Shown here piece by piece: positions 1-64,000 of a stretch of 64,000 bases of DNA. The DNA comes from Psychroserpens sp. NJDZ02. GTDB taxonomy: Bacteria; Bacteroidota; Bacteroidia; Flavobacteriales; Flavobacteriaceae. Position 1 is the stretch's first letter; every line of letters begins with the position of its first letter. Location: contig NZ_CP039451.1 in the NCBI RefSeq assembly GCF_004843725.1, positions 3,168,001 through 3,232,000 on the forward strand, written 5' to 3'. Made by a program: the position numbers and the translations under genes. Below the pieces are notes generated by a model. The model did not search any database. It saw only the letters and a program-made list of their open reading frames with translations, and was not told the DNA's origin.

Positions 1-113
1 TGATCTTATTATACCTTATTTAAAATCTCTAAATATAATGCACACAGGGTTAGACGTATAGAAATATGCAAATAATTACCTTCTTTTTTATTTTATGGAA
101 TAGGATATGTTTT

Positions 114-620
114 TTAGTAGAAAATCATATCATCTTGTACATCAGGATCTGATGTTTTGTATTGAAGTGCGGCACTACCATCTAAATTGACTAGACGTTT
201 TAATTTTTCGTACCCCATATTTTGCAATTTAAGATTAAACGGCTTCAGTGGTCATATTTCTGTTTTTTTATAGAATAAAGTAATGACTCCGTTCATAAAT
301 TTTTCTTTAAGTTGAAAACAGAAAGCTTCTTCTTATAAGAGATTTTTCATTTGTTAGATGGTTCTTTTCTTATCAGCTTTTAGCTATAACTTGATAAGTT
401 CCACTTTGAAGAAGTGCTTGATTAATTTGTAACTCTCCTCCATATCCTAGCTCTTTTGTTTCTTCACCATACTAATCTTGGTATGTCATTAACTAATATT
501 GCAGCAAAGCAATAAATGTATGGCAAATTGTATATACTGGTTGTTTAATTGGTATCATTAATTTACTTTGTTTTTCGGAATGGATAACTATGTTTCACCT
601 TTTAAAACCTTGAAGAGAGT
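114..620 (-). pseudogene. Decayed gene of unknown function at the left end of the T6SS payload region
   Basis: Read on the minus strand from about 620 down to the TAA at 114-116, this stretch keeps a coding-like translation broken by six in-frame stops and one frameshift. The stops lie at 595-597, 493-495, 472-474, 354-356, 333-335 and 252-254. The frame changes near 375-385, in the A-rich run after the segment reading TYQVIAK. Readable pieces include YGEETKELGYGGEL, QINQALLQSGTYQ, FQLKEKFMNGVITLFYKK and QYKTSDPDVQDDMIFY. Every stop is explained by TGG to TGA/TAG or CAA to TAA. I do not recognise the family. Its place beside effector and immunity genes suggests a dead member of that payload set. 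The 5' limit is approximate. Confidence 0.5.
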
Positions 621-638
621 ATTTTTAGTTTTATTCCA

Positions 639-1412
639 TTATCTTATAATTTCAAAATCAGTACTATCATTTTTTTTATGAATTAAAAATGGAAGATTAA
701 ATTCTTCATCATTAATGTTTCTATAGCTTAATATAGAATCCCCATTTATATTAGTTACTTCAGCTATTTTTTTATTTGCATATATTTTAGTGTTGATTTT
801 TGAAGGAAATGGTTGTAAAATGAAATTTTCTTTACTTAATTTATTAAACAAATTATTCCACTCTCGCTTATTGTTTTGGTTTAAATAAAGCGCTTTATCA
901 ACTTCTACGAATTTTTTATTAAATAAATTAAATAATTGCTCTTTGTTTGTATTTGCTAATTTGTATATTTTTTGATAAAATTTTAAAATATCATCATTAT
1001 ATGAATCGTCTAATTCTATCGAAGACTTCCAACCTTCTATTGAAAATGGTACTACAGCATTAAAGGTTGCCTTTTTTACTATTATAGGATATTGTTTTTC
1101 TGTAAAAGAAGGTGTTTGATATATAAATGCTTGATTTAAATCTTCGTAATTTTGAGTAGCAGAATTGTAGGAATGCACTTTAATTTTAAGATATGCATCT
1201 TTTCTTAAAGTAGTTTCTGTTTTTAAAGGAAAAATCTTAATAGATATTTCTTGTATACCACTTTCTAGTATTAAATGATTTATTGGGTAGTGTGAAGATA
1301 AAGAACCTCCATCCATACTTTTAAACGCGAGCAAATCATTAATTAATATCTCAAAATTACAAATTGACATATCAAAGTCTACTACATAATAAGGTTTGTT
1401 AAAATTTTCCAT
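639..1412 (-). CDS. Hypothetical protein, possible T6SS immunity or accessory protein
   Basis: A 257-aa protein with no signal peptide, membrane segment or family motif that I recognise. It starts 5 nt after the stop of the upstream lipoprotein gene and ends the minus-strand run that begins with the PAAR-like and OmpA-domain genes, so it is probably co-transcribed with them. Genes directly after T6SS effectors often encode immunity or chaperone proteins, and that is the only basis for the suggested role. A predicted cytoplasmic location would fit a chaperone or an immunity protein against a cytoplasmic toxin. Function unknown. Confidence 0.6.
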   Translation of the reverse strand: MENFNKPYYVVDFDMSICNFEILINDLLAFKSMDGGSLSSHYPINHLILESGIQEISIKIFPLKTETTLRKDAYLKIKVHSYNSATQNYEDLNQAFIYQTPSFTEKQYPIIVKKATFNAVVPFSIEGWKSSIELDDSYNDDILKFYQKIYKLANTNKEQLFNLFNKKFVEVDKALYLNQNNKREWNNLFNKLSKENFILQPFPSKINTKIYANKKIAEVTNINGDSILSYRNINDEEFNLPFLIHKKNDSTDFEIIR

Positions 1413-1417
1413 AATTT

Positions 1418-2107
1418 TTATTTTAGGTATTTACCCAAAATAGGGTCGTTTGTAGAGTTATGATATCCAAAAATAATTTTTTCTGTTAATGCTTCTTTAG
1501 TTATAATTACTAATTTATTTGAAAATGCTTCTTTACCTCGGATCAAGGTATATTGATAGATTATATTGTTTTTAATCCAGGTGTTTTGATAAGGATAAGT
1601 AATTAGCTCATCATCATATTCATCTATAATTTTTTTTACACCTTGCTTTTCTGTTAAATTATTTAATATAATTAATACTTCATCGTTACTTTTATCATAG
1701 GCGATAGTATTAAAAGTTTGTTGCGGTGCCCCAAGTTTTTGTTCTAAGTGATTATAAACATCAAAGGTGTTTTCTTTTTCTAACGAGAAACTAGCAAAAA
1801 TTAGTTTGTTATCAAGTGTTACTAGTTTTGCACCTATATCATCAAGCGGCAAGTTGTTGAAATTTAGTTGTTTAATCTCATCTGGAGTCCTAAAATAATA
1901 ATGAGTACTAGTTTTGTCTCCTTCTAAAAAAGGTGATTTAGAGCTGTCCAGAGACCAAGCTCCAATTTGATTTTCAACTTTTGATGTCTTTATGCTTTTT
2001 AGTAGATCTTGAGCTTGAAAGTTTATAGTGTCTAGATTCAACGTTTCAGGTTTACATCCTAAAAGGAATATATAGATTATGAATATATAGTTTTTATTAA
2101 GTTTCAT
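1418..2107 (-). CDS. Lipoprotein, candidate immunity protein for the OmpA-domain effector
   Basis: A 229-aa protein with a lipoprotein signal peptide: a short basic start, a hydrophobic core and a lipobox ending LLGC near residue 18. It should be tethered to the periplasmic face of a membrane. It begins 5 nt after the stop of the 866-aa OmpA-domain gene and is followed 5 nt later by the 257-aa gene. A lipidated periplasmic protein encoded directly behind a large putative T6SS toxin is the usual arrangement for an immunity protein against a periplasm- or membrane-acting effector. The role is inferred from position only. Confidence 0.6.
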   Translation of the reverse strand: MKLNKNYIFIIYIFLLGCKPETLNLDTINFQAQDLLKSIKTSKVENQIGAWSLDSSKSPFLEGDKTSTHYYFRTPDEIKQLNFNNLPLDDIGAKLVTLDNKLIFASFSLEKENTFDVYNHLEQKLGAPQQTFNTIAYDKSNDEVLIILNNLTEKQGVKKIIDEYDDELITYPYQNTWIKNNIIYQYTLIRGKEAFSNKLVIITKEALTEKIIFGYHNSTNDPILGKYLK

Positions 2108-2112
2108 TTTAA

Positions 2113-4713
2113 TTATTTATAAGGTCCGATAATATATTTTTTACTAAAGTTAGATTTATTTGGTTCAACTATTACGTATTCTCCTTTCTTTTCAAAAGTC
2201 CTTTTGAAAATTCCAAACTTTACAGATCCAACAGCAACGTATTTAGCAATGATACCTCCAAAATTTAGTTCTGGATAGCCATATAGGCCAACTTTACTGA
2301 CTTCTGCTTTAATACCTCCAGAAACATACGTACTAACATCTGCTTTTACATATCCTTCAAAGCTGGCCATACCTATCTCCCCATTTGCCCATGCTTTAAA
2401 TTCCATGGTCACTTGTATTTTACCTATAATACCTATCTCTCCTTTTGTGTCCGTAGGTACTAAAGTGTTGCCTTGTACTTGCCCTTTTGCATTTATACTT
2501 CCTGTAAATATTACCATAAAACTAATGCCTACATTACCCTCAATATGTTCTAAAACAAAATTTACAACCGTTCCGGCACCGGGACATATTGCATTGGGGC
2601 CATATTCTCTGAAAATTTTCCAAAGATTAATTTTACCTTCGGCTTCAATCAAAGGTTTAGACTCTATACCAATGGTGATATTCGTTCCAATTTTTGTATT
2701 GTTTTTTGGCGTTTCAAGATACCATTTTGCAGACACAGCAATTACAGGAGCTTTTATTTCAAAGCTTAATTTACCTCCATTTACAGGTGATTTTGCAATA
2801 GCATCTGTAGCGGCTTTCATTTTGTTAAAGAGCTTAAGCGTTTTTGCTATTTTTTTTCCCCACTCTTTACCAATCTCTAAATTTTGAGAATCTTCATCCC
2901 ACTTAGCTTTTAATGATAGTTCAAAAGATTGAGCCATTTCTCCAAAATTTTCAGAAAGCCCTCGGTCGATTGTTGATCCAATTACTTTTTCCTGTCCTTT
3001 TTCTATGTCATAAGGATGCATTTCATTACCATATGAATAAGCAAAGGATTCAGTATGGTTCCATTTAAATTCTAATTCCCATTTAATATCTGGATAAGCT
3101 TTTATTAAAATACTATGTGCTTTTTGATTAGAATAATATCTGCAACTATGAATATGCGTTTTGTATAAAGTCGCTGAATCTGACCAATTTAGTATGTTGA
3201 ATTTTGGCCATATATATTGAATTGGAGCAACGTTATATTTAGAAAGTGTTGATTGAATAGGGAACTGTAATGAGGGATTTGTTTCTTTAAACTCTTCTGC
3301 ATCAGGAGATTTTACAATAATTTCTTCTTTGTGTTTTTCGGCATTTCTATAACAATCCTCGGTGTCAAAACCTAAGACATCTAATGTTACTATTTGTTTA
3401 CTACTTGGCGCAGTGGTTTCAAAAACAGCAGCATTTGCTGTGTGACCATGAAAAGTAAATGAAATATCTACACGACGGGCATCTACATAGACTTCTTCGT
3501 TTTTATTTTTATAATCATCTGGGTTTTGAATATTATACTCTCCACGACCAATGCTAATAATTCTACTTGAATCTAAACCTCCATTTACAAAAAAGGTTTT
3601 AACAGAATCACTACGTTGTTGCGATAAATTTTTATTGTAATCTGCTTTACCAATTACACAAGCATAACCGGTCATCATTATAGTCGTTCCTTTATGGCCT
3701 AATAAAAAACCTAATATGTTATTTAGTTTTTTTTGCGCATCAGGAGCAATACTATAATCATTAAATTTAAAATGAATGCTGCGATTTATTTTCTCGTCGG
3801 TTGTATTACTTTTTATTTTAGTTACCCCATCTTCAAATATTGTAATAGTTTTTGTTGATGCTTTACCGTCTTTAACAAGAGGTAATGATATGGTTACTTT
3901 GTCAAACTTGCAAGGTTCATGTCTTTCTGCGTTAACCTCTGCTTTATAGACTTTTGTTGGTGTTAGGTTTTCGCTAACTTCAGCTTCTTTATCTACAACT
4001 TCATTTTTAATATTTAAATATATTGCATGATTGTCTGCACCTAAGTGATCTTTAATATATGTATTACCACTTCCTTTTTTTACTTTTATATAAAACTCTT
4101 CAACGTTTTCTGTATACCAGCCAACTTTATTTAGCCATTTTTTTGTGTTTCCAATCTTAAATGCAACTTCACCATTAACGACTTTTACGTTAGTATATCT
4201 ATCTATGTAATTATCAGCCCCTATAGTTTGGTTATAAACTTCTATAGTAACTGTATCTCCATTTAACCCTTCGGTATCTAACCAGATATAAACTAGCTCT
4301 CCATATTTGATTGGAGACCCATTTTTAATATTGTTACCTGTTGGTGTTTTTCTCCAATTACTTCCTTTTATTAAAGCCTTTGTATAACCATTTATATAAA
4401 GACCTGATGGATTTTTAAAATCTCTTTTTCCAGATAAACTAGCTTCAATGTAAAAAGTATAAGGACCACATAGTTTTTTTGATATGCTAAAATAGTACCC
4501 AGTTTTCGACTTTAATTGGTATAATATTGTCTTTCTATTATTGGATTGTCGCATCCAAGTGATAGCGTTCTTTTTATCATCCTCTGTTGTTCCAGAAAAC
4601 CATTCTTCTACTTTAAAGCTGGCAGGCTTTTCTGGAGGAATAGTAACATTAGTACTAGTCTTGTTATAGTACTTTCCTTGATACATTATTATTTTTTTTA
4701 CACCTCTTGCCAT
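2113..4713 (-). CDS. Large OmpA-domain protein, candidate T6SS effector
   Basis: An 866-aa protein without a classical signal peptide, which fits export through the T6SS. The N-terminal 250 residues look like beta-rich, Ig-like segments. Around residues 310-420 there is an OmpA-like peptidoglycan-binding domain, with a beta-alpha-beta pattern, the string NLSQQRSDSVKTFF and a following GRGEYN; in this family the corresponding positions bind diaminopimelate. The C-terminal 250 residues are glycine-rich with alternating polarity and read like membrane-active or barrel-like beta strands; that is an impression, not a family match. The gene starts 6 nt after the PAAR-like gene and is followed by a lipoprotein gene. 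This fits a tip-loaded effector that anchors to peptidoglycan and attacks the envelope. The toxic activity is unknown. Confidence 0.6.
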   Translation of the reverse strand: MARGVKKIIMYQGKYYNKTSTNVTIPPEKPASFKVEEWFSGTTEDDKKNAITWMRQSNNRKTILYQLKSKTGYYFSISKKLCGPYTFYIEASLSGKRDFKNPSGLYINGYTKALIKGSNWRKTPTGNNIKNGSPIKYGELVYIWLDTEGLNGDTVTIEVYNQTIGADNYIDRYTNVKVVNGEVAFKIGNTKKWLNKVGWYTENVEEFYIKVKKGSGNTYIKDHLGADNHAIYLNIKNEVVDKEAEVSENLTPTKVYKAEVNAERHEPCKFDKVTISLPLVKDGKASTKTITIFEDGVTKIKSNTTDEKINRSIHFKFNDYSIAPDAQKKLNNILGFLLGHKGTTIMMTGYACVIGKADYNKNLSQQRSDSVKTFFVNGGLDSSRIISIGRGEYNIQNPDDYKNKNEEVYVDARRVDISFTFHGHTANAAVFETTAPSSKQIVTLDVLGFDTEDCYRNAEKHKEEIIVKSPDAEEFKETNPSLQFPIQSTLSKYNVAPIQYIWPKFNILNWSDSATLYKTHIHSCRYYSNQKAHSILIKAYPDIKWELEFKWNHTESFAYSYGNEMHPYDIEKGQEKVIGSTIDRGLSENFGEMAQSFELSLKAKWDEDSQNLEIGKEWGKKIAKTLKLFNKMKAATDAIAKSPVNGGKLSFEIKAPVIAVSAKWYLETPKNNTKIGTNITIGIESKPLIEAEGKINLWKIFREYGPNAICPGAGTVVNFVLEHIEGNVGISFMVIFTGSINAKGQVQGNTLVPTDTKGEIGIIGKIQVTMEFKAWANGEIGMASFEGYVKADVSTYVSGGIKAEVSKVGLYGYPELNFGGIIAKYVAVGSVKFGIFKRTFEKKGEYVIVEPNKSNFSKKYIIGPYK

Positions 4714-4719
4714 GGTCTA

Positions 4720-5214
4720 TTAATTTGCAGATTCAACTATTCCTTCATTATTATTCTCATTTTTCCCAAGCGCACTAGTATCCACCATTGGGTTTAATTG
4801 TGCTTGGGTATCCTCGTCTGCATTATTAATGTTTTGTTGACTAGGTTCTGAAATTTGACCGTGGTTAGTTATTGATACTACTCCTGAGCCAGCTATAGCG
4901 CAAATAGCTTTGCTATCTTCTGTTAAAATGTTACCTCCATTTTTTAATGTGACATCTTCATAGGCGCCATCCCATCCAGTAATCATTGGTTGACATGGTT
5001 TATAACTACTTGGTGTGGGTTGTAATTTGCATTGACCAAAGGTTTTATTTTTAAATGGGGTACCTATCTCTAAGGTTGTACCTATTAATTTTTTGCTTCC
5101 ATTCTTGTCATTTGCGTACTCGTATGTATGTGATTTAACCTCTAGCATATCTGGTATAAATCCTTGTTGGCACTCACAAATGGCACCATGGACTACAATA
5201 TGTTTTTCACTCAT
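4720..5214 (-). CDS. DUF4280-family PAAR-like protein (T6SS spike tip)
   Basis: A 164-aa protein matching the DUF4280 pattern I know from T6SS loci: an N-terminal HGAICECQQG with paired cysteines, later conserved cysteines in FGQCKLQP and YKPCQPMI, and a WDGAYEDV-type segment before a low-complexity Asn/Gln-rich tail. DUF4280 proteins are PAAR-like and cap the VgrG needle, linking it to effectors. It sits between the LysM gene (12 nt upstream) and the OmpA-domain effector (6 nt downstream), the expected place for a protein that docks that effector on the spike. The Cys/His residues probably bind a metal at the tip. Confidence 0.85.
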   Translation of the reverse strand: MSEKHIVVHGAICECQQGFIPDMLEVKSHTYEYANDKNGSKKLIGTTLEIGTPFKNKTFGQCKLQPTPSSYKPCQPMITGWDGAYEDVTLKNGGNILTEDSKAICAIAGSGVVSITNHGQISEPSQQNINNADEDTQAQLNPMVDTSALGKNENNNEGIVESAN

Positions 5215-5226
5215 GATTATACTGGT

Positions 5227-6396
5227 TTATGAAAATATACTTCTCCAAAAGGATTTCTTATTTTCGTGTTGGTGTTTTATTAATTTTGGATGTCTTTTAT
5301 TTTCAGATTCTAGATTACTATCTATTTCTGAAATTGAAATTGAGACATACTTAGACTTGTTTAATTCTAAACTACACTCTAAGAAGGCAGATTCAATTTT
5401 ATGATTGTTTGGTTTTAAAAAGTATATTGTTCTAAATTTTCCTTTTGTCGATGGTTTGTCTAGAAATAGAGTAGAGAAGAACTGTTTTTGTTCTAATTCT
5501 TGTTTGCTTCTTTTATCATTGCAAATTCCTTTTGTATCTATTCTAAGTCTACTATTTTTATTGAATATTTTAGCACTTGTATTAACTTTAAACTCGACAG
5601 AAGCTGTATTTGGAATTATGGGAAATGTGATTATTTCATCTTTTTGTTTTGAATCTGGAAAATAGGTACGGTAAATTTTATTAAAATATAGATACAAAAA
5701 CCAATCATTTTTTAAATAATGAAGGCATAATGATTCGTCAATCAATGTTTCTTCAAATCGTTGAAAATAATTTTTAGCTATTTCACCTTCAAAGTATTTT
5801 AACTTTGTTTTTTTTTGTTTTTCCCATCTATTTAAAATCTGACCATGATTTTGTATTTCTATTAATTGCACATTTTTATCAATCTTAAGCACTAATGGGT
5901 ACAATACTTCTGTACAACTTAATGCCATCTCATCTGCAATTAAATTTGCTTCTTTATCATTTATATATGTTTTGGAAGTTATATCTATAGAGACATAATA
6001 ACTACCATCTTGATCTTTAGGATAGAATCTTACACTGGTTTCATACTTTATGGTCTGTTCTTTATTAGTAGATTTAATTGTTTTCAATACACCATAGCAA
6101 AGATCTTTTGAAAAGGGTTGATGAAGTAGTTTTCCTGTAAAAGGTTTGTTTAAATTATTGGGTTCTTCTATGTTTGGATTAGCCCAAACTTCTTTACCAT
6201 CTTTAAGGATATAACCTTCAGTAGGTAATATGATTTCTCGTAAAAAGTCCGGAATTCTTTTTCTAATTTGATCATGAGAAGGGGCTCTTTTGTTATGGTA
6301 GGCAATTAGTTCTTGAATTTCTAGACCATAAGTTTCCGCGACTCCTTTAATGGTGTCGTTTTCTTTGACTTTATATGTTCTTTGAATTGTTTTCAA
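5227..6396 (-). CDS. LysM-domain protein of the T6SS payload cluster
   Basis: A 389-aa protein with an N-terminal LysM domain at residues 4-50 (start RTYKVKENDTIKGVAETYG), a fold that binds peptidoglycan or chitin-type glycans. There is no signal peptide ahead of it, so cell-wall contact would need T6SS delivery. The rest is Lys/Asn-rich and unrecognised, with no catalytic motif that I can name. Short LysM proteins are common beside VgrG and PAAR-like genes in T6SSiii loci and in phage tails, where they act as hub or adaptor parts. It lies 43 nt from the lipoprotein gene upstream and 12 nt before the PAAR-like gene. Adaptor is the first guess, effector the second. Confidence 0.65.
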   Translation of the reverse strand: MKTIQRTYKVKENDTIKGVAETYGLEIQELIAYHNKRAPSHDQIRKRIPDFLREIILPTEGYILKDGKEVWANPNIEEPNNLNKPFTGKLLHQPFSKDLCYGVLKTIKSTNKEQTIKYETSVRFYPKDQDGSYYVSIDITSKTYINDKEANLIADEMALSCTEVLYPLVLKIDKNVQLIEIQNHGQILNRWEKQKKTKLKYFEGEIAKNYFQRFEETLIDESLCLHYLKNDWFLYLYFNKIYRTYFPDSKQKDEIITFPIIPNTASVEFKVNTSAKIFNKNSRLRIDTKGICNDKRSKQELEQKQFFSTLFLDKPSTKGKFRTIYFLKPNNHKIESAFLECSLELNKSKYVSISISEIDSNLESENKRHPKLIKHQHENKKSFWRSIFS

Positions 6397-6439
6397 GTTT
6401 TATATATATATTGAATCTATTGTTTTTTTGAACTATGAT

Positions 6440-7096
6440 TTAAATAGTAGGTTCTTTTTTATTAAAAAGACAGTGTGGAAATCGAACATCTATAGAGTCT
6501 TTTAATCGGTAATTTTTTGTTTCTATAATTTCTCCTTTTTCAGAATAATATAACCATTTGCCAATTTTAAAATTTTGAGAAACTTGTCCTTCTTCCTTTA
6601 TTACATAAATAGTATCTGTATTATTGAAGTAATAATCTTTCCAAAATCCATTACCATTTGTAAATGTAGTTGTATAATCTCCTATGGAAAATGTGTTATT
6701 TAAATCACCTTTTTCATCATAGAAAAAAGTACGCCAATCCTTAAAATTTGATCTAGAATTATAGTAAATACCATTGGGTAGTCCATTAATAATTTTAACA
6801 TCTTGAGACGTGATACTATCTTCATGAAAACTAATATTTACTTGGTCTACTATAGTATTGTTACTTATGTTATATAATTTTCCGTCTTTAATTTTATAAT
6901 TTATTAATACGTCAGCTATTTTTTTACTTTTAATATTTAAGCTATAATTATTAGTAGTCCAATATAAAATTGAATCTATATTTAATGGTGAATTTGCCTT
7001 CTCAATTTTAAGAGGATTAGAGTAGGTAGGTCTATTATTAGTTTTACAACCAATTAGCATGAAAACGCTAAATAAAAGAATAATATATGTTTTCAT
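6440..7096 (-). CDS. Lipoprotein with MORN-like C-terminal segments, candidate immunity protein to the metalloprotease
   Basis: A 218-aa protein with a clear lipoprotein signal (MKTYIILLFSVFMLIGC, Cys17). The C-terminal half has repeated Gly/Trp/Tyr segments such as GFWKDYYF and IGKWLYYSEKGEIIETKNY. These resemble the MORN-like variant repeats common in Bacteroidota. It starts 3 nt after the metzincin stop, so the two are surely co-expressed. A membrane-anchored periplasmic protein encoded directly behind a secreted protease is the expected layout for an immunity factor. That assignment rests on position and localisation only. Confidence 0.65.
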   Translation of the reverse strand: MKTYIILLFSVFMLIGCKTNNRPTYSNPLKIEKANSPLNIDSILYWTTNNYSLNIKSKKIADVLINYKIKDGKLYNISNNTIVDQVNISFHEDSITSQDVKIINGLPNGIYYNSRSNFKDWRTFFYDEKGDLNNTFSIGDYTTTFTNGNGFWKDYYFNNTDTIYVIKEEGQVSQNFKIGKWLYYSEKGEIIETKNYRLKDSIDVRFPHCLFNKKEPTI

Positions 7097-7099
7097 TTT

Positions 7100-8608
7100 T
7101 TAGTGATAATAGGTTTTAACTTCAGGCTTCATTATATCAGATTGCCATTTAAAAAAGACTTTTTGATTAGATAAGTCATAGTCCATAATGTTTTCTGTTG
7201 CTTTTTTTGAAAACCTTAAAAGGTTATTATTTAAAACTATGATATTATCTCTTCGATATTGTATGTTGTTATCTAATATTTTTGTGTCTTCCCGTCTTCG
7301 TTCAGGATTAGCATTATAAAAAGCACGGTTATTTGTCAAAGTTGATATTTTTGTTGCTTCATCTTGCGCTAAATCAGCTTGTGCATTTGCTAATAGGATG
7401 GCATTAGTTAGTGTTGGATCATCTTCAAAAGAATGTTCCAGTCCAAAATTATGTCCAATTTCATGTGCATAGGAGGGTAAATGGTCTATGTTGTTTTTAA
7501 AAATAATAATATGTTTACTATCTAAGGGAGCGTTATAGGATGCACCACCAGCGGTGGGAGATGTAAATGGTGTTATATATAAAAATACAGCATTTTTATT
7601 TACTAAATTAGGATACATTAATTTAAATCTATCGTTTATATAATCCATATACCTTCCAGTGCTCATCAACATAGTGGATTGATTTTGAATCATACCATTG
7701 TATTTTGGTTGATTAGAAGCATTAATCAAGGATTGTTTTCTAAAAACCCAATCTTTGGATTGATCGTATATCAATTTAACCTTAATTAAAGATTGATTCA
7801 TACTTTTTTGATTTAAGTAATCCTCTAATCCTTGAATTCCTCCAATTTTTGCTAATTCAGTATCAATTATAGTCTTACTAAAGTTAGGGTCATCCCTTAA
7901 ATAGGATTTAATAACATATATTTCTGTGGTGTAGTCATTGTAGTCATTATTTTTACATACCATTAGTTTACCGACTTCCACTTTTTGGCTATCTAATTTT
8001 GCAAAGACTTTAATTTCTTCATCATTTTCAAAAACTCCTCCATCACTTTTAATATTAATTTTTTTTGAATTTGAGTAGTATTTTTTAATATTAGTACCGC
8101 CAAGAGATTTATTTGTTATCGTACCTGTGATAAGGTTTTTTAGCATTAATTTTTCAGGAGTGATTTTTAAAAAAGGATTTTCATTTTCAAAAATTATTTC
8201 GGTATCATCGCTAATTAGAGTTTCTAAAGTTTCGATATCTATATCTAAATCAATTCCATTTGTTTGAATTGAAGCGGAGTGCGTAGTATTAGCTTCTATT
8301 GTATTTGGAAACATGGTTAACCAAGAACCATAATAATCGTTATTATGAGCTACTAATTTTTTATATTTAGTTTTTAAAAGATTAGTGTTTTCACAAAGGT
8401 TTAATGCAGCGTTAATTGTGTTTCCACTATGGTCTAGAATTACACTTTTAATAGGGTGAATATACTCATCCCTTAACCAATCAAAACCATACGTTCCATC
8501 ATAATCTGAAGGTCGTCTAAAGTGTACTAAAAACTTTTTTAATATTTGTGGTAGCTGGGTTCTAGATGTTGCTACAGGTGATCCAAAACGAACTTTAGCT
8601 TCCGCCAT
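7100..8608 (-). CDS. Metzincin-type zinc metalloprotease, candidate T6SS effector
   Basis: A 502-aa protein whose C-terminal domain carries the extended zinc-binding motif HEIGHNFGLEH at residues 382-392 (three His ligands, catalytic Glu), followed by a plausible Met-turn, ENIMDY, near residue 475. Together these define a metzincin. There is no signal peptide. The N-terminal 350 residues are unrecognised and may hold an adaptor part. The gene starts inside the end of a 56-aa gene (14-nt overlap) that starts 2 nt after VgrG, and is followed 3 nt later by a lipoprotein gene. VgrG, small gene, protease and lipoprotein read as one delivery-effector-immunity unit. The target is unknown. Confidence 0.75.
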   Translation of the reverse strand: MAEAKVRFGSPVATSRTQLPQILKKFLVHFRRPSDYDGTYGFDWLRDEYIHPIKSVILDHSGNTINAALNLCENTNLLKTKYKKLVAHNNDYYGSWLTMFPNTIEANTTHSASIQTNGIDLDIDIETLETLISDDTEIIFENENPFLKITPEKLMLKNLITGTITNKSLGGTNIKKYYSNSKKINIKSDGGVFENDEEIKVFAKLDSQKVEVGKLMVCKNNDYNDYTTEIYVIKSYLRDDPNFSKTIIDTELAKIGGIQGLEDYLNQKSMNQSLIKVKLIYDQSKDWVFRKQSLINASNQPKYNGMIQNQSTMLMSTGRYMDYINDRFKLMYPNLVNKNAVFLYITPFTSPTAGGASYNAPLDSKHIIIFKNNIDHLPSYAHEIGHNFGLEHSFEDDPTLTNAILLANAQADLAQDEATKISTLTNNRAFYNANPERRREDTKILDNNIQYRRDNIIVLNNNLLRFSKKATENIMDYDLSNQKVFFKWQSDIMKPEVKTYYH

Positions 8609-8765
8609 TACTTATAACTTTTTTATTACTAATTAAACTTAAATCTCCATCCACTGCATCTATAGTAATTTTATCTGCGTACTTATCGTATTTACCATTA
8701 ACAATAGCTTCATACTTTTTATTTGCAATAACTGAATAGTTTTTTGCTTGTCTTGTTATAGCCAT
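8595..8765 (-). CDS. 56-aa protein between VgrG and the metalloprotease, possible effector-loading peptide
   Basis: A small gene from ATG 8765 to TAA 8595, translating as 56 residues (start MAITRQAKNYSVIANKKYEA, end ISNGGS). It begins 2 nt after the VgrG stop and overlaps the first 14 nt of the metalloprotease gene in another frame, so translation of the two is probably coupled. The sequence is short beta-strand-like, with DAVDGDLSLISNKKV echoing the repeat style of the VgrG C-terminus (NINAGENINITAG). It could be a detached adaptor between spike and effector. The tight packing makes a chance reading frame unlikely. Confidence 0.6.
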   Translation of the reverse strand: MAITRQAKNYSVIANKKYEAIVNGKYDKYADKITIDAVDGDLSLISNKKVISNGGS

Positions 8766-8767
8766 AA

Positions 8768-10585
8768 TTAAAAGAGTTTGCTTTTTTCAGCACTATTAAT
8801 ATTGATTGATTTTGAGCTTTGCATGGTCAAGTTGTCTTCAGCACTAAACAATGTCATTTCATTTGCGTATTCGTCAGATGTGGTGGATTGTCTACTAAAA
8901 TCTCCATCGATTAGATCTTTTCTGTTTTCTGACATTTCAGTCATATTACCTGATGCATTTAGCATCATGTCTTTATTTGCTATTATAGATACATTTTTGC
9001 CAGCAGACTCATCCATGTTTTCGCCAGCATTTATAGAAATGTTTTTACCTGCAGTTATATTTATGTTTTCACCAGCATTTATATTAATATCTTTTAATGC
9101 ATTTATACTAATGCTTTCTCCTGCTGTATCAATAATAATGTGATTACCTTTTTTATCAACAATGGTAATGCTTTCTCCGTTGTTTGTGTCATTGAACTCA
9201 ATAACATGTCCACTTCTAGTCTTAATAGCCTTAATATCATTAGCATTACTCTGAAAAGCACCTGCTTTTGCTCCTCCATTATACAAACTACCCATCATAT
9301 ACGGATGCTCAGCATTATCACCTTCAAAACCAACCATTACTTCTTCATTAATTTCCGGTATAAAATGGAAGCCTTTGTCTCCTCCTGCATGTGGAGTTAC
9401 AATACGTATCCAAGGCGTCATTTCTCCTGTTATTTGTTGCCATGGCATTTGCACACGTATTCTACCTAAACCATGTGGATCAGTATTTTCCATTACTATA
9501 GCAGGTTGTGTGCCGCTTTTAGGAAAGGCATTAATGTTGGTATTAGGATAAGCATCAAAATCGGCAGTAACAGCTTCAAATCTATTTTCGTAATCGCCAT
9601 TTTCTCTATTGCTATGCGTAATGCTTATGACTCTGTAGTTTGCACCTTCCACTTTTACTATATTTCCTAATTTTACGCCAGGGTTATCACTAACGCCATT
9701 CAGTTTTACTTGCTGCATTTCGATAGCTTTTTTCTGCAATTCTATACTAGAATCTAATCTTTGTTTAGCTTGTGGGTCATTATATAAGTTGTGCCATACT
9801 TTAGTTTCCTTATTGTAAATGGTATTAGATTTACTAGAAACAAAACCACTGTAACCACTGGCACCAGAGCTAATGTCTTTAGCATCTTTTTCATGCACAT
9901 CGTTTAAGAGGTAATCATTAGCATAAAATTTATAATTATGTGATTGTGGCGTAAGATTTAGGTTATATTCTTTAAGATCAAAACCATAAGTCAATACTAA
10001 TTCTTCTGTCTCAGGCGCTCCAAAGACTAACTTAGAGCCATTATAATAAAACCACTCGCCATATTGCGCCGCTAAACGACTAGCATAACTGTAAGCACTT
10101 TCTCCGTTTTGAACAGAGTAGTGCAGGGTAGCGGTGTTATTAGGTTGTATTAGGACTTCTAATTTTGATCTATCGTAGCCGCTAAAGGTACGGTCTAGTA
10201 TTTCTGCCAATGATACATCGTTATAAGAGGCATAATGTGGGCCATCATCTGCTATAAAGGATGGGCTTAAGGCGGTAATGACAACTTCGTCACCAGAACC
10301 AGCTTCATGACCTTTTATGGTGGTTATTTGTGAGACGATACCTTTAAACTCTAATGCTCTATAACCACTAAATGAAGCTAAAGAAGATGTTTGAAGTGTA
10401 ATGGTTTCTCCTAAATAATTTTTACTAGATTCTCCAAGCGCTTGAGTTAGATTTTCTAAAACGTCCATACGGCAGACAAGTTCTAGTCGGTGATGGGAAT
10501 CGATACTTTGCTGAAGTTCTATTGATTTAAATGCTGTAATTTCTGTTCCTGATATAAATATAGTTGTGTTGCTTTGTAATGCCAT
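8768..10585 (-). CDS. tssI: VgrG (TssI), T6SS spike protein
   Basis: A 605-aa VgrG: an N-terminal gp27-like part, then the gp5-like OB-fold region with DPHGLGRIRVQMPW (about residue 369) and WIRIVTPHAGGDKGFHFIPEINEEVMVGFEGDNAEHP-type conserved text, then a C-terminal beta-helix with repeating NINAGEN/NITAGKN/SINAGEN units (about residues 490-560). The trimer forms the puncturing spike on top of the Hcp tube and carries cargo at its tip. Full-length for the family. It heads the payload run; the next gene follows after 2 nt. About 80 nt separate its start from the upstream lipoprotein gene, so it may have its own promoter. Confidence 0.95.
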   Translation of the reverse strand: MALQSNTTIFISGTEITAFKSIELQQSIDSHHRLELVCRMDVLENLTQALGESSKNYLGETITLQTSSLASFSGYRALEFKGIVSQITTIKGHEAGSGDEVVITALSPSFIADDGPHYASYNDVSLAEILDRTFSGYDRSKLEVLIQPNNTATLHYSVQNGESAYSYASRLAAQYGEWFYYNGSKLVFGAPETEELVLTYGFDLKEYNLNLTPQSHNYKFYANDYLLNDVHEKDAKDISSGASGYSGFVSSKSNTIYNKETKVWHNLYNDPQAKQRLDSSIELQKKAIEMQQVKLNGVSDNPGVKLGNIVKVEGANYRVISITHSNRENGDYENRFEAVTADFDAYPNTNINAFPKSGTQPAIVMENTDPHGLGRIRVQMPWQQITGEMTPWIRIVTPHAGGDKGFHFIPEINEEVMVGFEGDNAEHPYMMGSLYNGGAKAGAFQSNANDIKAIKTRSGHVIEFNDTNNGESITIVDKKGNHIIIDTAGESISINALKDININAGENINITAGKNISINAGENMDESAGKNVSIIANKDMMLNASGNMTEMSENRKDLIDGDFSRQSTTSDEYANEMTLFSAEDNLTMQSSKSININSAEKSKLF

Positions 10586-10665
10586 AGTCTTATTATATTA
10601 TTAAAACGATACCTATAAATAAGTACGTTAAATCTATAGTTTTAGTTGTTTACTTTTGTTTTTAT

Positions 10666-11094
10666 TTAAAACTGTGTTGATTTATTATGTTTATAAGCTT
10701 CAATTGGAAGCCAAATATTGTCTTTTTGTTGGTACCAAACTTGAATAAAATGTTCTCCATCTTTTGTTTCCCAAAAGACATGTTTAATGACTATGTTTTG
10801 GTTGCTAATTTCTATTTTAGAGAAATGTTTTTTTAGAATACTACTTGGTCCCATTAAGCCATATTCTCCCAAAACAAACTCGTTATTTGAAATTGTAAGA
10901 TTGCAGGTTTTTATAGCTTTTTTATAATTTGTTTTTGATAAAAAAGGCACAGTAATTGAATCTTGTAAACATATATATATCGAGTCTAAAGTTTCTTTTT
11001 CTAAATTCGTTACAGATTTTATTTGCTTTTTTTTGCATGATAAAAATAGAAGTAAAAATGTACAGAGTAAAAAAAGGATTTTATTTTGTTTCAT
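10666..11094 (-). CDS. Small lipoprotein of unknown function near the T6SS genes
   Basis: A 142-aa protein with a lipoprotein signal: MKQNK, a Leu/Phe-rich core, and FLSC at about residue 20 followed by basic residues (KKKQ). The mature part is short and unrecognised. It lies 80 nt upstream of vgrG and 34 nt downstream of a decayed gene on the same strand. It could be a remaining immunity lipoprotein whose partner has decayed, or a structural lipoprotein. The T6SSiii lipoprotein TssQ is of similar size, but I see no sequence feature that identifies it as such. Confidence 0.55.
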   Translation of the reverse strand: MKQNKILFLLCTFLLLFLSCKKKQIKSVTNLEKETLDSIYICLQDSITVPFLSKTNYKKAIKTCNLTISNNEFVLGEYGLMGPSSILKKHFSKIEISNQNIVIKHVFWETKDGEHFIQVWYQQKDNIWLPIEAYKHNKSTQF

Positions 11095-11128
11095 TAATTT
11101 AAAAGACTTGTAAATTTAACTCCAGGAA

Positions 11129-11707
11129 TCATGGTGTTACTCTTTTTTTTATACCATGTAAATATCTATATCTAAGCTCATTTTCTATGTTCATTAATGC
11201 TTTAGTATCATCTACATAATAAGGGATTGTAAGAGTTGTTATGTTTCTTGCCGTATTAATCAGGTACATCAATTGTATGTCGGAATCCTTGTTTTAGTGT
11301 ATTATGCTTCTATCTGTATCTATGTGTGCTAAATATATATTTTTGGAGTTAAAATTTATTATATAAACAACTTCTTTATAAGGACCAATTTTTGCAATAT
11401 TTACAGTCCAATATTCATTTGTTGTTACCCATTGTATATCAAATTCTACATTAAATTCTTTGCGATGTAAGTATTCATTACTTGTAAATACTTTCTCTAC
11501 TATAGGCGAAAAAGTGTATTTGCTTCCTCATTGTTGCCAAATAACATTGTCAGCTTTTTGATGGCAAGCTTTTTTTTATAGATATGTCCAATTAGAAAAT
11601 TTCTCTCCAATAACCCAATTATATTTTCATTTTTGGCGCATAACTACTGTATTTCATCTAGGTTCTATATAAATATCGTAAAAATCTGCTTTTTTGACGT
11701 AATTCAT
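11129..11707 (-). pseudogene. Single-frame pseudogene with five nonsense codons
   Basis: On the minus strand one uninterrupted frame of 193 codons runs from ATG 11707 to TGA 11129, with no frameshift but five internal stops. These are TGA at 11654-11656, TGA at 11627-11629, TAA at 11576-11578, TGA at 11528-11530 and TAA at 11294-11296. The text between is convincingly coding, for example KYNWVIGEKFSNWTYL, DIQWVTTNEYWTVNIAKIG and YYVDDTKALMNIENELRYR. Each TGA can be read as a former TGG (Trp) and each TAA as a former CAA (Gln), so all five stops need only single G:C to A:T changes. Family not recognised. It lies between the second hcp and a lipoprotein gene, so a dead effector or immunity gene is likely. 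Confidence 0.75.
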
Positions 11708-11835
11708 CTTTTTAAGTAGTCGTAGGACAAATAGGTCAGTAAATAACAAGCTAGTCTTGTATATAGAATAAACGAAACTAATTATTAACTATTTATAGAT
11801 ATACGTTGAAAATGTTAAATACTAATTACCAAAAA

Positions 11836-12231
11836 TTACATTTTTGCTGGCCAATTATTTGTATAGGTCGTTCCTTTTATACTGACTTCTTTTGCCGAAA
11901 TAACAACACGTGTTTTTAAGGGTTGTGATCCAATAGCATCAAAATCTTCGACATAGTCCAAGCAATATGCTTCGCTAAAATCTACGGTTTTAAGGCTAGA
12001 CATGTTATCTCTTTTGTAAAAGACGATACTCCCATTTTTGGTCATGTTACTAGAAATCATCCACTCTAAAAAATCTGTTTTATTTGTGGATTCTATAAGA
12101 ATAGTTATTTGTCCTCCTCGAGGTTTTTGTGATGGGCGACCTGTATTATCAGCACCCTGGTGAAAACCGAAGGAGCACTCTAAAACATTCATTTGATCAT
12201 CATCGATATTAAGTTTAGCTAAAAACGACAT
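11836..12231 (-). CDS. tssD: Hcp-like tube protein (TssD), divergent second paralogue
   Basis: A 131-aa TssD/Hcp of the Bacteroidota type. The start at 12231 is chosen because MSFLAKLNI aligns with MAFKAKLKV of the neighbouring paralogue. Shared features are the FHQ/LHQ turn, TGRPS, PRGGQI and a C-terminal VVISAKEVSIKG matching FVISAKGIGIGN. It is roughly 40% identical by eye to the paralogue. It sits downstream of that gene beyond a hairpin, so it may be expressed at a lower level or separately. Divergent Hcps often act as cargo carriers or alternative tube rings; which applies here is unknown. Confidence 0.9.
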   Translation of the reverse strand: MSFLAKLNIDDDQMNVLECSFGFHQGADNTGRPSQKPRGGQITILIESTNKTDFLEWMISSNMTKNGSIVFYKRDNMSSLKTVDFSEAYCLDYVEDFDAIGSQPLKTRVVISAKEVSIKGTTYTNNWPAKM

Positions 12232-12262
12232 AATTTTTGGAATTAAAATGAATAAATAAAAC

Positions 12263-12296
12263 AATAAAGGGAGTAGCTGTGAGCCCTCCCTTTATT
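12263..12296 (-). terminator. Hairpin terminator or attenuator between the two hcp genes
   Basis: AATAAAGGGAG (12263-12273) pairs perfectly with CTCCCTTTATT (12286-12296) around a 12-nt loop. On the minus strand the stem is followed by a T-rich stretch. It lies 36 nt after the stop of the main hcp gene and would reduce read-through into the second hcp, giving the high main-Hcp to low second-Hcp ratio usual for this system. Confidence 0.7.
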
Positions 12297-12331
12297 TATA
12301 ATACTATATAATAATTAATAAGGAGTTTTAA

Positions 12332-12718
12332 TTAAACCCAATCATTAAGATGTTCTCCATTACCAATTCCAATTCCTTTAGCTGAAATCACGAAAGACTC
12401 AGACATTGGGTTTTTTCCAGTAGAATCAAAGTTTTCGTAATACTTAACCATGTAACCTTCTGTGAATTTTAATTCTTTAGAAGTAGAGTCACTGTCTCTT
12501 TTTAAGAAAACGATAGATCCATCTCTACGCTCAAAATTGTTAAACATCCAGTCAGAAAGACTAGTATCTGCAGTAGACTCTACAGTTAATTTAATTTTAC
12601 CTCCTCTTGTGATAGAAGAAGGTCTTCCTGTAGCGTCAGTTTCTTGGTGTAATTCATAAGAAGAATTTAAAACGTTGTACTCTTGTCCACCTACTTTAAG
12701 TTTTGCTTTGAAAGCCAT
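12332..12718 (-). CDS. tssD: Hcp tube protein (TssD), main copy
   Basis: A 128-aa protein with the standard Bacteroidota Hcp pattern: MAFKAKLKVGGQEYNVL, YELHQETDATGRPSS, TRGGKIKLTVES, LSDWMF, a central GSIVFLKRD and the end FVISAKGIGIGNGEHLNDWV. Hcp hexamers stack into the inner tube fired by the T6SS sheath. It has its own likely promoter and a hairpin directly after it, as expected for the most abundant T6SS component. Upstream on the same strand are tssN and tssG. Confidence 0.96.
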   Translation of the reverse strand: MAFKAKLKVGGQEYNVLNSSYELHQETDATGRPSSITRGGKIKLTVESTADTSLSDWMFNNFERRDGSIVFLKRDSDSTSKELKFTEGYMVKYYENFDSTGKNPMSESFVISAKGIGIGNGEHLNDWV

Positions 12719-12763
12719 AATAAAAAATATTTAATAAATTTAAAAGCCATTATTGGCATATTC

Positions 12764-12795
12764 TAAATTTAGTTACTTTGTAGAGTGGTGGCAAA
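12764..12795 (-). promoter_or_regulatory. Likely hcp promoter (-33 TTTG, -7 TAAATTTA)
   Basis: On the minus strand TTTG (12795-12792) is followed after 20 nt by TAAATTTA (12771-12764), close to the Bacteroidota consensus TTTG-N(17-23)-TAnnTTTG with one mismatch. The start codon lies about 45 nt downstream. It fits separate strong expression of hcp. Confidence 0.5.
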
Positions 12796-12846
12796 TATTT
12801 TCGATAAAAAACATCTTTATCTGTTTAAAAGCGTTTTTAATTTTAA

Positions 12847-13755
12847 TTAAATGACGTTAGTCCTTTGGCAAACAATAACATAGTCTTCTCGTATGTCGTT
12901 CGCTATTACAGTTTTAGAAAAGTTGATGTGCTTTAGTGATTTGATCCAACTTGGTTTTCTGTAAAAAATCCAACCGTGTGGTTCTTGTGTGCTATAATCC
13001 GTAAAATCTATTTGACTTTCTGGATGCCTTTCATTATAATCATTAATAAAAAAGTAAAACAGTTTTCCAAACTCCATATTTTCTGGTGCTTTCACTCTAA
13101 AGTTAGTGACATCGGCTATATCCTGTTTTTTCTGGAACTCGAAACTAATTACCAAAGGGTTTTGCAGTTCTTTCTGGGTAGGTTCTTTAACATCTACTTC
13201 TAGCGGGTAAAACCAATTTTTATATTCAGGAACTGGTATTAATAAGGAGAACTCATATAATTTATAAGATAAATAAGGAACTATAAAAATTATAGAGGAC
13301 GCTAAAAATGTATAATTGATACCATCTCTAAACTTAGTAACCACATTTAAAAAGGCGAATAACCCAATTAAAGTTATTGCAATTGTAAATAAAAACTCTG
13401 AAAAGAAATCAGACTTGTCCTCGGATAATGCTGCGAAAAATTTACGCATAATAAATAGATGTAGAATACCTAGTAGTAAAAAAATAATTTGCATTCCAAT
13501 AAAACTATTGACTGCTGTATCATTTAAAAATTTACTTGAACTAATAAATCCTACTAGAGCAAAAGAGATTAAAATAAATATAGCATATAGTATAGCTTGT
13601 TTTTTCTGCTTAGAGAAAATTTTTCTTATTTTGGTAAATAGCATCATTACTAAAGAGCCTACTATAAATAGAAGGATGCTTATTTTAAAAGCATTACCGC
13701 TTAATAAACTTGAAAGAGAACCCATTTTTTCTTTATATTTTGGTTGAAATTCCAA
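12847..13755 (-). CDS. tssN: TssN-like integral membrane protein of T6SSiii
   Basis: A 302-aa protein with about five membrane segments in the first 170 residues (near 20-40, 50-70, 85-105, 120-140 and 150-168) and a soluble C-terminal domain of about 130 residues. This layout, and its place next to tssG and hcp, matches TssN, an inner-membrane part of the Bacteroidota-specific trans-envelope complex (TssN, Q, O, P, R) that replaces TssJLM. Its start overlaps the end of tssG by 23 nt, so the two are translationally coupled. The name rests on topology and synteny more than on residue motifs. Confidence 0.75.
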   Translation of the reverse strand: MEFQPKYKEKMGSLSSLLSGNAFKISILLFIVGSLVMMLFTKIRKIFSKQKKQAILYAIFILISFALVGFISSSKFLNDTAVNSFIGMQIIFLLLGILHLFIMRKFFAALSEDKSDFFSEFLFTIAITLIGLFAFLNVVTKFRDGINYTFLASSIIFIVPYLSYKLYEFSLLIPVPEYKNWFYPLEVDVKEPTQKELQNPLVISFEFQKKQDIADVTNFRVKAPENMEFGKLFYFFINDYNERHPESQIDFTDYSTQEPHGWIFYRKPSWIKSLKHINFSKTVIANDIREDYVIVCQRTNVI

Positions 13756-14647
13756 TAGTGGAATTAGCTTTTGGATCTAAGGAGAACCCTAAATCGCCTT
13801 TTACTTCGTATTTTGTTTTTACATCAAGCTCTAAAGGTAAAAAATAACTATAAAATATTTCTAGAAATTTGTTTATTCCTTTGTCTGAAACGTAACTTTT
13901 TATTTCAGAGTTGTTTTTTAACCAAATAGTAACCTCTAAATAGGGGTGTGCTATGTGCATGCCTGAATGTTCTAAAACTGAGTTAACACCTAGTCTGTCC
14001 TCTTTTTTATTTGATTTTGATTTACTGTTTGTTTCTGTGATGTACTTGATAACAAACGAAACATTATTCTTTAATATTTTTTCTAAACTTAGACGTGTTA
14101 ATTCTAAATCACCAGCAATTTTAAAGGTATGTGGAAGTAATTTTATTAATTTTAAAAGGTAAGCACGAGGCATATCCTTGCTTAGATTCCAGAAATCTAT
14201 AAGATAGTCATCTTTTAAGCTGTAAAAATTATTTGTTAAAATACGTTCGTTCTTCTCAATATTTAATCTCTGATGAAAAAATTCGTTTTCAATTGGAGAG
14301 AAAAAAGATCTAGCTGCAGCTTCTTCTTTTTTTGTTTTAATTCTGTTAGCTGAAAAAGAGGTTGATTTATTCGTGGTTTGGGTATGAAAGACACCTTCTG
14401 GAAGGTAGTCGTATAATCCGCTTCGTGATAAATCCATACTTAGTAGATCATCTTCTAATTTAGAAATATCGATACTTAATAAGTCTCTTCTGTAGGGTCT
14501 TTGAAAGGTGCTTTTGTTATTTATTATAATTTGTTCAGATTTAAGATCAGTGCGCTCTTGTACTTCAGCAATCAAAACCTCTGTCTTGAGGTTTTGGTAT
14601 ACCGATAGTAGTTCTTTGAAAATAGATTGTAATTGTGAGGCGTCCAT
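13733..14647 (-). CDS. tssG: TssG, T6SS baseplate wedge protein (subtype iii)
   Basis: A 304-aa soluble protein. The C-terminal half contains DRLGVNSVL, resembling the RLG-x-N motif of TssG, then HPYLEVTIWLK and a predicted ferredoxin-like end. TssG binds two TssF and one TssE to form the baseplate wedge; tssE and tssF lie just across the divergent promoter. It starts 14 nt after the NlpC/P60 gene and overlaps tssN. An acidic, Lys-rich N-terminal half is poorly conserved in this subtype. The assignment is by motif, length and context. Confidence 0.75.
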   Translation of the reverse strand: MDASQLQSIFKELLSVYQNLKTEVLIAEVQERTDLKSEQIIINNKSTFQRPYRRDLLSIDISKLEDDLLSMDLSRSGLYDYLPEGVFHTQTTNKSTSFSANRIKTKKEEAAARSFFSPIENEFFHQRLNIEKNERILTNNFYSLKDDYLIDFWNLSKDMPRAYLLKLIKLLPHTFKIAGDLELTRLSLEKILKNNVSFVIKYITETNSKSKSNKKEDRLGVNSVLEHSGMHIAHPYLEVTIWLKNNSEIKSYVSDKGINKFLEIFYSYFLPLELDVKTKYEVKGDLGFSLDPKANSTIGISTKI

Positions 14648-14661
14648 TAATTAAAGAGGTG

Positions 14662-15693
14662 TTAATTATCTTCAATGATGCGTCCTGCAGATAAAAATTT
14701 TCTTGTCCAATAATCATCGTTTAAATTACTGATTTGAACTCCTCCTTTTCCATCTTTATCTCTGTTACTTGTGGAGTGTACAAACATATTGTTGTGTAGG
14801 TACATTCCAACGTGATTTAGTTTATCATTATCCTCTCCAACTCCAGTGAAAAACAGTAGATCTCCTTCAAATATTTGTCCTCTGTTTTTAAATGTATCTA
14901 CAGATTTCGATTCATATTGTTGAAGAGCGGTACGTTCTAGTCTAAATTTAAGTAACGAAGATGCTATAAATTGTGTAAAAGAAGAGCAGTCAATACCGTT
15001 TTTTGTGTTTCCACCATACAAATATGGCACATTGTCCCAGTCTTCAATTAGGTTGTAAAGTTCGATATTAGTTAAGTCTGCTGGATCTACACCTAGGATT
15101 TTTCCGTATTTTTTTTGGACTTCGGTAATAATATATGTGTCTTCTTCAGGAGTAGTAGTTGTAGATTGAGGTTCATTATAAGTAACTACAACGGTGTCTT
15201 CATCTACTTTTCCTTTTCTTTTGTTTTTCGCTAATCGTTTAATTTCTTTAGCGTACAGTTTGTCTTTTTCCTTTAACTCTTTTTCGATAGCAGCAATTCG
15301 TTCAGCTTCTTGTTTTTCAGCTACTCGTCTTTGCTTTTCAATTTCTCTATTAGCTACTTTTCGGCTATAAAGTTCTTTTTTATTTGGCTCTAGTTTAATT
15401 TCTTTTGCTAGAATTTTTGATCCTGGAGAAACGTCTATAAAGAAAATGTTAGTTGTAAAACCTTCCTTTTCAACCAATACAGTTAAAGAGCCTTCAGGTA
15501 GTTTCTGATTAAATACAAACTTACCTTCGTCATCAGATGCTTCTATGTGCTTTGTGTCTTTTATAGTAACAATCGCACCTTTAATCGGTGTAGATAATTG
15601 ATCGTCTATTACCACACCTTCAAAGTAATGGCTTTGGGCATAATTAATTAAGCAAAAAAGTAAGAGTGTAGATGTTAAAATTATTTTTTTCAT
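14662..15693 (-). CDS. Secreted NlpC/P60 peptidoglycan hydrolase with a CarboxypepD_reg-like domain
   Basis: A 343-aa exported protein: a signal peptide (MKKIILTSTLLLFCLINYAQS), a carboxypeptidase-regulatory-like beta domain (about residues 24-105), a charged Lys/Glu helical linker (about 110-165) and a C-terminal NlpC/P60 domain. The catalytic Cys is in NGIDCSSFTQF (about residue 237) and the His in LNHVGMYLHNNMFVH (about residue 294). Such enzymes cut stem peptides in peptidoglycan. It is the first gene of the minus-strand T6SS operon and lies 14 nt before tssG. A housekeeping hydrolase that opens the wall for T6SS assembly is likely, as known in other T6SS types. It is unlikely to be a cargo because it has a Sec signal. 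Confidence 0.85.
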   Translation of the reverse strand: MKKIILTSTLLLFCLINYAQSHYFEGVVIDDQLSTPIKGAIVTIKDTKHIEASDDEGKFVFNQKLPEGSLTVLVEKEGFTTNIFFIDVSPGSKILAKEIKLEPNKKELYSRKVANREIEKQRRVAEKQEAERIAAIEKELKEKDKLYAKEIKRLAKNKRKGKVDEDTVVVTYNEPQSTTTTPEEDTYIITEVQKKYGKILGVDPADLTNIELYNLIEDWDNVPYLYGGNTKNGIDCSSFTQFIASSLLKFRLERTALQQYESKSVDTFKNRGQIFEGDLLFFTGVGEDNDKLNHVGMYLHNNMFVHSTSNRDKDGKGGVQISNLNDDYWTRKFLSAGRIIEDN

Positions 15694-15837
15694 TGTAAGT
15701 AGTATGATTTAAGGTGTTACTGTCTGTTTTAATTTAATAATTAATAAAATTATATAAAAAAAACTTATTGTGATTTGGATTTCGATGAAATGCAATAAAA
15801 CAAGTATAAAAAGATGTATTTTTAAAAGTATATAAAT

Positions 15838-15845
15838 TATATTTG
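15838..15845 (+). promoter_or_regulatory. -7 element of the tssE-tssO operon in the divergent T6SS gap
   Basis: TATATTTG exactly matches the Bacteroidota -7 consensus TAnnTTTG and lies 56 nt before the tssE ATG. No good -33 TTTG is seen at the right distance. The whole gap (15694-15901) is AT-rich and must carry promoters for both T6SS operons; neither of the palindromes described elsewhere in the window occurs here. Confidence 0.5.
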
Positions 15846-15901
15846 AATTCCTCTTTTTTTTTAAAATGTTAGGTCTATATTAGTTGCTCAATTTTATTTT
15901 A

Positions 15902-16333
15902 ATGAATAATACGTATTATAAATTACCTATAAACGCTGAGGCGTTGATAAAAAGTAAAAATCATTCGACTTGTGATTTGTCAACCTCAATAGCTAACAAT
16001 ATCCATTTGATAGCGACGTCTTATTTTGGAGAATGTACTTTTGATGATTCTTATGGTTGTTCCATATGGAATATTGATTTTGACAATCTAAAAAGCACCA
16101 ATAAATTAAAATCTCTAATTGAAGAATCTCTATTTGATTCTCTAAAAATACACGAAAAAAGATTAACAAATGTATCAATTACTGTTAAAATTAAACAAGA
16201 AGAATTAAACCCTAACGGACAAAATAATAGAATTAAAAAGAGAGTCGATATTCGTATTAAAGGTAAGATTAAAAAAATTGATGAAAATTTTTCTTACGTC
16301 GAGTATTTTTTTATCGGACCATTATCATATTAA
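15902..16333 (+). CDS. tssE: TssE-like gp25 baseplate protein
   Basis: A 143-aa protein starting at ATG 15902; a TTG six codons upstream is less likely. It has the gp25/GPW pattern: SIANNIHLIATSYFGECTFDDSYG near residues 26-50, where classical TssE has an ERL-type motif, and a C-terminal VDIRIKGKI strand. TssE sits in the baseplate and nucleates sheath assembly. It is the first gene of the plus-strand operon, 6 nt before tssF. Confidence comes from size, fold pattern and position. Confidence 0.8.
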   Translation: MNNTYYKLPINAEALIKSKNHSTCDLSTSIANNIHLIATSYFGECTFDDSYGCSIWNIDFDNLKSTNKLKSLIEESLFDSLKIHEKRLTNVSITVKIKQEELNPNGQNNRIKKRVDIRIKGKIKKIDENFSYVEYFFIGPLSY

Positions 16334-16339
16334 TAAGTA

Positions 16340-18172
16340 ATGAATAACACCAAAGAACAAATAAAAAATAGAATGCTTAAAAAAGCTGCAAAGCTTTGGG
16401 GTGTTCCTTCTAATGAAATTGAAATGTCTTTTGATCCATTAGTAGCATTATTAATAAGTGCTTGTGCTTCTGAAATTGAAAAAATCAGTGGTGAAATAAA
16501 TGAATCACAGACTAGAATTACAGAGAAAATTATTCAATTAATGACACCAGAGACCATATATGGTCCAAAACCAGCGCATGGTGTGATGAGTTCTTTTCCT
16601 ATTGATGATAGAGCTGTAGTGCTTCCAGAAACTCTTTTTTATTATAAGAAAAAAATCACTCAAAAGAAAACAACACAAAATTTCAAGAATTTATATTTTA
16701 CGCCAGTAGCGTCATCTACATTGATAAAAGCTAATATTAGTTATGTGGCTGTGGATAAAAGTATGAAGGAGATTGTTGGTAAAAATGATTTTGAAAATTT
16801 ATTACAAGGGTCTGCTAATGCGGCTTTACCAAATTCAACGCTTTACCTTGGGATTACTAGTGAGTTGGATACATTAGATTTAAGTGATGTTTCAGTCTAT
16901 TTCGAGCTTTTGGATATTGATGATAAAGCTTTATTTTATCATCATTTGAAATTTTCAGAATGGTATTTAGACGGAAATAAAATTAATGTAGAATCTGGTT
17001 TTATAAATGCAACAGATAGCGCTAAATTGGATTTAGATGCTATTTTTGAAGATGCTCCAAGTAAAACTAATAATTTAGTGCATCAGACTTGTGATTTTTA
17101 TAATAAGCATTTTGTTAGACTAATGGATTCTAAACAAAATTTGACTTGTAAAACGTCAAAATTTGAAGAGTTAGATACTTTTATATCAGAGAATAAGATT
17201 AAATTAGACGATAATGTACGATGGGTAAAAATTGTGTTTCCTCGTGTTATTTCTAATGCTACATTAGCAAATGTTTATGGGACTTTAAATGCATTTCCCG
17301 TTTTAAATAGAGAGATAAATAGTTTTTCTTATAGACTAAAGGAGTTTATAAGTATAATACCCGTAAAAACGGACGATTTGTTTTTGGATGTAAATAGCCT
17401 AACCAATACAAATGGGCAATTGTATAAACCTCAAAGTAAAGATAACTCGTATGAGGATAAAGGAACTTATATACAAAGGTCAGACAATGTAGGTAAATTG
17501 GGGTATAGGAAAGCTAAAGAATATGTAGTATATTTATTGGAGTTATTAAAAGATGAGAGTGCATCCTTCTCTATGTTTAATAACGATTTCCTGCAATCTA
17601 ACCTTAAAGAATTAAATCAATTAATAGCGCGTTTGGAAAAGAAAGTTTCCGAAATTACTAGTGAGGTTTCTGAAACAACTTATTTAAGCTTAAAACCTTT
17701 TAAAGTTAAGGAGTCTCTTTTAGTAGAGTATTGGACAACAAATGGGACGCTAGCAAATAATTTAAAAACGGGAAGTGCTTTAGAGATATATAAGGGTATT
17801 GGAATACGACAGAAAAGTAGTATCTTACTTACGCCTACATTTGGAGGTAAGGATCATTTATCTATGGAAGAAAGACTTAATGCCTATAGACGATCGTTGT
17901 TGTCTAGAGATAGGATAGTGACAAAAGAAGATGTAAAAGCACTATGTTACGAAATTTATAATGATAAAATAACAGACATTAAAATAAGAAAAAGCTACGT
18001 GAAAGATATCGCAATTAATAAAGGTTTAGTAAATTGCATGGAGATCATATTAACGCCCAATGCAAATTCTGAAACAAAAGAACAAGAATGGGACGCTTTA
18101 AATAGTAATTTATTATTATTTTTGGAAAATCATTCGGTTAGCGTTTTTCCATATAAAATAATAATTTCATAA
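16340..18172 (+). CDS. tssF: TssF, T6SS baseplate protein
   Basis: A 610-aa protein with the TssF opening seen in subtype iii: a short helix, then WGVPSNEIEMSFDPLVALLISACASEIEKI-like text, ITEKIIQLMTPE and GPKPAHGVMSSFP. The C-terminal part has YRRSLLSRDRIVTKEDVKALC followed by an EIYNDKITDIKI strand, resembling phage gp6/baseplate-J proteins. TssF forms the wedge with TssG and TssE. It lies between tssE (6 nt) and tssP (11 nt). Length is normal for the family. Confidence 0.93.
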   Translation: MNNTKEQIKNRMLKKAAKLWGVPSNEIEMSFDPLVALLISACASEIEKISGEINESQTRITEKIIQLMTPETIYGPKPAHGVMSSFPIDDRAVVLPETLFYYKKKITQKKTTQNFKNLYFTPVASSTLIKANISYVAVDKSMKEIVGKNDFENLLQGSANAALPNSTLYLGITSELDTLDLSDVSVYFELLDIDDKALFYHHLKFSEWYLDGNKINVESGFINATDSAKLDLDAIFEDAPSKTNNLVHQTCDFYNKHFVRLMDSKQNLTCKTSKFEELDTFISENKIKLDDNVRWVKIVFPRVISNATLANVYGTLNAFPVLNREINSFSYRLKEFISIIPVKTDDLFLDVNSLTNTNGQLYKPQSKDNSYEDKGTYIQRSDNVGKLGYRKAKEYVVYLLELLKDESASFSMFNNDFLQSNLKELNQLIARLEKKVSEITSEVSETTYLSLKPFKVKESLLVEYWTTNGTLANNLKTGSALEIYKGIGIRQKSSILLTPTFGGKDHLSMEERLNAYRRSLLSRDRIVTKEDVKALCYEIYNDKITDIKIRKSYVKDIAINKGLVNCMEIILTPNANSETKEQEWDALNSNLLLFLENHSVSVFPYKIIIS

Positions 18173-18183
18173 ATAAAATAGTT

Positions 18184-19197
18184 ATGGCAGAGAAGAATAT
18201 TACACATTATCACATGGATAAAATGGTACGATACCTATTTGTCTTTGTATTTTTGATTTCAGCAACGGTTTTAGGTTTTCATATTAAAAATAGTTCGGGC
18301 TGCAATACCGTATTATTTGATACGGATGCAAAAGATTATGCAGTAGGAGAAGCTATTCTGTTTAATGATTTAACCATCGATGCTGATAAATGGCAATGGT
18401 CTTTTGGAGATAATACCTCTTCGTTTCAAAAAGATCCTGCACATTATTTTGAAAAACCTGGAGCATATGATGTAGAATTAATTGTTAATGGTAGTTGTGT
18501 AGGTATGCAAACGGTAGAAATTAAAGAGGCTATAAAAGTATTAGATTCTACAAAGTTTCCTGTTTTTGATATTCCTGAATCCGTAAGAGTTGGAGATGTT
18601 CTTAAATTAAAAGATGAGACAAATAACGCTAGTACTTGGGAGTGGCGTTTTGGAGAGACACCAAAAATTGATGATAAGAATAGAACTGCCGAATATGTGT
18701 ATACAGAGCCAGGTTTATATACTGTTAAATTGATAGTAAATGGTGATGTAGAGTACATGACTAAAAAGAAAATAAACGTATTGGAACCGCTGGTTAAAGA
18801 GTCAATTATAGAAAAAAGAAAGAAAAGACGTAAAAATATAAAAGATTGGAAAGTTAAGGAATTTCCTATTGGATATACGGGTAAAGAAGATGGTGAAGAA
18901 GAAGATGAGGATATAACACCTAAGAAGATAACAGCTCCTCCTATAACGGATAAGGTTTTTTCAAGGATGATAATGCAGGTATCCGAAGGAGCAAAGACAG
19001 CTATAGATTTTAAAGTTTATTTTTGTGGAGACATAAATAAAACTGTTATTGTCAATAGAAGTACAATGTCTTTTGCTGTATTTTGTCAAAAAATAGCAAA
19101 TAGAAATATAAAAATTAAATCACTAGAAGTGGATAAGCAAAAAGGAACGAATTGTATCGAAAATGTTTCTCTAACTTACAGAAGAACTATATTTTAA
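18184..19197 (+). CDS. tssP: TssP-like membrane-anchored PKD-repeat protein of T6SSiii
   Basis: A 337-aa protein with one membrane segment near residues 15-32 and a large periplasmic part. Two PKD-like domains are visible: WQWSFGDNTS with YDVELIVNG (about residues 60-105), and WEWRFGETP with GLYTVKLIVNG (about 152-195). A basic and acidic linker (KKRRKNIKDW, GEEEDEDI) precedes a C-terminal domain of about 90 residues. TssP is one of the Bacteroidota-specific envelope components (TssN, O, P, Q, R). The order tssF-tssP-tssK-tssO supports the assignment. PKD repeats suggest a spacer or contact role in the periplasm. Confidence 0.75.
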   Translation: MAEKNITHYHMDKMVRYLFVFVFLISATVLGFHIKNSSGCNTVLFDTDAKDYAVGEAILFNDLTIDADKWQWSFGDNTSSFQKDPAHYFEKPGAYDVELIVNGSCVGMQTVEIKEAIKVLDSTKFPVFDIPESVRVGDVLKLKDETNNASTWEWRFGETPKIDDKNRTAEYVYTEPGLYTVKLIVNGDVEYMTKKKINVLEPLVKESIIEKRKKRRKNIKDWKVKEFPIGYTGKEDGEEEDEDITPKKITAPPITDKVFSRMIMQVSEGAKTAIDFKVYFCGDINKTVIVNRSTMSFAVFCQKIANRNIKIKSLEVDKQKGTNCIENVSLTYRRTIF

Positions 19198-19227
19198 AAA
19201 CAATATTTTTTACTTAAAAAAATAGTA

Positions 19228-20385
19228 ATGAAAATAGAAAGTACATATCATAAAGTCAATTGGATTGATGGCATGAAAATAAATAAAAATCATTTTATAG
19301 GTATGGAGAACGCTATGATGAGCGCCATGCATAGTAGTAATTCTAATACTGTAACACCTGTAAATTTTGGTTTATTACCAGCACTGAGTGCTAGTCAACC
19401 ATCAATAGATATGACAATATCTATTGACGGACAATCCACAATACATGTTACTTTAAATACGTGTAGAGCAATAACTTTAGGTGGTTATCAGATTGATATA
19501 ACTGAAGACACCAGAATGCTTTTAGAACAGTCAGGTCATATTTTAAAACATGAATACGGTTTAGATGTTAATGAAGAAGAATGGTTTATTGTATTATATG
19601 TAAACCCATTTAGTAAAATACCTGTTGGAGATGCTGACCCTGATGAAGACCCACCACGCCATCCTTATGTGCTTTCAGAATATAAAATAGATATCATCCC
19701 TAAGTCCGAAGCTTCTAAGCATGAAATGGGTTTATATCATGTAACTATTGGAAAAGTAGCTATGGTAGGAGAAAATCCTGTTTTAGTGGAAGATTTTATT
19801 CCGCCTTGTCGCTCAATACAAAGTCATCCAGATTTAAAATTTACTTATTCAGAAATAGGAGCATTTTTAAATCAAATGGAAAATTATTCCATGCACATTG
19901 TTCAAAAGATATATCAGAAAAAACAAACCAATGATTTGGCGCACATGGTTTTACATCTGACGCAGAAGACAGGTGAATATTTAAATGCGATAATTCCTGA
20001 ATTTAGAATCAAAGATAAATATGAGGCACCGGTTGTCATGTTAACGAAGTTAGTTAGTTTAGCTCGTGTTATTAAAAGTGCATTAGATGTTTATGTTGGG
20101 ACAGGAAAAGAAGAATTACTAAATTATTTAACGGATTGGTGTGATTTGAACCAAGGTGCTTTTGAAAATGTCTTGATAGACATGATAGAGCTAGAATATG
20201 TGCACACTAATATTAATGAATCGCTTTATAAAACTTCAGCTTTTACAAGATTGATGTTATCTTTATATAAAAAATTGAATGAACTTGATTATATTGGAAA
20301 AAAATCAGATTCCAATATTTTTGTAAAAGAAGAAGTAGTAGATAATGCTGAAGTAAAAAGTAGAAGAAGCTTTTTATTAGACTAA
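19228..20385 (+). CDS. tssK: TssK, T6SS baseplate-membrane complex adaptor
   Basis: A 385-aa protein with the TssK start pattern: VNWIDGMKINKNHF, equal to the W-x-x-G-M/L-x-L-x-P-x-H-F opening of the family. It continues with FGLLPALSASQPSIDM, TEDTRMLLEQSG and FIPPCRSIQSHPDL. TssK trimers link the TssEFG wedges to the membrane complex. In T6SSiii the partners would be TssO, TssP and TssN, and tssP and tssO lie on either side. Length is slightly short of the classical 440 aa but usual for this subtype. Confidence 0.95.
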   Translation: MKIESTYHKVNWIDGMKINKNHFIGMENAMMSAMHSSNSNTVTPVNFGLLPALSASQPSIDMTISIDGQSTIHVTLNTCRAITLGGYQIDITEDTRMLLEQSGHILKHEYGLDVNEEEWFIVLYVNPFSKIPVGDADPDEDPPRHPYVLSEYKIDIIPKSEASKHEMGLYHVTIGKVAMVGENPVLVEDFIPPCRSIQSHPDLKFTYSEIGAFLNQMENYSMHIVQKIYQKKQTNDLAHMVLHLTQKTGEYLNAIIPEFRIKDKYEAPVVMLTKLVSLARVIKSALDVYVGTGKEELLNYLTDWCDLNQGAFENVLIDMIELEYVHTNINESLYKTSAFTRLMLSLYKKLNELDYIGKKSDSNIFVKEEVVDNAEVKSRRSFLLD

Positions 20386-20409
20386 CCAAAACCAAATTAT
20401 TTTATACAA

Positions 20410-20913
20410 ATGAAACCTAAAAATAGTAAAGAAAGAAGAAACAGTTTTTTAAAATTTATATTAATTTTTATATTAACTGTTGGGACTATAGTGACTGCTG
20501 TGTTTTTTGATTTTCAAATTGCAGATAAGGAAAATGAAGTGTTAAAAGAGCAAGCAATACTGGTTAGAGAGGAACTTAAGTTTCAAGCAGAATTTGCGAA
20601 TAGAATGGAACGTGTTTCTTTAATGATTGATTCTTTGACTGCTCCTGGAGCGCAAGTCTCTTTTGATAATGCTGAAATAGGAAGTAGGTTGTCAGAGCTT
20701 CAAAGTTCGATACCAAGAAAAGATTCTACTGCTAACTATGAATTATATGATAAAATTATTAAAACTTTTGTTAAACTTCAGAAATCTCAAAATAGATTAA
20801 TCGATGTTAGAGAAGTAGAGGAGCAAATCAAAGAGTTTGAAATACAACTTAAAGACTGTGATGAAGAGGTTGCTGATTTAGAAAGAGATCTTCAGGTTGC
20901 ATTGCGAAATTAA
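20410..20913 (+). CDS. tssO: TssO-like single-pass coiled-coil protein of T6SSiii
   Basis: A 167-aa protein with a basic N-terminus (MKPKNSKERRN), one membrane segment at residues 15-35 and long Glu/Lys heptads afterwards, with a last coiled coil around residues 135-165. This matches TssO of the Bacteroidota trans-envelope complex. It is the last gene of the operon and is followed by a strong terminator, so the remaining T6SS genes are not in this operon. Identified by topology and position. Confidence 0.75.
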   Translation: MKPKNSKERRNSFLKFILIFILTVGTIVTAVFFDFQIADKENEVLKEQAILVREELKFQAEFANRMERVSLMIDSLTAPGAQVSFDNAEIGSRLSELQSSIPRKDSTANYELYDKIIKTFVKLQKSQNRLIDVREVEEQIKEFEIQLKDCDEEVADLERDLQVALRN

Positions 20914-20941
20914 CTTTTAAGTTATAATTTACACTATATGA

Positions 20942-20980
20942 AGCAGCACTATCTATTTTAGATAGTGCTGCTTTATTTTT
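20942..20980 (+). terminator. Strong rho-independent terminator after tssO
   Basis: AGCAGCACTATCTA (20942-20955) pairs perfectly with TAGATAGTGCTGCT (20959-20972) around a 3-nt TTT loop, followed by a run of mostly T. It closes the tssE-tssO operon. It faces the end of the convergent regulator gene and may act in both directions. Confidence 0.95.
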
Positions 20981-21073
20981 TATAATTTGTTTTAAAATAG
21001 GCCTGTTTATATACCAGTGTTTCTTTAAGCTATATCCTCTTCTCTTGTTTAATGCTTAATTTGGAAATCAGGA

Positions 21074-21751
21074 TTATTCTACCCGAAGTAGGGCAAACTC
21101 ATTTTCAATTTTAATTTGCTTTCCCTTTGTGCTAATTAAACCAGCTTTTTTAAACTGGGATAAAATTCTAATAGCACTTTCTGTTGCTGTTCCAACAATA
21201 CTTGCGTAATCGTCTCTAGATAAGGTTAACGCTAGATAACCTTCATGATCTGTTGCAAAATTCTTTTCAACATATAATAAGGTTTGCGCTAAACGTTGTT
21301 TTACTGTTTTTTGAGCCATATTAACGATACTATCGTCAGACTCTCTTAAATCTTGGGCCATTCGTTTTAAAACATCCATAGAGAAGGCGACGTTTTTTTG
21401 TAAATCAATCAAGATTTCTTGTTTTGGAATAAAACAAATTTGCATATCGTTTATAGCCACAGCAGTCAAATTAGAGAGCTCTCCACTAACTAAAGAGCGC
21501 TGTCCCATCATGCCACCTTTAACAGATAGTTTGACGACTTGTTCTTTTCCATTTTCGCTAAGTTTAGTTAATTTACAAACCCCTTCTCTAATACAGTAAA
21601 TACCATTTAAAGCATCTCCTTCTTTAAAAATGACGTCCCCTTTTTTTATTACTTTACTTGTCTTACATGCAGAAATTCGCACTAACTCCTCTCTTGTTAA
21701 GGTTTTTAAACTATTGAATTGCCTGACAATACAGTGTTCACATTTACTCAT
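21074..21751 (-). CDS. FNR-like Crp/Fnr family regulator (motif B candidate binder)
   Basis: A 225-aa protein from ATG 21751; an in-frame GTG ten codons upstream is less likely. It has a cyclic-nucleotide-fold sensor domain (KKGDVIFKEGD, GGMMGQRSLVSGE), a dimer helix and a C-terminal winged helix with recognition helix GTATESAIRILSQF. This keeps the Glu and Arg of E. coli FNR (VETISR), which read the TGA half-site. Cysteines are at 4, 7, 29, 53 and 59, so a CxxC start plus further Cys could hold an iron-sulfur cluster, though the spacing is not that of E. coli FNR. It is divergent from fixI, next to the cbb3 genes. I infer an oxygen-responsive activator for the ATGAY-N4-RTCAT sites. Confidence 0.88.
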   Translation of the reverse strand: MSKCEHCIVRQFNSLKTLTREELVRISACKTSKVIKKGDVIFKEGDALNGIYCIREGVCKLTKLSENGKEQVVKLSVKGGMMGQRSLVSGELSNLTAVAINDMQICFIPKQEILIDLQKNVAFSMDVLKRMAQDLRESDDSIVNMAQKTVKQRLAQTLLYVEKNFATDHEGYLALTLSRDDYASIVGTATESAIRILSQFKKAGLISTKGKQIKIENEFALLRVE

Positions 21752-21778
21752 ACCTTTGTTTAAAATTGTAGGGTATAC

Positions 21779-21786
21779 CAAAAGTA
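21779..21786 (-). promoter_or_regulatory. -7 element of the FNR-like regulator gene
   Basis: On the minus strand TACTTTTG (21786-21779) is an exact TAnnTTTG match, about 28 nt before ATG 21751. The palindrome at 21795-21808 then centres near -28, between the -33 and -7 elements, where a bound regulator would block this promoter. This suggests negative autoregulation. Confidence 0.6.
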
Positions 21787-21794
21787 TACATTAT

Positions 21795-21838
21795 ATGACA
21801 AATATCATGAATTAAGAGGTTACAAAGTGTAACCTTTG
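21795..21838 (+). promoter_or_regulatory. fixI promoter: motif B palindrome plus -7 box
   Basis: ATGAC-AAAT-ATCAT (21795-21808) is an FNR-type palindrome. Exactly 22 nt later is AACCTTTG (21831-21838), one mismatch from TAnnTTTG. Assuming the start is about 5 nt after the box, the palindrome centres near -41.5, the class II activator position. The same 22-nt gap recurs at six other promoters in this window. Confidence 0.75.
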
Positions 21839-21843
21839 TTACA
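21828..21843 (+). promoter_or_regulatory. Motif A palindrome over the fixI -7 box
   Basis: TGTAAC-CTTT-GTTACA is a perfect 16-bp copy of motif A. Here it covers the fixI -7 box and the likely start site rather than lying upstream. A second inverted repeat, GGTTAC-N5-GTAACC (21818-21834), overlaps it. Binding at this place would be expected to repress. Confidence 0.65.
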
Positions 21844-21859
21844 GGTAAACGAGCAAATT

Positions 21860-24232
21860 ATGGAAATAAAAGTATGTTATCATTGTGGCGATAATTGTAC
21901 AGATACAACGATCCTTTTAGAGGAGAAACCCTTTTGTTGTCAAGGTTGTAAAACAGTTTATGAAATCTTATCAGAAAGTGATTTAACCTGTTATTATGAC
22001 ATGCAATCCTCTCCGGGAGCTATTCCTAAAGAGATAGAAGGGAAGTATGATTTTTTATCTCAAGACAAAATTATTGAGAAGTTAGTCACGTTTGATGATG
22101 GTAAAACTCAGATTGTAACACTTTATATTCCACACATCCATTGTAGTTCTTGTATTTGGATTCTAGAAAATTTAAATAAATTAAATCCTGCGGTCACTCT
22201 ATCTCAAGTTAATTTTGGTAAAAAAACGGTGCGTGTATCTTATAATACAGCGTCATTTTCGCTTAAGGAATTAGTGTTATTGCTTAGCTCGGTTGGATAC
22301 GAACCATACATAAGTTTAGAAGATTATAAAACAGGACAAGAAAACGTTAACCGGAGCTTGATTTACAAATTAGGTATTGCAGGTTTTGCTTTTGGAAATG
22401 TTATGTTTTTGTCTTTTCCTGAGTATTTTGAGGTGAATGAATTTTGGTTAGAGCAATACAAACACGTGTTTAGATGGATTATGTTTGCTTTTTCTTTACC
22501 AGTTGTATTTTATGCTGCTCAAGACTATTTTGTGTCTGCTTATAAAGCTATTAGAACACGAATTTTAAATATAGATATTCCTATAGCTTTAGGTATTATT
22601 GTTTTGTTTGTACGAAGTACTGCAGAAATAGCATTTGACTTGGGATCAGGATTTTTTGATAGTTTGACGGGGTTGGTTTTCTTTTTGTTATTAGGAAAGT
22701 TTTTTCAACAGAAAACCTATTCGTTTTTATCTTTTGAGCGCGATTACAAATCGTATTTCCCCATTGCTGTTACTAAAATTTTTAATGGAGTAGAAGTGCC
22801 TGTTCAAGTTTATGATATCGAAAAAGGAGACCGCTTATTAATCAGAAATCAAGAGTTAATTCCTGTAGATGGTATATTTATTAATGGAAACGCAAAAATA
22901 GATTATAGTTTTGTTACTGGAGAATCAGAAACAGTTACTAAGCAATCGGGAGACAAGTTATTTGCAGGAGGGAAGCAAACCTCTGGTGTTATCGAGATGG
23001 AAGCAATTAAGTCGGTTGAGCAAAGTTACTTGACACAGTTATGGAGTAATGATGTGTTCAGTAAAAATAAGGATGATGGGTTTACAACGTTAACCAATGC
23101 AATTAGTAAACGATTTACTGTAGCGGTTTTAAGTATTGCTTTTATAGCGACTACTTTTTGGTTGTTTAAAGATTCTAGCAAAGCTTTAAATGTTTTTACA
23201 GCAGTTTTAATTATTGCTTGTCCTTGCGCGATTGCTTTATCAGCCCCTTTTACGTTCGGTAACTTGTTGCGTATTTTAGGAAAGAAAAAATTCTACATAA
23301 AAAACGCGTCTGTTTTAGAACAGTTAGCTCATATTGATACCATTATTTTTGATAAAACAGGAACGATAACATCTAATAAAAAAAGTGATGCAAAGTATGA
23401 AGGTTTACCATTGAGTACAGCTGAAGGTATTTTACTTAAAAACACTTTGCGTGGCTCTAATCACCCATTAAGTAGAAGCTTGTATGATATTTTAGACAAT
23501 AATAATATAGTAACACTAGATACGTTTGAAGAACATTTAGGACAAGGTATAGAAGCGTCTCACGCTTCGGGAAACATTAAAATTGGTTCCGCTAAATTTG
23601 TGGGTTATCAAAATGAGAATGCCGTACTAAATACAGCAGTTCACATTAGTGCCAACAATAACTATAAAGGAAAATATACGTTTTATAATAGCTACCGTAA
23701 AGGGCTGTCAAAATTGTTTAATACCTTAAAAAAGAAGTTTGATTTAGTTATTTTATCTGGAGATAATGAAGGTGAATTAGATAATTTGAAAAAGCTTTTA
23801 CCTGCAAAAACTAAAATGTTATTTAATCAAAAGCCGGATGATAAGCTAGAGTATATTAAATACCATCAATCAGAAGGTGCGAAAGTATTGATGGTGGGGG
23901 ATGGTTTAAATGATGCTGGCGCTTTAGCACAAAGTAATGTGGGAATTGCTATTTCAGAAAACGTTAATGTGTTTTCTCCTGCTTGCGATGCTATTTTGGA
24001 TGCCACTAAATTTAATCAACTGTACCAGTATATAAAAGCTTCTAAAAGTGCTATTAAGATTATAAAATGGAGTTTTGTGCTCTCTTTTTTCTACAATGTC
24101 ATTGGCTTATACTTTGCAGTAACAGGACAGTTAGCGCCTGTAATAGCAGCTATTTTGATGCCATTAAGTTCTATTAGTATTGTTGTGTTTACAACAGTAG
24201 CAACTAATTGGATTGGACGTAAATTAAAGTAG
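21860..24232 (+). CDS. ccoI: Copper-exporting P1B-type ATPase for cbb3 oxidase assembly (CcoI/FixI)
   Basis: A 790-aa heavy-metal ATPase. The start at ATG 21860 is preferred over a TTG eight codons earlier that lies inside a regulatory palindrome. The N-terminus has a cysteine-rich segment (C6, C9, C13, C26, C27, C30) and an HMA-like domain with HCSSC (about residues 94-98). Eight membrane helices follow, with the metal site motif CPC in IACPCAIALS (about 455), the phosphorylation motif DKTGT (about 497) and GDGLNDAGAL near 680. FixI-type pumps move Cu to the periplasmic side for the cbb3 CuB centre. It is the first gene of the cco region. Confidence 0.95.
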   Translation: MEIKVCYHCGDNCTDTTILLEEKPFCCQGCKTVYEILSESDLTCYYDMQSSPGAIPKEIEGKYDFLSQDKIIEKLVTFDDGKTQIVTLYIPHIHCSSCIWILENLNKLNPAVTLSQVNFGKKTVRVSYNTASFSLKELVLLLSSVGYEPYISLEDYKTGQENVNRSLIYKLGIAGFAFGNVMFLSFPEYFEVNEFWLEQYKHVFRWIMFAFSLPVVFYAAQDYFVSAYKAIRTRILNIDIPIALGIIVLFVRSTAEIAFDLGSGFFDSLTGLVFFLLLGKFFQQKTYSFLSFERDYKSYFPIAVTKIFNGVEVPVQVYDIEKGDRLLIRNQELIPVDGIFINGNAKIDYSFVTGESETVTKQSGDKLFAGGKQTSGVIEMEAIKSVEQSYLTQLWSNDVFSKNKDDGFTTLTNAISKRFTVAVLSIAFIATTFWLFKDSSKALNVFTAVLIIACPCAIALSAPFTFGNLLRILGKKKFYIKNASVLEQLAHIDTIIFDKTGTITSNKKSDAKYEGLPLSTAEGILLKNTLRGSNHPLSRSLYDILDNNNIVTLDTFEEHLGQGIEASHASGNIKIGSAKFVGYQNENAVLNTAVHISANNNYKGKYTFYNSYRKGLSKLFNTLKKKFDLVILSGDNEGELDNLKKLLPAKTKMLFNQKPDDKLEYIKYHQSEGAKVLMVGDGLNDAGALAQSNVGIAISENVNVFSPACDAILDATKFNQLYQYIKASKSAIKIIKWSFVLSFFYNVIGLYFAVTGQLAPVIAAILMPLSSISIVVFTTVATNWIGRKLK

Positions 24233-24295
24233 TTTTATTTCGGTTTTTGTTTAGAATAATTATGTATTGCAAATTTTCAGCGAAAGCGATAAAAA

Positions 24296-24327
24296 AATCT
24301 TAAAGAAATCTTAAAAAAAATCTTAAA
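24296..24327 (+). repeat. Three helically phased direct repeats AATCTTAAA upstream of ccoS
   Basis: AATCTTAAA occurs at 24296, 24307 and 24319, with starts 11 and 12 nt apart, so all lie on one face of the helix. They are 25 nt upstream of the FNR-type site of the cco promoter. Together with the promoter they account for the 183-nt gap after fixI. Confidence 0.6.
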
Positions 24328-24351
24328 TTTATTCTTGAAATTTGTTTAAAC

Positions 24352-24395
24352 ATGATAAATATCATCTTTTAAACAGGGCTTCTCAATTACTTTTG
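24352..24395 (+). promoter_or_regulatory. cco operon promoter: motif B plus perfect -7 box
   Basis: ATGAT-AAAT-ATCAT (24352-24365) is a perfect palindrome, followed after exactly 22 nt by TACTTTTG (24388-24395), an exact TAnnTTTG. The inferred start is near 24400 and the palindrome centre near -41.5. The site takes the place of a -33 element. This is classic FNR class II geometry for a cbb3 oxidase operon. Confidence 0.85.
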
Positions 24396-24415
24396 TAGCA
24401 TAACTTCTAATAGGT

Positions 24416-24601
24416 ATGAGCGTTATATATATTTTACTAACAGTAAGCATTGTTGTCGCAATTGTCTTTTTTATGGCTTTTATAATAGCTATAAGAAACG
24501 GGCAGTTTGATGATGGTTATACGCCTTCAGTACGTATGCTTTTTGAAGACGAATTGGTTAAACCCAAAGAATCACTAACTAAGAATAATAAAAAAGACTA
24601 A
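24416..24601 (+). CDS. ccoS: CcoS, cbb3 oxidase maturation protein
   Basis: A 61-aa single-pass membrane protein: MSVIYILLTVSIVVAIVFFM with a helix at residues 2-27, then NGQFDD, a conserved CcoS feature, and a Lys-rich tail. CcoS is needed to insert heme b and CuB into CcoN. It is 12 nt before the catalytic subunit gene, so co-expressed with it. Confidence 0.9.
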   Translation: MSVIYILLTVSIVVAIVFFMAFIIAIRNGQFDDGYTPSVRMLFEDELVKPKESLTKNNKKD

Positions 24602-24613
24602 TCACAATTAATT

Positions 24614-26806
24614 ATGGAAATGCAGCAATTTTATTACGATAACAAAATCGTTAAAAAGTTTCTTTACGCTACCATCCTCTGGGGAGTTGTTGGTATGATT
24701 GTAGGGCTACTTTTAGCTTATATGTTTTTGTTCCCTAACATGACCGATGGAATCTCATGGCTAAGTTTTGGACGTTTAAGACCTTTACACACCAATGCGG
24801 TGATTTTTGCATTTGTGGGTAATGCTATTTTTGCAGGGGTATATTACTCTACGCAACGTCTATTAAAAGCTAGAATGTATAGCGATTTGTTGAGTAATAT
24901 TAACTTTTGGGGATGGCAATTAATAATTGTTGGTGCTGCTATAACATTACCTTTAGGTTATTCGACATCAAAAGAATATGCCGAATTAGAATGGCCTTTT
25001 GATATTGCTATTGCGTTAATTTGGGTGGCTTTTGGAGCGAATTTGATTGGAACAATGCTCAAGCGTCGTCAACGTCATTTATATGTTGCTATTTGGTTTT
25101 ACATTGCGACATTTGTAACGGTTGCGGTATTACATATTTTTAATAGTTTGGAAATACCGGTTAGTTTAACGGGGATGAAAAGTTATTCTGTTTATGCAGG
25201 AGTACAAGATGCTTTAGTACAATGGTGGTATGGACATAATGCAGTAGCGTTTTTCTTAACGACACCATTTTTAGGGTTGATGTATTACTTTGTACCTAAA
25301 GCGGCTAACAGACCAGTATATTCTTATAGACTATCTATTGTTCACTTTTGGTCTTTAATCTTTATTTATATTTGGGCTGGACCACACCATTTACTGTATA
25401 CAGCGTTACCAGAATGGGCTCAAAATTTAGGAGTTGCATTTTCAATTATGTTATTGATGCCGTCTTGGGGAGGGATGATAAACGGATTATTAACACTTCG
25501 TGGTGCTTGGGATAAAGTACGTGTTGATCCTGTACTTAAATTTATGGTTGTTGCTATTACGGGGTACGGAATGGCAACGTTTGAAGGACCAATGCTATCA
25601 CTTAAAAATGTGAATGCGATTGCGCATTATACAGATTGGATTATTGCTCACGTGCATGTTGGTGCTTTAGCGTGGAACGGGTTTTTAACTTTTGGTATGA
25701 TTTACTATTTAGTTCCAAAATTATTTAAAACAAAATTATATTCTTTACCACTAGCAAACCTTCATTTTTGGATTGGTACTTTAGGTATTATCATGTACGC
25801 CTTACCAATGTATGTTGCAGGGTTTACACAAGCTAGTATGTGGAAACAATTTAATCCAGATGGGAATTTAAAATACGGTAACTTCTTAGAAACAGTAACC
25901 GAAATTATGCCAATGTATTGGATGCGTGCCATAGGAGGGACTTTATACTTAACAGGAATGTTAATCTTAGTCTTTAACGTGATCCAAACGATAAGAAAAG
26001 GAAGTGTTGTTGAAGATGAATTAGCGGAAGCTGCAGCTTTACAACGTGTGTCTAAAAAACGTGTTTCTGGAGAAGGATGGCACACTTGGTTAGAACGTAA
26101 ACCAATTAGATTAACTATTGGTGCTACTATAGCTATCTTAATTGGAGGTGTTGTACAGATTGTACCAACAATAATGGTAAAATCTAATATACCAACGATT
26201 AGTAGTGTTAAACCATATTCTCCTTTAGAGTTACAAGGTCGAGATATTTATATAAGAGAAGGTTGTGTTGGATGTCACTCACAAATGATTAGACCTTTTA
26301 GAAGTGAAGTAGAACGTTACGGAGAATACAGTAAAGCAGGAGAGTTTGTTTATGACCATCCATTTTTATGGGGAAGTAAGCGTACAGGTCCAGATTTACA
26401 TCGTATTGGTGGTAAATATTCTGATAACTGGCACTTTAATCACATGTATGATCCACAAAGTACATCGTCAGGGTCGATAATGCCATCTTATAAATGGTTA
26501 ATCAATAACACATTATATAAGTCTGATATTGAAGATAAAATGAAAGTGATGGTGACTTTAGGTGTGCCATATACGGACGAAGATATTGCTAATGCGCAGA
26601 CGGATATGTTAGCACAAGGAACAAAAATAGAGAAGAACCTATATACAGATCCTGATTTTGCAGAAGCTTATGAAGCGAGTAAGAAAAAAGGTGGGGCTGA
26701 TTTTGTAGAAATGCGTAACAGAGAGATTGTTGCAGTTATTGCTTACCTACAACGTTTAGGAACAGATATAAAAGAAGGTAAAGCAGAAACAACAGAACAA
26801 AACTAA
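24614..26806 (+). CDS. ccoNO: Fused CcoN-CcoO subunit of cbb3 cytochrome c oxidase
   Basis: A 730-aa fusion. Residues 1-480 are the CcoN catalytic subunit with 12 membrane helices and the His ligands in PLHTNAVIFAF, WYGHNAVAFFLT, GPHHLLYTALP and HVHVGALAWNG, for hemes b and b3 and CuB. After a linker (about 480-500) and a further membrane anchor comes CcoO, with one c-type heme site CVGCH (about residue 551) and a distal Met in GSIMPSYKWL. This terminal oxidase has high O2 affinity and serves microaerobic respiration. The N-O fusion is usual in Bacteroidota. Confidence 0.97.
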   Translation: MEMQQFYYDNKIVKKFLYATILWGVVGMIVGLLLAYMFLFPNMTDGISWLSFGRLRPLHTNAVIFAFVGNAIFAGVYYSTQRLLKARMYSDLLSNINFWGWQLIIVGAAITLPLGYSTSKEYAELEWPFDIAIALIWVAFGANLIGTMLKRRQRHLYVAIWFYIATFVTVAVLHIFNSLEIPVSLTGMKSYSVYAGVQDALVQWWYGHNAVAFFLTTPFLGLMYYFVPKAANRPVYSYRLSIVHFWSLIFIYIWAGPHHLLYTALPEWAQNLGVAFSIMLLMPSWGGMINGLLTLRGAWDKVRVDPVLKFMVVAITGYGMATFEGPMLSLKNVNAIAHYTDWIIAHVHVGALAWNGFLTFGMIYYLVPKLFKTKLYSLPLANLHFWIGTLGIIMYALPMYVAGFTQASMWKQFNPDGNLKYGNFLETVTEIMPMYWMRAIGGTLYLTGMLILVFNVIQTIRKGSVVEDELAEAAALQRVSKKRVSGEGWHTWLERKPIRLTIGATIAILIGGVVQIVPTIMVKSNIPTISSVKPYSPLELQGRDIYIREGCVGCHSQMIRPFRSEVERYGEYSKAGEFVYDHPFLWGSKRTGPDLHRIGGKYSDNWHFNHMYDPQSTSSGSIMPSYKWLINNTLYKSDIEDKMKVMVTLGVPYTDEDIANAQTDMLAQGTKIEKNLYTDPDFAEAYEASKKKGGADFVEMRNREIVAVIAYLQRLGTDIKEGKAETTEQN

Positions 26807-26812
26807 AACGTC

Positions 26813-27016
26813 ATGTTAAAATTTGTAAAAAATCATTTAGACAGTATTGCAGGTGTAGAGATATACCCAATCCTTTCATTACTTATATTCTTTGGTTTTT
26901 TTGTAGCTCTTTTTTGGTGGGTAATTACTGCCAAAAAAGACTACATCACAGAAGTGAGTAATATCCCATTAGATTTGGATAATGAATTCGAAGGAGAAAG
27001 CGAAACAAAATCATGA
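26813..27016 (+). CDS. ccoQ: CcoQ-like small subunit of cbb3 oxidase
   Basis: A 67-aa protein with one membrane helix (about residues 17-40, LSLLIFFGFFVALFWWVI) followed by KKDYI and an acidic tail. The position directly between ccoNO (6 nt) and ccoP and the helix-then-charged-tail layout fit CcoQ, which stabilises the oxidase complex. Confidence 0.85.
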   Translation: MLKFVKNHLDSIAGVEIYPILSLLIFFGFFVALFWWVITAKKDYITEVSNIPLDLDNEFEGESETKS

Positions 27017-27032
27017 AGCAGAGGCCTTTGAT

Positions 27033-27055
27033 TTTTAATTGCACTATAATTAAAA
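27033..27055 (+). other. Intercistronic hairpin between ccoQ and ccoP
   Basis: TTTTAATT (27033-27040) pairs with AATTAAAA (27048-27055) around a 7-nt loop in the 84-nt gap. GCAGAGG occurs on both sides of it (27018-27024 and 27055-27061). The stem is AT-only and lacks a T-run, so it looks more like an RNA processing or stability element than a terminator. Confidence 0.4.
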
Positions 27056-27100
27056 GCAGAGGTTCTATTTGTCTTTTTAAAAACTATAATAACTAATCAA

Positions 27101-28105
27101 ATGAAAAATTTAATCCCGTCTTACGTCAGAGTCCCTGTTATATTTTTTACAATCTTCGGATTGGTAGAATATTTTGTAGACTCAGGAGATAAACCAGCCT
27201 TTATTGAGTACCCTATAATCATGTTATTTTTAGCATTGGTATTATTTGTACTTATTGCAATTGAAGGTATTGTGGGGTCCATTGAAAACGTGTTGTTTCA
27301 AAGTTTAGACGCTTCAGAAAAAGAACGATACATCGCAAATGCACCAAAAGCACCTCAGTTTACTAAGCTAAAAGCGTTATATAATAAGCTTAAAGGAGAT
27401 GAGAAGCCAATAGAAGAAGAGCACGAAATTATCTTAGACCACAATTATGATGGTATTAGAGAGCTTGACAATAATTTACCGCCATGGTGGCTATATTCTT
27501 GGTATGCATCTATGGTTTTTGCAGTAATTTATTTATTCAATTTTCATATTACGGGAACGTCAGGAACACAATTTGATGAGTTGGATAGCGAATATGCTCA
27601 AGCAAAAATCGATATTGAAGAATATAAGAAAACGGCTAAAAATTTAATAGATGCTAATTCTGTTGAGTTACTAACGGAAGCTGCAGATTTACAAAATGGT
27701 AAAAAAATATTTGGTGAGAACTGTATCGCATGCCACATGGCAGATGGAGGTGGAGGTATTGGACCAAACCTTACGGATAAACACTGGATTTTAGGAGGAG
27801 ATATTAAAAGTGTCTTTCATACGATATCAGAAGGTGGACGTTCTGGAAAAGGTATGATTTCTTGGAAAAAGGAAGGTTTAAAACCATTAGAAATGGCTCA
27901 AGTAGCAAGTTATGTTTTGTCTTTACAAGGGACAACACCTGCTAACCCAAAAGAAGCTGAAGGCGACTTATGGCAACCAGAAGGAGCAGAAGCACCCGAA
28001 GCAATTCAAGGTGATGAGGTTTTAGAAGGAGAAGAGACAGACGTATTAGAAACAGAGAACACTGAAGTATTAGAAATAGAGGATTCTGTTTCTATGAATA
28101 ATTAA
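27101..28105 (+). CDS. ccoP: CcoP, diheme-type subunit with only one heme motif
   Basis: A 334-aa protein with two N-terminal membrane helices (about residues 8-25 and 35-60), a cytoplasmic loop, NLPPWWLYSWYASMVFAVIYL (the conserved CcoP segment with a third helix, about residues 125-150), and a cytochrome c domain with CIACH near residue 206 and distal Met in GKGMISWK. Only one CxxCH is present, whereas proteobacterial CcoP has two. The last 50 residues are an acidic Glu/Asp/Val tail. It feeds electrons from the c-type cytochrome pool into CcoNO. Confidence 0.93.
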   Translation: MKNLIPSYVRVPVIFFTIFGLVEYFVDSGDKPAFIEYPIIMLFLALVLFVLIAIEGIVGSIENVLFQSLDASEKERYIANAPKAPQFTKLKALYNKLKGDEKPIEEEHEIILDHNYDGIRELDNNLPPWWLYSWYASMVFAVIYLFNFHITGTSGTQFDELDSEYAQAKIDIEEYKKTAKNLIDANSVELLTEAADLQNGKKIFGENCIACHMADGGGGIGPNLTDKHWILGGDIKSVFHTISEGGRSGKGMISWKKEGLKPLEMAQVASYVLSLQGTTPANPKEAEGDLWQPEGAEAPEAIQGDEVLEGEETDVLETENTEVLEIEDSVSMNN

Positions 28106-28115
28106 AACAAAATAA

Positions 28116-29540
28116 ATGGAAGCTCCAATTAATGAGGGTTTTAGAGACTCTATTGCAACTATTGGCGAAGATGGTAAACGGGCTTGGGTTTTTCCTAAAA
28201 AACCAAGCGGTAAGTTTTACGATTACAGGAAGCTTGTAAGTTATGTACTATTAGTCTTTTTATTTGGAGCTCCATTTGTTAAAATTAATGGGAACCAGTT
28301 TTTATTATTTAACGTTTTAGAACGCCGATTTAATGTGTTTGGCTTCCCATTTTGGCCTCAAGATTTTCACTTATTTGTCATTTCTATGATAATAGGAGTG
28401 GTCTTTATTACTATTTTTACGGTAGCCTTTGGACGTATATTTTGTGGATGGATTTGTCCGCAAACCATTTTTTTAGAAATGGTTTTTAGACGTTTCGAAT
28501 ATTGGATTGATGGTGATAGAGGGGCTCAAATGAAATTGAAACGCTCAAAATGGACACCTGAAAAAATCAGGAAAAGGGTCTTAAAACACACCATTTTTAT
28601 AATTATTTCGTTTTTAATTGCTAATGTTTTTTTAGCCTATTTAATAGGTAGTGATAAGCTGTTAAATTACGTGACAGAAGGTCCTTTTCAGCATTTAGGA
28701 ACTTTATTCCCATTATTAATTTTTACTGGATTATTCTATTTTGTGTTTTCTTGGTTTAGAGAACAGGTTTGTATTATCGCTTGTCCTTATGGTCGTTTAC
28801 AAGGCGTGCTTTTAGACAATCAGTCTATAATTGTGGCCTACGATCATAAAAGAGGTGAAGGAGAAAAAGGACGTAAAAAATTCCGTAAAAACGAAGACAG
28901 AGAAGCTCTTGGTCATGGTGATTGTATCGATTGTATGCAATGTGTTAATGTCTGTCCAACAGGAATAGATATTAGAAATGGGACACAATTAGAATGTATT
29001 AATTGCACGGCTTGTATTGACGAGTGTGATGATATCATGGACAAAGTAGGTTTACCAAAAGGGCTGATACGTTATACTAGTGAGGATAACATAGAAAAGA
29101 AGGCTCCGTTTAAATTAACCTTGCGTCTTAAAGCATATATCGTTGTTTTATTTGTGTTAACAGGTGTATTAATAGCCATGTTACAATTGCGTAATGATGT
29201 TGAAGCCACAGTCTTAAGATTACCAGGTCAGTTGTTCGAGCATAAAGCAGACAATATTATCAGTAATGTTTTTACTTATAAGCTGATCAATAAAACAACA
29301 GAAAAGATTGATAATGTCGATTTTAAGCTTAAAACATACAAAGGGATCATTAAATTAGTTTCTACAGATAAAAGTTTTAGTGTTCCAGCACAAGGATTAG
29401 CCGAAGGAACCTTGTTTATCGAACTTGATCAAGGTGTTTTAGAAGGCGATAAAACAAAGTTAACTATAGAAGTCTATAGTGCTGATAAATTAATTGAAAC
29501 AACAACCGTAAACTTCTTAGGACCTAGAAGCTATAATTAA
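28116..29540 (+). CDS. ccoG: CcoG/RdxA polyferredoxin, cbb3 assembly
   Basis: A 474-aa membrane protein of the RdxA/FixG family. It has five membrane helices, a CGWICPQTIF motif in the membrane part (about residue 110), ACPYGRLQG, and two [4Fe-4S] ferredoxin motifs, CIDCMQCVNVCPTGIDIRNG and CINCTACIDECDD (about residues 270-308). The C-terminal periplasmic domain is Ig-like. CcoG reduces Cu(II) for delivery to the oxidase. It starts 10 nt after ccoP. Confidence 0.96.
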   Translation: MEAPINEGFRDSIATIGEDGKRAWVFPKKPSGKFYDYRKLVSYVLLVFLFGAPFVKINGNQFLLFNVLERRFNVFGFPFWPQDFHLFVISMIIGVVFITIFTVAFGRIFCGWICPQTIFLEMVFRRFEYWIDGDRGAQMKLKRSKWTPEKIRKRVLKHTIFIIISFLIANVFLAYLIGSDKLLNYVTEGPFQHLGTLFPLLIFTGLFYFVFSWFREQVCIIACPYGRLQGVLLDNQSIIVAYDHKRGEGEKGRKKFRKNEDREALGHGDCIDCMQCVNVCPTGIDIRNGTQLECINCTACIDECDDIMDKVGLPKGLIRYTSEDNIEKKAPFKLTLRLKAYIVVLFVLTGVLIAMLQLRNDVEATVLRLPGQLFEHKADNIISNVFTYKLINKTTEKIDNVDFKLKTYKGIIKLVSTDKSFSVPAQGLAEGTLFIELDQGVLEGDKTKLTIEVYSADKLIETTTVNFLGPRSYN

Positions 29541-29550
29541 AAATAAGAGT

Positions 29551-29997
29551 ATGAAATTTAATTGGGGAACAGGAGTCGTTATAGCATTTATATTTTTTAT
29601 AAGCTTTATCTTATACTTTGTAATCGCGATGAATACAGATAAAAATCTAGATCACGATTTAGTTAATGAAAATTATTATAAGCAAGAATTAGAGTTTCAA
29701 AACGATATCAATAAAGAGAAAAATGCTAAAACGTTAGACTCTAAAATACTATGGAAAAAAACGTCAGAAGGTTTAGTCTTGACGTTTCCAGCAGAGTTGG
29801 ATGACCAAGTAATTAAAGGTAAAGTGTTCCTATATAGACCATCTAATAAACAACTAGACTTCGAAACCACAATTTTGTTGTCTAATCACAATTTGCTCAT
29901 ACCTGACAAACGTTTGTTAGATGGTCGTTGGAACATTAAAATCGATTGGAGCTACAAAGATAGTAAATACATGTTTAAAGAAGAGATACAGTACTAA
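29551..29997 (+). CDS. ccoH: FixH family protein (cbb3 assembly)
   Basis: A 148-aa protein with one N-terminal membrane helix (about residues 6-26) and a periplasmic domain with the FixH-type NYYKQELEFQNDINKEKNA region (about residues 43-60). FixH/CcoH interacts with the cbb3 complex and aids its stability. It is 10 nt after ccoG, and its stop overlaps the next start (TAATG). Confidence 0.9.
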   Translation: MKFNWGTGVVIAFIFFISFILYFVIAMNTDKNLDHDLVNENYYKQELEFQNDINKEKNAKTLDSKILWKKTSEGLVLTFPAELDDQVIKGKVFLYRPSNKQLDFETTILLSNHNLLIPDKRLLDGRWNIKIDWSYKDSKYMFKEEIQY

Positions 29998-30698
29998 TGT
30001 TACTTACGGCACTTATATTTGGTTTATTAGGAAGCTTTCACTGCGTCGGTATGTGTGGCCCAATAGCCTTTATGTTGCCAGTAGACAGAAGTAATTCTTT
30101 TAAAAAAATGACACAAATAGGCGCCTATCATTTTGGACGTTTATTAGCCTATAGTATCATTGGTCTTATCTTTGGATTGATAGGTAAAAGTTTATATATT
30201 TTTGGGTTACAACAAAAGTTATCTATAGTTATTGGTGTTTTAATGATCATTGTGATCCTTTTTCCTTATAAAAAAATAGGCCAAAATTTTATTGTAAAAC
30301 CCATTTATAAAGCGGTCGGTTTTGTGAAAAAACAAATGGGACAAGCTTTAAAAAAGAAAACTGCAGACACATTTTTAACTATTGGTTTTTTAAATGGATT
30401 CCTACCATGTGGTTTAGTATATATGGCTGTTTTTGGAGCTATCGCCACCGGTACAGCTTGGCAAGGTAGTTTGTATATGGCTTTTTTTGGGTTAGGTACT
30501 ATACCTTTAATGACTACCGCGATTTACTTAGGTAAGTTTTTAAATGCACAAGTTAAACAGCGTATTCAAAAAGCTATTCCGGTATTTATAGTCATCATTG
30601 GGGCATTATTTATTTTAAGAGGCTTAGGATTAGGTATACCATATGTGTCGCCTTCTCCTGTCATAGAAATGGTCAATAGCGCCATTGATTGTCACTAA
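29997..30698 (+). CDS. TauE/SafE-type membrane protein linked to cbb3 copper handling
   Basis: A 233-aa protein of six helices. The start has GSFHCVGMCGPIAF, the HCxxMCGP motif of the UreH-like/SafE subgroup found at the end of cco operons, and GFLNGFLPCGLVYMA lies near residue 135. Members of this subgroup probably bind or transport copper with the paired Cys; the sulfite exporter name is inherited from distant relatives. Start codon overlaps the fixH stop. Last gene of the cco operon. Confidence 0.88.
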   Translation: MLLTALIFGLLGSFHCVGMCGPIAFMLPVDRSNSFKKMTQIGAYHFGRLLAYSIIGLIFGLIGKSLYIFGLQQKLSIVIGVLMIIVILFPYKKIGQNFIVKPIYKAVGFVKKQMGQALKKKTADTFLTIGFLNGFLPCGLVYMAVFGAIATGTAWQGSLYMAFFGLGTIPLMTTAIYLGKFLNAQVKQRIQKAIPVFIVIIGALFILRGLGLGIPYVSPSPVIEMVNSAIDCH

Positions 30699-30824
30699 AC
30701 TCTATTAGTTTGCAGTAGTCGCTTTCGCGGAAATAAAGCCAAGCTAACTTAATCCTAAATTAAATTTAAAGCCATTAAATAATCGTAAATTAGTGGACGC
30801 TAAATAATATAAACTCATTTTTAA

Positions 30825-31649
30825 ATGAAGAATATACTTTTACTTACCGATTTTTCCCAAAGCTCTAAAAACGCAATACATTATGCGGCAAAACTGTTTG
30901 AAAATGAAACTATTAATTTTCATTTAGTGTATATACATAAAGCATCGGCTTTTACAACTGCAGATTTAATGACAACAGGTACTGCTAACTTATATGCATC
31001 CATCGTAAAATCACCTAAAGAAGATTTAGAAGACCTATCAAAACAATTACAGTCTGTTTATAAAAACCCAAAACACACTTATACAGAACATATCGATTAC
31101 GATGTGTTTACAGATGCAGTAAACCAGTTAATTGTACTTCATAACATAAACTTAGTGGTGATGGGCACAAATGGTGTTACAGGAGCAGATGAGGTTGTTT
31201 TTGGTAGCCATACCTTAAATGTCATTAGAAAAGTAGAAGCTCCAACTTTGATAATACCAAAAGATTTTGAATTTTCTAAACCAAAAGTGATATTACTTCC
31301 GTTAGACGAAAAAGACGAATTAAATAAAAAAAGAATAGATCAAATTTTTAGTTTAGTTGGAAAAACTAACAGGGATTACCATGTGTTAAGGATTACGGAC
31401 ACAGCGATAGACCAGACAGAAGATGTAACCAATTTAGAAAACGTCTTAAAAGACAATAGTTATAGTTATAATCAAGTATCAAATGTGCCTATGGACCAGG
31501 TTGTCGATACGTATTTACAAACTAATGCTATAGATTTAGAGGTCTTTATTATTCAGAAAATTAGTTTTTTAGAGCGTTTGTTTTCGGGGTCGCCAATTAC
31601 AAAGCTTAGTAAAATTGCATCTGTACCGTTATTTATTTTGCATGACTAG
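30825..31649 (+). CDS. Tandem UspA universal stress protein
   Basis: A 274-aa protein of two Usp domains. The first (residues 1-145) keeps the ATP-loop pattern MGTNGVTGADEVVFGSHT (G-2x-G-9x-GS). The second (about 150-274) has lost it. Tandem Usps of this kind cluster with cbb3 and hemN genes in flavobacteria and are thought to act in low-oxygen stress. The 126-nt gap upstream has no motif A or B site that I can find. It converges with the next gene across a long hairpin. Confidence 0.9.
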   Translation: MKNILLLTDFSQSSKNAIHYAAKLFENETINFHLVYIHKASAFTTADLMTTGTANLYASIVKSPKEDLEDLSKQLQSVYKNPKHTYTEHIDYDVFTDAVNQLIVLHNINLVVMGTNGVTGADEVVFGSHTLNVIRKVEAPTLIIPKDFEFSKPKVILLPLDEKDELNKKRIDQIFSLVGKTNRDYHVLRITDTAIDQTEDVTNLENVLKDNSYSYNQVSNVPMDQVVDTYLQTNAIDLEVFIIQKISFLERLFSGSPITKLSKIASVPLFILHD

Positions 31650-31664
31650 ATTTTAAAAATAATT

Positions 31665-31716
31665 AATAATACCACTAAAAGAGTAAGCGTCTAATTACTC
31701 TTTTAGTGGTATTATT
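31665..31716. terminator. Perfect 22-bp hairpin, bidirectional terminator
   Basis: Left arm 31665-31686 and right arm 31695-31716 pair without mismatch around an 8-nt loop, flanked by A-rich sequence on the left and T-rich on the right. It separates the convergent Usp gene and lipoprotein gene. The right arm is also the last seven codons and the stop of the lipoprotein. Confidence 0.9.
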
Positions 31717-32330
31717 TTATCTTCTTCTAAGACCAAAATTAAGAGTTTAGAATAGTCTTTTACAGTTTGATTAATGTTTTGTGGATCTACAATATCGATA
31801 TAACCTTTCCATATCAGCGTGCGCTCTTTTGTAGGACATAAACAGTAAACGGATGTTTCTGCATTGTAAACCTGATACTCTTTATAAGCATCTGGATTAA
31901 AATGTTGATCTTGATACATTAAATAGTCTTCGTTAAAACGATTGTGACTTTTATCAATATTAGAATAGTCTTTTTTAAACTGTATTTTATTTTTTATTCC
32001 AGCAACTTTAGTAAATACCACTGCATCATAACCATCTTCTAAAAGCTGATTCTCTAAAGCCTTTATTTCTGTGTCCGTTTTTTCTTTAGCAAGAAAATCA
32101 GCATCAAACTGATCAAGACTAATGGTTGCTTCTATATCTCTTAAAGCGAGTTGAGTTTGTAATTTTTTTTCGAATTTTTCTCTCGCTTCAGGATCATCTG
32201 TTAATCCAACAATAAAGACTTTTTTAAGCGTATAATTATCTGCTTCGGGACTTATCCAACGGTCTTTTAATTGTGTGGTACCACAACTATAAAGAGAGAA
32301 AACAAGTAATAATAATATAAGATGTTTCAT
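31695..32330 (-). CDS. Hypothetical lipoprotein (DUF4136-like length and start)
   Basis: A 211-aa lipoprotein with lipobox LYSC (Cys16) after a clear signal (MKHLILLLLVFSLYSC). The text after it, GTTQLKDRWISPEA, resembles small Bacteroidota lipoproteins whose mature part begins with a W-x-x-P pattern. It includes a helix-rich middle and YDAVVFTKVAGI. Function unknown. It follows the 146-aa gene after 3 nt and is probably under the same FNR-type promoter. The C-terminus is encoded by a terminator arm. Confidence 0.75.
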   Translation of the reverse strand: MKHLILLLLVFSLYSCGTTQLKDRWISPEADNYTLKKVFIVGLTDDPEAREKFEKKLQTQLALRDIEATISLDQFDADFLAKEKTDTEIKALENQLLEDGYDAVVFTKVAGIKNKIQFKKDYSNIDKSHNRFNEDYLMYQDQHFNPDAYKEYQVYNAETSVYCLCPTKERTLIWKGYIDIVDPQNINQTVKDYSKLLILVLEEDKIIPLKE

Positions 32331-32333
32331 AGT

Positions 32334-32774
32334 TTAATTTAATAAATGATCTTGTTTATCTCGTTTCATTAAAGTGGTTACCAAATTAAATATTTCAGAT
32401 TTGACAGCTTTATAATCGTAAAAAAAGGAACTCACCTTTTTTATAAACGCTATATGATCCGTTTTATATTGTTCTTCTTTCTCTAATTCATTTTTACCAT
32501 CAACCATTAGATTTAAATCCTTCTCATGTACAACTAAAGCTGTCATTAACTTTTGGTTTCCTCTTTTAGTTCTTAGCAAAGCGGTTGCGGCATCTTGAGC
32601 TCTAGTTAATACGTCGTCATCTATAATTTGTTGTGTATAATCTGTAATTAATTCTTCTAAAAACACTTGTTCATCTTTAATAAAATTTAAATCAGATAAC
32701 CAAGTTTTAGACATGTCATGCATACGTTCTGCACTATACCATTCTACCATATTTGTTTTACTTTGTGTTGCCAT
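32334..32774 (-). CDS. Hypothetical all-helical protein, motif B-controlled
   Basis: A 146-aa soluble protein, nearly all helix (WYSAERMHDMSKTWLSDLNF at the start, then Glu/Lys-rich helices). I recognise no family. No signal peptide or membrane segment. It is the first gene of a two-gene operon with the lipoprotein, and its promoter has the FNR-type palindrome at the standard distance, so it probably acts in low-oxygen adaptation like its neighbours. Confidence 0.75.
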   Translation of the reverse strand: MATQSKTNMVEWYSAERMHDMSKTWLSDLNFIKDEQVFLEELITDYTQQIIDDDVLTRAQDAATALLRTKRGNQKLMTALVVHEKDLNLMVDGKNELEKEEQYKTDHIAFIKKVSSFFYDYKAVKSEIFNLVTTLMKRDKQDHLLN

Positions 32775-32849
32775 AATATTTTAGATTTATTTTTAAATAG
32801 GAAGCAAAAAAAATGACTTCTTATCTTATGATTACTTTATTCTTTAAAT

Positions 32850-32893
32850 TAAAGGTACAATTAATAGGATTTAGCTAAAATGATAATTATCAT
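32850..32893 (-). promoter_or_regulatory. Motif B promoter of the 146-aa protein/lipoprotein operon
   Basis: On the minus strand ATGAT-AATT-ATCAT (32893-32880, a perfect palindrome) is followed after exactly 22 nt by TACCTTTA (32857-32850), one mismatch from TAnnTTTG. Same geometry as the cco promoter. Confidence 0.75.
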
Positions 32894-32905
32894 GTTGCTA
32901 ATAAA

Positions 32906-34279
32906 TTAAATCGAAATTTCAATAGTTTCAAAAAGTGTAGGTATTTTTACATTCCATCCATACGTATCTTTTATTTTTACTCTAAAAGCATTTTGTGCAG
33001 TAGATTCGCCATGTATTAAATACACTGTTTTTGGTGTGTTTTTAATGTGGCTTAACCAATCAATCAATCCCTTTTGGTCTGCATGTGCAGAAAGACTGTC
33101 TATACTTGTTACGGATGCTTTTACGGGATAATATTTACCATAAAATTTAATTTCATGAGCGCCTTCTTTTAGTAAACGCCCTCTAGTGCCTTCTGCTTGA
33201 TAGCCTACTAATAAAATAGTTGTTGAAGAGATATCTATTAATTGTTGTAAATAGGTTAAAACACGCCCGCCTGTTACCATTCCGCTTCCTGCGATTACAA
33301 TTTTTGACCGTGGATCATCGATTGTTTTCCAGGTATCTGCATAGCTAGTAATACTATTTATATGTTGGCACATGGCATTGTAATCTGTATCCGAGATTTT
33401 ATGCCCTTTAGGAAACCGTTTGAATACTTCTAAAACATTATTTCCCATAGGACTATCTACAAAAATAGGGATGTTTGGTATTTTGTTTTTTTGATAGAGT
33501 TTAAATAATATAAACATGAGCATTTGTAAACGCTCTACTGCAAAACTTGGAATAATTAAATTGCCATGAGTAGTTATAGTATCGTTTATTATTTGAGAAA
33601 GTTTGTCCTCTATATTAACAATAGGATGTAGTCTATCTCCATAAGTACTTTCTAGAAATAAGTAATCGGCATACTCTGGGTATTTTGGATCATTTAATAA
33701 ATAATCATTAACTCTACCAATATCTCCAGAAAACACAAAACGTTTCCCCTCAATATCTAACTCTATAAACGTAGATCCTATAATGTGTCCATTATATTTA
33801 AAACGATAAGAGATGTGATTGTTAATAGTAATCCATTTGTCTTCAACTTGTACTTCAAACATAGCAATTGTTTGCTCGACATCTTTTATAGTGTAAAAAG
33901 GAAGCGCTGGCTGGTGTTTAGAATAGTGTTCTTTATTCGCTTTTTTTGCCTCTTCTTCATTTATTTTAGCACTATCTTTTAATATGATTTCGGCAATAGC
34001 TAGAGTGGGAGCAGTACCAATAATACTTCCTTTAAATCCTTGTTTTATTAAACGTGGTAAATAGCCAACGTGATCTAAATGACCGTGGGTTAAAAGTACG
34101 GTTTGTATAGATGAAACCGTAATTGGTAACGTCTCCCAATTTAATAATCTTAAATCCTTTAAGCCTTGAAATAAGCCACAATCTATTAGGATAGAGGTGT
34201 TAAAAGCGTCTATTAGGTATTTTGAGCCTGTAACGGTTTTTGCGCCTCCTAAAAATTTGATTTTTACTTTAGATTCCAT
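32906..34279 (-). CDS. Metallo-beta-lactamase/beta-CASP RNase (CPSF-like)
   Basis: A 457-aa protein with the zinc motif THGHLDH at residues 64-70, later ligands in FSGDIGR and ESTYGDR, the beta-CASP part with SFAVERLQML, SPMGNNV and GSGMVTGGR, and a C-terminal RNA-specificity segment with SAHADQKGL and LIHGE. This family (YSH1/CPSF73-like) includes RNA endo- and exonucleases. It starts 6 nt after the ATP-cone gene in a Usp-led operon. An RNA-processing role under low oxygen is inferred. The enzyme fold is certain, the substrate is not. Confidence 0.92.
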   Translation of the reverse strand: MESKVKIKFLGGAKTVTGSKYLIDAFNTSILIDCGLFQGLKDLRLLNWETLPITVSSIQTVLLTHGHLDHVGYLPRLIKQGFKGSIIGTAPTLAIAEIILKDSAKINEEEAKKANKEHYSKHQPALPFYTIKDVEQTIAMFEVQVEDKWITINNHISYRFKYNGHIIGSTFIELDIEGKRFVFSGDIGRVNDYLLNDPKYPEYADYLFLESTYGDRLHPIVNIEDKLSQIINDTITTHGNLIIPSFAVERLQMLMFILFKLYQKNKIPNIPIFVDSPMGNNVLEVFKRFPKGHKISDTDYNAMCQHINSITSYADTWKTIDDPRSKIVIAGSGMVTGGRVLTYLQQLIDISSTTILLVGYQAEGTRGRLLKEGAHEIKFYGKYYPVKASVTSIDSLSAHADQKGLIDWLSHIKNTPKTVYLIHGESTAQNAFRVKIKDTYGWNVKIPTLFETIEISI

Positions 34280-34285
34280 AAGTTT

Positions 34286-35131
34286 TTAGTTTTGATTACA
34301 CAGTAATTTTATTTCATTTAAAATTCGCGTTTTTCGATTTTTGGATATGGCTAAATGGTCTAAATAGAAAGCATCATTTATTAAGTCTTTACACAGCACA
34401 ACTTCTCTATTTAATAAAAACTGTTTCTCTCTTTTGGTTAGTAAAGTAGAGACCGTTATGGGGTACAATTTATGTGTGTCTATACGGTGTTTTAAACCAT
34501 TGTTTTTAGGGTAGTCCCAACTTAACAAATATAACCCAACGCAGTTACCATAGCGCCTTGCATCCTCTGTGAAACGGGTATTTGTAACGACCCAACCTTG
34601 TGTTACTTTGGTCTTTAGTTTTAAATCTGCATTCCATTTTTTTTGCACATCTTTAAATCTAGAATAGATGTATAACGGAATTTTTACATTACAATTTAGA
34701 CCAGATTCACTATGAAATTTGCACTCTACAACATGTGTCTCTTTAGTTTTAGTTGCTAAAATGTCTATTTCATGTTTTACACAATGACCGTTAATAATAT
34801 CTCCAACTTTAGTAGAATAACCAGAGGTCTCTAAAATGGCAGCAACGTAACGTTCAAAAGGGAAACCTGTTGGTCCCAACTCGTAAATAGCTTTTTTAAG
34901 CTTGTATTTAGAGGCTAAGTGGCTTTGTTTTGATTTTAATAGGGCGAATGCTCTGTTGTAAATTTCTTTAGTAGAAATACCTTGAAATAACTCATCTCTA
35001 ACATTTTTTGTAATACTATCCGCCAACACGCTGTCTGCTCCAGAATTTATCAATGAGGTTTTTAATTTTTCAATTGAAAATTTAACACGGTCTCCGGAAG
35101 CTTTTTTTATATAAATGTTATTATTTGCCAT
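34286..35131 (-). CDS. ATP-cone domain fused to a restriction-endonuclease-like domain
   Basis: A 281-aa protein. Residues 1-90 are an ATP-cone (IKKASGDRVKFSIEKLKTSL, then a helical part with KSKQSHLASKYKLKKAI), the nucleotide-sensing module of ribonucleotide reductases and NrdR. Residues 95-200 look like a PD-(D/E)xK nuclease fold: FERYVAAILETSGY, EIDILATK and VVECKFHSE give the D...ExK core. The fusion suggests a nuclease whose activity is set by ATP/dATP. It lies between a Usp gene (6 nt) and the beta-CASP gene (6 nt). Target unknown. Confidence 0.8.
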   Translation of the reverse strand: MANNNIYIKKASGDRVKFSIEKLKTSLINSGADSVLADSITKNVRDELFQGISTKEIYNRAFALLKSKQSHLASKYKLKKAIYELGPTGFPFERYVAAILETSGYSTKVGDIINGHCVKHEIDILATKTKETHVVECKFHSESGLNCNVKIPLYIYSRFKDVQKKWNADLKLKTKVTQGWVVTNTRFTEDARRYGNCVGLYLLSWDYPKNNGLKHRIDTHKLYPITVSTLLTKREKQFLLNREVVLCKDLINDAFYLDHLAISKNRKTRILNEIKLLCNQN

Positions 35132-35137
35132 AATGTA

Positions 35138-35971
35138 TTATTGATTATCTGGAATTACTAAAAATGGAACTTGCGGTTTAAAACCAATATTTTTTATTAC
35201 AGGTTCGTTTAAAAACCGTTCTAATATGCTGTGCTTATAATTAACCATAATTAATAAATCAATATCTAGGTCTTTTATAAAAGTAGAGATGATTTCTGCT
35301 TTTTTATCGTAATTGGGTACAGAATGGTAGTTGACTTTAAAGTCTTTAAATCCTTTTTTTAAACATGATAAGTTATAGTGTTGAAGCTCTGATATTGGTT
35401 GTTTTGTTTGAATGTTTATAACGCGTAATGCAGCATTATTATCATAAATAAAGTCGTTAATTATTTTAATTTCATGATCAGAATAAAACCTATTTAAATC
35501 TGTAGAAAAAACGATTTGTTTAATAGGTCTAAAATTATATTCATCTGGAATGATTAAAATCGGACAGGTTTTAATTTTATCTACCAAATGTATTGTGTTA
35601 CTTCCAAAAAACAGGGATTTGTTTTTAGTAACACCTTTGGTGCCCATTACTATTAGGTCAATCGTATTTTCTGCAATACAATCCTTAACAGCCTCTTTTA
35701 AATCTACAAATTTAACTATCGTTTTAAAATCATGATTCGTATTAGCTTCGCTATCCGTTATTTGTTGTTTAAGTTGTTTTAGTTGTAAATTATTTTGTTG
35801 CCGTATATTTTTTATATAAATATCAGACAGAGACGATAGGGAAGATGGATTTAAAACGTGAGTATGTAGTAAGTAAAACGTACAAACATCGTTTTTGAAA
35901 TAGTTTATAGCGTATACTATTGCGCTCCATGCATTATCTGAAAAATCTGTGGGGATAAGGATGTGTTTCAT
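35138..35971 (-). CDS. UspA family protein heading the nuclease operon
   Basis: A 277-aa tandem Usp. The first domain has IPTDFSDNAWSAIVYAI and the ATP-loop-like MGTKGVTKNKSLFFGSNT; the second is degenerate. It is the first gene of an operon with the ATP-cone nuclease and beta-CASP genes. The promoter upstream has motif B. Usp proteins of this type respond to starvation or oxygen loss in other bacteria. Confidence 0.9.
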   Translation of the reverse strand: MKHILIPTDFSDNAWSAIVYAINYFKNDVCTFYLLHTHVLNPSSLSSLSDIYIKNIRQQNNLQLKQLKQQITDSEANTNHDFKTIVKFVDLKEAVKDCIAENTIDLIVMGTKGVTKNKSLFFGSNTIHLVDKIKTCPILIIPDEYNFRPIKQIVFSTDLNRFYSDHEIKIINDFIYDNNAALRVINIQTKQPISELQHYNLSCLKKGFKDFKVNYHSVPNYDKKAEIISTFIKDLDIDLLIMVNYKHSILERFLNEPVIKNIGFKPQVPFLVIPDNQ

Positions 35972-35993
35972 AAAATCAAGTGTTGGAATGACT

Positions 35994-36037
35994 TAAAATT
36001 ATGGTTAAAAAAGAATAAAAAACATGATATTTATTAG
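35994..36037 (-). promoter_or_regulatory. Motif B promoter of the Usp/ATP-cone/beta-CASP operon
   Basis: On the minus strand CTAAT-AAAT-ATCAT (36037-36024) has a perfect right half and a weak left half. Exactly 22 nt further is TAATTTTA (36001-35994), one mismatch from TAnnTTTG. The kept spacing makes it a credible, weaker site. Confidence 0.55.
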
Positions 36038-36050
36038 TTTTCAAACAGAA

Positions 36051-36084
36051 AGCCTATTAAAATGATAAATCATCTTAATAGGCT
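36051..36084 (-). terminator. Hairpin terminator after the third Usp gene
   Basis: AGCCTATTAAAATGAT (36051-36066) pairs with ATCATCTTAATAGGCT (36069-36084) with one mismatch and a 2-nt loop centre, flanked by A and T runs. It lies 26 nt beyond the stop of the Usp gene at 36110. Confidence 0.85.
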
Positions 36085-36109
36085 TTAAAATATATTTGAA
36101 GCGTATGTT

Positions 36110-36946
36110 TTATTTAATTCTGAAAGTGACTACAGGTAATGATGCATGGTTTGCAATATCCTCAGAGATACTTCCGGCTAAAAAGTGTGAAAACCCTGTA
36201 CGACCATGTGTTGCTACAGCAATGGCATCTGCTCCGGATACATTGGCATAATTTATAACCCCTTTTTCTACGGTGTAATCTGATATATATTTAACTTCTG
36301 ATAGCTTGTCTAAATTACCATCTGCTTTCTGTAAAAAGTTAACTACAATTTTTTCCATTTCAGAGGTACTATTAAAGTTGTCTCCAGGAGTGTTAATGTA
36401 AATCAAGTGTAAATTAGACCCTAACTTTTCAAATAATTTAGAAGCATTTAAGTAAGGTGTTACAGTACTTTCAGAAAAATCTGAAGCAAATACAACATTG
36501 TCAAAACTTAAATTTGTTGGCTTGTTTTTGACAACAAATACAGGTATGTCAGAGTAACGTACTACTTTTTCTGTATTTGACCCAACAAAAATTTCTTTTA
36601 AACCACTACTTCCATGCGATCCCATTACAATTAAATCTGCATTTTGATCTTTAGCGACTTCATTAACTTCACTAAATACTTTAAAGTGCTTAACTATAGG
36701 GGTTACTTTTACACCCTCTAAATAATCTTGCGCTAAGAATTCTGTAAAACGTTTTTCAGCTAACTTTAAAAAGAAAACAGTTTCATCCTGAAGATCTGTT
36801 TCTCCTTTAGTTAGTATAGTTTCAGAGATTTCTAGCATATGTAATGCGATAATTTCTGCATCATATTTTTTTGCTAATATAGCTGCTGATTCTAAAGCGT
36901 AATTTGAATGGTTTGAAAAGTCTACTGGTACAATTATTTTTTTCAT
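36110..36946 (-). CDS. Tandem UspA universal stress protein
   Basis: A 278-aa protein with two complete Usp domains. Both keep nucleotide loops: MGSHGSSGLKEIFVGSNTEKV (first half) and ATHGRTGFSHFLAGSISEDI (second half). It opens with MKKIIVPVDFSNHSNYALE. It lies between hemN and the other Usp operon, with its own terminator. I find no motif A or B in its 97-nt upstream gap, so it may be read through from hemN. Confidence 0.93.
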   Translation of the reverse strand: MKKIIVPVDFSNHSNYALESAAILAKKYDAEIIALHMLEISETILTKGETDLQDETVFFLKLAEKRFTEFLAQDYLEGVKVTPIVKHFKVFSEVNEVAKDQNADLIVMGSHGSSGLKEIFVGSNTEKVVRYSDIPVFVVKNKPTNLSFDNVVFASDFSESTVTPYLNASKLFEKLGSNLHLIYINTPGDNFNSTSEMEKIVVNFLQKADGNLDKLSEVKYISDYTVEKGVINYANVSGADAIAVATHGRTGFSHFLAGSISEDIANHASLPVVTFRIK

Positions 36947-37043
36947 GTTTAAGGGTTTTGGTTTTTAGTATTTTTTTAAAATGATTCATTAAAGTTAATA
37001 AATCTATAAGTCAATTTTAGTCTTTTATATATTAATTAACAAC

Positions 37044-38408
37044 TTAAATGGTCATAGAAAATAGCTGTGTTTCTGGTTTGTTACGTTGTAATAATAAATC
37101 AAAAGCCATACATATATTTCTAACAAAAGGTTTCCCTTTTTCTGTAATAAAAATTTGATTCAATTCTATTGTCAGTAAGCCATCATCTTGCATTTCATTT
37201 AGCTTGGAAACCACTTCAGGAATAGCTTCAAAATATAAATCATTAGCCATCCAACTTGTTTTAAAATGGCACATTAAATTTAGAATATGTTGTCTTATAA
37301 TTAAATCTTCTTCCGTTAAAATATGACCTCTAAATACAGGAATACTATTGTTTTCTAATAAATGGTAATACTCTTCAATACCTTTTACATTTTGTGCAAA
37401 GGCATACCAACTATCACTAATTGAAGAGACCCCTAAACCGATCATAACTTTGGTTTTAGAAGCGGTATATCCCATAAAATTACGATGCATAGTTTCATTT
37501 TTACTAGCGGAATATAAACGATCTGTTTTTAAAGCAAAATGATCCATTCCAATGTCATAATAACCGGCTTCTACTAATAGTTTTTTACCTAATTGGTATT
37601 GATTCTGTTTTATGCTTGCTGTCGGTAAATCGTTGTCTTTATACCCACGTTGTCCATTTCCTTTTATCCATGGGACGTGTGCATAACTGTAAAAGGCAAT
37701 TCTATCTGGTAAAAGCTGTTTTGTCTTATTTATAGTGTCTTCAACATGTGCTTCCGTTTGAAACGGTAAACCAAAAATTATATCATGACCAACAGATGTA
37801 TATCCAATTTTTCTAGCTAGTGCTGTTACTTTTTGTACATTTTCAAAAGGTTGTATTCTATGTATTGCTTTTTGTACAATAGGGTTGTAGTCTTGTACAC
37901 CAAAACTTACCCGTCTAAAACCTAAATCAAATAAGGTTTGTAAATGTGTTGCAGTGGTATTATTAGGATGTCCTTCAAAGCTAAAATCATAATTCTCGGC
38001 TAAAGTCGCTCTGCGTGTAATACCGGTAATTAATAATTTTAAGTTTTCAGAATCAAAAAAAGTAGGTGTTCCTCCGCCAAGGTGTAACTCTTTTATCATT
38101 GGTCTTTCTCCTAATAAATCACAATACAGATGCCATTCTTTTAAAACAGCATGTATATAAGGGGTTTCTACATCGTGACGTTTTGTTATGCGTTTATTGC
38201 AACCACAAAAAGTACATAAACTTTCGCAAAATGGCAAATGGATGTATAAACTGATACCTTCTGTTTTATTACTTTCGCTAAAGGCTTTTTTTAGATTTTC
38301 TTTCCATTTTTTTAATGAAAACGTATCCATATTCCAATACGGAACAGTAGGATAACTAGTATATCTTGGTCCAGCAACGTTATATTTATTAACTAATGAA
38401 AAACACAT
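37044..38408 (-). CDS. hemN: Oxygen-independent coproporphyrinogen III oxidase (radical SAM)
   Basis: The start at ATG 38408 gives 454 aa and places the family's usual opening (NKYNVAGPRYTSYPTVPYW) at the N-terminus. An upstream in-frame ATG would put the promoter inside the gene. The radical SAM motif CxxxCxxC is in FCESLCTFCGCNKR (about residues 61-70). Later come ELHLGGGTPTFF and GFRRVSFGVQDYNPIVQKAIHR, typical of HemN. The enzyme makes protoporphyrinogen IX precursor without O2, feeding heme to cbb3 and bd oxidases. A classic FNR target. Confidence 0.95.
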   Translation of the reverse strand: MCFSLVNKYNVAGPRYTSYPTVPYWNMDTFSLKKWKENLKKAFSESNKTEGISLYIHLPFCESLCTFCGCNKRITKRHDVETPYIHAVLKEWHLYCDLLGERPMIKELHLGGGTPTFFDSENLKLLITGITRRATLAENYDFSFEGHPNNTTATHLQTLFDLGFRRVSFGVQDYNPIVQKAIHRIQPFENVQKVTALARKIGYTSVGHDIIFGLPFQTEAHVEDTINKTKQLLPDRIAFYSYAHVPWIKGNGQRGYKDNDLPTASIKQNQYQLGKKLLVEAGYYDIGMDHFALKTDRLYSASKNETMHRNFMGYTASKTKVMIGLGVSSISDSWYAFAQNVKGIEEYYHLLENNSIPVFRGHILTEEDLIIRQHILNLMCHFKTSWMANDLYFEAIPEVVSKLNEMQDDGLLTIELNQIFITEKGKPFVRNICMAFDLLLQRNKPETQLFSMTI

Positions 38409-38426
38409 ATTTTTTTGTTTATTAAT

Positions 38427-38470
38427 CAAATTTACTGTGTTATTATTGGTTAAAATATGACTAATATCAT
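38427..38470 (-). promoter_or_regulatory. hemN promoter: motif B plus perfect -7 box
   Basis: On the minus strand the palindrome ATGAT-ATTA-GTCAT (38470-38457) is followed after exactly 22 nt by TAAATTTG (38434-38427), an exact TAnnTTTG. The ATG at 38408 is 18 nt further on. This supports the shorter hemN start. Confidence 0.85.
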
Positions 38471-38649
38471 GAACGGTATAATTTGAACTTATCGAAACAT
38501 TAAAAGTTGTTTTTTTACGCGGTTGCATTTTATTGATTGATTTCACCCATGGTAAACTGTTAATTTATAATTAATTGTTTTAGAAGTTGATCTGTATTTG
38601 TTATTTTCATTCAAATCTGAATTATTTAAAAAGTTTAAAACCATATCCA

Positions 38650-39810
38650 TTGCATAGTAAAAAAGCAAAAAGACCAATATATAAGAAGAAGCGATACGTT
38701 ATACCTATGGTTTTGTTATTGATATTACTAATGATTAGGTTGTATCTACCGACGTATATCAAAAATTATGTAAATGAAGTTTTAGCGGATATTCCTGGCT
38801 ATTACGGAGAAGTAGAGCATATTGATATTTCCCTTTTTAGAGGTGCTTATGTTATCAATGGATTATATCTAAATAAGGTAGATGCTAATACTCAAGTCCC
38901 TTTTTTGAATTTCCCTAAAGCCGATATTTCTGTAGAATGGAAATCTGTTTTTAATGGTAAGATTGTTGCAGAAATAGTGATGAGTAATCCCGAAATTATT
39001 TATGTTTTCGAAGATCAGCAAAGCACACCAGAAGATGGGCTGCCTGAAGTAGATGATTGGACAAAAGCTTTAACAGATTTAGTGCCTTTAGAAATTAATC
39101 ATTTTGAAATCCATAACGGAAAATTAGCGTTTGTACAGTTATCGGCAGATCCAAATGTTGATCTATCTATTAATAAGCTAGAGCTAACAGCGGATAATTT
39201 GCGAAATGTCGTAGAAAAAGAACGCATATTACCTTCTCCGATACAGGCAACAGGAGTCTCTTTTGGTGGCGGAAATATTAATCTAAATGGAAATATTAAC
39301 CTTTTAAAAGATATTCCGGATATGGATTTAGCATTCTCTTTAGAGAAAGCTAATGCGACTGCATTAAACGATTTTACAAATTATTATGCAGGAATAGACT
39401 TTGAAAGTGGAACAGTGGAGCTTTTTAGCGAAATAGCGATAGCAGATGGTTACTTAAAGGGCTATATGAAACCGTTACTGACCAATAGTAAGCTGATAGG
39501 TAAAGAGGATGGGTTTTTAGAAACCTTATGGGAAGGACTCGTTGGGTTTTTTAAATTTGCTTTAAAGAATCAAAAAAACAATACATTAGCCACGCAAATA
39601 CCTTTGGAAGGGGATTTAAATAATGTTGAAGCAGGAGTGTGGTCTACATTTGGTGGTGTTTTTAAAAATGCATGGATAAAAGCCTTTAAAGGCGAAACAA
39701 ATGATACCATCGGGTATGAGGATGCTATTGAAGGGGCAGACGATATGACCAGAAAAGAAAAGAGAGCAGCAAAAAAGGAAGCGAAAAAGGAGGCGAAACA
39801 GAGCGAATAA
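38650..39810 (+). CDS. DUF748/AsmA-like envelope protein
   Basis: A protein of about 387 aa. The start is uncertain: a TTG at 38650 gives a basic leader (HSKKAKRPIYKKKRY) before the membrane helix, and the first ATG, at 38707, would begin inside that helix (MVLLLILLMIRLYLP). The outer part has repeated beta-strand segments (VEHIDISLFRGAYVINGLYL, ADISVEWKSVFNGKIVAEIVM) typical of DUF748/AsmA-like proteins, which in Gram-negatives are linked to envelope lipid traffic. The C-terminus is a Lys/Glu-rich helix. It is divergent from hemN. Confidence 0.75.
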   Translation: MHSKKAKRPIYKKKRYVIPMVLLLILLMIRLYLPTYIKNYVNEVLADIPGYYGEVEHIDISLFRGAYVINGLYLNKVDANTQVPFLNFPKADISVEWKSVFNGKIVAEIVMSNPEIIYVFEDQQSTPEDGLPEVDDWTKALTDLVPLEINHFEIHNGKLAFVQLSADPNVDLSINKLELTADNLRNVVEKERILPSPIQATGVSFGGGNINLNGNINLLKDIPDMDLAFSLEKANATALNDFTNYYAGIDFESGTVELFSEIAIADGYLKGYMKPLLTNSKLIGKEDGFLETLWEGLVGFFKFALKNQKNNTLATQIPLEGDLNNVEAGVWSTFGGVFKNAWIKAFKGETNDTIGYEDAIEGADDMTRKEKRAAKKEAKKEAKQSE

Positions 39811-39827
39811 AAGCAAGATTAAGCGTC

Positions 39828-40487
39828 CTAAAAGCTTATGTTTTTTAAATGCTTATGATGTATACTCTTAAAGTCTGACGTCACTAAATCGGCTAAAGTG
39901 TAGTCTTGATTTTTAGAGTGTAGGCTATCGTAGCCAATGCAATAACTTCCTGCAGATTTTGCAGCTTTAATCCCGTTGGTAGAATCTTCGATTACAAAAC
40001 AATCTTTTTGAGGAAATCCGGCTAATTGTGCTGCTTTTTCAAAAATTTCTGGATGTGGTTTCGAGGCTTGTAAATCTGCACCACTAATTTTAGCTTTAAA
40101 ATATTGATTTAAATCAAATCGAGTAAATACGTTATTAATCGTGCCCATGGATGCAGAAGAGGCTAAGACCAGAGTTAAACCATTGCTATGATAGTTCTGA
40201 ATCAAATCAAGAACACCTTCAATAAGTTTAAGACTTGGGTCGCTATGAAATAAATCTGTAAATATTTGACGCTTGCACTGTACTAATTCTTCAGGATTAT
40301 TTTCCAATTCAAAAATGGTGCATAATTTTCTGCAGACATTAATCGTTGATTGTCCAGTAGTAGATTCATATAACGCTTTAGAAACCGATATGTTAAATTG
40401 GTCAAACATTAAAAAATAGGCTTTTTTATGTAGAGGTTCCGTATCTACAATTACACCATCCATATCAAATAAAACCGCTTTAAACAT
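39828..40487 (-). CDS. HAD-superfamily phosphatase/phosphomutase (beta-PGM-like)
   Basis: A 219-aa HAD hydrolase of subclass I: motif 1 DMDGVIVDTEP (Asp8, Asp10), motif 2 LASSAS, motif 3 Lys in ASKPHPEIFEKAA and motif 4 VIEDSTNGIKAA. The cap begins after residue 15 in the style of beta-phosphoglucomutase and GPP-like phosphatases. The substrate cannot be read from the sequence. It converges with the DUF748 gene 17 nt away. Confidence 0.92.
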   Translation of the reverse strand: MFKAVLFDMDGVIVDTEPLHKKAYFLMFDQFNISVSKALYESTTGQSTINVCRKLCTIFELENNPEELVQCKRQIFTDLFHSDPSLKLIEGVLDLIQNYHSNGLTLVLASSASMGTINNVFTRFDLNQYFKAKISGADLQASKPHPEIFEKAAQLAGFPQKDCFVIEDSTNGIKAAKSAGSYCIGYDSLHSKNQDYTLADLVTSDFKSIHHKHLKNISF

Positions 40488-40590
40488 AGTTGTTCTTTTT
40501 TAGCGAAGATACTTATAATGTGCTTTTTTACCAGACATAAATTTTTTTCTCTGTTATAATTAGAATATTTTGCAGCTATAATTAAGCCAT

Positions 40591-41358
40591 ATGATTTACA
40601 CACTTATTTTTATAGTACTCGTAGCCATTATTGTTTATGCGTTTTACATTATAAAACCAAAGAAAATAAAACAATTCCCTGCACATTGGCATGATATGCT
40701 CCTTAAGCATGTGTTGTTTTATAAACATTTATCTGTAAAGGATCAAGCGGTGTTTAGACAGAGGATGAGTCTTTTTTTAAGTGAAGTTACTATAGATGGT
40801 GTTAATACAGAAATTGAAGAATTGGATATAATCTTAATAGCCTCTAGTGCTATTATTCCAGTATTTGGTTTTTCTAATTGGAGTTATAGTAATTTGAGTG
40901 GTATTATTGTATATCCAGATAGTTTTAATGAAGATTTACAATTTTCTGATTTGGATAGTAATAAAAAAATACTAGGAATGGTGGGGACTGGTAGATTTGA
41001 AAAACAAATGATTTTATCTAAAAAAGCAATACGATTAGCTTTTAACAATAAAACAGATAAACATAACACGCCCGTACACGAATTTGTTCATTTATTGGAT
41101 AAAATGGATGGAGAAACCGATGGTATCCCTGAGTACTTATTAGGAAAAGAATATATCGAACCTTGGTTAGAGTTAATGTACAAAGAAATGGAGCGCATTA
41201 ATAACGATACCTCAGATATAAGAAATTATGGAGGGACAAGTCAAGCTGAGTTTTTTGCAGTAGCGTCAGAGTACTTTTTTGAACGTCCAAAGTTATTCAA
41301 ACAGAAACATCCTGAATTATACAATATGTTATCTCTGTGCTTTCAGAAACATAAATAA
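40591..41358 (+). CDS. MtfA-family zinc-dependent peptidase
   Basis: A 255-aa protein with an N-terminal membrane helix (residues 1-20) and the MtfA pattern: FPAHWHDML, LSEVTIDGVN, a zinc motif HEFVH (in NTPVHEFVHLLDKMDGE, about residues 165-180) and FFAVASEYFFERP, whose Glu is the third ligand. MtfA in E. coli binds the regulator Mlc and has aminopeptidase activity. The membrane helix is an addition common in Bacteroidota. Confidence 0.9.
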   Translation: MIYTLIFIVLVAIIVYAFYIIKPKKIKQFPAHWHDMLLKHVLFYKHLSVKDQAVFRQRMSLFLSEVTIDGVNTEIEELDIILIASSAIIPVFGFSNWSYSNLSGIIVYPDSFNEDLQFSDLDSNKKILGMVGTGRFEKQMILSKKAIRLAFNNKTDKHNTPVHEFVHLLDKMDGETDGIPEYLLGKEYIEPWLELMYKEMERINNDTSDIRNYGGTSQAEFFAVASEYFFERPKLFKQKHPELYNMLSLCFQKHK

Positions 41359-41375
41359 AAGCGGTTGGTTAATTA

Positions 41376-43196
41376 TTAAGCCGGAATTGTAAAATAGAAA
41401 GTGGTGCCTTTACCAACTTCAGAGTCCAACCAAATTTTACCACGATGAGCTTCAACTATTTTTTTACAATGGGCTAGTCCAATTCCTGTTCCATCGTATT
41501 CATCTCTAGAATGTAAGCGTTGAAAGATAGAGAAGATACGTTCTCTATGTTTTTCAGGAATACCAATACCGTTGTCTTTTATAGAGAACTCCCAGTAATC
41601 CCCCGTATCAGCATTTGTCTTTTTAACACTATTAATAGTTATAATTGGCTTGGTGTCTTTTGGGGTAAACTTAATACCGTTGCTGATTAAATTTTGAAAT
41701 AATAATCTTATCTCTAAGCTAGCACCTTTAATAATAGGAAGATCTTTAAATAGTAGTGTTGTACCTGTCCTATCTATGACATTTTTCAGGTCGTCTTTTA
41801 AAATATTAAGAGTAGAGTTGCAGTCTATATCCACAGTTTTTTTACTTTTACCTAAGCGGGAATACTGTAAAATGGCATCAATTAATTTTTGCATTCTTAA
41901 ACTCGATTCACTTATAAAGTTAAGACTCATTTTTCCATTAGCGTCTAGCTTATCTTCATATTCATCAACCAACAAATCAATTAAACCTGTAATGGTTATT
42001 AATGGTTCTTTTAGGTCATGACTGGCGATGTATGCAAATTGCTCAAGCTCATCATTTTTAATTTCTAATTCTAATGCTTGTTTTTGGATAGCCAAATTTT
42101 TGTCTTCTAAAGTCTTGTTTAATTTTTTCTTGCTTAAATAACTTATGTAAATTAATAGGACCGTTAGTAAAGCTAAGCTTATTAGTGTTAGTAATAAGAT
42201 GTTTATTGTTTTTTGGGTGCTTAATTGGGACTCTTTTTGTGCTAAAATAAATGCTTTAGATTCAATTTCATTATTTTGACTTTGAATTAGATTTTGTTGT
42301 TTTTGAATGTCTTTATTTCTAGAATTTATCTTATCATCTTGTTGTTTTATAATATCAAGTTGCTGTTTAATATCGGCTTCTAATTCTAGTTCTATTAAGA
42401 GCTTATCTTCAAAATTTTGTTTCTGTAAGTCGTTTTTATCAGAGAGTTTTTCGATCCACTTATTTTTCTTTGAAACCGTATTTAATATAGTGTCAATAGT
42501 ATTGTCTTGCGTGTTAATTTTATCTTTTTGAGATGAAATTTCTAACTCTTTATCTTTTAGTTTTTGTTGTTGTTCTGCTTCCGTTTTCTTAGATTTTTCT
42601 AAAGAAGCTTCGGTTGTTTGGTATAAATCTTTCCATTTTTGAGAAGAACTAATGGCGTGTGTTTGTAAGGATTTAGCGATTACAAAATTGTCTTTAGTAA
42701 TCGTTCGATTATTTATTTCATATTCAAAAGAGTCACCTACATTTACCATATTTATCATAGAGGTATGATAATTATAGTCTTCTGTTACTAAAAGTATATT
42801 TTGTCCTGAAATTTTGTTTAAGACATAATTGATATCAAAATTAAAAGATTTGTTGACATAAAGTAATTGTATGTCTTTAATCTCTTTTACCGAGTTAAAT
42901 CTTACAACAGTTACTGGTTTGTTATTAATTTGACGTTTTTGTGCTAAAGATTTAAAATCAATTAACGCACGATCAGGGCCTAATACACCTATTTTAAAAG
43001 TAGAAGTATCCGCTTGATTGGGCCAACCAATTTGTTGGGCAAAATTGTAAATAAATATTGCCCGTTGTAGTCGTTTGACTTGCGCATTAGAATCGTTTTG
43101 AGCATACAATGATATGCCACAAAAAAACATAAAGAATCCTATTAAAACAGATTTGTTTTTGAGAGTAATAAGGAAGGGGTTTATATTACACTTCAT
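41376..43196 (-). CDS. Histidine kinase with an N-terminal YfiR-like (DUF4154) sensor
   Basis: A 606-aa protein. It has a signal peptide (about residues 1-33), then a YfiR-like domain (about 40-185) recognised by IFIYNFAQQIGWPNQ, FKIGVLGPD and NILLVTEDYN. A long coiled coil follows (about 190-330, with DKINTQDNTID and QQDDKINSRNKD), then one membrane helix (about 333-352), a HisKA domain with the phosphoacceptor in ASHDLKEPLI (about 390) and HATPase_c with NLISNGIKFTP, DNGIGIPEKH and GTGIGLAHCKKIVE. In YfiR itself the domain controls a diguanylate cyclase; here it would act on a kinase. Start overlaps the TonB receptor stop (TAATG). Confidence 0.93.
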   Translation of the reverse strand: MKCNINPFLITLKNKSVLIGFFMFFCGISLYAQNDSNAQVKRLQRAIFIYNFAQQIGWPNQADTSTFKIGVLGPDRALIDFKSLAQKRQINNKPVTVVRFNSVKEIKDIQLLYVNKSFNFDINYVLNKISGQNILLVTEDYNYHTSMINMVNVGDSFEYEINNRTITKDNFVIAKSLQTHAISSSQKWKDLYQTTEASLEKSKKTEAEQQQKLKDKELEISSQKDKINTQDNTIDTILNTVSKKNKWIEKLSDKNDLQKQNFEDKLLIELELEADIKQQLDIIKQQDDKINSRNKDIQKQQNLIQSQNNEIESKAFILAQKESQLSTQKTINILLLTLISLALLTVLLIYISYLSKKKLNKTLEDKNLAIQKQALELEIKNDELEQFAYIASHDLKEPLITITGLIDLLVDEYEDKLDANGKMSLNFISESSLRMQKLIDAILQYSRLGKSKKTVDIDCNSTLNILKDDLKNVIDRTGTTLLFKDLPIIKGASLEIRLLFQNLISNGIKFTPKDTKPIITINSVKKTNADTGDYWEFSIKDNGIGIPEKHRERIFSIFQRLHSRDEYDGTGIGLAHCKKIVEAHRGKIWLDSEVGKGTTFYFTIPA

Positions 43197-45904
43197 TATA
43201 GTTTTAAAAAGGCTCTTAAATAAAAATTAGAACCATCTACGCCAAACTGTTGTACACGTCTGCTGTAAACAAAATTTCCATTATCTATATTAGCAGAGTG
43301 TGTATGCTTATCTGGATAGACATTAAAAATATTATTACCACCTAATGTAAACTCGAGAGTGCTGCTAACTTTATAGGAAAATGCTAAATCTGTAACTAGT
43401 TTAGGTGTAAATTTTTGATCTCTAGTTTCTACCTGGCCTGAAAACTCGTTTAAAACCCAGTTGTCAGGATTCCCGTCTTCCGGATGCATAAAAGTGACAT
43501 CTCCAAAAAAGGTGTTTCCTAAAACTATTTTATAGTTATCAAATTCGTAAGAAAGTAGATTATTAAACTTATAATTAGGTTGTGCAGATTCTACTCGTGC
43601 AATTTCTTCTCTATTAAATAAGACATCCTCTTGACCAACTAACGATTCGGACACTTTAATATCTCCGATGACTTTCGTTTTATTAAAATTGGCAGCTAGA
43701 GATGCATCTAATTTTCCTGAACTAAGAGTCGTTTTGTATTGTACAGCAGCATCTAAACCGGTAGTCCTGGAGTCTATTGCATTGGTGAAAAACTGAGCAG
43801 CACCAACATTAAAAGGTTCTAATATCGTTTCGTAACCTTCGTCAAAACGACCAGATAGTACAATACGATCTTTAATTTTTATGTAATAATAATCCAATGT
43901 AAAAGAAAAATTATCTTGTAATTTACCATTAACCCCTAAACTATAATGTCTAGATAGCTCAGGTTTCAGGTTTTGAATTTTAAAAGCTTCTTGTGCGACA
44001 GCACTTTCGTTATTAAATGTTCCTACTTGTATTATTTCGCCATTAATAAATTGAGAACTTATATTTTGAAAATAAACTTGGTGTAGGGAAGGGGCTCTAA
44101 ATCCAGTTGAAATTCCACTTCTAATACCTAAGGCGTCATTGACTCTATAACGACCAGAAACTTTCCAAATTAATTGTCCTCCAAAGTCATTATAAGATTC
44201 ATATCTCGCAGCCGTTTTGATTAATAGTTTTTCAGAGACATTAGTTTCGATATCAATATAACCGGCACTATTTGTTCTAAAACGACTCAATTCATTTTCT
44301 GGTTGAAATCCTGGGAATACTTGAGCTCCAGGAATACTTGGCTGCTCGTCTCCAAAAGCATCTACATAGGTGCTGCCTCCATCGATATAAGAAGCTTCTT
44401 CTCCTGCTATAATTTGATAATTTTCGACTCTTAGTTCTGCACCAAAAGCAATATTTATACCATGTAACCAATCGTATGTTCTTGAGATATCTAAATTGGA
44501 AGTACTTTGTTGGTACATAAATCCTCCAGAATAAAAAGTTTTAGGAGAGGCAATACCAAGAGACGCATTATTAGAGTTATTTACAGTATAATCTAAAGCA
44601 TTTTTACCAATAGAGTGACTAAAATCGATGTCCCAATTGTTTTTAACACCTTTAAATCCAGCTGTTACAGCATCATCTTGTATGTCTGTTAAAATTTGTG
44701 GAGAAAACCCATTAGGAAATAATTCCAATACCACACGGTCTTCGTCTTTTGGTAATCTATAAAAGCCTTTTGCTTTTCCTTCTCTATAGTTTCTACCACC
44801 ATTAAAATAAAAAGAAGTTGTTTCAGAGATAGGGAGCTCTCCATTAAAAGAGATTGCTAAATTTTGTGTTTTAGCAGACCCGATTTCCATTATTTGTTGC
44901 TTATCATAACCTGTAGTACTAAAAAAATTATTGTTATTAATTAGTAGTGCGTCTTCGCTTGGTGTATTAGAATATATGGGACCAGTATAATTTCCAGCTC
45001 TATTGGTCGCTTCTGTGCTACGATATTCTCCGGTAATATTAATAAAACCTTTATCGCCAATATCAAAACCAAAATTGGCACTAAAATAACTTGTTTGACC
45101 GTCTCCTTCGCTATTAACACCTACGCGACCAACAATATCAATAACTTCTACCTGTTTTTTTAATATAATATTTACCACACCGGCAATAGCATCTGATCCA
45201 TATTGAGAGGTAGCACCATCGCGTAGTATTTCGATGCGTTCTACAGAAGCAACAGGAATGGCATTAAAATCTGTTCCAACAGTACCACGTCCAACGGTAC
45301 CATTAACATTTAACAACGCACTATTATGACGTCGTTTTCCATTTACTAAAACAAGGACTTGGTCTGGACCTAAACCTCTTAAGGTTGCAGGGTCTATGTG
45401 GTCTGTACCATCAGAAATGGTTTGATTTGTTGAATGAAAGGAAGGCACTAGATAATGTAATATATGACTTAACTCTATTTGTGTAGCATTAGTTAAATCT
45501 TGTGGAGATATAATGTCGACAGGGGCAGTCGTCCTTAAAGAAGATTTTGGTTGAGCTCTAGAACCTAAAGATACGGGTTGATCTATTGAAAAACCAGTTT
45601 CTAGGATAAAATCTAGGGTTGCTGTTTCTCCTACTTTGACGGTTATACTCTTTGACACAGAATTGTACATTACAAAATTTGCGGTGACGACATAATCGCC
45701 TTCTTCTAAATTAATAGTATAGATACCATTGACATCTGTTGATGTATTAAGGTTGGTACCTTCAATACTTATTTTAGCACCAGGTAATGTGCCAAATTGA
45801 TCAGAAACTAATCCCGTTATTGTTGCTCTGTCTTGCGCAAAAGTATTTAAATAAAAGCACAATAGAAATAGGCAACTAATGTACTGTTTTAATGGGATAA
45901 ACAT
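43196..45904 (-). CDS. TonB-dependent outer-membrane receptor
   Basis: A 902-aa receptor: signal peptide ending NTFAQ, a carboxypeptidase-regulatory-like domain (about residues 25-110), a plug with LRTTAPVDIISPQDL and LRGLGPDQVLVLVNGKRRH and ERIEILRDGATSQYGSDAIAGVVNI (about 120-250), and a 22-strand barrel ending FYLRAFLKL. The plug style is that of siderophore, vitamin or small-ligand importers rather than of SusC; no SusD gene is nearby. It is translationally coupled to the YfiR-kinase gene, suggesting that receptor and sensor work together. Substrate unknown. Confidence 0.95.
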   Translation of the reverse strand: MFIPLKQYISCLFLLCFYLNTFAQDRATITGLVSDQFGTLPGAKISIEGTNLNTSTDVNGIYTINLEEGDYVVTANFVMYNSVSKSITVKVGETATLDFILETGFSIDQPVSLGSRAQPKSSLRTTAPVDIISPQDLTNATQIELSHILHYLVPSFHSTNQTISDGTDHIDPATLRGLGPDQVLVLVNGKRRHNSALLNVNGTVGRGTVGTDFNAIPVASVERIEILRDGATSQYGSDAIAGVVNIILKKQVEVIDIVGRVGVNSEGDGQTSYFSANFGFDIGDKGFINITGEYRSTEATNRAGNYTGPIYSNTPSEDALLINNNNFFSTTGYDKQQIMEIGSAKTQNLAISFNGELPISETTSFYFNGGRNYREGKAKGFYRLPKDEDRVVLELFPNGFSPQILTDIQDDAVTAGFKGVKNNWDIDFSHSIGKNALDYTVNNSNNASLGIASPKTFYSGGFMYQQSTSNLDISRTYDWLHGINIAFGAELRVENYQIIAGEEASYIDGGSTYVDAFGDEQPSIPGAQVFPGFQPENELSRFRTNSAGYIDIETNVSEKLLIKTAARYESYNDFGGQLIWKVSGRYRVNDALGIRSGISTGFRAPSLHQVYFQNISSQFINGEIIQVGTFNNESAVAQEAFKIQNLKPELSRHYSLGVNGKLQDNFSFTLDYYYIKIKDRIVLSGRFDEGYETILEPFNVGAAQFFTNAIDSRTTGLDAAVQYKTTLSSGKLDASLAANFNKTKVIGDIKVSESLVGQEDVLFNREEIARVESAQPNYKFNNLLSYEFDNYKIVLGNTFFGDVTFMHPEDGNPDNWVLNEFSGQVETRDQKFTPKLVTDLAFSYKVSSTLEFTLGGNNIFNVYPDKHTHSANIDNGNFVYSRRVQQFGVDGSNFYLRAFLKL

Positions 45905-45996
45905 AATAATTTTTATTTACTGAATAGATGCCGTTAAAAAATTAACTTAAAGGGTTAGAATGTGTTTGTTTAAAGCAAAAATAGTGTAAAAAAAAG

Positions 45997-46422
45997 CTAA
46001 AAAGTTTTTTCCTTGTAATGACTTTCTATTAAATTAGTTAGCAGGCTGTCTGATAGTGGTTTATTGATAAAGTCTTCTAGCAACTCTATTGTTTTGTAAC
46101 GTTCAAAGTCATCAGGATTATTAGAAGTGGTCAATAAAATGATTTTAATAGAGGACGTGAAGGCCTTGTCTAGTTTGTCATATTCTTCGATAAATTCCCA
46201 ACCATTCATGGCAGGCATATTAATATCTAGAAAAATAAGATCAGGTTTTTTAACGACACCTAGAATAGCATTATTAAGATATTGTAATGCTTTCATACCA
46301 CTGTTAACAGCAAATACTTTAATAAAATCTTGATGCTTATTAACTATTTTCTCATTATAGAAGTTGATAACCTTATCGTCATCAATTAATAAGGTGAATT
46401 TTATGGGAGGATTACTTTGCAT
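45997..46422 (-). CDS. Single-domain CheY-like response regulator
   Basis: A 141-aa receiver domain with no output domain: acidic pocket LIDDDKV, phosphorylated Asp in LIFLDINMPAMNGWEF (about residue 70), TTS switch in LLTTSNNPDD and Lys in FINKPLS. This type often receives phosphate from hybrid or orphan kinases in Bacteroidota. It precedes the TonB receptor and YfiR-kinase genes on the same strand, with a 92-nt gap, and is the likely partner of that kinase. Confidence 0.93.
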   Translation of the reverse strand: MQSNPPIKFTLLIDDDKVINFYNEKIVNKHQDFIKVFAVNSGMKALQYLNNAILGVVKKPDLIFLDINMPAMNGWEFIEEYDKLDKAFTSSIKIILLTTSNNPDDFERYKTIELLEDFINKPLSDSLLTNLIESHYKEKTF

Positions 46423-46532
46423 TGTACAATGATATAATTATTTCTGAAATGTATTCAATATTCCATATTCATTTTTGTTTTATTCGGTGAATGGACAGAA
46501 AGGTACGATTAGTAGCAGGGTACGTTTAGTTA

Positions 46533-46577
46533 TGTAACTACAATTACATTGGCCAATTTTACTTAACTTTACCTTGT
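46533..46577 (+). promoter_or_regulatory. Promoter of the second crp gene, with its own motif A site
   Basis: TGTAAC-TACA-ATTACA (46533-46548, one mismatch) is followed after 21 nt by TACCTTGT (46570-46577), a weak -7 (TAnnTTG with one T missing). A closer -7 look-alike, TAACTTTA (46564-46571), is also present. Autoregulation is likely. Confidence 0.6.
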
Positions 46578-46589
46578 AAAAAATATACG

Positions 46590-47222
46590 ATGCTAGAAGA
46601 ACTACAACAACATTATGGGTATTTATTTGAAGAAGAATTGATACAAGAAATCAATAATGTTGGGACATACAAAGACATTCCTGAAGGATTTAAATTAATA
46701 GAAATTGGTGATTATATAAAGTCAATGCCACTTTTGGTAAGTGGCGCTATTAAGATTTTAAGAGAAGATGAAGATGGAGACGAGTTAATATTATACTTCA
46801 TAGAGCAAGGCGATACTTGCGCAATGACATTATCTTGTTGTTTAGGGAATTCTAAAAGTGAAATTAGGGCTGTGGCCGAAACAGATACTAAATTAATCAT
46901 GGTACCTGTCGCTAAAATGGAAGAATGGTTAGGTAAATATAAATCTTGGCAAAAATTTGTGTTGCAAAGTTACCATAATCGCATGTCAGAATTGTTGGAA
47001 GCTATTGATACTATTGCCTTTTTAAAAATGGACGAGCGTCTATTTAAGTACTTAAAAGACAAAGCTATGGTTAATCATGATGAGGTTATACATGTGACAC
47101 ATCAAGAAATTGCTAGAGATTTACACACCTCTAGAGTGGTAATATCCAGATTGTTAAAAACCTTAGAGATTGCCGGGAAAATAAAACTACACAGAAACAA
47201 TATTACAGTAATAGCATTATAA
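46590..47222 (+). CDS. Second Crp/Fnr family regulator (motif A candidate binder)
   Basis: A 210-aa protein with a cyclic-nucleotide-like sensor domain (IPEGFKLIEIGDYIKSMPLLVSG-type roll) and a C-terminal HTH, VTHQEIARDLHTSRVVISRLLKTLE. In the recognition helix the usual Glu of CRP (RETVGR) and FNR (VETISR) is Val (RVVISR), while the Arg positions are kept. The sensor has a cysteine cluster, C77, C83 and C84 (TCAMTLSCCLG), which could sense thiol or persulfide chemistry. It stands at the head of a region rich in motif A and has a copy in its own promoter. Sulfide- or redox-sensing is my inference. Confidence 0.9.
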   Translation: MLEELQQHYGYLFEEELIQEINNVGTYKDIPEGFKLIEIGDYIKSMPLLVSGAIKILREDEDGDELILYFIEQGDTCAMTLSCCLGNSKSEIRAVAETDTKLIMVPVAKMEEWLGKYKSWQKFVLQSYHNRMSELLEAIDTIAFLKMDERLFKYLKDKAMVNHDEVIHVTHQEIARDLHTSRVVISRLLKTLEIAGKIKLHRNNITVIAL

Positions 47223-47223
47223 A

Positions 47224-47268
47224 CGTAACAACTGTTACATATAACTATTGTTTAAAGCATTAGTTTTG
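47224..47268 (+). promoter_or_regulatory. TSUP transporter promoter: motif A plus perfect -7 box
   Basis: CGTAAC-AACT-GTTACA (47224-47239, one mismatch) is followed after exactly 21 nt by TAGTTTTG (47261-47268), an exact TAnnTTTG, 18 nt before the chosen ATG at 47287. Confidence 0.85.
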
Positions 47269-47286
47269 TTAGTGATAATACAACCT

Positions 47287-48081
47287 ATGGATTTTACACA
47301 AATATTTACTTACGTTGCAGCTTTTTTAATTGGTGCTATTTTAGGCTTAATTGGAGGAGGAGGCTCAATTTTAACAGTACCGTTATTAGTTTATTTTTTA
47401 GGATTTAATCCTATAATAGCAACCGCTTATTCCTTGTTTGTGGTGGGGTCATCATCACTGGTTGGTGTGATTGAAAAATACAGAAAAGGATTAGTGGATT
47501 TTAAGACAGGCTTAGCTTTTTCATTTCCCTCATTTATCGCCGTTTTTATCTCTAGAAGATATTTGGTGCCTGCGATACCAGATAAGCTTTTTACCATCGG
47601 CGAATTTTCGTTAACCAAAGGTATGGCAATCATGATATTTTTTGCAATAATCATGTTTTTGGCTGCATTTTCGATGATTAAAACAAAACAAAAGGAGTCT
47701 GTTTCTACAGGTTCTCAACCCTATTATAAAACCTTCGTACAAGGTATAATAATTGGTGTTATTACGGGGTTAATTGGAGCAGGTGGTGGTTTTTTATATG
47801 TTCCTGCACTTGTACTTTGGGCTGGTTTAGATATGAAAAAAGCAGTTGGAACATCTTTAGTTATTGTAGCAATTAATTCGTTAATAGGGTTTTCTGGAGA
47901 TGCACAAACCTTGGATATTGATTGGTTTTTTCTGTTAACCTTTTCTTCATTAACAATTGTAGGTATATTGGTTGGAGGCTATTTTTCTAAATTTGTCTCA
48001 GGAAAAAAATTAAAAAAGAGCTTTGGTTGGTTTGTGTTAGTCATGTCAATTTATATCATTTTAAAAGAATTAGTTTTTTAA
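47287..48081 (+). CDS. TSUP/TauE family membrane transporter
   Basis: A 264-aa protein with eight membrane helices. ATG 47287 is chosen because a TTG 13 codons earlier lies between the operator and the -7 box. Family signatures: GAILGLIGGGGSILTVPLLVYFLG (first repeat) and GVITGLIGAGGGFLYVPALVLWAGL (second repeat). TSUP proteins export or import sulfite, thiosulfate, sulfonates or related anions. The next gene is a persulfide dioxygenase, which makes sulfite, so sulfite efflux is the likely role here. Confidence 0.9.
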   Translation: MDFTQIFTYVAAFLIGAILGLIGGGGSILTVPLLVYFLGFNPIIATAYSLFVVGSSSLVGVIEKYRKGLVDFKTGLAFSFPSFIAVFISRRYLVPAIPDKLFTIGEFSLTKGMAIMIFFAIIMFLAAFSMIKTKQKESVSTGSQPYYKTFVQGIIIGVITGLIGAGGGFLYVPALVLWAGLDMKKAVGTSLVIVAINSLIGFSGDAQTLDIDWFFLLTFSSLTIVGILVGGYFSKFVSGKKLKKSFGWFVLVMSIYIILKELVF

Positions 48082-48084
48082 TTA

Positions 48085-48129
48085 TGTAACTTAGGTTGCC
48101 CTAAAAATTTAAAAACATTAGTAAATTTG
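48085..48129 (+). promoter_or_regulatory. Persulfide dioxygenase promoter: motif A (one weak half) plus perfect -7 box
   Basis: TGTAAC-TTAG-GTTGCC (48085-48100) has a perfect left half and two mismatches in the right half. TAAATTTG (48122-48129), an exact TAnnTTTG, follows after exactly 21 nt. The inferred leader is about 120 nt long. Confidence 0.75.
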
Positions 48130-48159
48130 AAGAATTAAACAAGATTTTTAGCCTAAAGG

Positions 48160-48260
48160 CGAATTTCTTTTAGCAAAATAGAATAGAATAGAATTAAAAT
48201 GAACAGAGCTATTAAAGCGAACTCATTTTATCAAAATATAAAATAGAATTCAAAATGAAG
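48160..48260 (+). repeat. Tandem copies of a 40-nt leader module upstream of the persulfide dioxygenase gene
   Basis: Two imperfect copies start CGAA at 48160 and 48218 and run through (A)GCAAAATA or ATCAAAATATAAAATAGAATT to an AAAATGAA start. The first ends at ATG 48199 and opens a 15-codon reading frame (MNRAIKANSFYQNIK, stop at 48244-48246). The second ends at the true gene start, 48255. A third copy lies before the HMA gene (49809-49851). Confidence 0.65.
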
Positions 48261-49670
48261 ATAGAGCAAATTTATACAGGTTGTTTGGCACACGCAGCCT
48301 ATTATATAGAAAGTAATGGAGAGGCAGCAATTTTTGACCCGTTAAGGGAAGTACAACCGTATATAAAAAGAGCAAAGCAAGACAATGCTAAAATCAAATA
48401 TATTTTTGAAACGCATTTTCATGCAGATTTTGTGTCTGGCCATTTAGATTTAAAAGAAAAAACAGGCGCTCAAATTGTATTTGGTCCAACAGCAAAACCA
48501 TCATATGATGCAATTATAGCAACGGATGGTCAACTATTTGAAGTCGGAGATTACAAAATAAAAGCCATCCATACTCCAGGTCATACTATGGAGAGTACAA
48601 CTTATCTTGTTATTGACGAAAATGGAAAAGAGCACGGTATAGTTACAGGAGATACTTTATTTATTGGAGATGTTGGTCGTCCTGATTTAGCACAAAAAAT
48701 AGCGTCAGACTTAACACAAGAAAAACTGGCAGGATATTTATTTGATTCACTTCGTGATAAAATTATGACCTTACCAGATAGTATTATTGTATACCCAGCA
48801 CATGGTGCTGGTTCTGCTTGTGGTAAAAACATGAGTAAAGAAACTACTGATACTTTAGGGCATCAAAAAGAGGTGAATTATGCGTTACGTGCGGATATGA
48901 CTAAAGCCGAATTTATAGACGAAGTATTAGATGGTTTGTCAGAACCTCCGGCTTATTTTCCTCAAAATGTTATGATGAATATTAAAGGTTATGAAAGTTT
49001 TGATAAAGTCATGACAAAATCTCAAAAACCATTAACACCTAAGGCTTTTGAAACAGCAGCAAATGAAACGGAGGCCATTGTTTTAGATGTGCGTAATCAA
49101 ACCGAATTTATAAAAGGACATATTCCACGTTCTATATTTATTGGTATTGATGGTGGATTTGCGCCTTGGGTGGGTGCATTAATTGCAGACGTTAGTCAGC
49201 CGGTTTTATTAGTTGCTCCAAAAGGTAGAGAAGAAGAGGTGATCACACGGTTATCTCGTGTTGGTTTTGATAATGTAATTGGGTATTTAGAGGGTAGTTT
49301 TGAGGCTTGGAAAAGTTCAGGGATGGATTATGATACATTAACATCAATCTCTGCAGAAGAGTTTGCTAAACGTTACGAAGACAATAAAGACGTCATTTTT
49401 GATGTAAGAAAAGATGGCGAATTTACAGCCGAGCATGTTGACGGAGCAAAACATACCGCTTTAGATAATCTAAACAGTCATTTAAGCGAGTTCCCAGAAG
49501 ATAAACCTTTTTACATCCATTGTGCTGGTGGTTACAGATCTGTCATTGCGGCTTCAATATTAAAAAGTAGAGGCATTCATAATTTAATTGATGTCGCTGG
49601 AGGTTATGGGGCGATCAAGAAAACAGATATACCAAGAACAGACTTTGTGTGTCCTACAACATTAAAATAA
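48255..49670 (+). CDS. Persulfide dioxygenase-like metallo-beta-lactamase fused to two rhodanese domains
   Basis: A 471-aa protein. Residues 1-240 are an ETHE1-type metallo-beta-lactamase: ETHFHADFVSGH (about 52-63), IKAIHTPGHTMEST, TGDTLFIGDVGRPDL and YPAHGAGSACG. Two rhodanese domains follow. The first (about 265-365) has no catalytic Cys at the loop (VAPKGRE); the second (about 370-465) has the active-site loop HCAGGYRS. ETHE1 enzymes oxidise glutathione- or other persulfides to sulfite; the rhodanese moves sulfane sulfur. With the SQR-like, TSUP and thioredoxin genes it makes up a sulfide oxidation set. Confidence 0.93.
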   Translation: MKIEQIYTGCLAHAAYYIESNGEAAIFDPLREVQPYIKRAKQDNAKIKYIFETHFHADFVSGHLDLKEKTGAQIVFGPTAKPSYDAIIATDGQLFEVGDYKIKAIHTPGHTMESTTYLVIDENGKEHGIVTGDTLFIGDVGRPDLAQKIASDLTQEKLAGYLFDSLRDKIMTLPDSIIVYPAHGAGSACGKNMSKETTDTLGHQKEVNYALRADMTKAEFIDEVLDGLSEPPAYFPQNVMMNIKGYESFDKVMTKSQKPLTPKAFETAANETEAIVLDVRNQTEFIKGHIPRSIFIGIDGGFAPWVGALIADVSQPVLLVAPKGREEEVITRLSRVGFDNVIGYLEGSFEAWKSSGMDYDTLTSISAEEFAKRYEDNKDVIFDVRKDGEFTAEHVDGAKHTALDNLNSHLSEFPEDKPFYIHCAGGYRSVIAASILKSRGIHNLIDVAGGYGAIKKTDIPRTDFVCPTTLK

Positions 49671-49693
49671 TATTACAGTTGTTTTTAGTTAGT

Positions 49694-49731
49694 AAAAGCG
49701 CGTATTGCATCACTGTAATACGCGCTTTTTT
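49694..49731 (+). terminator. Rho-independent terminator after the persulfide dioxygenase gene
   Basis: AAAAGCGCGTATT (49694-49706) pairs perfectly with AATACGCGCTTTT (49717-49729) around a 10-nt loop and runs into more T. The next motif A site starts only 3 nt after it. Confidence 0.95.
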
Positions 49732-49733
49732 TG

Positions 49734-49778
49734 TGTAACATTAGTTACCGTTCAAGCTTTTAATTTATAGTAACTTTA
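49734..49778 (+). promoter_or_regulatory. Promoter of the HMA-trx-TPMT operon: motif A plus -7 box
   Basis: TGTAAC-ATTA-GTTACC (49734-49749, one mismatch) is followed after exactly 21 nt by TAACTTTA (49771-49778), one mismatch from TAnnTTTG. The ATG is at 49846. Confidence 0.8.
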
Positions 49779-49845
49779 TTTATTATTTGTAATAGTTTAG
49801 TCTTAAGACGAACATAGTTTACCAAAATTTAAAATAGAATTAAAA

Positions 49846-50115
49846 ATGAACACTTCAATAGTAGTACAAAACTTAAAATGTGGTGGTTGTGCAAACTCTA
49901 TCACTACTAAATTAGCAGAAATAGAAAATATAACAGATATTAATGTGGATGTTGATAGTAGCCTAATTACATTTAGTCATAACAACAAAGTTGATGCTGC
50001 AACAGTAAAAGATAAACTTAAAATATTAGGTTATCCTTCAATAGATGATGATAACAATTTGATGTTTAAAGCTAAATCGTTTGTTAGTTGTGCGACAGGT
50101 AAACTTTCAAAATAA
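49846..50115 (+). CDS. Small HMA-domain protein (metal or thiol carrier)
   Basis: An 89-aa protein with an HMA fold: VQNLKCGGCANSITTKL (metal-binding CGGC at residues 12-15) and the following beta-alpha-beta pattern. The C-terminal FVSCATGKLSK adds a further Cys. HMA proteins carry Cu(I) and similar ions. Membership of a motif A operon with thioredoxin points to copper handling under sulfide stress, or to a redox role. It starts 49 nt before trx. Confidence 0.88.
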   Translation: MNTSIVVQNLKCGGCANSITTKLAEIENITDINVDVDSSLITFSHNNKVDAATVKDKLKILGYPSIDDDNNLMFKAKSFVSCATGKLSK

Positions 50116-50164
50116 AATAGTTTTAAAAGGATAATTTTACTATTTTGTATCTAAATAATTAAAC

Positions 50165-50461
50165 ATGAGTAAATTTTCAGAAATAATAAATCAAGATTCA
50201 CCAGTGTTGGTGGATTTTTATGCAGAATGGTGTGGACCTTGTAAAACAATGAGCCCTATTTTAAAAGACGTAAAGGATAATTTAAAAGAACGTGTGTCAA
50301 TTATAAAAATTGATGTCGATAAAAATCAAGAATTAGCATCTAAATATCAAGTTAGAGGTGTGCCAACGTTATTGCTATTTAAAAAAGGAAAACAAGTTTG
50401 GAGACAATCAGGTGTGCTACAAAAAAATGAATTGATTGATGTTATTACAGCAACGTACTAA
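50165..50461 (+). CDS. Thioredoxin
   Basis: A 98-aa thioredoxin with the active site WCGPC at residues 22-26 (VLVDFYAEWCGPCKTM) and the cis-Pro loop RGVPTLLLFK. Cytoplasmic, no signal peptide. It would reduce persulfides and disulfides, fitting a sulfide-oxidation operon. The stop overlaps the next start (TAATG). Confidence 0.95.
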   Translation: MSKFSEIINQDSPVLVDFYAEWCGPCKTMSPILKDVKDNLKERVSIIKIDVDKNQELASKYQVRGVPTLLLFKKGKQVWRQSGVLQKNELIDVITATY

Positions 50462-51048
50462 TGGATTTAAATGCGGATTTTTGGGATAATAAATATCAAT
50501 CTAACGATATTGGTTGGGATTTAGGTGCCATTTCGCCGCCATTACAAGCTTATTTTGATCAATTAACTAATTTGGAGTTGAAAATTTTAATTCCAGGAGG
50601 AGGTAATTGTTATGAGGCAGAATACCTTTATAATAAAGGCTTCATTAATGTATATGTAGTGGATTTATCTAAAACAGCTTTAGATAGTTTAAAAACTAGA
50701 GTACCCGATTTTCCATCATCAAATTTAATTGTAAATAATTTTTTTGATTTAGATATGACTTTCGATTTAATTATTGAACAAACTTTTTTTTGTGCAATAG
50801 ATCCAAGATTGAGAAGTTCTTACGCTAAAAAGGCTTCTGAGATTTTAAATCTAAAAGGTAAAGTTGCAGGATTACTATTTGATGCGATTTTAAATACAAC
50901 ACATCCACCTTTTGGCGGTAGTAAAACAGAGTATTTAGGCTATTTTAAGCCTTATTTTGATATTAAGGTTATGAAGGAGGCTTATAACTCAATAAAGCCA
51001 AGAGCAGGACGAGAATTATTTTTTGTTATTAAAAAAAAGGATAACTAA
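50461..51048 (+). CDS. Thiopurine S-methyltransferase (TPMT)-like SAM methyltransferase
   Basis: A 195-aa protein of the TPMT family: FWDNKYQSNDIGWDLGAISPPL (start), SAM-binding ILIPGGGNCYEAEYLYNKGF (motif I), VYVVDLSKTAL and EQTFFCAIDPRLRS. Relatives methylate thiol, selenol, tellurite or halide substrates. Translational coupling to thioredoxin suggests a thiol or hydrogen sulfide detoxification role, which is inference. Confidence 0.88.
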   Translation: MDLNADFWDNKYQSNDIGWDLGAISPPLQAYFDQLTNLELKILIPGGGNCYEAEYLYNKGFINVYVVDLSKTALDSLKTRVPDFPSSNLIVNNFFDLDMTFDLIIEQTFFCAIDPRLRSSYAKKASEILNLKGKVAGLLFDAILNTTHPPFGGSKTEYLGYFKPYFDIKVMKEAYNSIKPRAGRELFFVIKKKDN

Positions 51049-51064
51049 GAAAGGTTTAGTAAAA

Positions 51065-51108
51065 CTGATAATTGTCATAAAAAATATCAAAAGGCAATAG
51101 TAATTTTA
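51065..51108 (+). promoter_or_regulatory. Motif B promoter of the 49-aa membrane peptide
   Basis: CTGAT-AATT-GTCAT (51065-51078) is followed after exactly 22 nt by TAATTTTA (51101-51108), one mismatch from TAnnTTTG. Start codon at 51140. Confidence 0.7.
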
Positions 51109-51139
51109 CAGTATTAACTAACGACATAAATTTTACACT

Positions 51140-51289
51140 ATGATATCTCAAAACATTGCATTATACAATTGGAACAACGGAGTAATAATGATTGCTATAT
51201 TCGCGCTTGTTTGCCTAGGACTTATCGGATTGTTAGTAAGCTCAATGACAAATAGTGATAGAGATAAAGAAGAGCCTAAAGAAAGATAA
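51140..51289 (+). CDS. 49-aa single-pass membrane peptide under motif B control
   Basis: ATG 51140 to TAA 51289 encodes 49 residues: a short polar start (MISQNIALYNWNNG), one hydrophobic helix (about residues 15-34, IAIFALVCLGLIGLLVSS) and a charged end (DRDKEEPKER). It has its own FNR-type promoter and its own terminator, so it is a real gene and not a chance frame. It lies 270 nt before cydA. The layout resembles small accessory subunits of terminal oxidases such as CydX or CcoQ, but no residue motif confirms this. Confidence 0.75.
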   Translation: MISQNIALYNWNNGVIMIAIFALVCLGLIGLLVSSMTNSDRDKEEPKER

Positions 51290-51313
51290 TTTAAAACAGT
51301 AAACATAACAATT

Positions 51314-51343
51314 AAAAAAAAGCGCATATTATGCGTTTTTTTT
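51314..51343 (+). terminator. Terminator after the 49-aa peptide gene
   Basis: CGCAT-ATT-ATGCG sits between an A-run and a T-run, giving a long A/T-extended hairpin ending in T8. The rest of the gap up to 51495 shows nothing else that I can name. Confidence 0.85.
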
Positions 51344-51495
51344 ATACATTAAATTGCGTGATTACTAACTTTTAATAGTTGTAAAGGTAGGATATGGGTT
51401 TAGTATGGTCTAAGTCGTAACTATCACAAACCAAATTATCCTTCTTTTGTAATTGTATATTTAAAATAACAAAAAGTCTCATTTCGAGGCTTTTT

Positions 51496-51540
51496 TGTAA
51501 TAAAAGTTACACAGCGTTTATGCGTTGTGTCGTATTTTTA
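51496..51540 (+). promoter_or_regulatory. cydAB promoter: motif A plus -7 box
   Basis: TGTAAT-AAAA-GTTACA (51496-51511, one mismatch) is followed after exactly 21 nt by TATTTTTA (51533-51540), one mismatch from TAnnTTTG. The ATG at 51559 lies 18 nt further. Confidence 0.8.
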
Positions 51541-51558
51541 CAATCTAAACACTTGGCT

Positions 51559-52890
51559 ATGGAAGACATGCTCTTTTACGATAGGTTGCAGTTTGCATTT
51601 ACTATCACATTTCATTATATATTTCCGCAATTAACCATGGGATTATCATTATTGATCGTCTTTTTTAAATGGAAATATTTAAGAAATAACATCGAAAAGT
51701 ATAATAATGCAGCAAAATTTTTAATGAAAATTTTTGCTATTAATTTTACCATGGGAGTTGTTACTGGGATTCCAATGGAATTTCAATTTGGTACCAATTG
51801 GGCTAAGTTTTCAGAACTCACAGGTGGTATTATTGGTCAGACGTTGGCAATGGAAGGGATGTTCTCATTCTTTTTAGAATCCTCTTTTTTAGCGCTCTTT
51901 ATTTTTGGTGAAAAACTAATGGGACAAAAACTACACTTTTTAACAGGTTTTCTAGTCTTTTTAGGCTCTTGGGCAAGTGGTTGGTTTATTTTAGCAACTA
52001 ATGCTTGGATGCAACATCCTGTAGGTTTTGAGGTTTTAGAAAACGGTAAATTTGTTTTAGATAATTTTTCGGCACTCTTTACAAATCCTTGGTTATTACC
52101 AGCCTTTTTGCATAATCAAATAGCCTCTGTAGTAACGTCTTCTTTTGTTGTGGCAAGTATTGGAGCCTTTTATGTACTAAGAAATAAACAAGTAGAATAC
52201 GGGAAACTATTCTTAAAAACAGGTGTTATTTTTGGATTAATATCTAGTGTATTGGTTGCTTTCCCAACAGGTGATTGGAATGCTAAAAATGTTGCAGAAT
52301 ATCAACCAGCAGCATTTGCAGCTATGGAAGGGATTTTTGAAACAGAAGAGGCTGGAGCCGAAATTGTTTTAGTTGGACAACCTAACATGGTAGAAAAAAA
52401 GCTAGATAATAAAATAGCAGTTCCAAACGTATTGAGTTTTTTAACGCATCAAGATTGGGATAAACAAATCCCAGGAATGGATCAATTTAAAGAGGAAGAA
52501 TTGCCTAGTAATATCCCTGCGCTTTATTATTCTTACCACATAATGGTTGGTTTAGGCACCATTTTTATTGGTGTTATGGCGTTAGCGCTTTTCTTTTTAT
52601 GGCGAAAAAAACTATACACATTAAAACCATTATTATGGACTATTATGTTTTTGGTGCCATTTCCTTACATTGCAAACCTTACAGGTTGGTATACTGCAGA
52701 GTTAGGACGTCAACCGTATTTAGTGTACGGTTTATTAAAAACTAGCGATGGTATTTCGCCAACAGTATCTTCAGGAAACACATTATTTACATTACTTGGT
52801 TTTGTCGCTTTATATATGCTTTTAGGCTTATTATTTTTAGTCTTAGTTGGTAAAACTATTAATCAAGGTCCAAAACCTCAAACACATTAA
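51559..52890 (+). CDS. cydA: Cytochrome bd oxidase subunit I
   Basis: A 443-aa CydA. ATG 51559 is chosen because MEDMLFYDRLQFAFTITFHY matches the family start, and the upstream TTG would be within the promoter. The heme b595 ligand His is in FHYIFPQLTMG, the b558 ligands are in later helices, and the quinol-site segment is GWYTAELGRQPYLVYGLLKT. The Q-loop is of the short type. Bd oxidase reduces O2 without pumping protons and resists sulfide, cyanide and NO, which fits a sulfide-linked regulon. Confidence 0.97.
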   Translation: MEDMLFYDRLQFAFTITFHYIFPQLTMGLSLLIVFFKWKYLRNNIEKYNNAAKFLMKIFAINFTMGVVTGIPMEFQFGTNWAKFSELTGGIIGQTLAMEGMFSFFLESSFLALFIFGEKLMGQKLHFLTGFLVFLGSWASGWFILATNAWMQHPVGFEVLENGKFVLDNFSALFTNPWLLPAFLHNQIASVVTSSFVVASIGAFYVLRNKQVEYGKLFLKTGVIFGLISSVLVAFPTGDWNAKNVAEYQPAAFAAMEGIFETEEAGAEIVLVGQPNMVEKKLDNKIAVPNVLSFLTHQDWDKQIPGMDQFKEEELPSNIPALYYSYHIMVGLGTIFIGVMALALFFLWRKKLYTLKPLLWTIMFLVPFPYIANLTGWYTAELGRQPYLVYGLLKTSDGISPTVSSGNTLFTLLGFVALYMLLGLLFLVLVGKTINQGPKPQTH

Positions 52891-52892
52891 TT

Positions 52893-53966
52893 ATGGAAGT
52901 ATTTTGGTATATAGCAATCGCTATTGTTTTAGCAGTATTTTTTGTTTTAGATGGTTACGACTTTGGTACAGGAATCATTCATTTATTCTTTGCTAAAAAA
53001 GAAGAAGATAAAGAAGTTATCGCAAAATCGGCAGGATTATTTTGGGATTCTAACGAGGTTTGGTTAGTTGCTGCAGGAGGGATGCTTTTTATGGCATTTC
53101 CAACATTTTATGCCTCCGTTTTTAGTGGCTTTTATTTACCATTAATAATCGTGTTGTGGCTAATTGTTTTTAGAGCAATTGGTTTAGAGTTTAGAGGGCA
53201 ATTTAAATTTCAAATGTGGAAAGATATTTGGGACACGTCATTTGGTGTCTCTAGTTTACTATTAGCGCTGTTTTTTGGTATTGCTTTAGGTAATATTGTT
53301 AGAGGTGTCAATTTAGGAGGTGTTGAAAATGGTGTTTCAGCTTACGAAGGACACTATTTTTTCTTACCCTTATGGGACAGTAGTTTTAGTCCATTAAGTG
53401 ATACGCCAGGTATTATAGATTGGTTTACAATTATTATAGGATTAATTTCTGTGGTAACCTTGGCTATTCATGGTGCTAATTGGGTGATTTTAAAAACAAA
53501 TTCGTCAATTAACACTAAACTTAAAGGTGTTATTTTTAAGTTGAATATCGCATTAGCAATACTAACCGTATTTTCATTAGTTGTATGGCAGGTGGTTAAT
53601 CCAAAGTCGTTAGATAACTTTATGGATAGACCATATTTAATAGTCTTTCCTATTATTTATCTTACAGGATTAATTGGCTTATTTTTTATTAAAAAGCTAA
53701 AAAAAGAAAGTCACGGTTTTATGTTTTCTACCTTATTGATTTTAGGAGGGATAACATCGTCTTTGGCGTCTTTATTTCCAGTTATACTACCTTCTATTAA
53801 TACGACTCATCAGGATTTAACTATTTACAATACCGCAGCAGAAAAGTATGGTTTGTCTGTAGCTGTAAATTGGGCAATTATTGGTTTTATTCTTATCGTT
53901 ATTTACTTCATAATTCAAAAACGATTAATGGCAGGTAAAGTTGATAAAATGGATTACGGACACTAG
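52893..53966 (+). CDS. cydB: Cytochrome bd oxidase subunit II
   Basis: A 357-aa CydB with the typical start (FFVLDGYDFGTGIIH), DSNEVWLVAAGGMLFMAFP and a conserved WANW-like HGANWVILKT. About nine membrane helices. It starts 2 nt after cydA, so the two are made together. Normal length for the family. Confidence 0.97.
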   Translation: MEVFWYIAIAIVLAVFFVLDGYDFGTGIIHLFFAKKEEDKEVIAKSAGLFWDSNEVWLVAAGGMLFMAFPTFYASVFSGFYLPLIIVLWLIVFRAIGLEFRGQFKFQMWKDIWDTSFGVSSLLLALFFGIALGNIVRGVNLGGVENGVSAYEGHYFFLPLWDSSFSPLSDTPGIIDWFTIIIGLISVVTLAIHGANWVILKTNSSINTKLKGVIFKLNIALAILTVFSLVVWQVVNPKSLDNFMDRPYLIVFPIIYLTGLIGLFFIKKLKKESHGFMFSTLLILGGITSSLASLFPVILPSINTTHQDLTIYNTAAEKYGLSVAVNWAIIGFILIVIYFIIQKRLMAGKVDKMDYGH

Positions 53967-53981
53967 TCAAAATTAACAATT

Positions 53982-54278
53982 ATGACAGGGACTTTAATTT
54001 CATTAATTAGTATTCTTATCGGTATTATTACTGCAAATACATTTGGTTATTTTAATAAAAAATATTCTTTTGGATTTATAGGTAATACGTTAGTTGGTGT
54101 TTTTGGAAGCATTTTTTTTATCAAGTCTTTCGGTAGATTAGGTTTTGATCCATGGTCAATAATGCAAAACCAAGATATTAATATAATGTTATTTTCTATT
54201 AATTGTATGGTTTCAGCTTTTGGAGGTGCTTTAGGTCTTGTAATTGCTAAATGGATATATAAAAAGTTGAATAAGTAG
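53982..54278 (+). CDS. Small three-helix membrane protein (GlsB/YeaQ-like)
   Basis: A 98-aa protein with three membrane helices (about residues 4-22, 30-48 and 72-92). FGFIGNTLVGVFGSIFF resembles the glycine-rich repeat of the GlsB/YeaQ/YmgE family (transglycosylase-associated). It is 15 nt after cydB and probably co-transcribed with it. The role is unknown; the family is stress-linked. Confidence 0.75.
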   Translation: MTGTLISLISILIGIITANTFGYFNKKYSFGFIGNTLVGVFGSIFFIKSFGRLGFDPWSIMQNQDINIMLFSINCMVSAFGGALGLVIAKWIYKKLNK

Positions 54279-54295
54279 TTATTTATTCAACTTAC

Positions 54296-54339
54296 ATGAC
54301 ATAAGTCATCTTATTTAATATCAATTCATTATACATTTG
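54296..54339 (+). promoter_or_regulatory. Exporter operon promoter: motif B plus perfect -7 box
   Basis: ATGAC-ATAA-GTCAT (54296-54309, a perfect palindrome) is followed after exactly 22 nt by TACATTTG (54332-54339), an exact TAnnTTTG. Same geometry as the cco and hemN promoters, so this operon is probably FNR-activated. Confidence 0.8.
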
Positions 54340-54355
54340 TTAACCACTTGGTTAA
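54340..54355 (+). promoter_or_regulatory. Likely TetR operator at the start site
   Basis: TTAACCA-CT-TGGTTAA is a 16-bp palindrome that begins at the base after the -7 box and covers the inferred transcription start, 14 nt before the tetR ATG. A repressor bound here would block the promoter. Typical place for TetR autoregulation. Confidence 0.75.
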
Positions 54356-54369
54356 ACCATGTAGTTATA

Positions 54370-54984
54370 ATGAAAAAAGCAAAGGATAAAAATACAGAAG
54401 AGCAGATTTTAAGTGCTGCTAAAAGTATATTCCAATCTAAAGGAATGGACGGTGCGCGCATGCAAGAAATTGCTGATAAAGCTGGTATTAATAAAGCGAT
54501 GCTTCATTATTATTACAGAAGCAAGCAGTTGCTATTTGAAGCGGTTTTTAAGAATGCATTTTCCTTATTAGCACCTCAATTAAATGCCATTTTAAATGAT
54601 GATTCTTCTATTGAAGAAAAGGTGAGAAACTTCACTTCAAACTACATCACATTTATTAGTAAACATCCTTATTTGCCAAATTTCATCATTCAAGAACTCA
54701 ATAGAAATCCAGAGTTTATTATAAAACTGAAAGACACAAATGGGTTTCCAAATATCGAAAAATTTAAAAAACAAATCGCTATTGAAATTGAAAATGGACT
54801 AATTAAACCTATCACAGCAGAGCAGTTATTTATTAATATTATGGCTCTAAATATTTTTCCTTTTGTAGCTAAACCTTTAATAATGGCTTTTACAAATACG
54901 GATGCTATTGCCTATAAAAAAATAATGGATTCCCGTAAAACGGAAGTTGCTGATTTTATTATTAATTCTATAAAGAACAACTAA
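54370..54984 (+). CDS. TetR family repressor of the exporter operon
   Basis: A 204-aa TetR protein from ATG 54370; a TTG 11 codons upstream overlaps the operator. N-terminal HTH: EEQILSAAKSIFQSKGMDGARMQEIADKAGINKAMLHYYYRSKQ-type text (about residues 9-52). The C-terminal ligand domain is helical. It leads an operon with TolC-, HlyD- and ABC-type genes, the order of cecR (ybiH)-ybhGFSR in E. coli. It likely senses a compound that the pump exports. Confidence 0.95.
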   Translation: MKKAKDKNTEEQILSAAKSIFQSKGMDGARMQEIADKAGINKAMLHYYYRSKQLLFEAVFKNAFSLLAPQLNAILNDDSSIEEKVRNFTSNYITFISKHPYLPNFIIQELNRNPEFIIKLKDTNGFPNIEKFKKQIAIEIENGLIKPITAEQLFINIMALNIFPFVAKPLIMAFTNTDAIAYKKIMDSRKTEVADFIINSIKNN

Positions 54985-54985
54985 A

Positions 54986-56236
54986 ATGAAATACATAACA
55001 CTCATTTTAATTCTATTAATGTCCTTGACAAGTAAAGCACAGCAAAGTATTACGTTGGAGGAATGCTATGATTTAGTGATAGAAAACTATCCGTTAGCAA
55101 AACAGGTAAAACTCTTGGATGCGCAAAACAAATTGGATTTAGACGTTATTTCTACTTCAAAATTGCCACAGTTAAGTTTAGATGCGCAAGCCACCTATCA
55201 ATCTGATGTTATTCAGTTTCCTATGGCAATGTCAGGAATAGAACCCTTAAACAAAGATCAATATCGCGCAACCGTTTCTGTAAATCAACTTATTTATAAT
55301 GGAGGTGCAACAGATGCGTCTTTACAATTAAAAACAACTCAATTAAAAACGAAGCAAAAGCAAGTAGAAGTCAGTTTATATCAATTAAAACAGCAAATTA
55401 ATCAACTTTATTTTTCTGTTTTATTAGCGCAAGAATCTCAGTTATTATTAAACGCGAAACAAGCGCAATTAGAAGCTAAACTTAAGGAGGTACAATCAGG
55501 AATAAAGTATGGTGTTATTTTACCAAGTTCAGATAAAATTTTACAAGCCGAATTATTAAAAATAAGCCAGCAATTTAACGCATTAGAAAGTAACAAAACA
55601 TCACTTATTCAAACATTATCAAGTTTAATAAGTCAGCCATTAAATGCTTCAACAATATTTCAAAAGCCACTTTTAGACACACCGTTACAAACAGAACTAA
55701 CACGACCAGAATTAGAATTATTTCAACTTAAAAAAGAAGAAATTGAAAATTCTGAAACCCTACTGTCCAAACAAAACGCACCTAAATTACTAGGTTTTGC
55801 AACAGGTGGTTATGGTAATCCTGGATTAAATATGTTGGATAATTCGTTTCAAACATTTTATACCGTTGGTGTTAAAGTGAATTGGACTGTTTTTGATTGG
55901 AAGGCTAACAAAAAGCAAAGACAATCTTTAGCTATCAATAAAGATTTTATAGAGAATGAAACTGAAATTTTCAAACTCAATACTAACATTGCGCTAAATC
56001 AACAACAAAAAGAAATCGATAAAATTGAAACGTTTATTACTTCAGATTTAGAAATAATTAACCTTAGAAAAGACGTGCTCAAATCGGCAGATTCACAACT
56101 TAAAAATGGCGTAATAACCTCTTCGGCATACATTACAGAGCTTACCAATTTATACGAAGACGAAAACACCATGGTAAAGCATGACATTCAGTTACAACTA
56201 GCAAAAGCAAATTATAATGTCATTAAAGGACAATAA
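54986..56236 (+). CDS. TolC-like outer-membrane efflux protein
   Basis: A 416-aa outer membrane factor: a signal peptide ending SLTSKAQ, ITLEECYDLVIENYPLAKQ (the usual opening helix), long alpha-helical coiled coils and a second half repeat (FNALESNKTSLIQTLS and KLNTNIALNQQQKEIDK). It forms the trimeric outer-membrane channel of a tripartite pump. It begins 1 nt after the tetR stop. Confidence 0.93.
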   Translation: MKYITLILILLMSLTSKAQQSITLEECYDLVIENYPLAKQVKLLDAQNKLDLDVISTSKLPQLSLDAQATYQSDVIQFPMAMSGIEPLNKDQYRATVSVNQLIYNGGATDASLQLKTTQLKTKQKQVEVSLYQLKQQINQLYFSVLLAQESQLLLNAKQAQLEAKLKEVQSGIKYGVILPSSDKILQAELLKISQQFNALESNKTSLIQTLSSLISQPLNASTIFQKPLLDTPLQTELTRPELELFQLKKEEIENSETLLSKQNAPKLLGFATGGYGNPGLNMLDNSFQTFYTVGVKVNWTVFDWKANKKQRQSLAINKDFIENETEIFKLNTNIALNQQQKEIDKIETFITSDLEIINLRKDVLKSADSQLKNGVITSSAYITELTNLYEDENTMVKHDIQLQLAKANYNVIKGQ

Positions 56237-56246
56237 TACGAAGCAC

Positions 56247-57143
56247 ATGAAAACACACACATATATTTTAGGAATAGGCATCATACTTCTTACTTTAATT
56301 TCTTGCGGAAACGATAATGGAAAAGCAGATGGGTACGGAAATTTTGAAGCTACAGAAATAATCATTTCTGCAGAAAATAATGGGAAATTAATGCAGTTTA
56401 ATCTTGATGAAGGCGATGTGCTTCAAAAAGAACAATTTATTGGCTATATCGATACTATTCCGTTAGCATTAAAACGAGAACAATTAGAGGTTTCTAAAGC
56501 TGTAATTGCTTCAAAATCTAAAGGTGTTTTATCACAGATTAATGTATTAAATGCAAAACTAAAAACTGCAAATACAAATAAAACACGCGCTCAAAATCTT
56601 ATAAAGGACAATGCGGGAACACAAAAACAATTGGATGATGTTTTAGGCGAAATGGATGTAATAAAAAGCCAAATTAGAAGTGTCGAAATACAGAATGCAC
56701 CTGTCGTGAATGAGCTTAAATCTATTGATGTACAGTTAAAGCAAATTGACGACCAAATCCAGAAAAGTAAAATCACAAATCCTGTAAATGGAACTGTTTT
56801 GACCAAATATGCAGAACCAAATGAAATTACTGCTTTTGGAAAACCGTTGTATAAAATTGCCGATTTAAGTACTATGCAATTGCGTGTTTATATAAGTGAA
56901 ACACAATTAGCAAATATTAAAATAGGACAAGAAGTAACTATTAAAATTGATAACGCAGATGCAATGAAAGCGTATAAAGGAACGATTAGCTGGATAGCTT
57001 CAGAAGCAGAATTTACCCCAAAAATAATTCAAACTAAAGAAGAACGTGTGGCATTAGTTTATGCTTTAAAAGTAGACGTTAAAAATGAGGGCAGCCTAAA
57101 AATTGGAATGCCCGCAGAACTATGGCTAAATACTTCAGAATGA
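56247..57143 (+). CDS. HlyD-family membrane fusion lipoprotein (YbhG-like)
   Basis: A 298-aa protein starting at ATG 56247, 10 nt after the tolC-like stop. It carries a lipoprotein signal (LISCGNDN, Cys about 20). Biotinyl-lipoyl-like halves flank a helical hairpin: NFEATEIIISAENNGKLMQFNLDEGD (first half) and KITNPVNGTVLTKYAEPNE (second half), with a coiled coil between. The adaptor joins the ABC transporter to the TolC-like channel. Its stop overlaps the next gene (ATGA). Confidence 0.93.
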   Translation: MKTHTYILGIGIILLTLISCGNDNGKADGYGNFEATEIIISAENNGKLMQFNLDEGDVLQKEQFIGYIDTIPLALKREQLEVSKAVIASKSKGVLSQINVLNAKLKTANTNKTRAQNLIKDNAGTQKQLDDVLGEMDVIKSQIRSVEIQNAPVVNELKSIDVQLKQIDDQIQKSKITNPVNGTVLTKYAEPNEITAFGKPLYKIADLSTMQLRVYISETQLANIKIGQEVTIKIDNADAMKAYKGTISWIASEAEFTPKIIQTKEERVALVYALKVDVKNEGSLKIGMPAELWLNTSE

Positions 57144-58042
57144 GCATCACAGTTTCTAACATATCAAAATCTTACAAAAGTGTAAAAGCGTTAGAGAATA
57201 TTTCTTTTAATGTAAAAGAAGGAGAGATTTTTGGGCTTATCGGACCTGATGGAGCAGGTAAAACAACCTTGTTTAGAATTTTAACCACGCTATTAATTGC
57301 TAATGAAGGTACTGCAACGGTTGCTGATTTTGATGTGGTTTTAGACTATAAAAAGATTCGGAATAATGTGGGTTATATGCCAGGTAAATTTTCACTCTAT
57401 CAAGATTTAACCGTTGAAGAAAATTTAAATTTCTTCGCAACTATTTTTGGAACAACCATTGAAGAAAATTACGATCTAATAAAAGAAATTTATGTTCAAA
57501 TTGAACCTTTTAAAGACCGTCGTGCGGGAAAATTATCTGGAGGAATGAAGCAAAAACTCGCTTTATGTTGCGCTTTAATTCATAAACCAAAAGTGTTGTT
57601 TTTAGATGAGCCCACAACAGGTGTTGATCCAGTTTCTAGAAAAGAATTTTGGGACATGCTAAAACGTTTGCAACAAAAAGGAATCACCATTTTAGTGTCT
57701 ACACCATATATGGATGAAGCCGCTTTATGTGACAGAATTGCTTTAATTCAAGACGGTAAAATTTTACAGATTGATACACCTCAAGCCATTGTAAAGCACT
57801 ATCCGAAACAGATTTATAACGTAAGAGCAGATAATACGTATCAACTTATTAAGAGTTTAAAGACTTACAAATACAACCATAGTGTCTATCCTTTTGGTGA
57901 GTTTGTGCATTATACAGATCGTAGAGCAGATTTTAATCCTAAAGATTTAATACAGTTTTTAGAATCTAATAATCTTTCTAATGTGGAAATAGAAAAAACA
58001 GAGGCAACTATTGAAGATACCTTCATGGAATTAGCTAAATAA
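57140..58042 (+). CDS. ABC exporter ATPase, first half of a YbhF-like pair
   Basis: A 300-aa ATPase with Walker A GPDGAGKTTL, Q-loop, signature LSGGMKQKLAL, Walker B VLFLDEPTTGVDP and a C-terminal DrrA-like extension of about 75 residues. The start is ATG 57140, overlapping the HlyD stop by ATGA. In E. coli YbhF two ATPase domains are on one chain; here they are two genes. Confidence 0.95.
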   Translation: MSITVSNISKSYKSVKALENISFNVKEGEIFGLIGPDGAGKTTLFRILTTLLIANEGTATVADFDVVLDYKKIRNNVGYMPGKFSLYQDLTVEENLNFFATIFGTTIEENYDLIKEIYVQIEPFKDRRAGKLSGGMKQKLALCCALIHKPKVLFLDEPTTGVDPVSRKEFWDMLKRLQQKGITILVSTPYMDEAALCDRIALIQDGKILQIDTPQAIVKHYPKQIYNVRADNTYQLIKSLKTYKYNHSVYPFGEFVHYTDRRADFNPKDLIQFLESNNLSNVEIEKTEATIEDTFMELAK

Positions 58043-58049
58043 ATTACTA

Positions 58050-58064
58050 AAACCTGTCAGGTTT
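58050..58064. repeat. 15-bp palindrome AAACCTGTCAGGTTT between the two ATPase genes
   Basis: AAACCTG-T-CAGGTTT is a perfect 7-1-7 palindrome in the 34-nt gap. Similar CCTGTCAGG-type short palindromes are common interspersed repeats in flavobacteria, as far as I recall. It may be a small REP-like element. Confidence 0.55.
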
Positions 58065-58076
58065 AGAAAAAAAAGA

Positions 58077-58805
58077 ATGGACAACAATACAGTCATACAA
58101 GTAGAAGGGTTAACCAAAATGTACGGAGATTTTGCAGCTGTAGATGCCATTACTTTTGATGTTAAAAAAGGTGAGATATTCGGATTTTTAGGAGCAAATG
58201 GAGCAGGAAAAACTACAGCGATGAAAATGTTGATAGGTATATCTAAACCTACTGCAGGTAAAGCTCAGGTCGCAGGATTTGATGTTTATAAACAAACCGA
58301 AAACATCAAGAAAAGCATTGGTTATATGAGTCAGAAATTTGCTTTGTATGACGATTTAACAGTTAAAGAAAATATCACGTTTTTTGGCGGAATTTATGGC
58401 CTATCCAGAAAAAGAATAAAAGAAAAAACAGCAATCTTGCTTGAAGAATTAGGATTGGAAGACGTATCAGATCAATTAGTTGGTGCTTTACCTTTAGGTT
58501 GGAAACAAAAATTATCTTTTTCTGTGTCCTTAATACATGATCCGAAAATTGTGTTTTTAGATGAGCCAACAGGAGGAGTAGATCCTATTACTAGACGACA
58601 ATTTTGGGAAATGATTTACAAAGCAGCCCATCAAGGTACTACCGTTTTTGTAACTACGCATTACATGGATGAAGCAGAGTATTGCGACAGAGTTTCTATT
58701 ATGGTTAACGGAAAAATTGAAGCTTTAGATACACCTAAAAAATTGAAAGAACAATTTCAAGTAGATAATATGAACGATGTATTTTTAAAATTAGCAAGAG
58801 GATAG
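58077..58805 (+). CDS. ABC exporter ATPase, second half of a YbhF-like pair
   Basis: A 242-aa ATPase with Walker A GANGAGKTTAM, Walker B IVFLDEPTGGVDP and the H-loop TTHYMDEAEYC. The signature motif is unusual: LPLGWKQKLSFS in place of LSGGQ. That is a known feature of the second domain in YbhF-like pairs. It lacks the C-terminal extension of the first ATPase, so the two probably form a heterodimer with one weak site. Confidence 0.93.
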   Translation: MDNNTVIQVEGLTKMYGDFAAVDAITFDVKKGEIFGFLGANGAGKTTAMKMLIGISKPTAGKAQVAGFDVYKQTENIKKSIGYMSQKFALYDDLTVKENITFFGGIYGLSRKRIKEKTAILLEELGLEDVSDQLVGALPLGWKQKLSFSVSLIHDPKIVFLDEPTGGVDPITRRQFWEMIYKAAHQGTTVFVTTHYMDEAEYCDRVSIMVNGKIEALDTPKKLKEQFQVDNMNDVFLKLARG

Positions 58806-58807
58806 AA

Positions 58808-58893
58808 ATTCCCCACAGATGTCGCAGATTATCGCATAAAAAAGTATAAGTACACCTTGAGGAAAATCTGCGGTTATCTGCGAAATTTGCGGG
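58808..58893. repeat. Left flank of the GxxExxY cassette: inverted CTGCG-rich repeats
   Basis: TTCCCCACAGATGTCGCAGAT (58809-58829) is an imperfect inverted copy of ATCTGCGAAATTTGCGGGAA (58876-58895). Within the second arm, AAAATCTGCGGTTATCT (58863-58879) recurs at 59311-59327 with one mismatch. The G+C-rich words CTGCGG stand out from the AT-rich surroundings. An (AAT)5 run follows directly. Confidence 0.7.
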
Positions 58894-58917
58894 AATAATA
58901 ATAATAATAAAGAAATT

Positions 58918-59304
58918 ATGGAGCAAAAAACAGAAAATGACATTTCATACCTAATTAGAGGAGCTATTTTTAAAGTCTATAATGAATTGGGACCAGGTTT
59001 ATTAGAATCTGTATATGAAACTATTTTAATGTATGAATTAAAGAAACAAGGATTATCAGTTAAAAAACAAGTCCCATTACCAGTATTTTATGATGGTATA
59101 GAATTAGAAATTGGCTTCAGGTTAGATTTGTTAGTCAATAATAAAGTAATAATAGAAATAAAATCGATTGAAAATTTAGCAAAAGTACATCATAAGCAAG
59201 TTTTAACTTATTTAAAAATTTCGGAATTAAAGCTAGGTATTTTAGTGAATTTTAATGTGGATGACATAACAAAAGGAATATTCAGAAAAGTAAACGGATT
59301 ATAA
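58918..59304 (+). CDS. GxxExxY protein (PD-(D/E)xK-like) inserted in the exporter operon
   Basis: A 128-aa protein with the name-giving motif in ELGPGLLESVYETIL (G-x-x-E-x-x-Y, about residues 26-32). A nuclease-like core is seen in FRLDLLVNNKVIIEIKSIE (Asp and E-x-K, about 67-85), KVHHKQVLTYLKI and GILVNFN. GxxExxY genes are widespread in Bacteroidota, usually as strays, with no settled function. It separates the ATPases from the permeases of one exporter and is flanked by matching repeats, so it looks like a later insertion that left the operon readable. Confidence 0.93.
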   Translation: MEQKTENDISYLIRGAIFKVYNELGPGLLESVYETILMYELKKQGLSVKKQVPLPVFYDGIELEIGFRLDLLVNNKVIIEIKSIENLAKVHHKQVLTYLKISELKLGILVNFNVDDITKGIFRKVNGL

Positions 59305-59308
59305 CAAT

Positions 59309-59344
59309 AAAAAATCTGCGGTAATCTTTTAGATCTGCGGAAGA
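59309..59344. repeat. Right flank of the GxxExxY cassette: CTGCGG repeat
   Basis: AAAATCTGCGGTAATCT (59311-59327) repeats the left-flank word at 58863-58879 in direct orientation with one mismatch, and GATCTGCGGAAG follows. The permease ATG is 7 nt beyond. The two copies are 448 bp apart and bracket the inserted gene. Confidence 0.7.
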
Positions 59345-59350
59345 TAAATA

Positions 59351-60457
59351 ATGAAAAGATTCATAGGCTTCATAAAAAAAGAATTCTACCATATTTTTAG
59401 AGATAAACGTTCGTTGTTTATTCTCTTCGGAATGCCAATAGCACAAATTATGCTATTTGGTTTTGCGATTACTAATGAGATTAATAATGTAGAGATTGCA
59501 GTTTTAGACCATTCTAAAGATGCAACAACAACAGAAATTATTAATAAAATTTCAGCTTCAAAATACTTTAGTATCAGTCAATTTATTAATAAAGAATCAG
59601 ATATTGAAACTATTTTCAAAAAAGGAAAAGTAAAAGCGGTTTTAAATTTCGAAAAAGGATTTAGCAAAAATTTAATTAAAGATCACAAAGCAACTATCCA
59701 GATTATTACAGATGCTACAGATCCTAATACTGCAAATACAGTAAGTAACTATGTCAACGCTATTCTTCAACAATATCAAAAAGAACTGAATAAAGACATC
59801 GCCATCACCTATCAAATTGTACCACAAACCAGAATGGTTTACAACCCAGAATTAAAAAGTGTGTACATGTTTGTTCCCGGTGTAATGACTATTATTTTAA
59901 TGTTAGTTTCAGCTATGATGACTTCGATTTCTATTACTAGAGAAAAAGAATTAGGGACTATGGAAATCCTTTTAGTATCACCAATAAAACCAATTCAGGT
60001 TATTATTGGTAAAGTATTTCCTTATATTTTTCTATCCATTATAAATGCTACAGTTATTGTTTTACTAAGTATTTTCATCTTTAAAATGCCAGTTCAAGGA
60101 AGTCTCTTTTTATTAGGATTTGAAAGTGTTTTATTTATAATTACAGCATTAGCTTTAGGTATTTTAATATCAACAATTTCTGCTACACAACAAACAGCAA
60201 TGATGATTTCTTTAATGGGACTTATGCTTCCAGTAATTTTATTGTCCGGCTTTATTTTTCCGATTTCAAGCATGCCCTTACCATTGCAAATTATTAGTAA
60301 TATCATTCCTGCAAAGTGGTTTATTATCATCATAAAAGGCATTATGCTAAAAGGAGTAGGATTACAATATTTATGGAAAGAAACCTTGATTTTAATAGGG
60401 ATGACTATTTTTTATATAGGATTAAGTGTGAAGAAATATAAAATTAGATTGGAATAA
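59351..60457 (+). CDS. ABC-2 type permease (YbhS-like)
   Basis: A 368-aa permease: first helix at residues 22-42 after KKEFYHIFRDKRSLFILFG, a large external domain (about 45-170), then five helices starting VYMFVPGVMTIILMLVSAMM, with SITREKELGTMEILLVSPIKP, the intracellular coupling segment of this family. It pairs with the next gene to form the transmembrane channel. Its stop and the next start overlap (TAATG). Confidence 0.95.
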   Translation: MKRFIGFIKKEFYHIFRDKRSLFILFGMPIAQIMLFGFAITNEINNVEIAVLDHSKDATTTEIINKISASKYFSISQFINKESDIETIFKKGKVKAVLNFEKGFSKNLIKDHKATIQIITDATDPNTANTVSNYVNAILQQYQKELNKDIAITYQIVPQTRMVYNPELKSVYMFVPGVMTIILMLVSAMMTSISITREKELGTMEILLVSPIKPIQVIIGKVFPYIFLSIINATVIVLLSIFIFKMPVQGSLFLLGFESVLFIITALALGILISTISATQQTAMMISLMGLMLPVILLSGFIFPISSMPLPLQIISNIIPAKWFIIIIKGIMLKGVGLQYLWKETLILIGMTIFYIGLSVKKYKIRLE

Positions 60458-61578
60458 TGAAAACAATTTTATACATCATACAGAAAGAGTTTAAGCAAAT
60501 TTTCAGGAATAAAGGTATGCTTCCTATCATTTTTGTCTTGCCCATATTTCAACTTGTTATTTTATCTAATGCAGCTACTTTTGAAGTCAAAAACATCAAA
60601 TTCGGTTATATTGATAACGACCACACAGCAACATCTAGAGCGTTAATTGAAAAATTTAATGCATCCACTTATTTTAATGTGTTAACAGATTTCCCTTCGG
60701 AAGTATTAGCCAGTGCTGCGATGTTAAAAGGAGAAGTGGATGTACTTTTAGAAATTCCACACTATTTTGAGCGTGATTTACAAAAAGAAAAACAGAATAG
60801 CTTAGGCGTGACTATAAACGCTATTGATGGAGCAGCAGCAGGTGTAGAAAATGTGTATGTCACACAAATTGTACAACGCTTTAATCAGAGTATAAAAGTA
60901 GATTTATTACAAGTTTCAGATAAACAAATACAACCAATAGCTATAGAGACTATTCCATTATTTTGGTATAATAAGACCTTAAATTACAAAACCTTTATGG
61001 TTCCTGGTATTCTAGTTTTACTAGTAACCATGATTACGCTCTTCCTTTCGGGAATGAATATTGTCCGCGAAAAAGAAATTGGTACTCTAGAACAAATTAA
61101 TGTGACCCCAATTAAAAAAAGCCAGTTTATTATTGGGAAGCTTTTTCCATTTTGGGTGATAGGGATGGGGTTATTAACGGTCGGGTTAATTTTGGCTAAA
61201 GTTATTTTTAATATTCCGATGATTGGTAGTTTACCATTACTATATTTATATACCTCTATTTATATTTTAGTCATTTTAGGGATAGGTTTATTTATTTCCA
61301 ATTTTACGGATACACAGCAACAAGCAATGTTTATTGCATGGTTTTTTACAGTTATTTTTATTTTAATGAGTGGCTTATTCACACCAATAGAGAGTATGCC
61401 AAAATGGGCGCAAACCCTTACCGAATTTAATCCAATACGTTATTTTGTAGAGGTGATGCGTATGGTTATGTTAAAGGGCTCTGGTTTTAAAGATATTCTT
61501 CCTCAGTTATTAAAAACAGCGATTTATGCTTTTGTAATGAATGCTTTAGCCGTTTGGAGTTATAAGAAGACAAATTAA
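60457..61578 (+). CDS. ABC-2 type permease (YbhR-like)
   Basis: A 373-aa permease of the same type as its neighbour: KEFKQIFRNKGMLPIIFVLP, an external domain, then FMVPGILVLLVTMITLFLSGMN, IVREKEIGTLEQINVTPIKK and LMSGLFTPIESMPKWAQ. Last gene of the exporter operon. YbhFSR in E. coli exports tetracycline-like compounds and Na+/Li+; the cargo here cannot be told from sequence. Confidence 0.95.
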   Translation: MKTILYIIQKEFKQIFRNKGMLPIIFVLPIFQLVILSNAATFEVKNIKFGYIDNDHTATSRALIEKFNASTYFNVLTDFPSEVLASAAMLKGEVDVLLEIPHYFERDLQKEKQNSLGVTINAIDGAAAGVENVYVTQIVQRFNQSIKVDLLQVSDKQIQPIAIETIPLFWYNKTLNYKTFMVPGILVLLVTMITLFLSGMNIVREKEIGTLEQINVTPIKKSQFIIGKLFPFWVIGMGLLTVGLILAKVIFNIPMIGSLPLLYLYTSIYILVILGIGLFISNFTDTQQQAMFIAWFFTVIFILMSGLFTPIESMPKWAQTLTEFNPIRYFVEVMRMVMLKGSGFKDILPQLLKTAIYAFVMNALAVWSYKKTN

Positions 61579-61586
61579 GAGACTTG

Positions 61587-61631
61587 TGTAACAAAAGTTA
61601 CTGTGTAGCGCCTATAATTACTCAATCTTTG
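61587..61631 (+). promoter_or_regulatory. SQR-like gene promoter: motif A plus -7 box
   Basis: TGTAAC-AAAA-GTTACT (61587-61602, one mismatch) is followed after exactly 21 nt by AATCTTTG (61624-61631), one mismatch from TAnnTTTG. Same geometry as the cydAB, TSUP and persulfide dioxygenase promoters. Confidence 0.8.
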
Positions 61632-61634
61632 TAC

Positions 61635-61657
61635 TATTATTATTATTATTATTATTA
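61635..61657. repeat. TAT trinucleotide tract at the SQR-like transcription start
   Basis: (TAT)7.7, 23 nt, begins 4 nt after the -7 box, so it forms the very start of the transcript. The rest of the leader, up to 61746, shows nothing else that I can name. Confidence 0.8.
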
Positions 61658-61746
61658 AGGTGTTCTATTTGTCAGATATTCAAACTGATAGATTCTACTT
61701 CATAGCTTTAATTTTAAACTAAACTCACATTCTAAAACCATATAAA

Positions 61747-63204
61747 ATGTCTAAAATTGTCATTTTAGGAGCAGGTATTTCTGGTCACGTTGCAGCAACT
61801 CATTTACGTAGAAAACTGCCAAAAAAACATGAAGTAATTGTAGTATCTCCTAACAGTAATTACCAATGGGTCCCTTCAAATATTTGGGTTGGAATTGGTA
61901 AAATGAAATCAGAAAAAATTTACTTTCCATTGGCACCTTTGTATAAAAAGAAAGGTATTGGATATAAACAAGCCAAGGCGATTTCTTTTTTTCCTGAGGG
62001 AGATAAAACGGAAGATAAACCATATGTTTTATCAGAATATGTGCATGGAGATAATAAAGGAACACAAGAAAAGATAACCTACGATTATTTAATTAATGCT
62101 ACAGGTCCAAAATTAAACTTTGAAGCTACAGAGGGTTTATTACCAGGTAAAAACAAAGCGTATTCAGTGTGTACATTCTCTCATGCAGATCATGCTTGGG
62201 TAGGTTTGAAAGCATTAATTCAAGAAATGAAAGCGGGTAAAAAAGCTAAAATTCTAATCGGTACAGGTCATGCAAAATCGACTTGTCAAGGTGCTGCTTT
62301 TGAATATATTTTAAATGTTGAGCAAGAATTACGTAAGCATAACGTGCGTGACATGGCAGAAGTCACTTGGATTTCTAACGAATACCAACTAGGAGATTTT
62401 GGGATGGATGGTATGTTATTAAGTTATGGTAGTATGACCATGAAATCTCATGAAATGGTCGAAATGGTTTTTGAAGACAGAGACATCAAATGGATTCTTG
62501 GAGCAGGCGTAAACAAAATTGAAGACGGTACAGCACATTACGAAAATTTAGAAGGAGAATATAAAGTAGAAACTTATGATTTTGCAATGTTAATTCCTTC
62601 GTTTTCTGGTCATGGGTTTAAAGCCTATGATAAAAATGAAAACGATATCACAGAAAAGCTTTTTAAAGGTTTTATGATTGTAGATGCTGATTATACGCCA
62701 AAACCATATGAACAATGGTCCGTAAAAGATTGGCCAGAAACGTATCAAAATCCAAGTTATAAAAATATTTTTGCTCCAGGAATAGCCTTTGCACCACCAC
62801 ATGCCATTTCTAAACCAAGAACTAGTAAAAACGGAACCGTAATTGCTCCAGCGCCACCGCGTACTGGAATGCCATCAGGTATTACCGCAAAATTGGTTGC
62901 TGATAATATTATAGATTCTATAAAAAGTGGAAAAGAATCTTTAAATCATAAAGGCTCTATGGGAAATATGGGAGCAGCATGTATTGCTTCTGCTGGTTAC
63001 GGGATGCTATCTGGAAGCGGAGTAAGCATTACAACGTATCCAATTGTACCAGATTATGAGAAATATCCAAAAACCCAAGGTAGACAACTTGGAAAAACCT
63101 TTGGGCAAATAGGTTTAGCAGGACATTGGTTAAAATTAGCATTGCATTATGCCTTTATCTATAAAGCAAAAATGCGCCCATTTTGGTGGTTGATTCCGGA
63201 ATAA
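61747..63204 (+). CDS. Sulfide:quinone oxidoreductase-like FAD flavoprotein
   Basis: A 485-aa flavoprotein with an N-terminal Rossmann motif (VILGAGISGHVAATHL, G-x-G-x-x-G), a second nucleotide-fold strand (LINATGPKLNFE) and the end HYAFIYKAKMRPFWWLIPE, a membrane-contacting helix usual in SQR. Cysteines in SVCTFSHAD (about 139), STCQGAAFEY (about 180) and GAACIASAGYG (about 414) match in number and rough order the three redox Cys of SQR. SQR oxidises H2S to persulfide and passes electrons to quinone, here possibly on to the bd oxidase. Flavocytochrome c-type sulfide dehydrogenase is a near alternative. Confidence 0.85.
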   Translation: MSKIVILGAGISGHVAATHLRRKLPKKHEVIVVSPNSNYQWVPSNIWVGIGKMKSEKIYFPLAPLYKKKGIGYKQAKAISFFPEGDKTEDKPYVLSEYVHGDNKGTQEKITYDYLINATGPKLNFEATEGLLPGKNKAYSVCTFSHADHAWVGLKALIQEMKAGKKAKILIGTGHAKSTCQGAAFEYILNVEQELRKHNVRDMAEVTWISNEYQLGDFGMDGMLLSYGSMTMKSHEMVEMVFEDRDIKWILGAGVNKIEDGTAHYENLEGEYKVETYDFAMLIPSFSGHGFKAYDKNENDITEKLFKGFMIVDADYTPKPYEQWSVKDWPETYQNPSYKNIFAPGIAFAPPHAISKPRTSKNGTVIAPAPPRTGMPSGITAKLVADNIIDSIKSGKESLNHKGSMGNMGAACIASAGYGMLSGSGVSITTYPIVPDYEKYPKTQGRQLGKTFGQIGLAGHWLKLALHYAFIYKAKMRPFWWLIPE

Positions 63205-63342
63205 AAAAACGCCTAATTTTTAATTGATATGAATCGCTTATCCTGAAAGACCAAAGAGAGATTTAGGATATCATGAAAATTTTACAAGAATTTAATAATT
63301 ATCAAAATGACCGAAAGAATATCAAAATATCAAAGATTTAAA

Positions 63343-63438
63343 ATGATGAATCCCATCATTCAGTTTTTTAAATTCATTTATTTGAGTGTAAAAATAATGT
63401 TAGTGGTCGCTGGAGGACATGGAGGTACAAGAAGCTAA
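63343..63438 (+). CDS. Possible 31-aa small membrane peptide
   Basis: ATG 63343 (a second ATG follows directly) to TAA 63438 encodes 31 residues: a hydrophobic helix (IIQFFKFIYLSVKIMLVVA) and a glycine-rich polar end (GGHGGTRS). It stands alone in the 256-nt gap between the SQR-like gene and the nicotinamidase. No promoter was identified, so it could be read from the SQR-like transcript. The helix-plus-GGHGG layout looks designed rather than random, but evidence is thin. Confidence 0.4.
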   Translation: MMNPIIQFFKFIYLSVKIMLVVAGGHGGTRS

Positions 63439-63460
63439 ACAGAAAGAGAGTTGAATAATT

Positions 63461-64000
63461 TTAAACAGCTGCTGATGTTATAATATGCACACCCATAGCA
63501 ATCATTTCAGTTTTAATAGCTTCAAAAGCTTCTAGATCTAAGGGTTTTGCGGCATTTTCAATAAAATAGCATTCAAACCCTTCTTTAACAGCATCACGCA
63601 CAGAAAAGTAAACGCAAATATCCGAAGCTAAACCACAAAAATACAGTTGTGTAGCTCCTTTTTCTTTTAAATAACTAGTTAATCCAGTCGATTTTAAATG
63701 GTTGTTGTCAAAAAAGGCGCTATAACTATCAATATTAATATCGGTACCTTTTCTAAAAATAGCCTCGTATTTTGTGGTGTCTAGTTCAGAGTGCAATTCG
63801 GCACCTTTACTGCCTTGTACGCAATGCTCAGGCCATAAGGTTTGCATTTGTCCTCGCCACTCAATACTATCAAAATCAGATTTTCCTTCTTGATTTACAG
63901 CAAAACTAGAATGTGCTTTTGGGTGCCAATCTTGTGTGGCTACAATCAAGTCGAATTTATCTTGTATGCTATTTATTATAGGTACAATGGTATCGCCATC
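63461..64000 (-). CDS. pncA: Nicotinamidase/isochorismatase-fold amidase, 5' end cut by the window edge
   Basis: A partial gene of 179 residues, open to the right edge (reading DGDTIVPIINSIQDKFDLIVATQDWHP from the edge). Features of PncA: VATQDWHP, a metal-site His in WPEHCVQGSKGAELH, and the catalytic Cys in CGLASDICVYFSVRDA. The first catalytic Asp lies outside the window. PncA turns nicotinamide into nicotinate for NAD salvage. The GTG/TTG-like codon near 63949 is inside the conserved domain and is not the true start. Confidence 0.93.
   Translation of the reverse strand, partial: DGDTIVPIINSIQDKFDLIVATQDWHPKAHSSFAVNQEGKSDFDSIEWRGQMQTLWPEHCVQGSKGAELHSELDTTKYEAIFRKGTDINIDSYSAFFDNNHLKSTGLTSYLKEKGATQLYFCGLASDICVYFSVRDAVKEGFECYFIENAAKPLDLEAFEAIKTEMIAMGVHIITSAAV

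Follow-up and report, generated by a model that had tools for sequence, protein, structure and literature searches.

A putative Crp/Fnr-family regulator and its fixed-spacing operators at sulfide and reactive-sulfur genes of Flavobacteriaceae

Introduction

Flavobacteria are common where oxygen meets sulfide. Among the matches listed in our literature search, mostly without subscription papers, there was neither an account of how flavobacteria sense sulfide nor a description of the regulon considered here. A stretch of 64,000 nucleotides of the Psychroserpens sp. NJDZ02 chromosome (the window) raises the question, as several genes for sulfur and respiratory functions share a palindrome in their promoters: which protein reads it, in which direction and in answer to what signal? 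Articles cited by PMC number were represented by excerpts, to which the statements on them apply.

A palindrome at one fixed distance from the -7 box

Six TGTAAC-N4-GTTACA palindromes of 16 nt each lie on the plus strand of the window, all ending exactly 21 nt 5' of an 8-nt -7 box (Table 1). The initial annotation had listed these six and described the crp box as weaker than the others; every site was recovered where it had been placed, with two mismatches in the box at crp and none or one elsewhere, but a seventh site, perfect and on the minus strand, had been missed. It stands 5' of a second Crp/Fnr-family gene, FNR-like.

Table 1. Regulatory sites and genes in the window (positions within the 64,000-nt stretch)
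Feature	Position	Strand	Remarks
FNR-like gene, second of the Crp/Fnr family	21074..21781	-	recognition helix with Glu; downstream of seventh site
Seventh site	21828..21843	-	perfect palindrome; -7 box 21806-21799 GATATTTG at 21 nt
Operator 5' of crp	46533..46548	+	1 mismatch; -7 box 46570-46577 TACCTTGT, weak, 2 mismatches
Crp/Fnr-family regulator, proposed activator	46590..47222	+	210 aa; Pfam cNMP_binding and HTH_Crp_2; Crp fold by model
Operator 5' of TSUP gene	47224..47239	+	1 mismatch; -7 box 47261-47268 TAGTTTTG, 0 mismatches
TSUP (TauE/SafE) transporter	47287..48081	+	PF01925, E 2.8e-42
Operator 5' of persulfide dioxygenase-rhodanese gene	48085..48100	+	2 mismatches; -7 box 48122-48129 TAAATTTG, 0 mismatches
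Metallo-beta-lactamase-fold persulfide dioxygenase-like protein, two rhodanese domains	48255..49670	+	best PDB 3tp9, 3r2u; also ETHE1 4chl
Operator 5' of HMA/thioredoxin/TPMT	49734..49749	+	1 mismatch; -7 box 49771-49778 TAACTTTA, 1 mismatch
HMA-domain protein (49846-50115), thioredoxin (50165-50461), TPMT-like methyltransferase (50461-51048)	49846..51048	+	Pfam
Operator 5' of cydA	51496..51511	+	1 mismatch; -7 box 51533-51540 TATTTTTA, 1 mismatch
Cytochrome bd oxidase subunit I (51559-52890), subunit II (52893-53966)	51559..53966	+	Pfam
Operator 5' of SQR-like gene	61587..61602	+	1 mismatch; -7 box 61624-61631 AATCTTTG, 1 mismatch
Sulfide:quinone oxidoreductase (SQR)-like flavoprotein	61747..63204	+	PDB sulfide-quinone reductases, E 1.6e-33

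By number alone, the palindromes exceed expectation in the window only modestly: 10 have at most two mismatches, where 4.07 +/- 1.82 were expected and no shuffle gave more than 9. The strength of the pattern lies in the spacing. The whole genome holds 30 palindromes with at most one mismatch, compared with 18 for the reversed control. At the 60 corresponding strand-sites, spacings of 10-34 nt were scanned for -7 boxes with none or one mismatch; seven such boxes lie at 21 nt, and none to three at each of the 24 other spacings. This excess of good boxes agrees with the earlier remark that identical spacing would be hard to explain by chance. Those of the 30 genome palindromes that have no such box at 21 nt appear to be chance occurrences. 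Palindromes at 3718550 and 4035987 fall within reading frames and were taken as chance, and a site at 2892190, 5' of a TonB receptor gene with a long leader, had support in no relative and was excluded from the regulon.

The arrangement is not confined to this genome. Palindrome and box at 21 nt give 237 matches in 98 of 149 Flavobacteriaceae genomes, compared with 47 matches in 35 genomes at 20 nt, 13 in 12 at 22 nt and a single match for the reversed 21-nt pattern. Across 80 named loci with 414 palindrome strand-sites, a -7 box (at most one mismatch) occurs at 21 nt in 186 and at 20 nt in 18, and the other 24 spacings tested carry 0-10 boxes each. Relatives thus keep what the initial annotation had proposed to look for in them. 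That palindromes merely happen to lie beside AT-rich, -7-like sequences, as their modest excess over shuffles in the window might suggest, is refuted by these spacing and conservation controls in the genome, the 149 genomes and the 80 loci, and we give it practically no weight.

Promoter geometry and direction of control

In Flavobacterium psychrophilum, the sigma-A element TAnnTTTG occupies -12 to -5 (PMC9723704). On that placement the 21-nt spacing puts the palindrome at -49 to -34, with its centre at -41.5, and no -33 element is conserved among 264 unique sites. The class II position near -41.5 claimed initially is therefore supported, using the F. psychrophilum box position, by the published element together with the fixed spacing in relatives.

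From this geometry we infer that the bound protein would activate rather than repress: the strict position and the missing -33 element fit activation, and repressor sites require no fixed spacing. Release of a repressor by sulfide would have precedents in CstR and BigR, known regulators of sulfide systems that are both repressors (PMC5480029, PMC7315123), but given the same geometry we consider it improbable at these promoters.

The candidate regulator

The product of 46590-47222, hereafter the 46590 protein, combines the cNMP-binding beta-barrel and the Crp-type helix-turn-helix that define the Crp/Fnr superfamily. The motif is present in 96 of the 125 genomes that encode this Crp vs 2 of the 24 that do not (p 2e-10; this and the p values below are optimistic, since related genomes are not independent). 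In the remaining 29 genomes with this Crp, no palindrome and box at 21 nt turned up at one mismatch. The two genomes with 21-nt matches and no Crp are G088 and G141; two others with no Crp, G066 and G147, have 20-nt matches, and both are incomplete.

The recognition helix reads TSRVVISRLL, and the 46590 protein is alone among 12 cNMP-domain proteins in having an R-V-xx-S-R helix; R182, V183, S186 and R187 are kept in 81/81 closest homologues. Where V183 becomes E, the operator apparently moves to GTGAC or hybrid forms: exact GTAAC-N4-GTTAC was found at 7/16 V183 loci vs 0/24 E183 loci (p 6e-4), and GTGAC or hybrid sites at 12/24 E183 loci vs 1/16 V183 loci (p 0.005), the exact site being absent in this co-variation test at 9/16 V183 and 12/24 E183 loci. 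According to Rodionov et al., the HcpR2 operator owes its GTAAC form to the loss of Glu181 (PMC1274295), a position that corresponds to V183 in our own alignment. The paired change of residue 183 and operator may put the recognition rule of Crp/Fnr proteins to a natural test. Co-occurrence with the motif, the unique helix and the operator shift together make the 46590 protein very probably the regulator of these sites, as initially suggested.

The FNR-like paralogue, or another one, might bind them instead, since a perfect site precedes its own gene and the motif co-occurs weakly with it (66/91 genomes with the gene, 32/58 without, p 0.035). However, the motif is found in 32 of the 43 genomes with Crp but no FNR-like gene and in only two of nine with the FNR-like gene but no Crp. 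The paralogue moreover carries Glu at the specificity position, which in Crp homologues goes with GTGAC-type or hybrid operators, and its upstream site recurs in 2/20 stretches 5' of the FNR-like gene in relatives. By these counts and the poor conservation of its site, a paralogue is a very unlikely binder.

The site 5' of crp is also uncommon in relatives: a palindrome (at most two mismatches, within 160 nt) precedes crp in 4/80 loci, and in two of them it is followed after 21 nt by a -7 box with 1 or 2 mismatches. Autoregulation would therefore be lineage-specific at most, and as a general feature it is ruled out.

Predicted target genes

Relatives preserve the sites of some targets far better than those of others. 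The site stands 5' of TSUP in 44 of the 54 loci holding that gene, of the persulfide dioxygenase-rhodanese gene in 51 of 60, of cydA in five of nine and of the HMA gene in 2 of 26. For SQR, it precedes close orthologues (56-88% identity) in three loci only (L160, L172 and L289); in a further 14 the gene behind it encodes a flavoprotein that resembles SQR distantly (22-32%). The regulon for sulfur and respiration proposed initially is supported by relatives, with the qualification that conservation is poor at the crp and HMA sites and that for SQR the close orthologues are confined to those three loci. Nor do the sites precede random genes, 161 of 220 site readings in relatives being 5' of sulfur, thiol or respiratory genes; no nitrogen family appears among the 25 Pfam families listed for site-associated genes. 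HemN was not counted as supported, because at each of its four loci the palindrome is that of DUF983 read backwards and the box is weak (1, 2, 2 and 2 mismatches).

The controlled set would handle sulfide and reactive sulfur. In the window it would comprise the SQR-like flavoprotein, persulfide dioxygenase-rhodanese, TSUP exporter, thioredoxin and cytochrome bd, to which the rest of the genome may add DUF983, a sterol-desaturase-like protein, TolC-type efflux and Thioredoxin_9, and relatives Sulf_transp, YgaP-like proteins, Mo-containing oxidoreductases and cytochromes c.

The site with its spacing and conservation, the gene content and the match between regulator and operator come directly from computation. 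In the proposed mechanism, the 46590 protein would bind TGTAAC-N4-GTTACA centred at -41.5 as a dimer and recruit the RNA polymerase of the primary sigma factor by class II activation, the polymerase reading the TAnnTTTG box in promoters that lack a recognisable -33 element. That this Crp/Fnr activator runs a sulfide and reactive-sulfur gene set is, as a whole, an explanation in which we have good confidence. It would provide a candidate regulator, an exactly defined operator with its promoter geometry and a list of targets for about two thirds of the sampled genera (98/149).

Cysteines and the signal

The only cysteines of the 46590 protein, C77, C83 and C84, are invariant in 81/81 closest homologues and in 30/30 of a separate draw. 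One homologue with the same helix (L248, 56% identity) is an exception, keeping C77 and missing C83 and C84. Cys77 and Cys83/Cys84 align with the segment where CRP binds cAMP, and the structure model has its lowest confidence in this region (pLDDT 64-65 for residues 71-90).

The conserved cysteines suggest sulfane-sulfur sensing, the signal being a persulfide or polysulfide that would modify Cys77 and Cys83/Cys84. We lean, with some reserve, towards a Crp/Fnr persulfide or polysulfide sensor switched on by Cys77-Cys83(/Cys84) sulfur bridges in the former cyclic-nucleotide pocket, which would run sulfide defence in most Flavobacteriaceae genera and have a sister group in the phylum with co-changed helix and operator. 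The cyclic-nucleotide fold would then have gained a signal chemistry absent among the literature matches listed: these, mostly without subscription papers, included no Crp/Fnr sulfane-sulfur sensor, and the nearest mention is an Acinetobacter baumannii Crp reported as highly persulfidated (PMC7315123).

The same regulator and regulon could answer another signal, the cysteines binding a metal or Fe-S cluster or responding to oxygen, NO or the general redox state, and the sulfur genes merely forming part of a redox-respiration regulon. Its predicted targets include cytochrome bd, cytochromes c, DUF983, the sterol-desaturase-like protein and, in this lineage, the FNR-like regulator. DUF983, TolC and the sterol-desaturase-like protein are not known as sulfur genes, which makes redox or oxygen state a conceivable signal. 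Other Crp/Fnr members, in Porphyromonas gingivalis, bind heme, which is taken to be their signal sensor for nitrosative or redox stress (PMC12040651), and L248 dispenses with two of the three cysteines. Against this, the commonest direct targets are persulfide dioxygenase-rhodanese and TSUP (65 and 44 of 220 site readings), the N-terminal cysteine cluster motif of FNR (Fe-S) is missing from the 46590 protein, and hcp (Prismane) has no match in the genome. A signal of this kind is possible, if rather doubtful, and sulfane sulfur is the reading that we prefer.

Comparison with known systems

Several known regulators control similar genes with different proteins. In Staphylococcus aureus, the CstR regulon resembles the present one in its TauE, the persulfide dioxygenase-sulfurtransferase CstB and SQR (PMC5480029), and FisR and SqrR/BigR likewise control persulfide dioxygenase and sulfur transporters, BigR by dithiol chemistry (PMC7315123). 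However, CstR is a CsoR-like repressor (PMC5480029), FisR a sigma-54-dependent activator and SqrR/BigR an ArsR-family repressor (PMC7315123), whereas the protein proposed here is of the Crp/Fnr family and would sit where an activator binds; by Pfam, the 46590 protein belongs to none of the CsoR, ArsR and sigma-54 activator families.

Within the Crp/Fnr family, NtcA shares the RVxxxR recognition helix (STRVTVTRLL in the PDB alignment) but has no Cys aligned with C77, C83 or C84. NtcA also resembles the 46590 system in its GTA-N8-TAC operator and in class II activation, and would differ from it in its effector, 2-oxoglutarate, and its nitrogen targets. The Crp/Fnr protein of Eubacterium rectale (3DV8) is without Cys at 84. 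PgRsp, described as a heme-binding redox regulator with no operator given in the excerpts, was on that description not taken to be the same protein.

The closest counterpart is the HcpR2 branch (Rodionov et al., 2005, PMC1274295), with which the 46590 system shares both the Crp/Fnr family and the core operator GTAACnnnnGTTAC. The initial annotation, which knew of no described flavobacterial regulon with this operator, is corrected as to the core, published for HcpR2, but that publication concerned hcp genes. HcpR2 has Pro at 181, where the 46590 family has Val in 81/81, and regulates hcp, with no sulfur regulon in the excerpted description (PMC1274295), whereas the regulon proposed here is one of sulfur genes. 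In 30 loci searched at E 1e-3, hcp had no 46590 homologue next to it. Membership in HcpR2 is unlikely, given the absence of hcp from the genome and of Pro181 from the helix. The operator core is therefore already known from HcpR2, and what is new, as far as the aligned proteins indicate, is the conserved cysteine triplet C77/C83/C84.

Fixed spacing between the palindrome and the -7 box

The six TGTAAC-N4-GTTACA palindromes and TAnnTTTG boxes of the initial annotation were all recovered at the positions it gave (see Table). The palindrome count by itself is weak evidence for sites (10 with at most two mismatches in the window vs 4.07 expected), and the striking feature is rather the fixed spacing. 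With one mismatch allowed, the genome (4.32 Mb, one contig) contains 30 palindromes, compared to 18 in the reversed control. When both strands were scored, a good -7 box stood 21 nt away at 7 of the 60 strand-sites, and 0-3 such boxes were found at each of the 24 remaining spacings within 10-34. These seven comprise four previously annotated window sites, one window site overlooked at that stage (FNR-like gene) and two sites outside the window. The full 18-letter pattern with at most three mismatches yielded 28 genomic matches, ten of them with at most two, and its reversal yielded 11; three mismatches are present at the crp site.

Sites and neighboring features (window coordinates, unless marked as genome positions), with the loci having the site out of those considered
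Feature	Position	Strand	Loci with site
Crp/Fnr-family regulator gene (crp)	46590-47222	+	
Site, crp	46533		4/80
Site, TSUP	47224		44/54
Site, PDO-rhodanese	48085		51/60
Terminator-like hairpin	49698-49733		
Site, HMA	49734		2/26
Site, cydA	51496		5/9
Site, SQR-like	61587		
FNR-like gene	21074-21781	-	
Site, FNR-like gene	21843-21828	-	2/20
P-type ATPase gene	21836		
cbb3-type oxidase gene	24614		
Site, spacing 21 (genome)	1035547		
Site, spacing 21 (genome)	2892190		
Site, His-rich protein (genome)	1261478		
Gene run, locus L045 (genome)	1032500-1038500		

Among 149 Flavobacteriaceae genomes (one per genus; site and box at no more than one mismatch), the 21-nt pattern had 237 matches in 98 genomes vs a single match in the reversed control. 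A spacing of 22 nt gave 13 matches in 12 genomes (reversed, 3) and one of 20 nt gave 47 in 35 (reversed, 3), so that 20 nt may be a minor genuine class. In Psychroserpens, a 20-nt-spaced site precedes a small His-rich protein (L063, 3079), a homologue of which (36% identical, other genus, L314) has its site at 21 nt.

Homologues of the regulator were searched with six of its peptides, one including Cys77; the closest among the matches listed was that of Olleya namhaensis (96% identity). The best 80 of 218 loci with a homologue held 414 palindrome strand-sites, with the -7 box at 21 nt in 186, at 20 nt in 18 and at each of 24 other spacings in 0-10, and at least one site was present in 75 loci by a looser rule. 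The reversed sequence of these loci held 26 palindromes, none with a box of at most one mismatch at 21 nt.

The box of the primary sigma factor of F. psychrophilum is placed at -12 to -5, in a paper whose main text contains neither the word Crp nor FNR (PMC9723704). With this box position and 21 nt between, the palindrome spans -49 to -34 and is thus centered at -41.5. Pooling of 150 loci gave 264 unique sites, whose spacer showed no conserved -33 element, the top information content in that region being 0.16 bits. A palindrome at -41.5 without a -33 element is the classic class II arrangement, and we therefore infer that the regulator activates its target promoters.

Predicted target genes

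Genes were assigned by script to 220 site readings in the 80 loci, 23 palindromes being counted on both strands, mostly with a weak box in the second reading. In these counts, which favor neighbors of crp as the loci are anchored at that gene, PDO-rhodanese (65; 67 with fewer references), TSUP (44), YeeE-like Sulf_transp (13), cytochrome c (9), SQR-like (9; 13 with fewer references), YgaP-like/DUF2892 (8), peroxiredoxin (7), cydA (5) and SulP (1) account for 161 readings. The others are DUF983 (10), sterol-desaturase-like (9), Fe-S protein (5), TolC (4), HemN (4), HMA (2), crp (1), no assigned gene (17) and no ORF (7). Seventy further loci (the 30 best 21-nt pattern matches and 40 chosen non-randomly) gave 73 sites and 69 downstream frames, including TauE (9), rhodanese (7), DUF983 (7), Pyr_redox_2 (5), Lactamase_B (5), Thioredoxin_9 (4), OEP (3) and pairs of Mo-oxidoreductase, Sulf_transp and YgaP-like proteins. 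Examples among the genes downstream are those for a SoxA/TsdA cytochrome and a molybdopterin oxidoreductase; the frames also include proteins with no plain sulfur role, for instance a LacI-like regulator and an aldehyde dehydrogenase.

Conservation of the window sites is good for TSUP and PDO, moderate for cydA and poor for HMA, crp and the FNR-like gene. Close orthologues of the window SQR carry the site in L160, L172 and L289, the remaining SQR-like matches being 22-32% identical to it. Elsewhere in the genome, the genes behind the DUF983, sterol-desaturase-like and TolC sites are also preceded by a site in 17, 10 and 7 relative loci, respectively, compared to three for Thioredoxin_9 (three mismatches in its own site), one for a small protein and none for a TonB receptor.

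The terminator-like hairpin and T run (GCGCGTATT...AATACGCGC) directly adjoin the HMA operator. A single palindrome separates divergent sterol-desaturase-like and YgaP-like genes in L158 (15033), L162 (15618), L169 (14932), L150, L153 and L173, three of which present a perfect -7 box 21 nt off on each side, forming a two-way operator. In Psychroserpens, the sterol-desaturase-like target lies within a gene run (L045) whose neighbors we take to be rhodanese, glycosyltransferase-like, nucleoside phosphorylase and DUF547-like genes, possibly arsenosugar-related.

At positions 21074-26806 of the window, as named from translations, the FNR-like gene has a perfect site, is divergent from a P-type ATPase gene and lies near a cbb3-type oxidase gene, which suggests that the sulfur regulator is linked to oxygen-responsive respiration in the Psychroserpens lineage.

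Probable operator-binding protein

A Pfam search, whose reach defines the set, detected 12 cNMP-binding proteins in the genome; all were read, the long L178 in part. Among them, the crp product is the only one with Arg then Val at the two helix specificity positions (others have, for instance, TATESAIRIL or VTPENLSRVR). The motif occurs in 96 of 125 genomes with a Crp match (E 1e-30, some being distant homologues) vs 2 of the 24 that lack one (Fisher p 2e-10, optimistic given related genomes). Co-occurrence with the FNR-like paralogue is weak, at 66 of 91 with vs 32 of 58 without (p 0.035, likewise optimistic), and the motif is found in 32 of 43 genomes with Crp but without the FNR-like gene. 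G066 and G147, incomplete genomes scored as Crp-less, have matches at 20 nt.

Helix positions 180 and 181 have been tied to operator bases, and the HcpR2 operator GTAACnnnnGTTAC ascribed to a Glu181 to Pro replacement, in one study (PMC1274295), whose position 181 would equate by alignment to Val183 here. Residue 183 was Val or Glu in 40 further phylum-wide loci hand-picked from the homologue list. Exact GTAAC-N4-GTTAC followed after 20-22 nt by a -7 box was found in 7 of 16 Val loci vs 0 of 24 Glu loci, and exact GTGAC-N4-GTCAC or a hybrid site in 1 vs 12; 21 loci had no exact site. L274, the sole Val locus in which a GTGAC site was found, carries a second Crp with Glu as well, both operator types being close by. 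In the Glu loci L282 and L283, a hybrid site lies immediately upstream of a PDO gene. The operator thus shifts along with the protein while a sulfur target stays. Hybrid operators (one GTAAC and one GTGAC half), which keep A in one half-site, accompany Glu-type helices in L276, L278, L281-L283, L327, L340, L342 and L343.

Cysteines and candidate signal

The regulator has only three cysteines, Cys77, Cys83 and Cys84. All three are present in every one of 81 sequences (about 66-96% identity), and also in each of the 30 top homologues from a draw that used no Cys pattern. In 28 phylum-draw loci, Cys77 was present in all and Cys83 and Cys84 in 27. Twenty distant loci all had Cys77 and Cys83 (Cys84 in 14), and 20 more distant ones all had Cys77 (Cys83 in 8). 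The exception in the phylum draw, L248 (G119), encodes a homologue (56% identity) that has the same Val183 recognition helix and lost Cys83 and Cys84, which offers a natural test of their role. CRP contacts cAMP through a defined segment; from the CRP fold and the alignment with the top PDB match 3DV8, which has Cys residues aligned to 77 and to 83, the cysteines would occupy the corresponding segment, where model confidence is lowest (pLDDT 64-65).

The operator core and the protein family are already known; among the papers listed, our literature searches found no description of the regulon, the family-wide fixed class II design, the cysteine set or the matched operator change. Another redox signal may act in place of sulfane sulfur. 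Sulfane sulfur would nevertheless be the likeliest signal, because the regulon shares persulfide dioxygenase, SQR and TauE with the targets described for CstR of S. aureus (PMC5480029).
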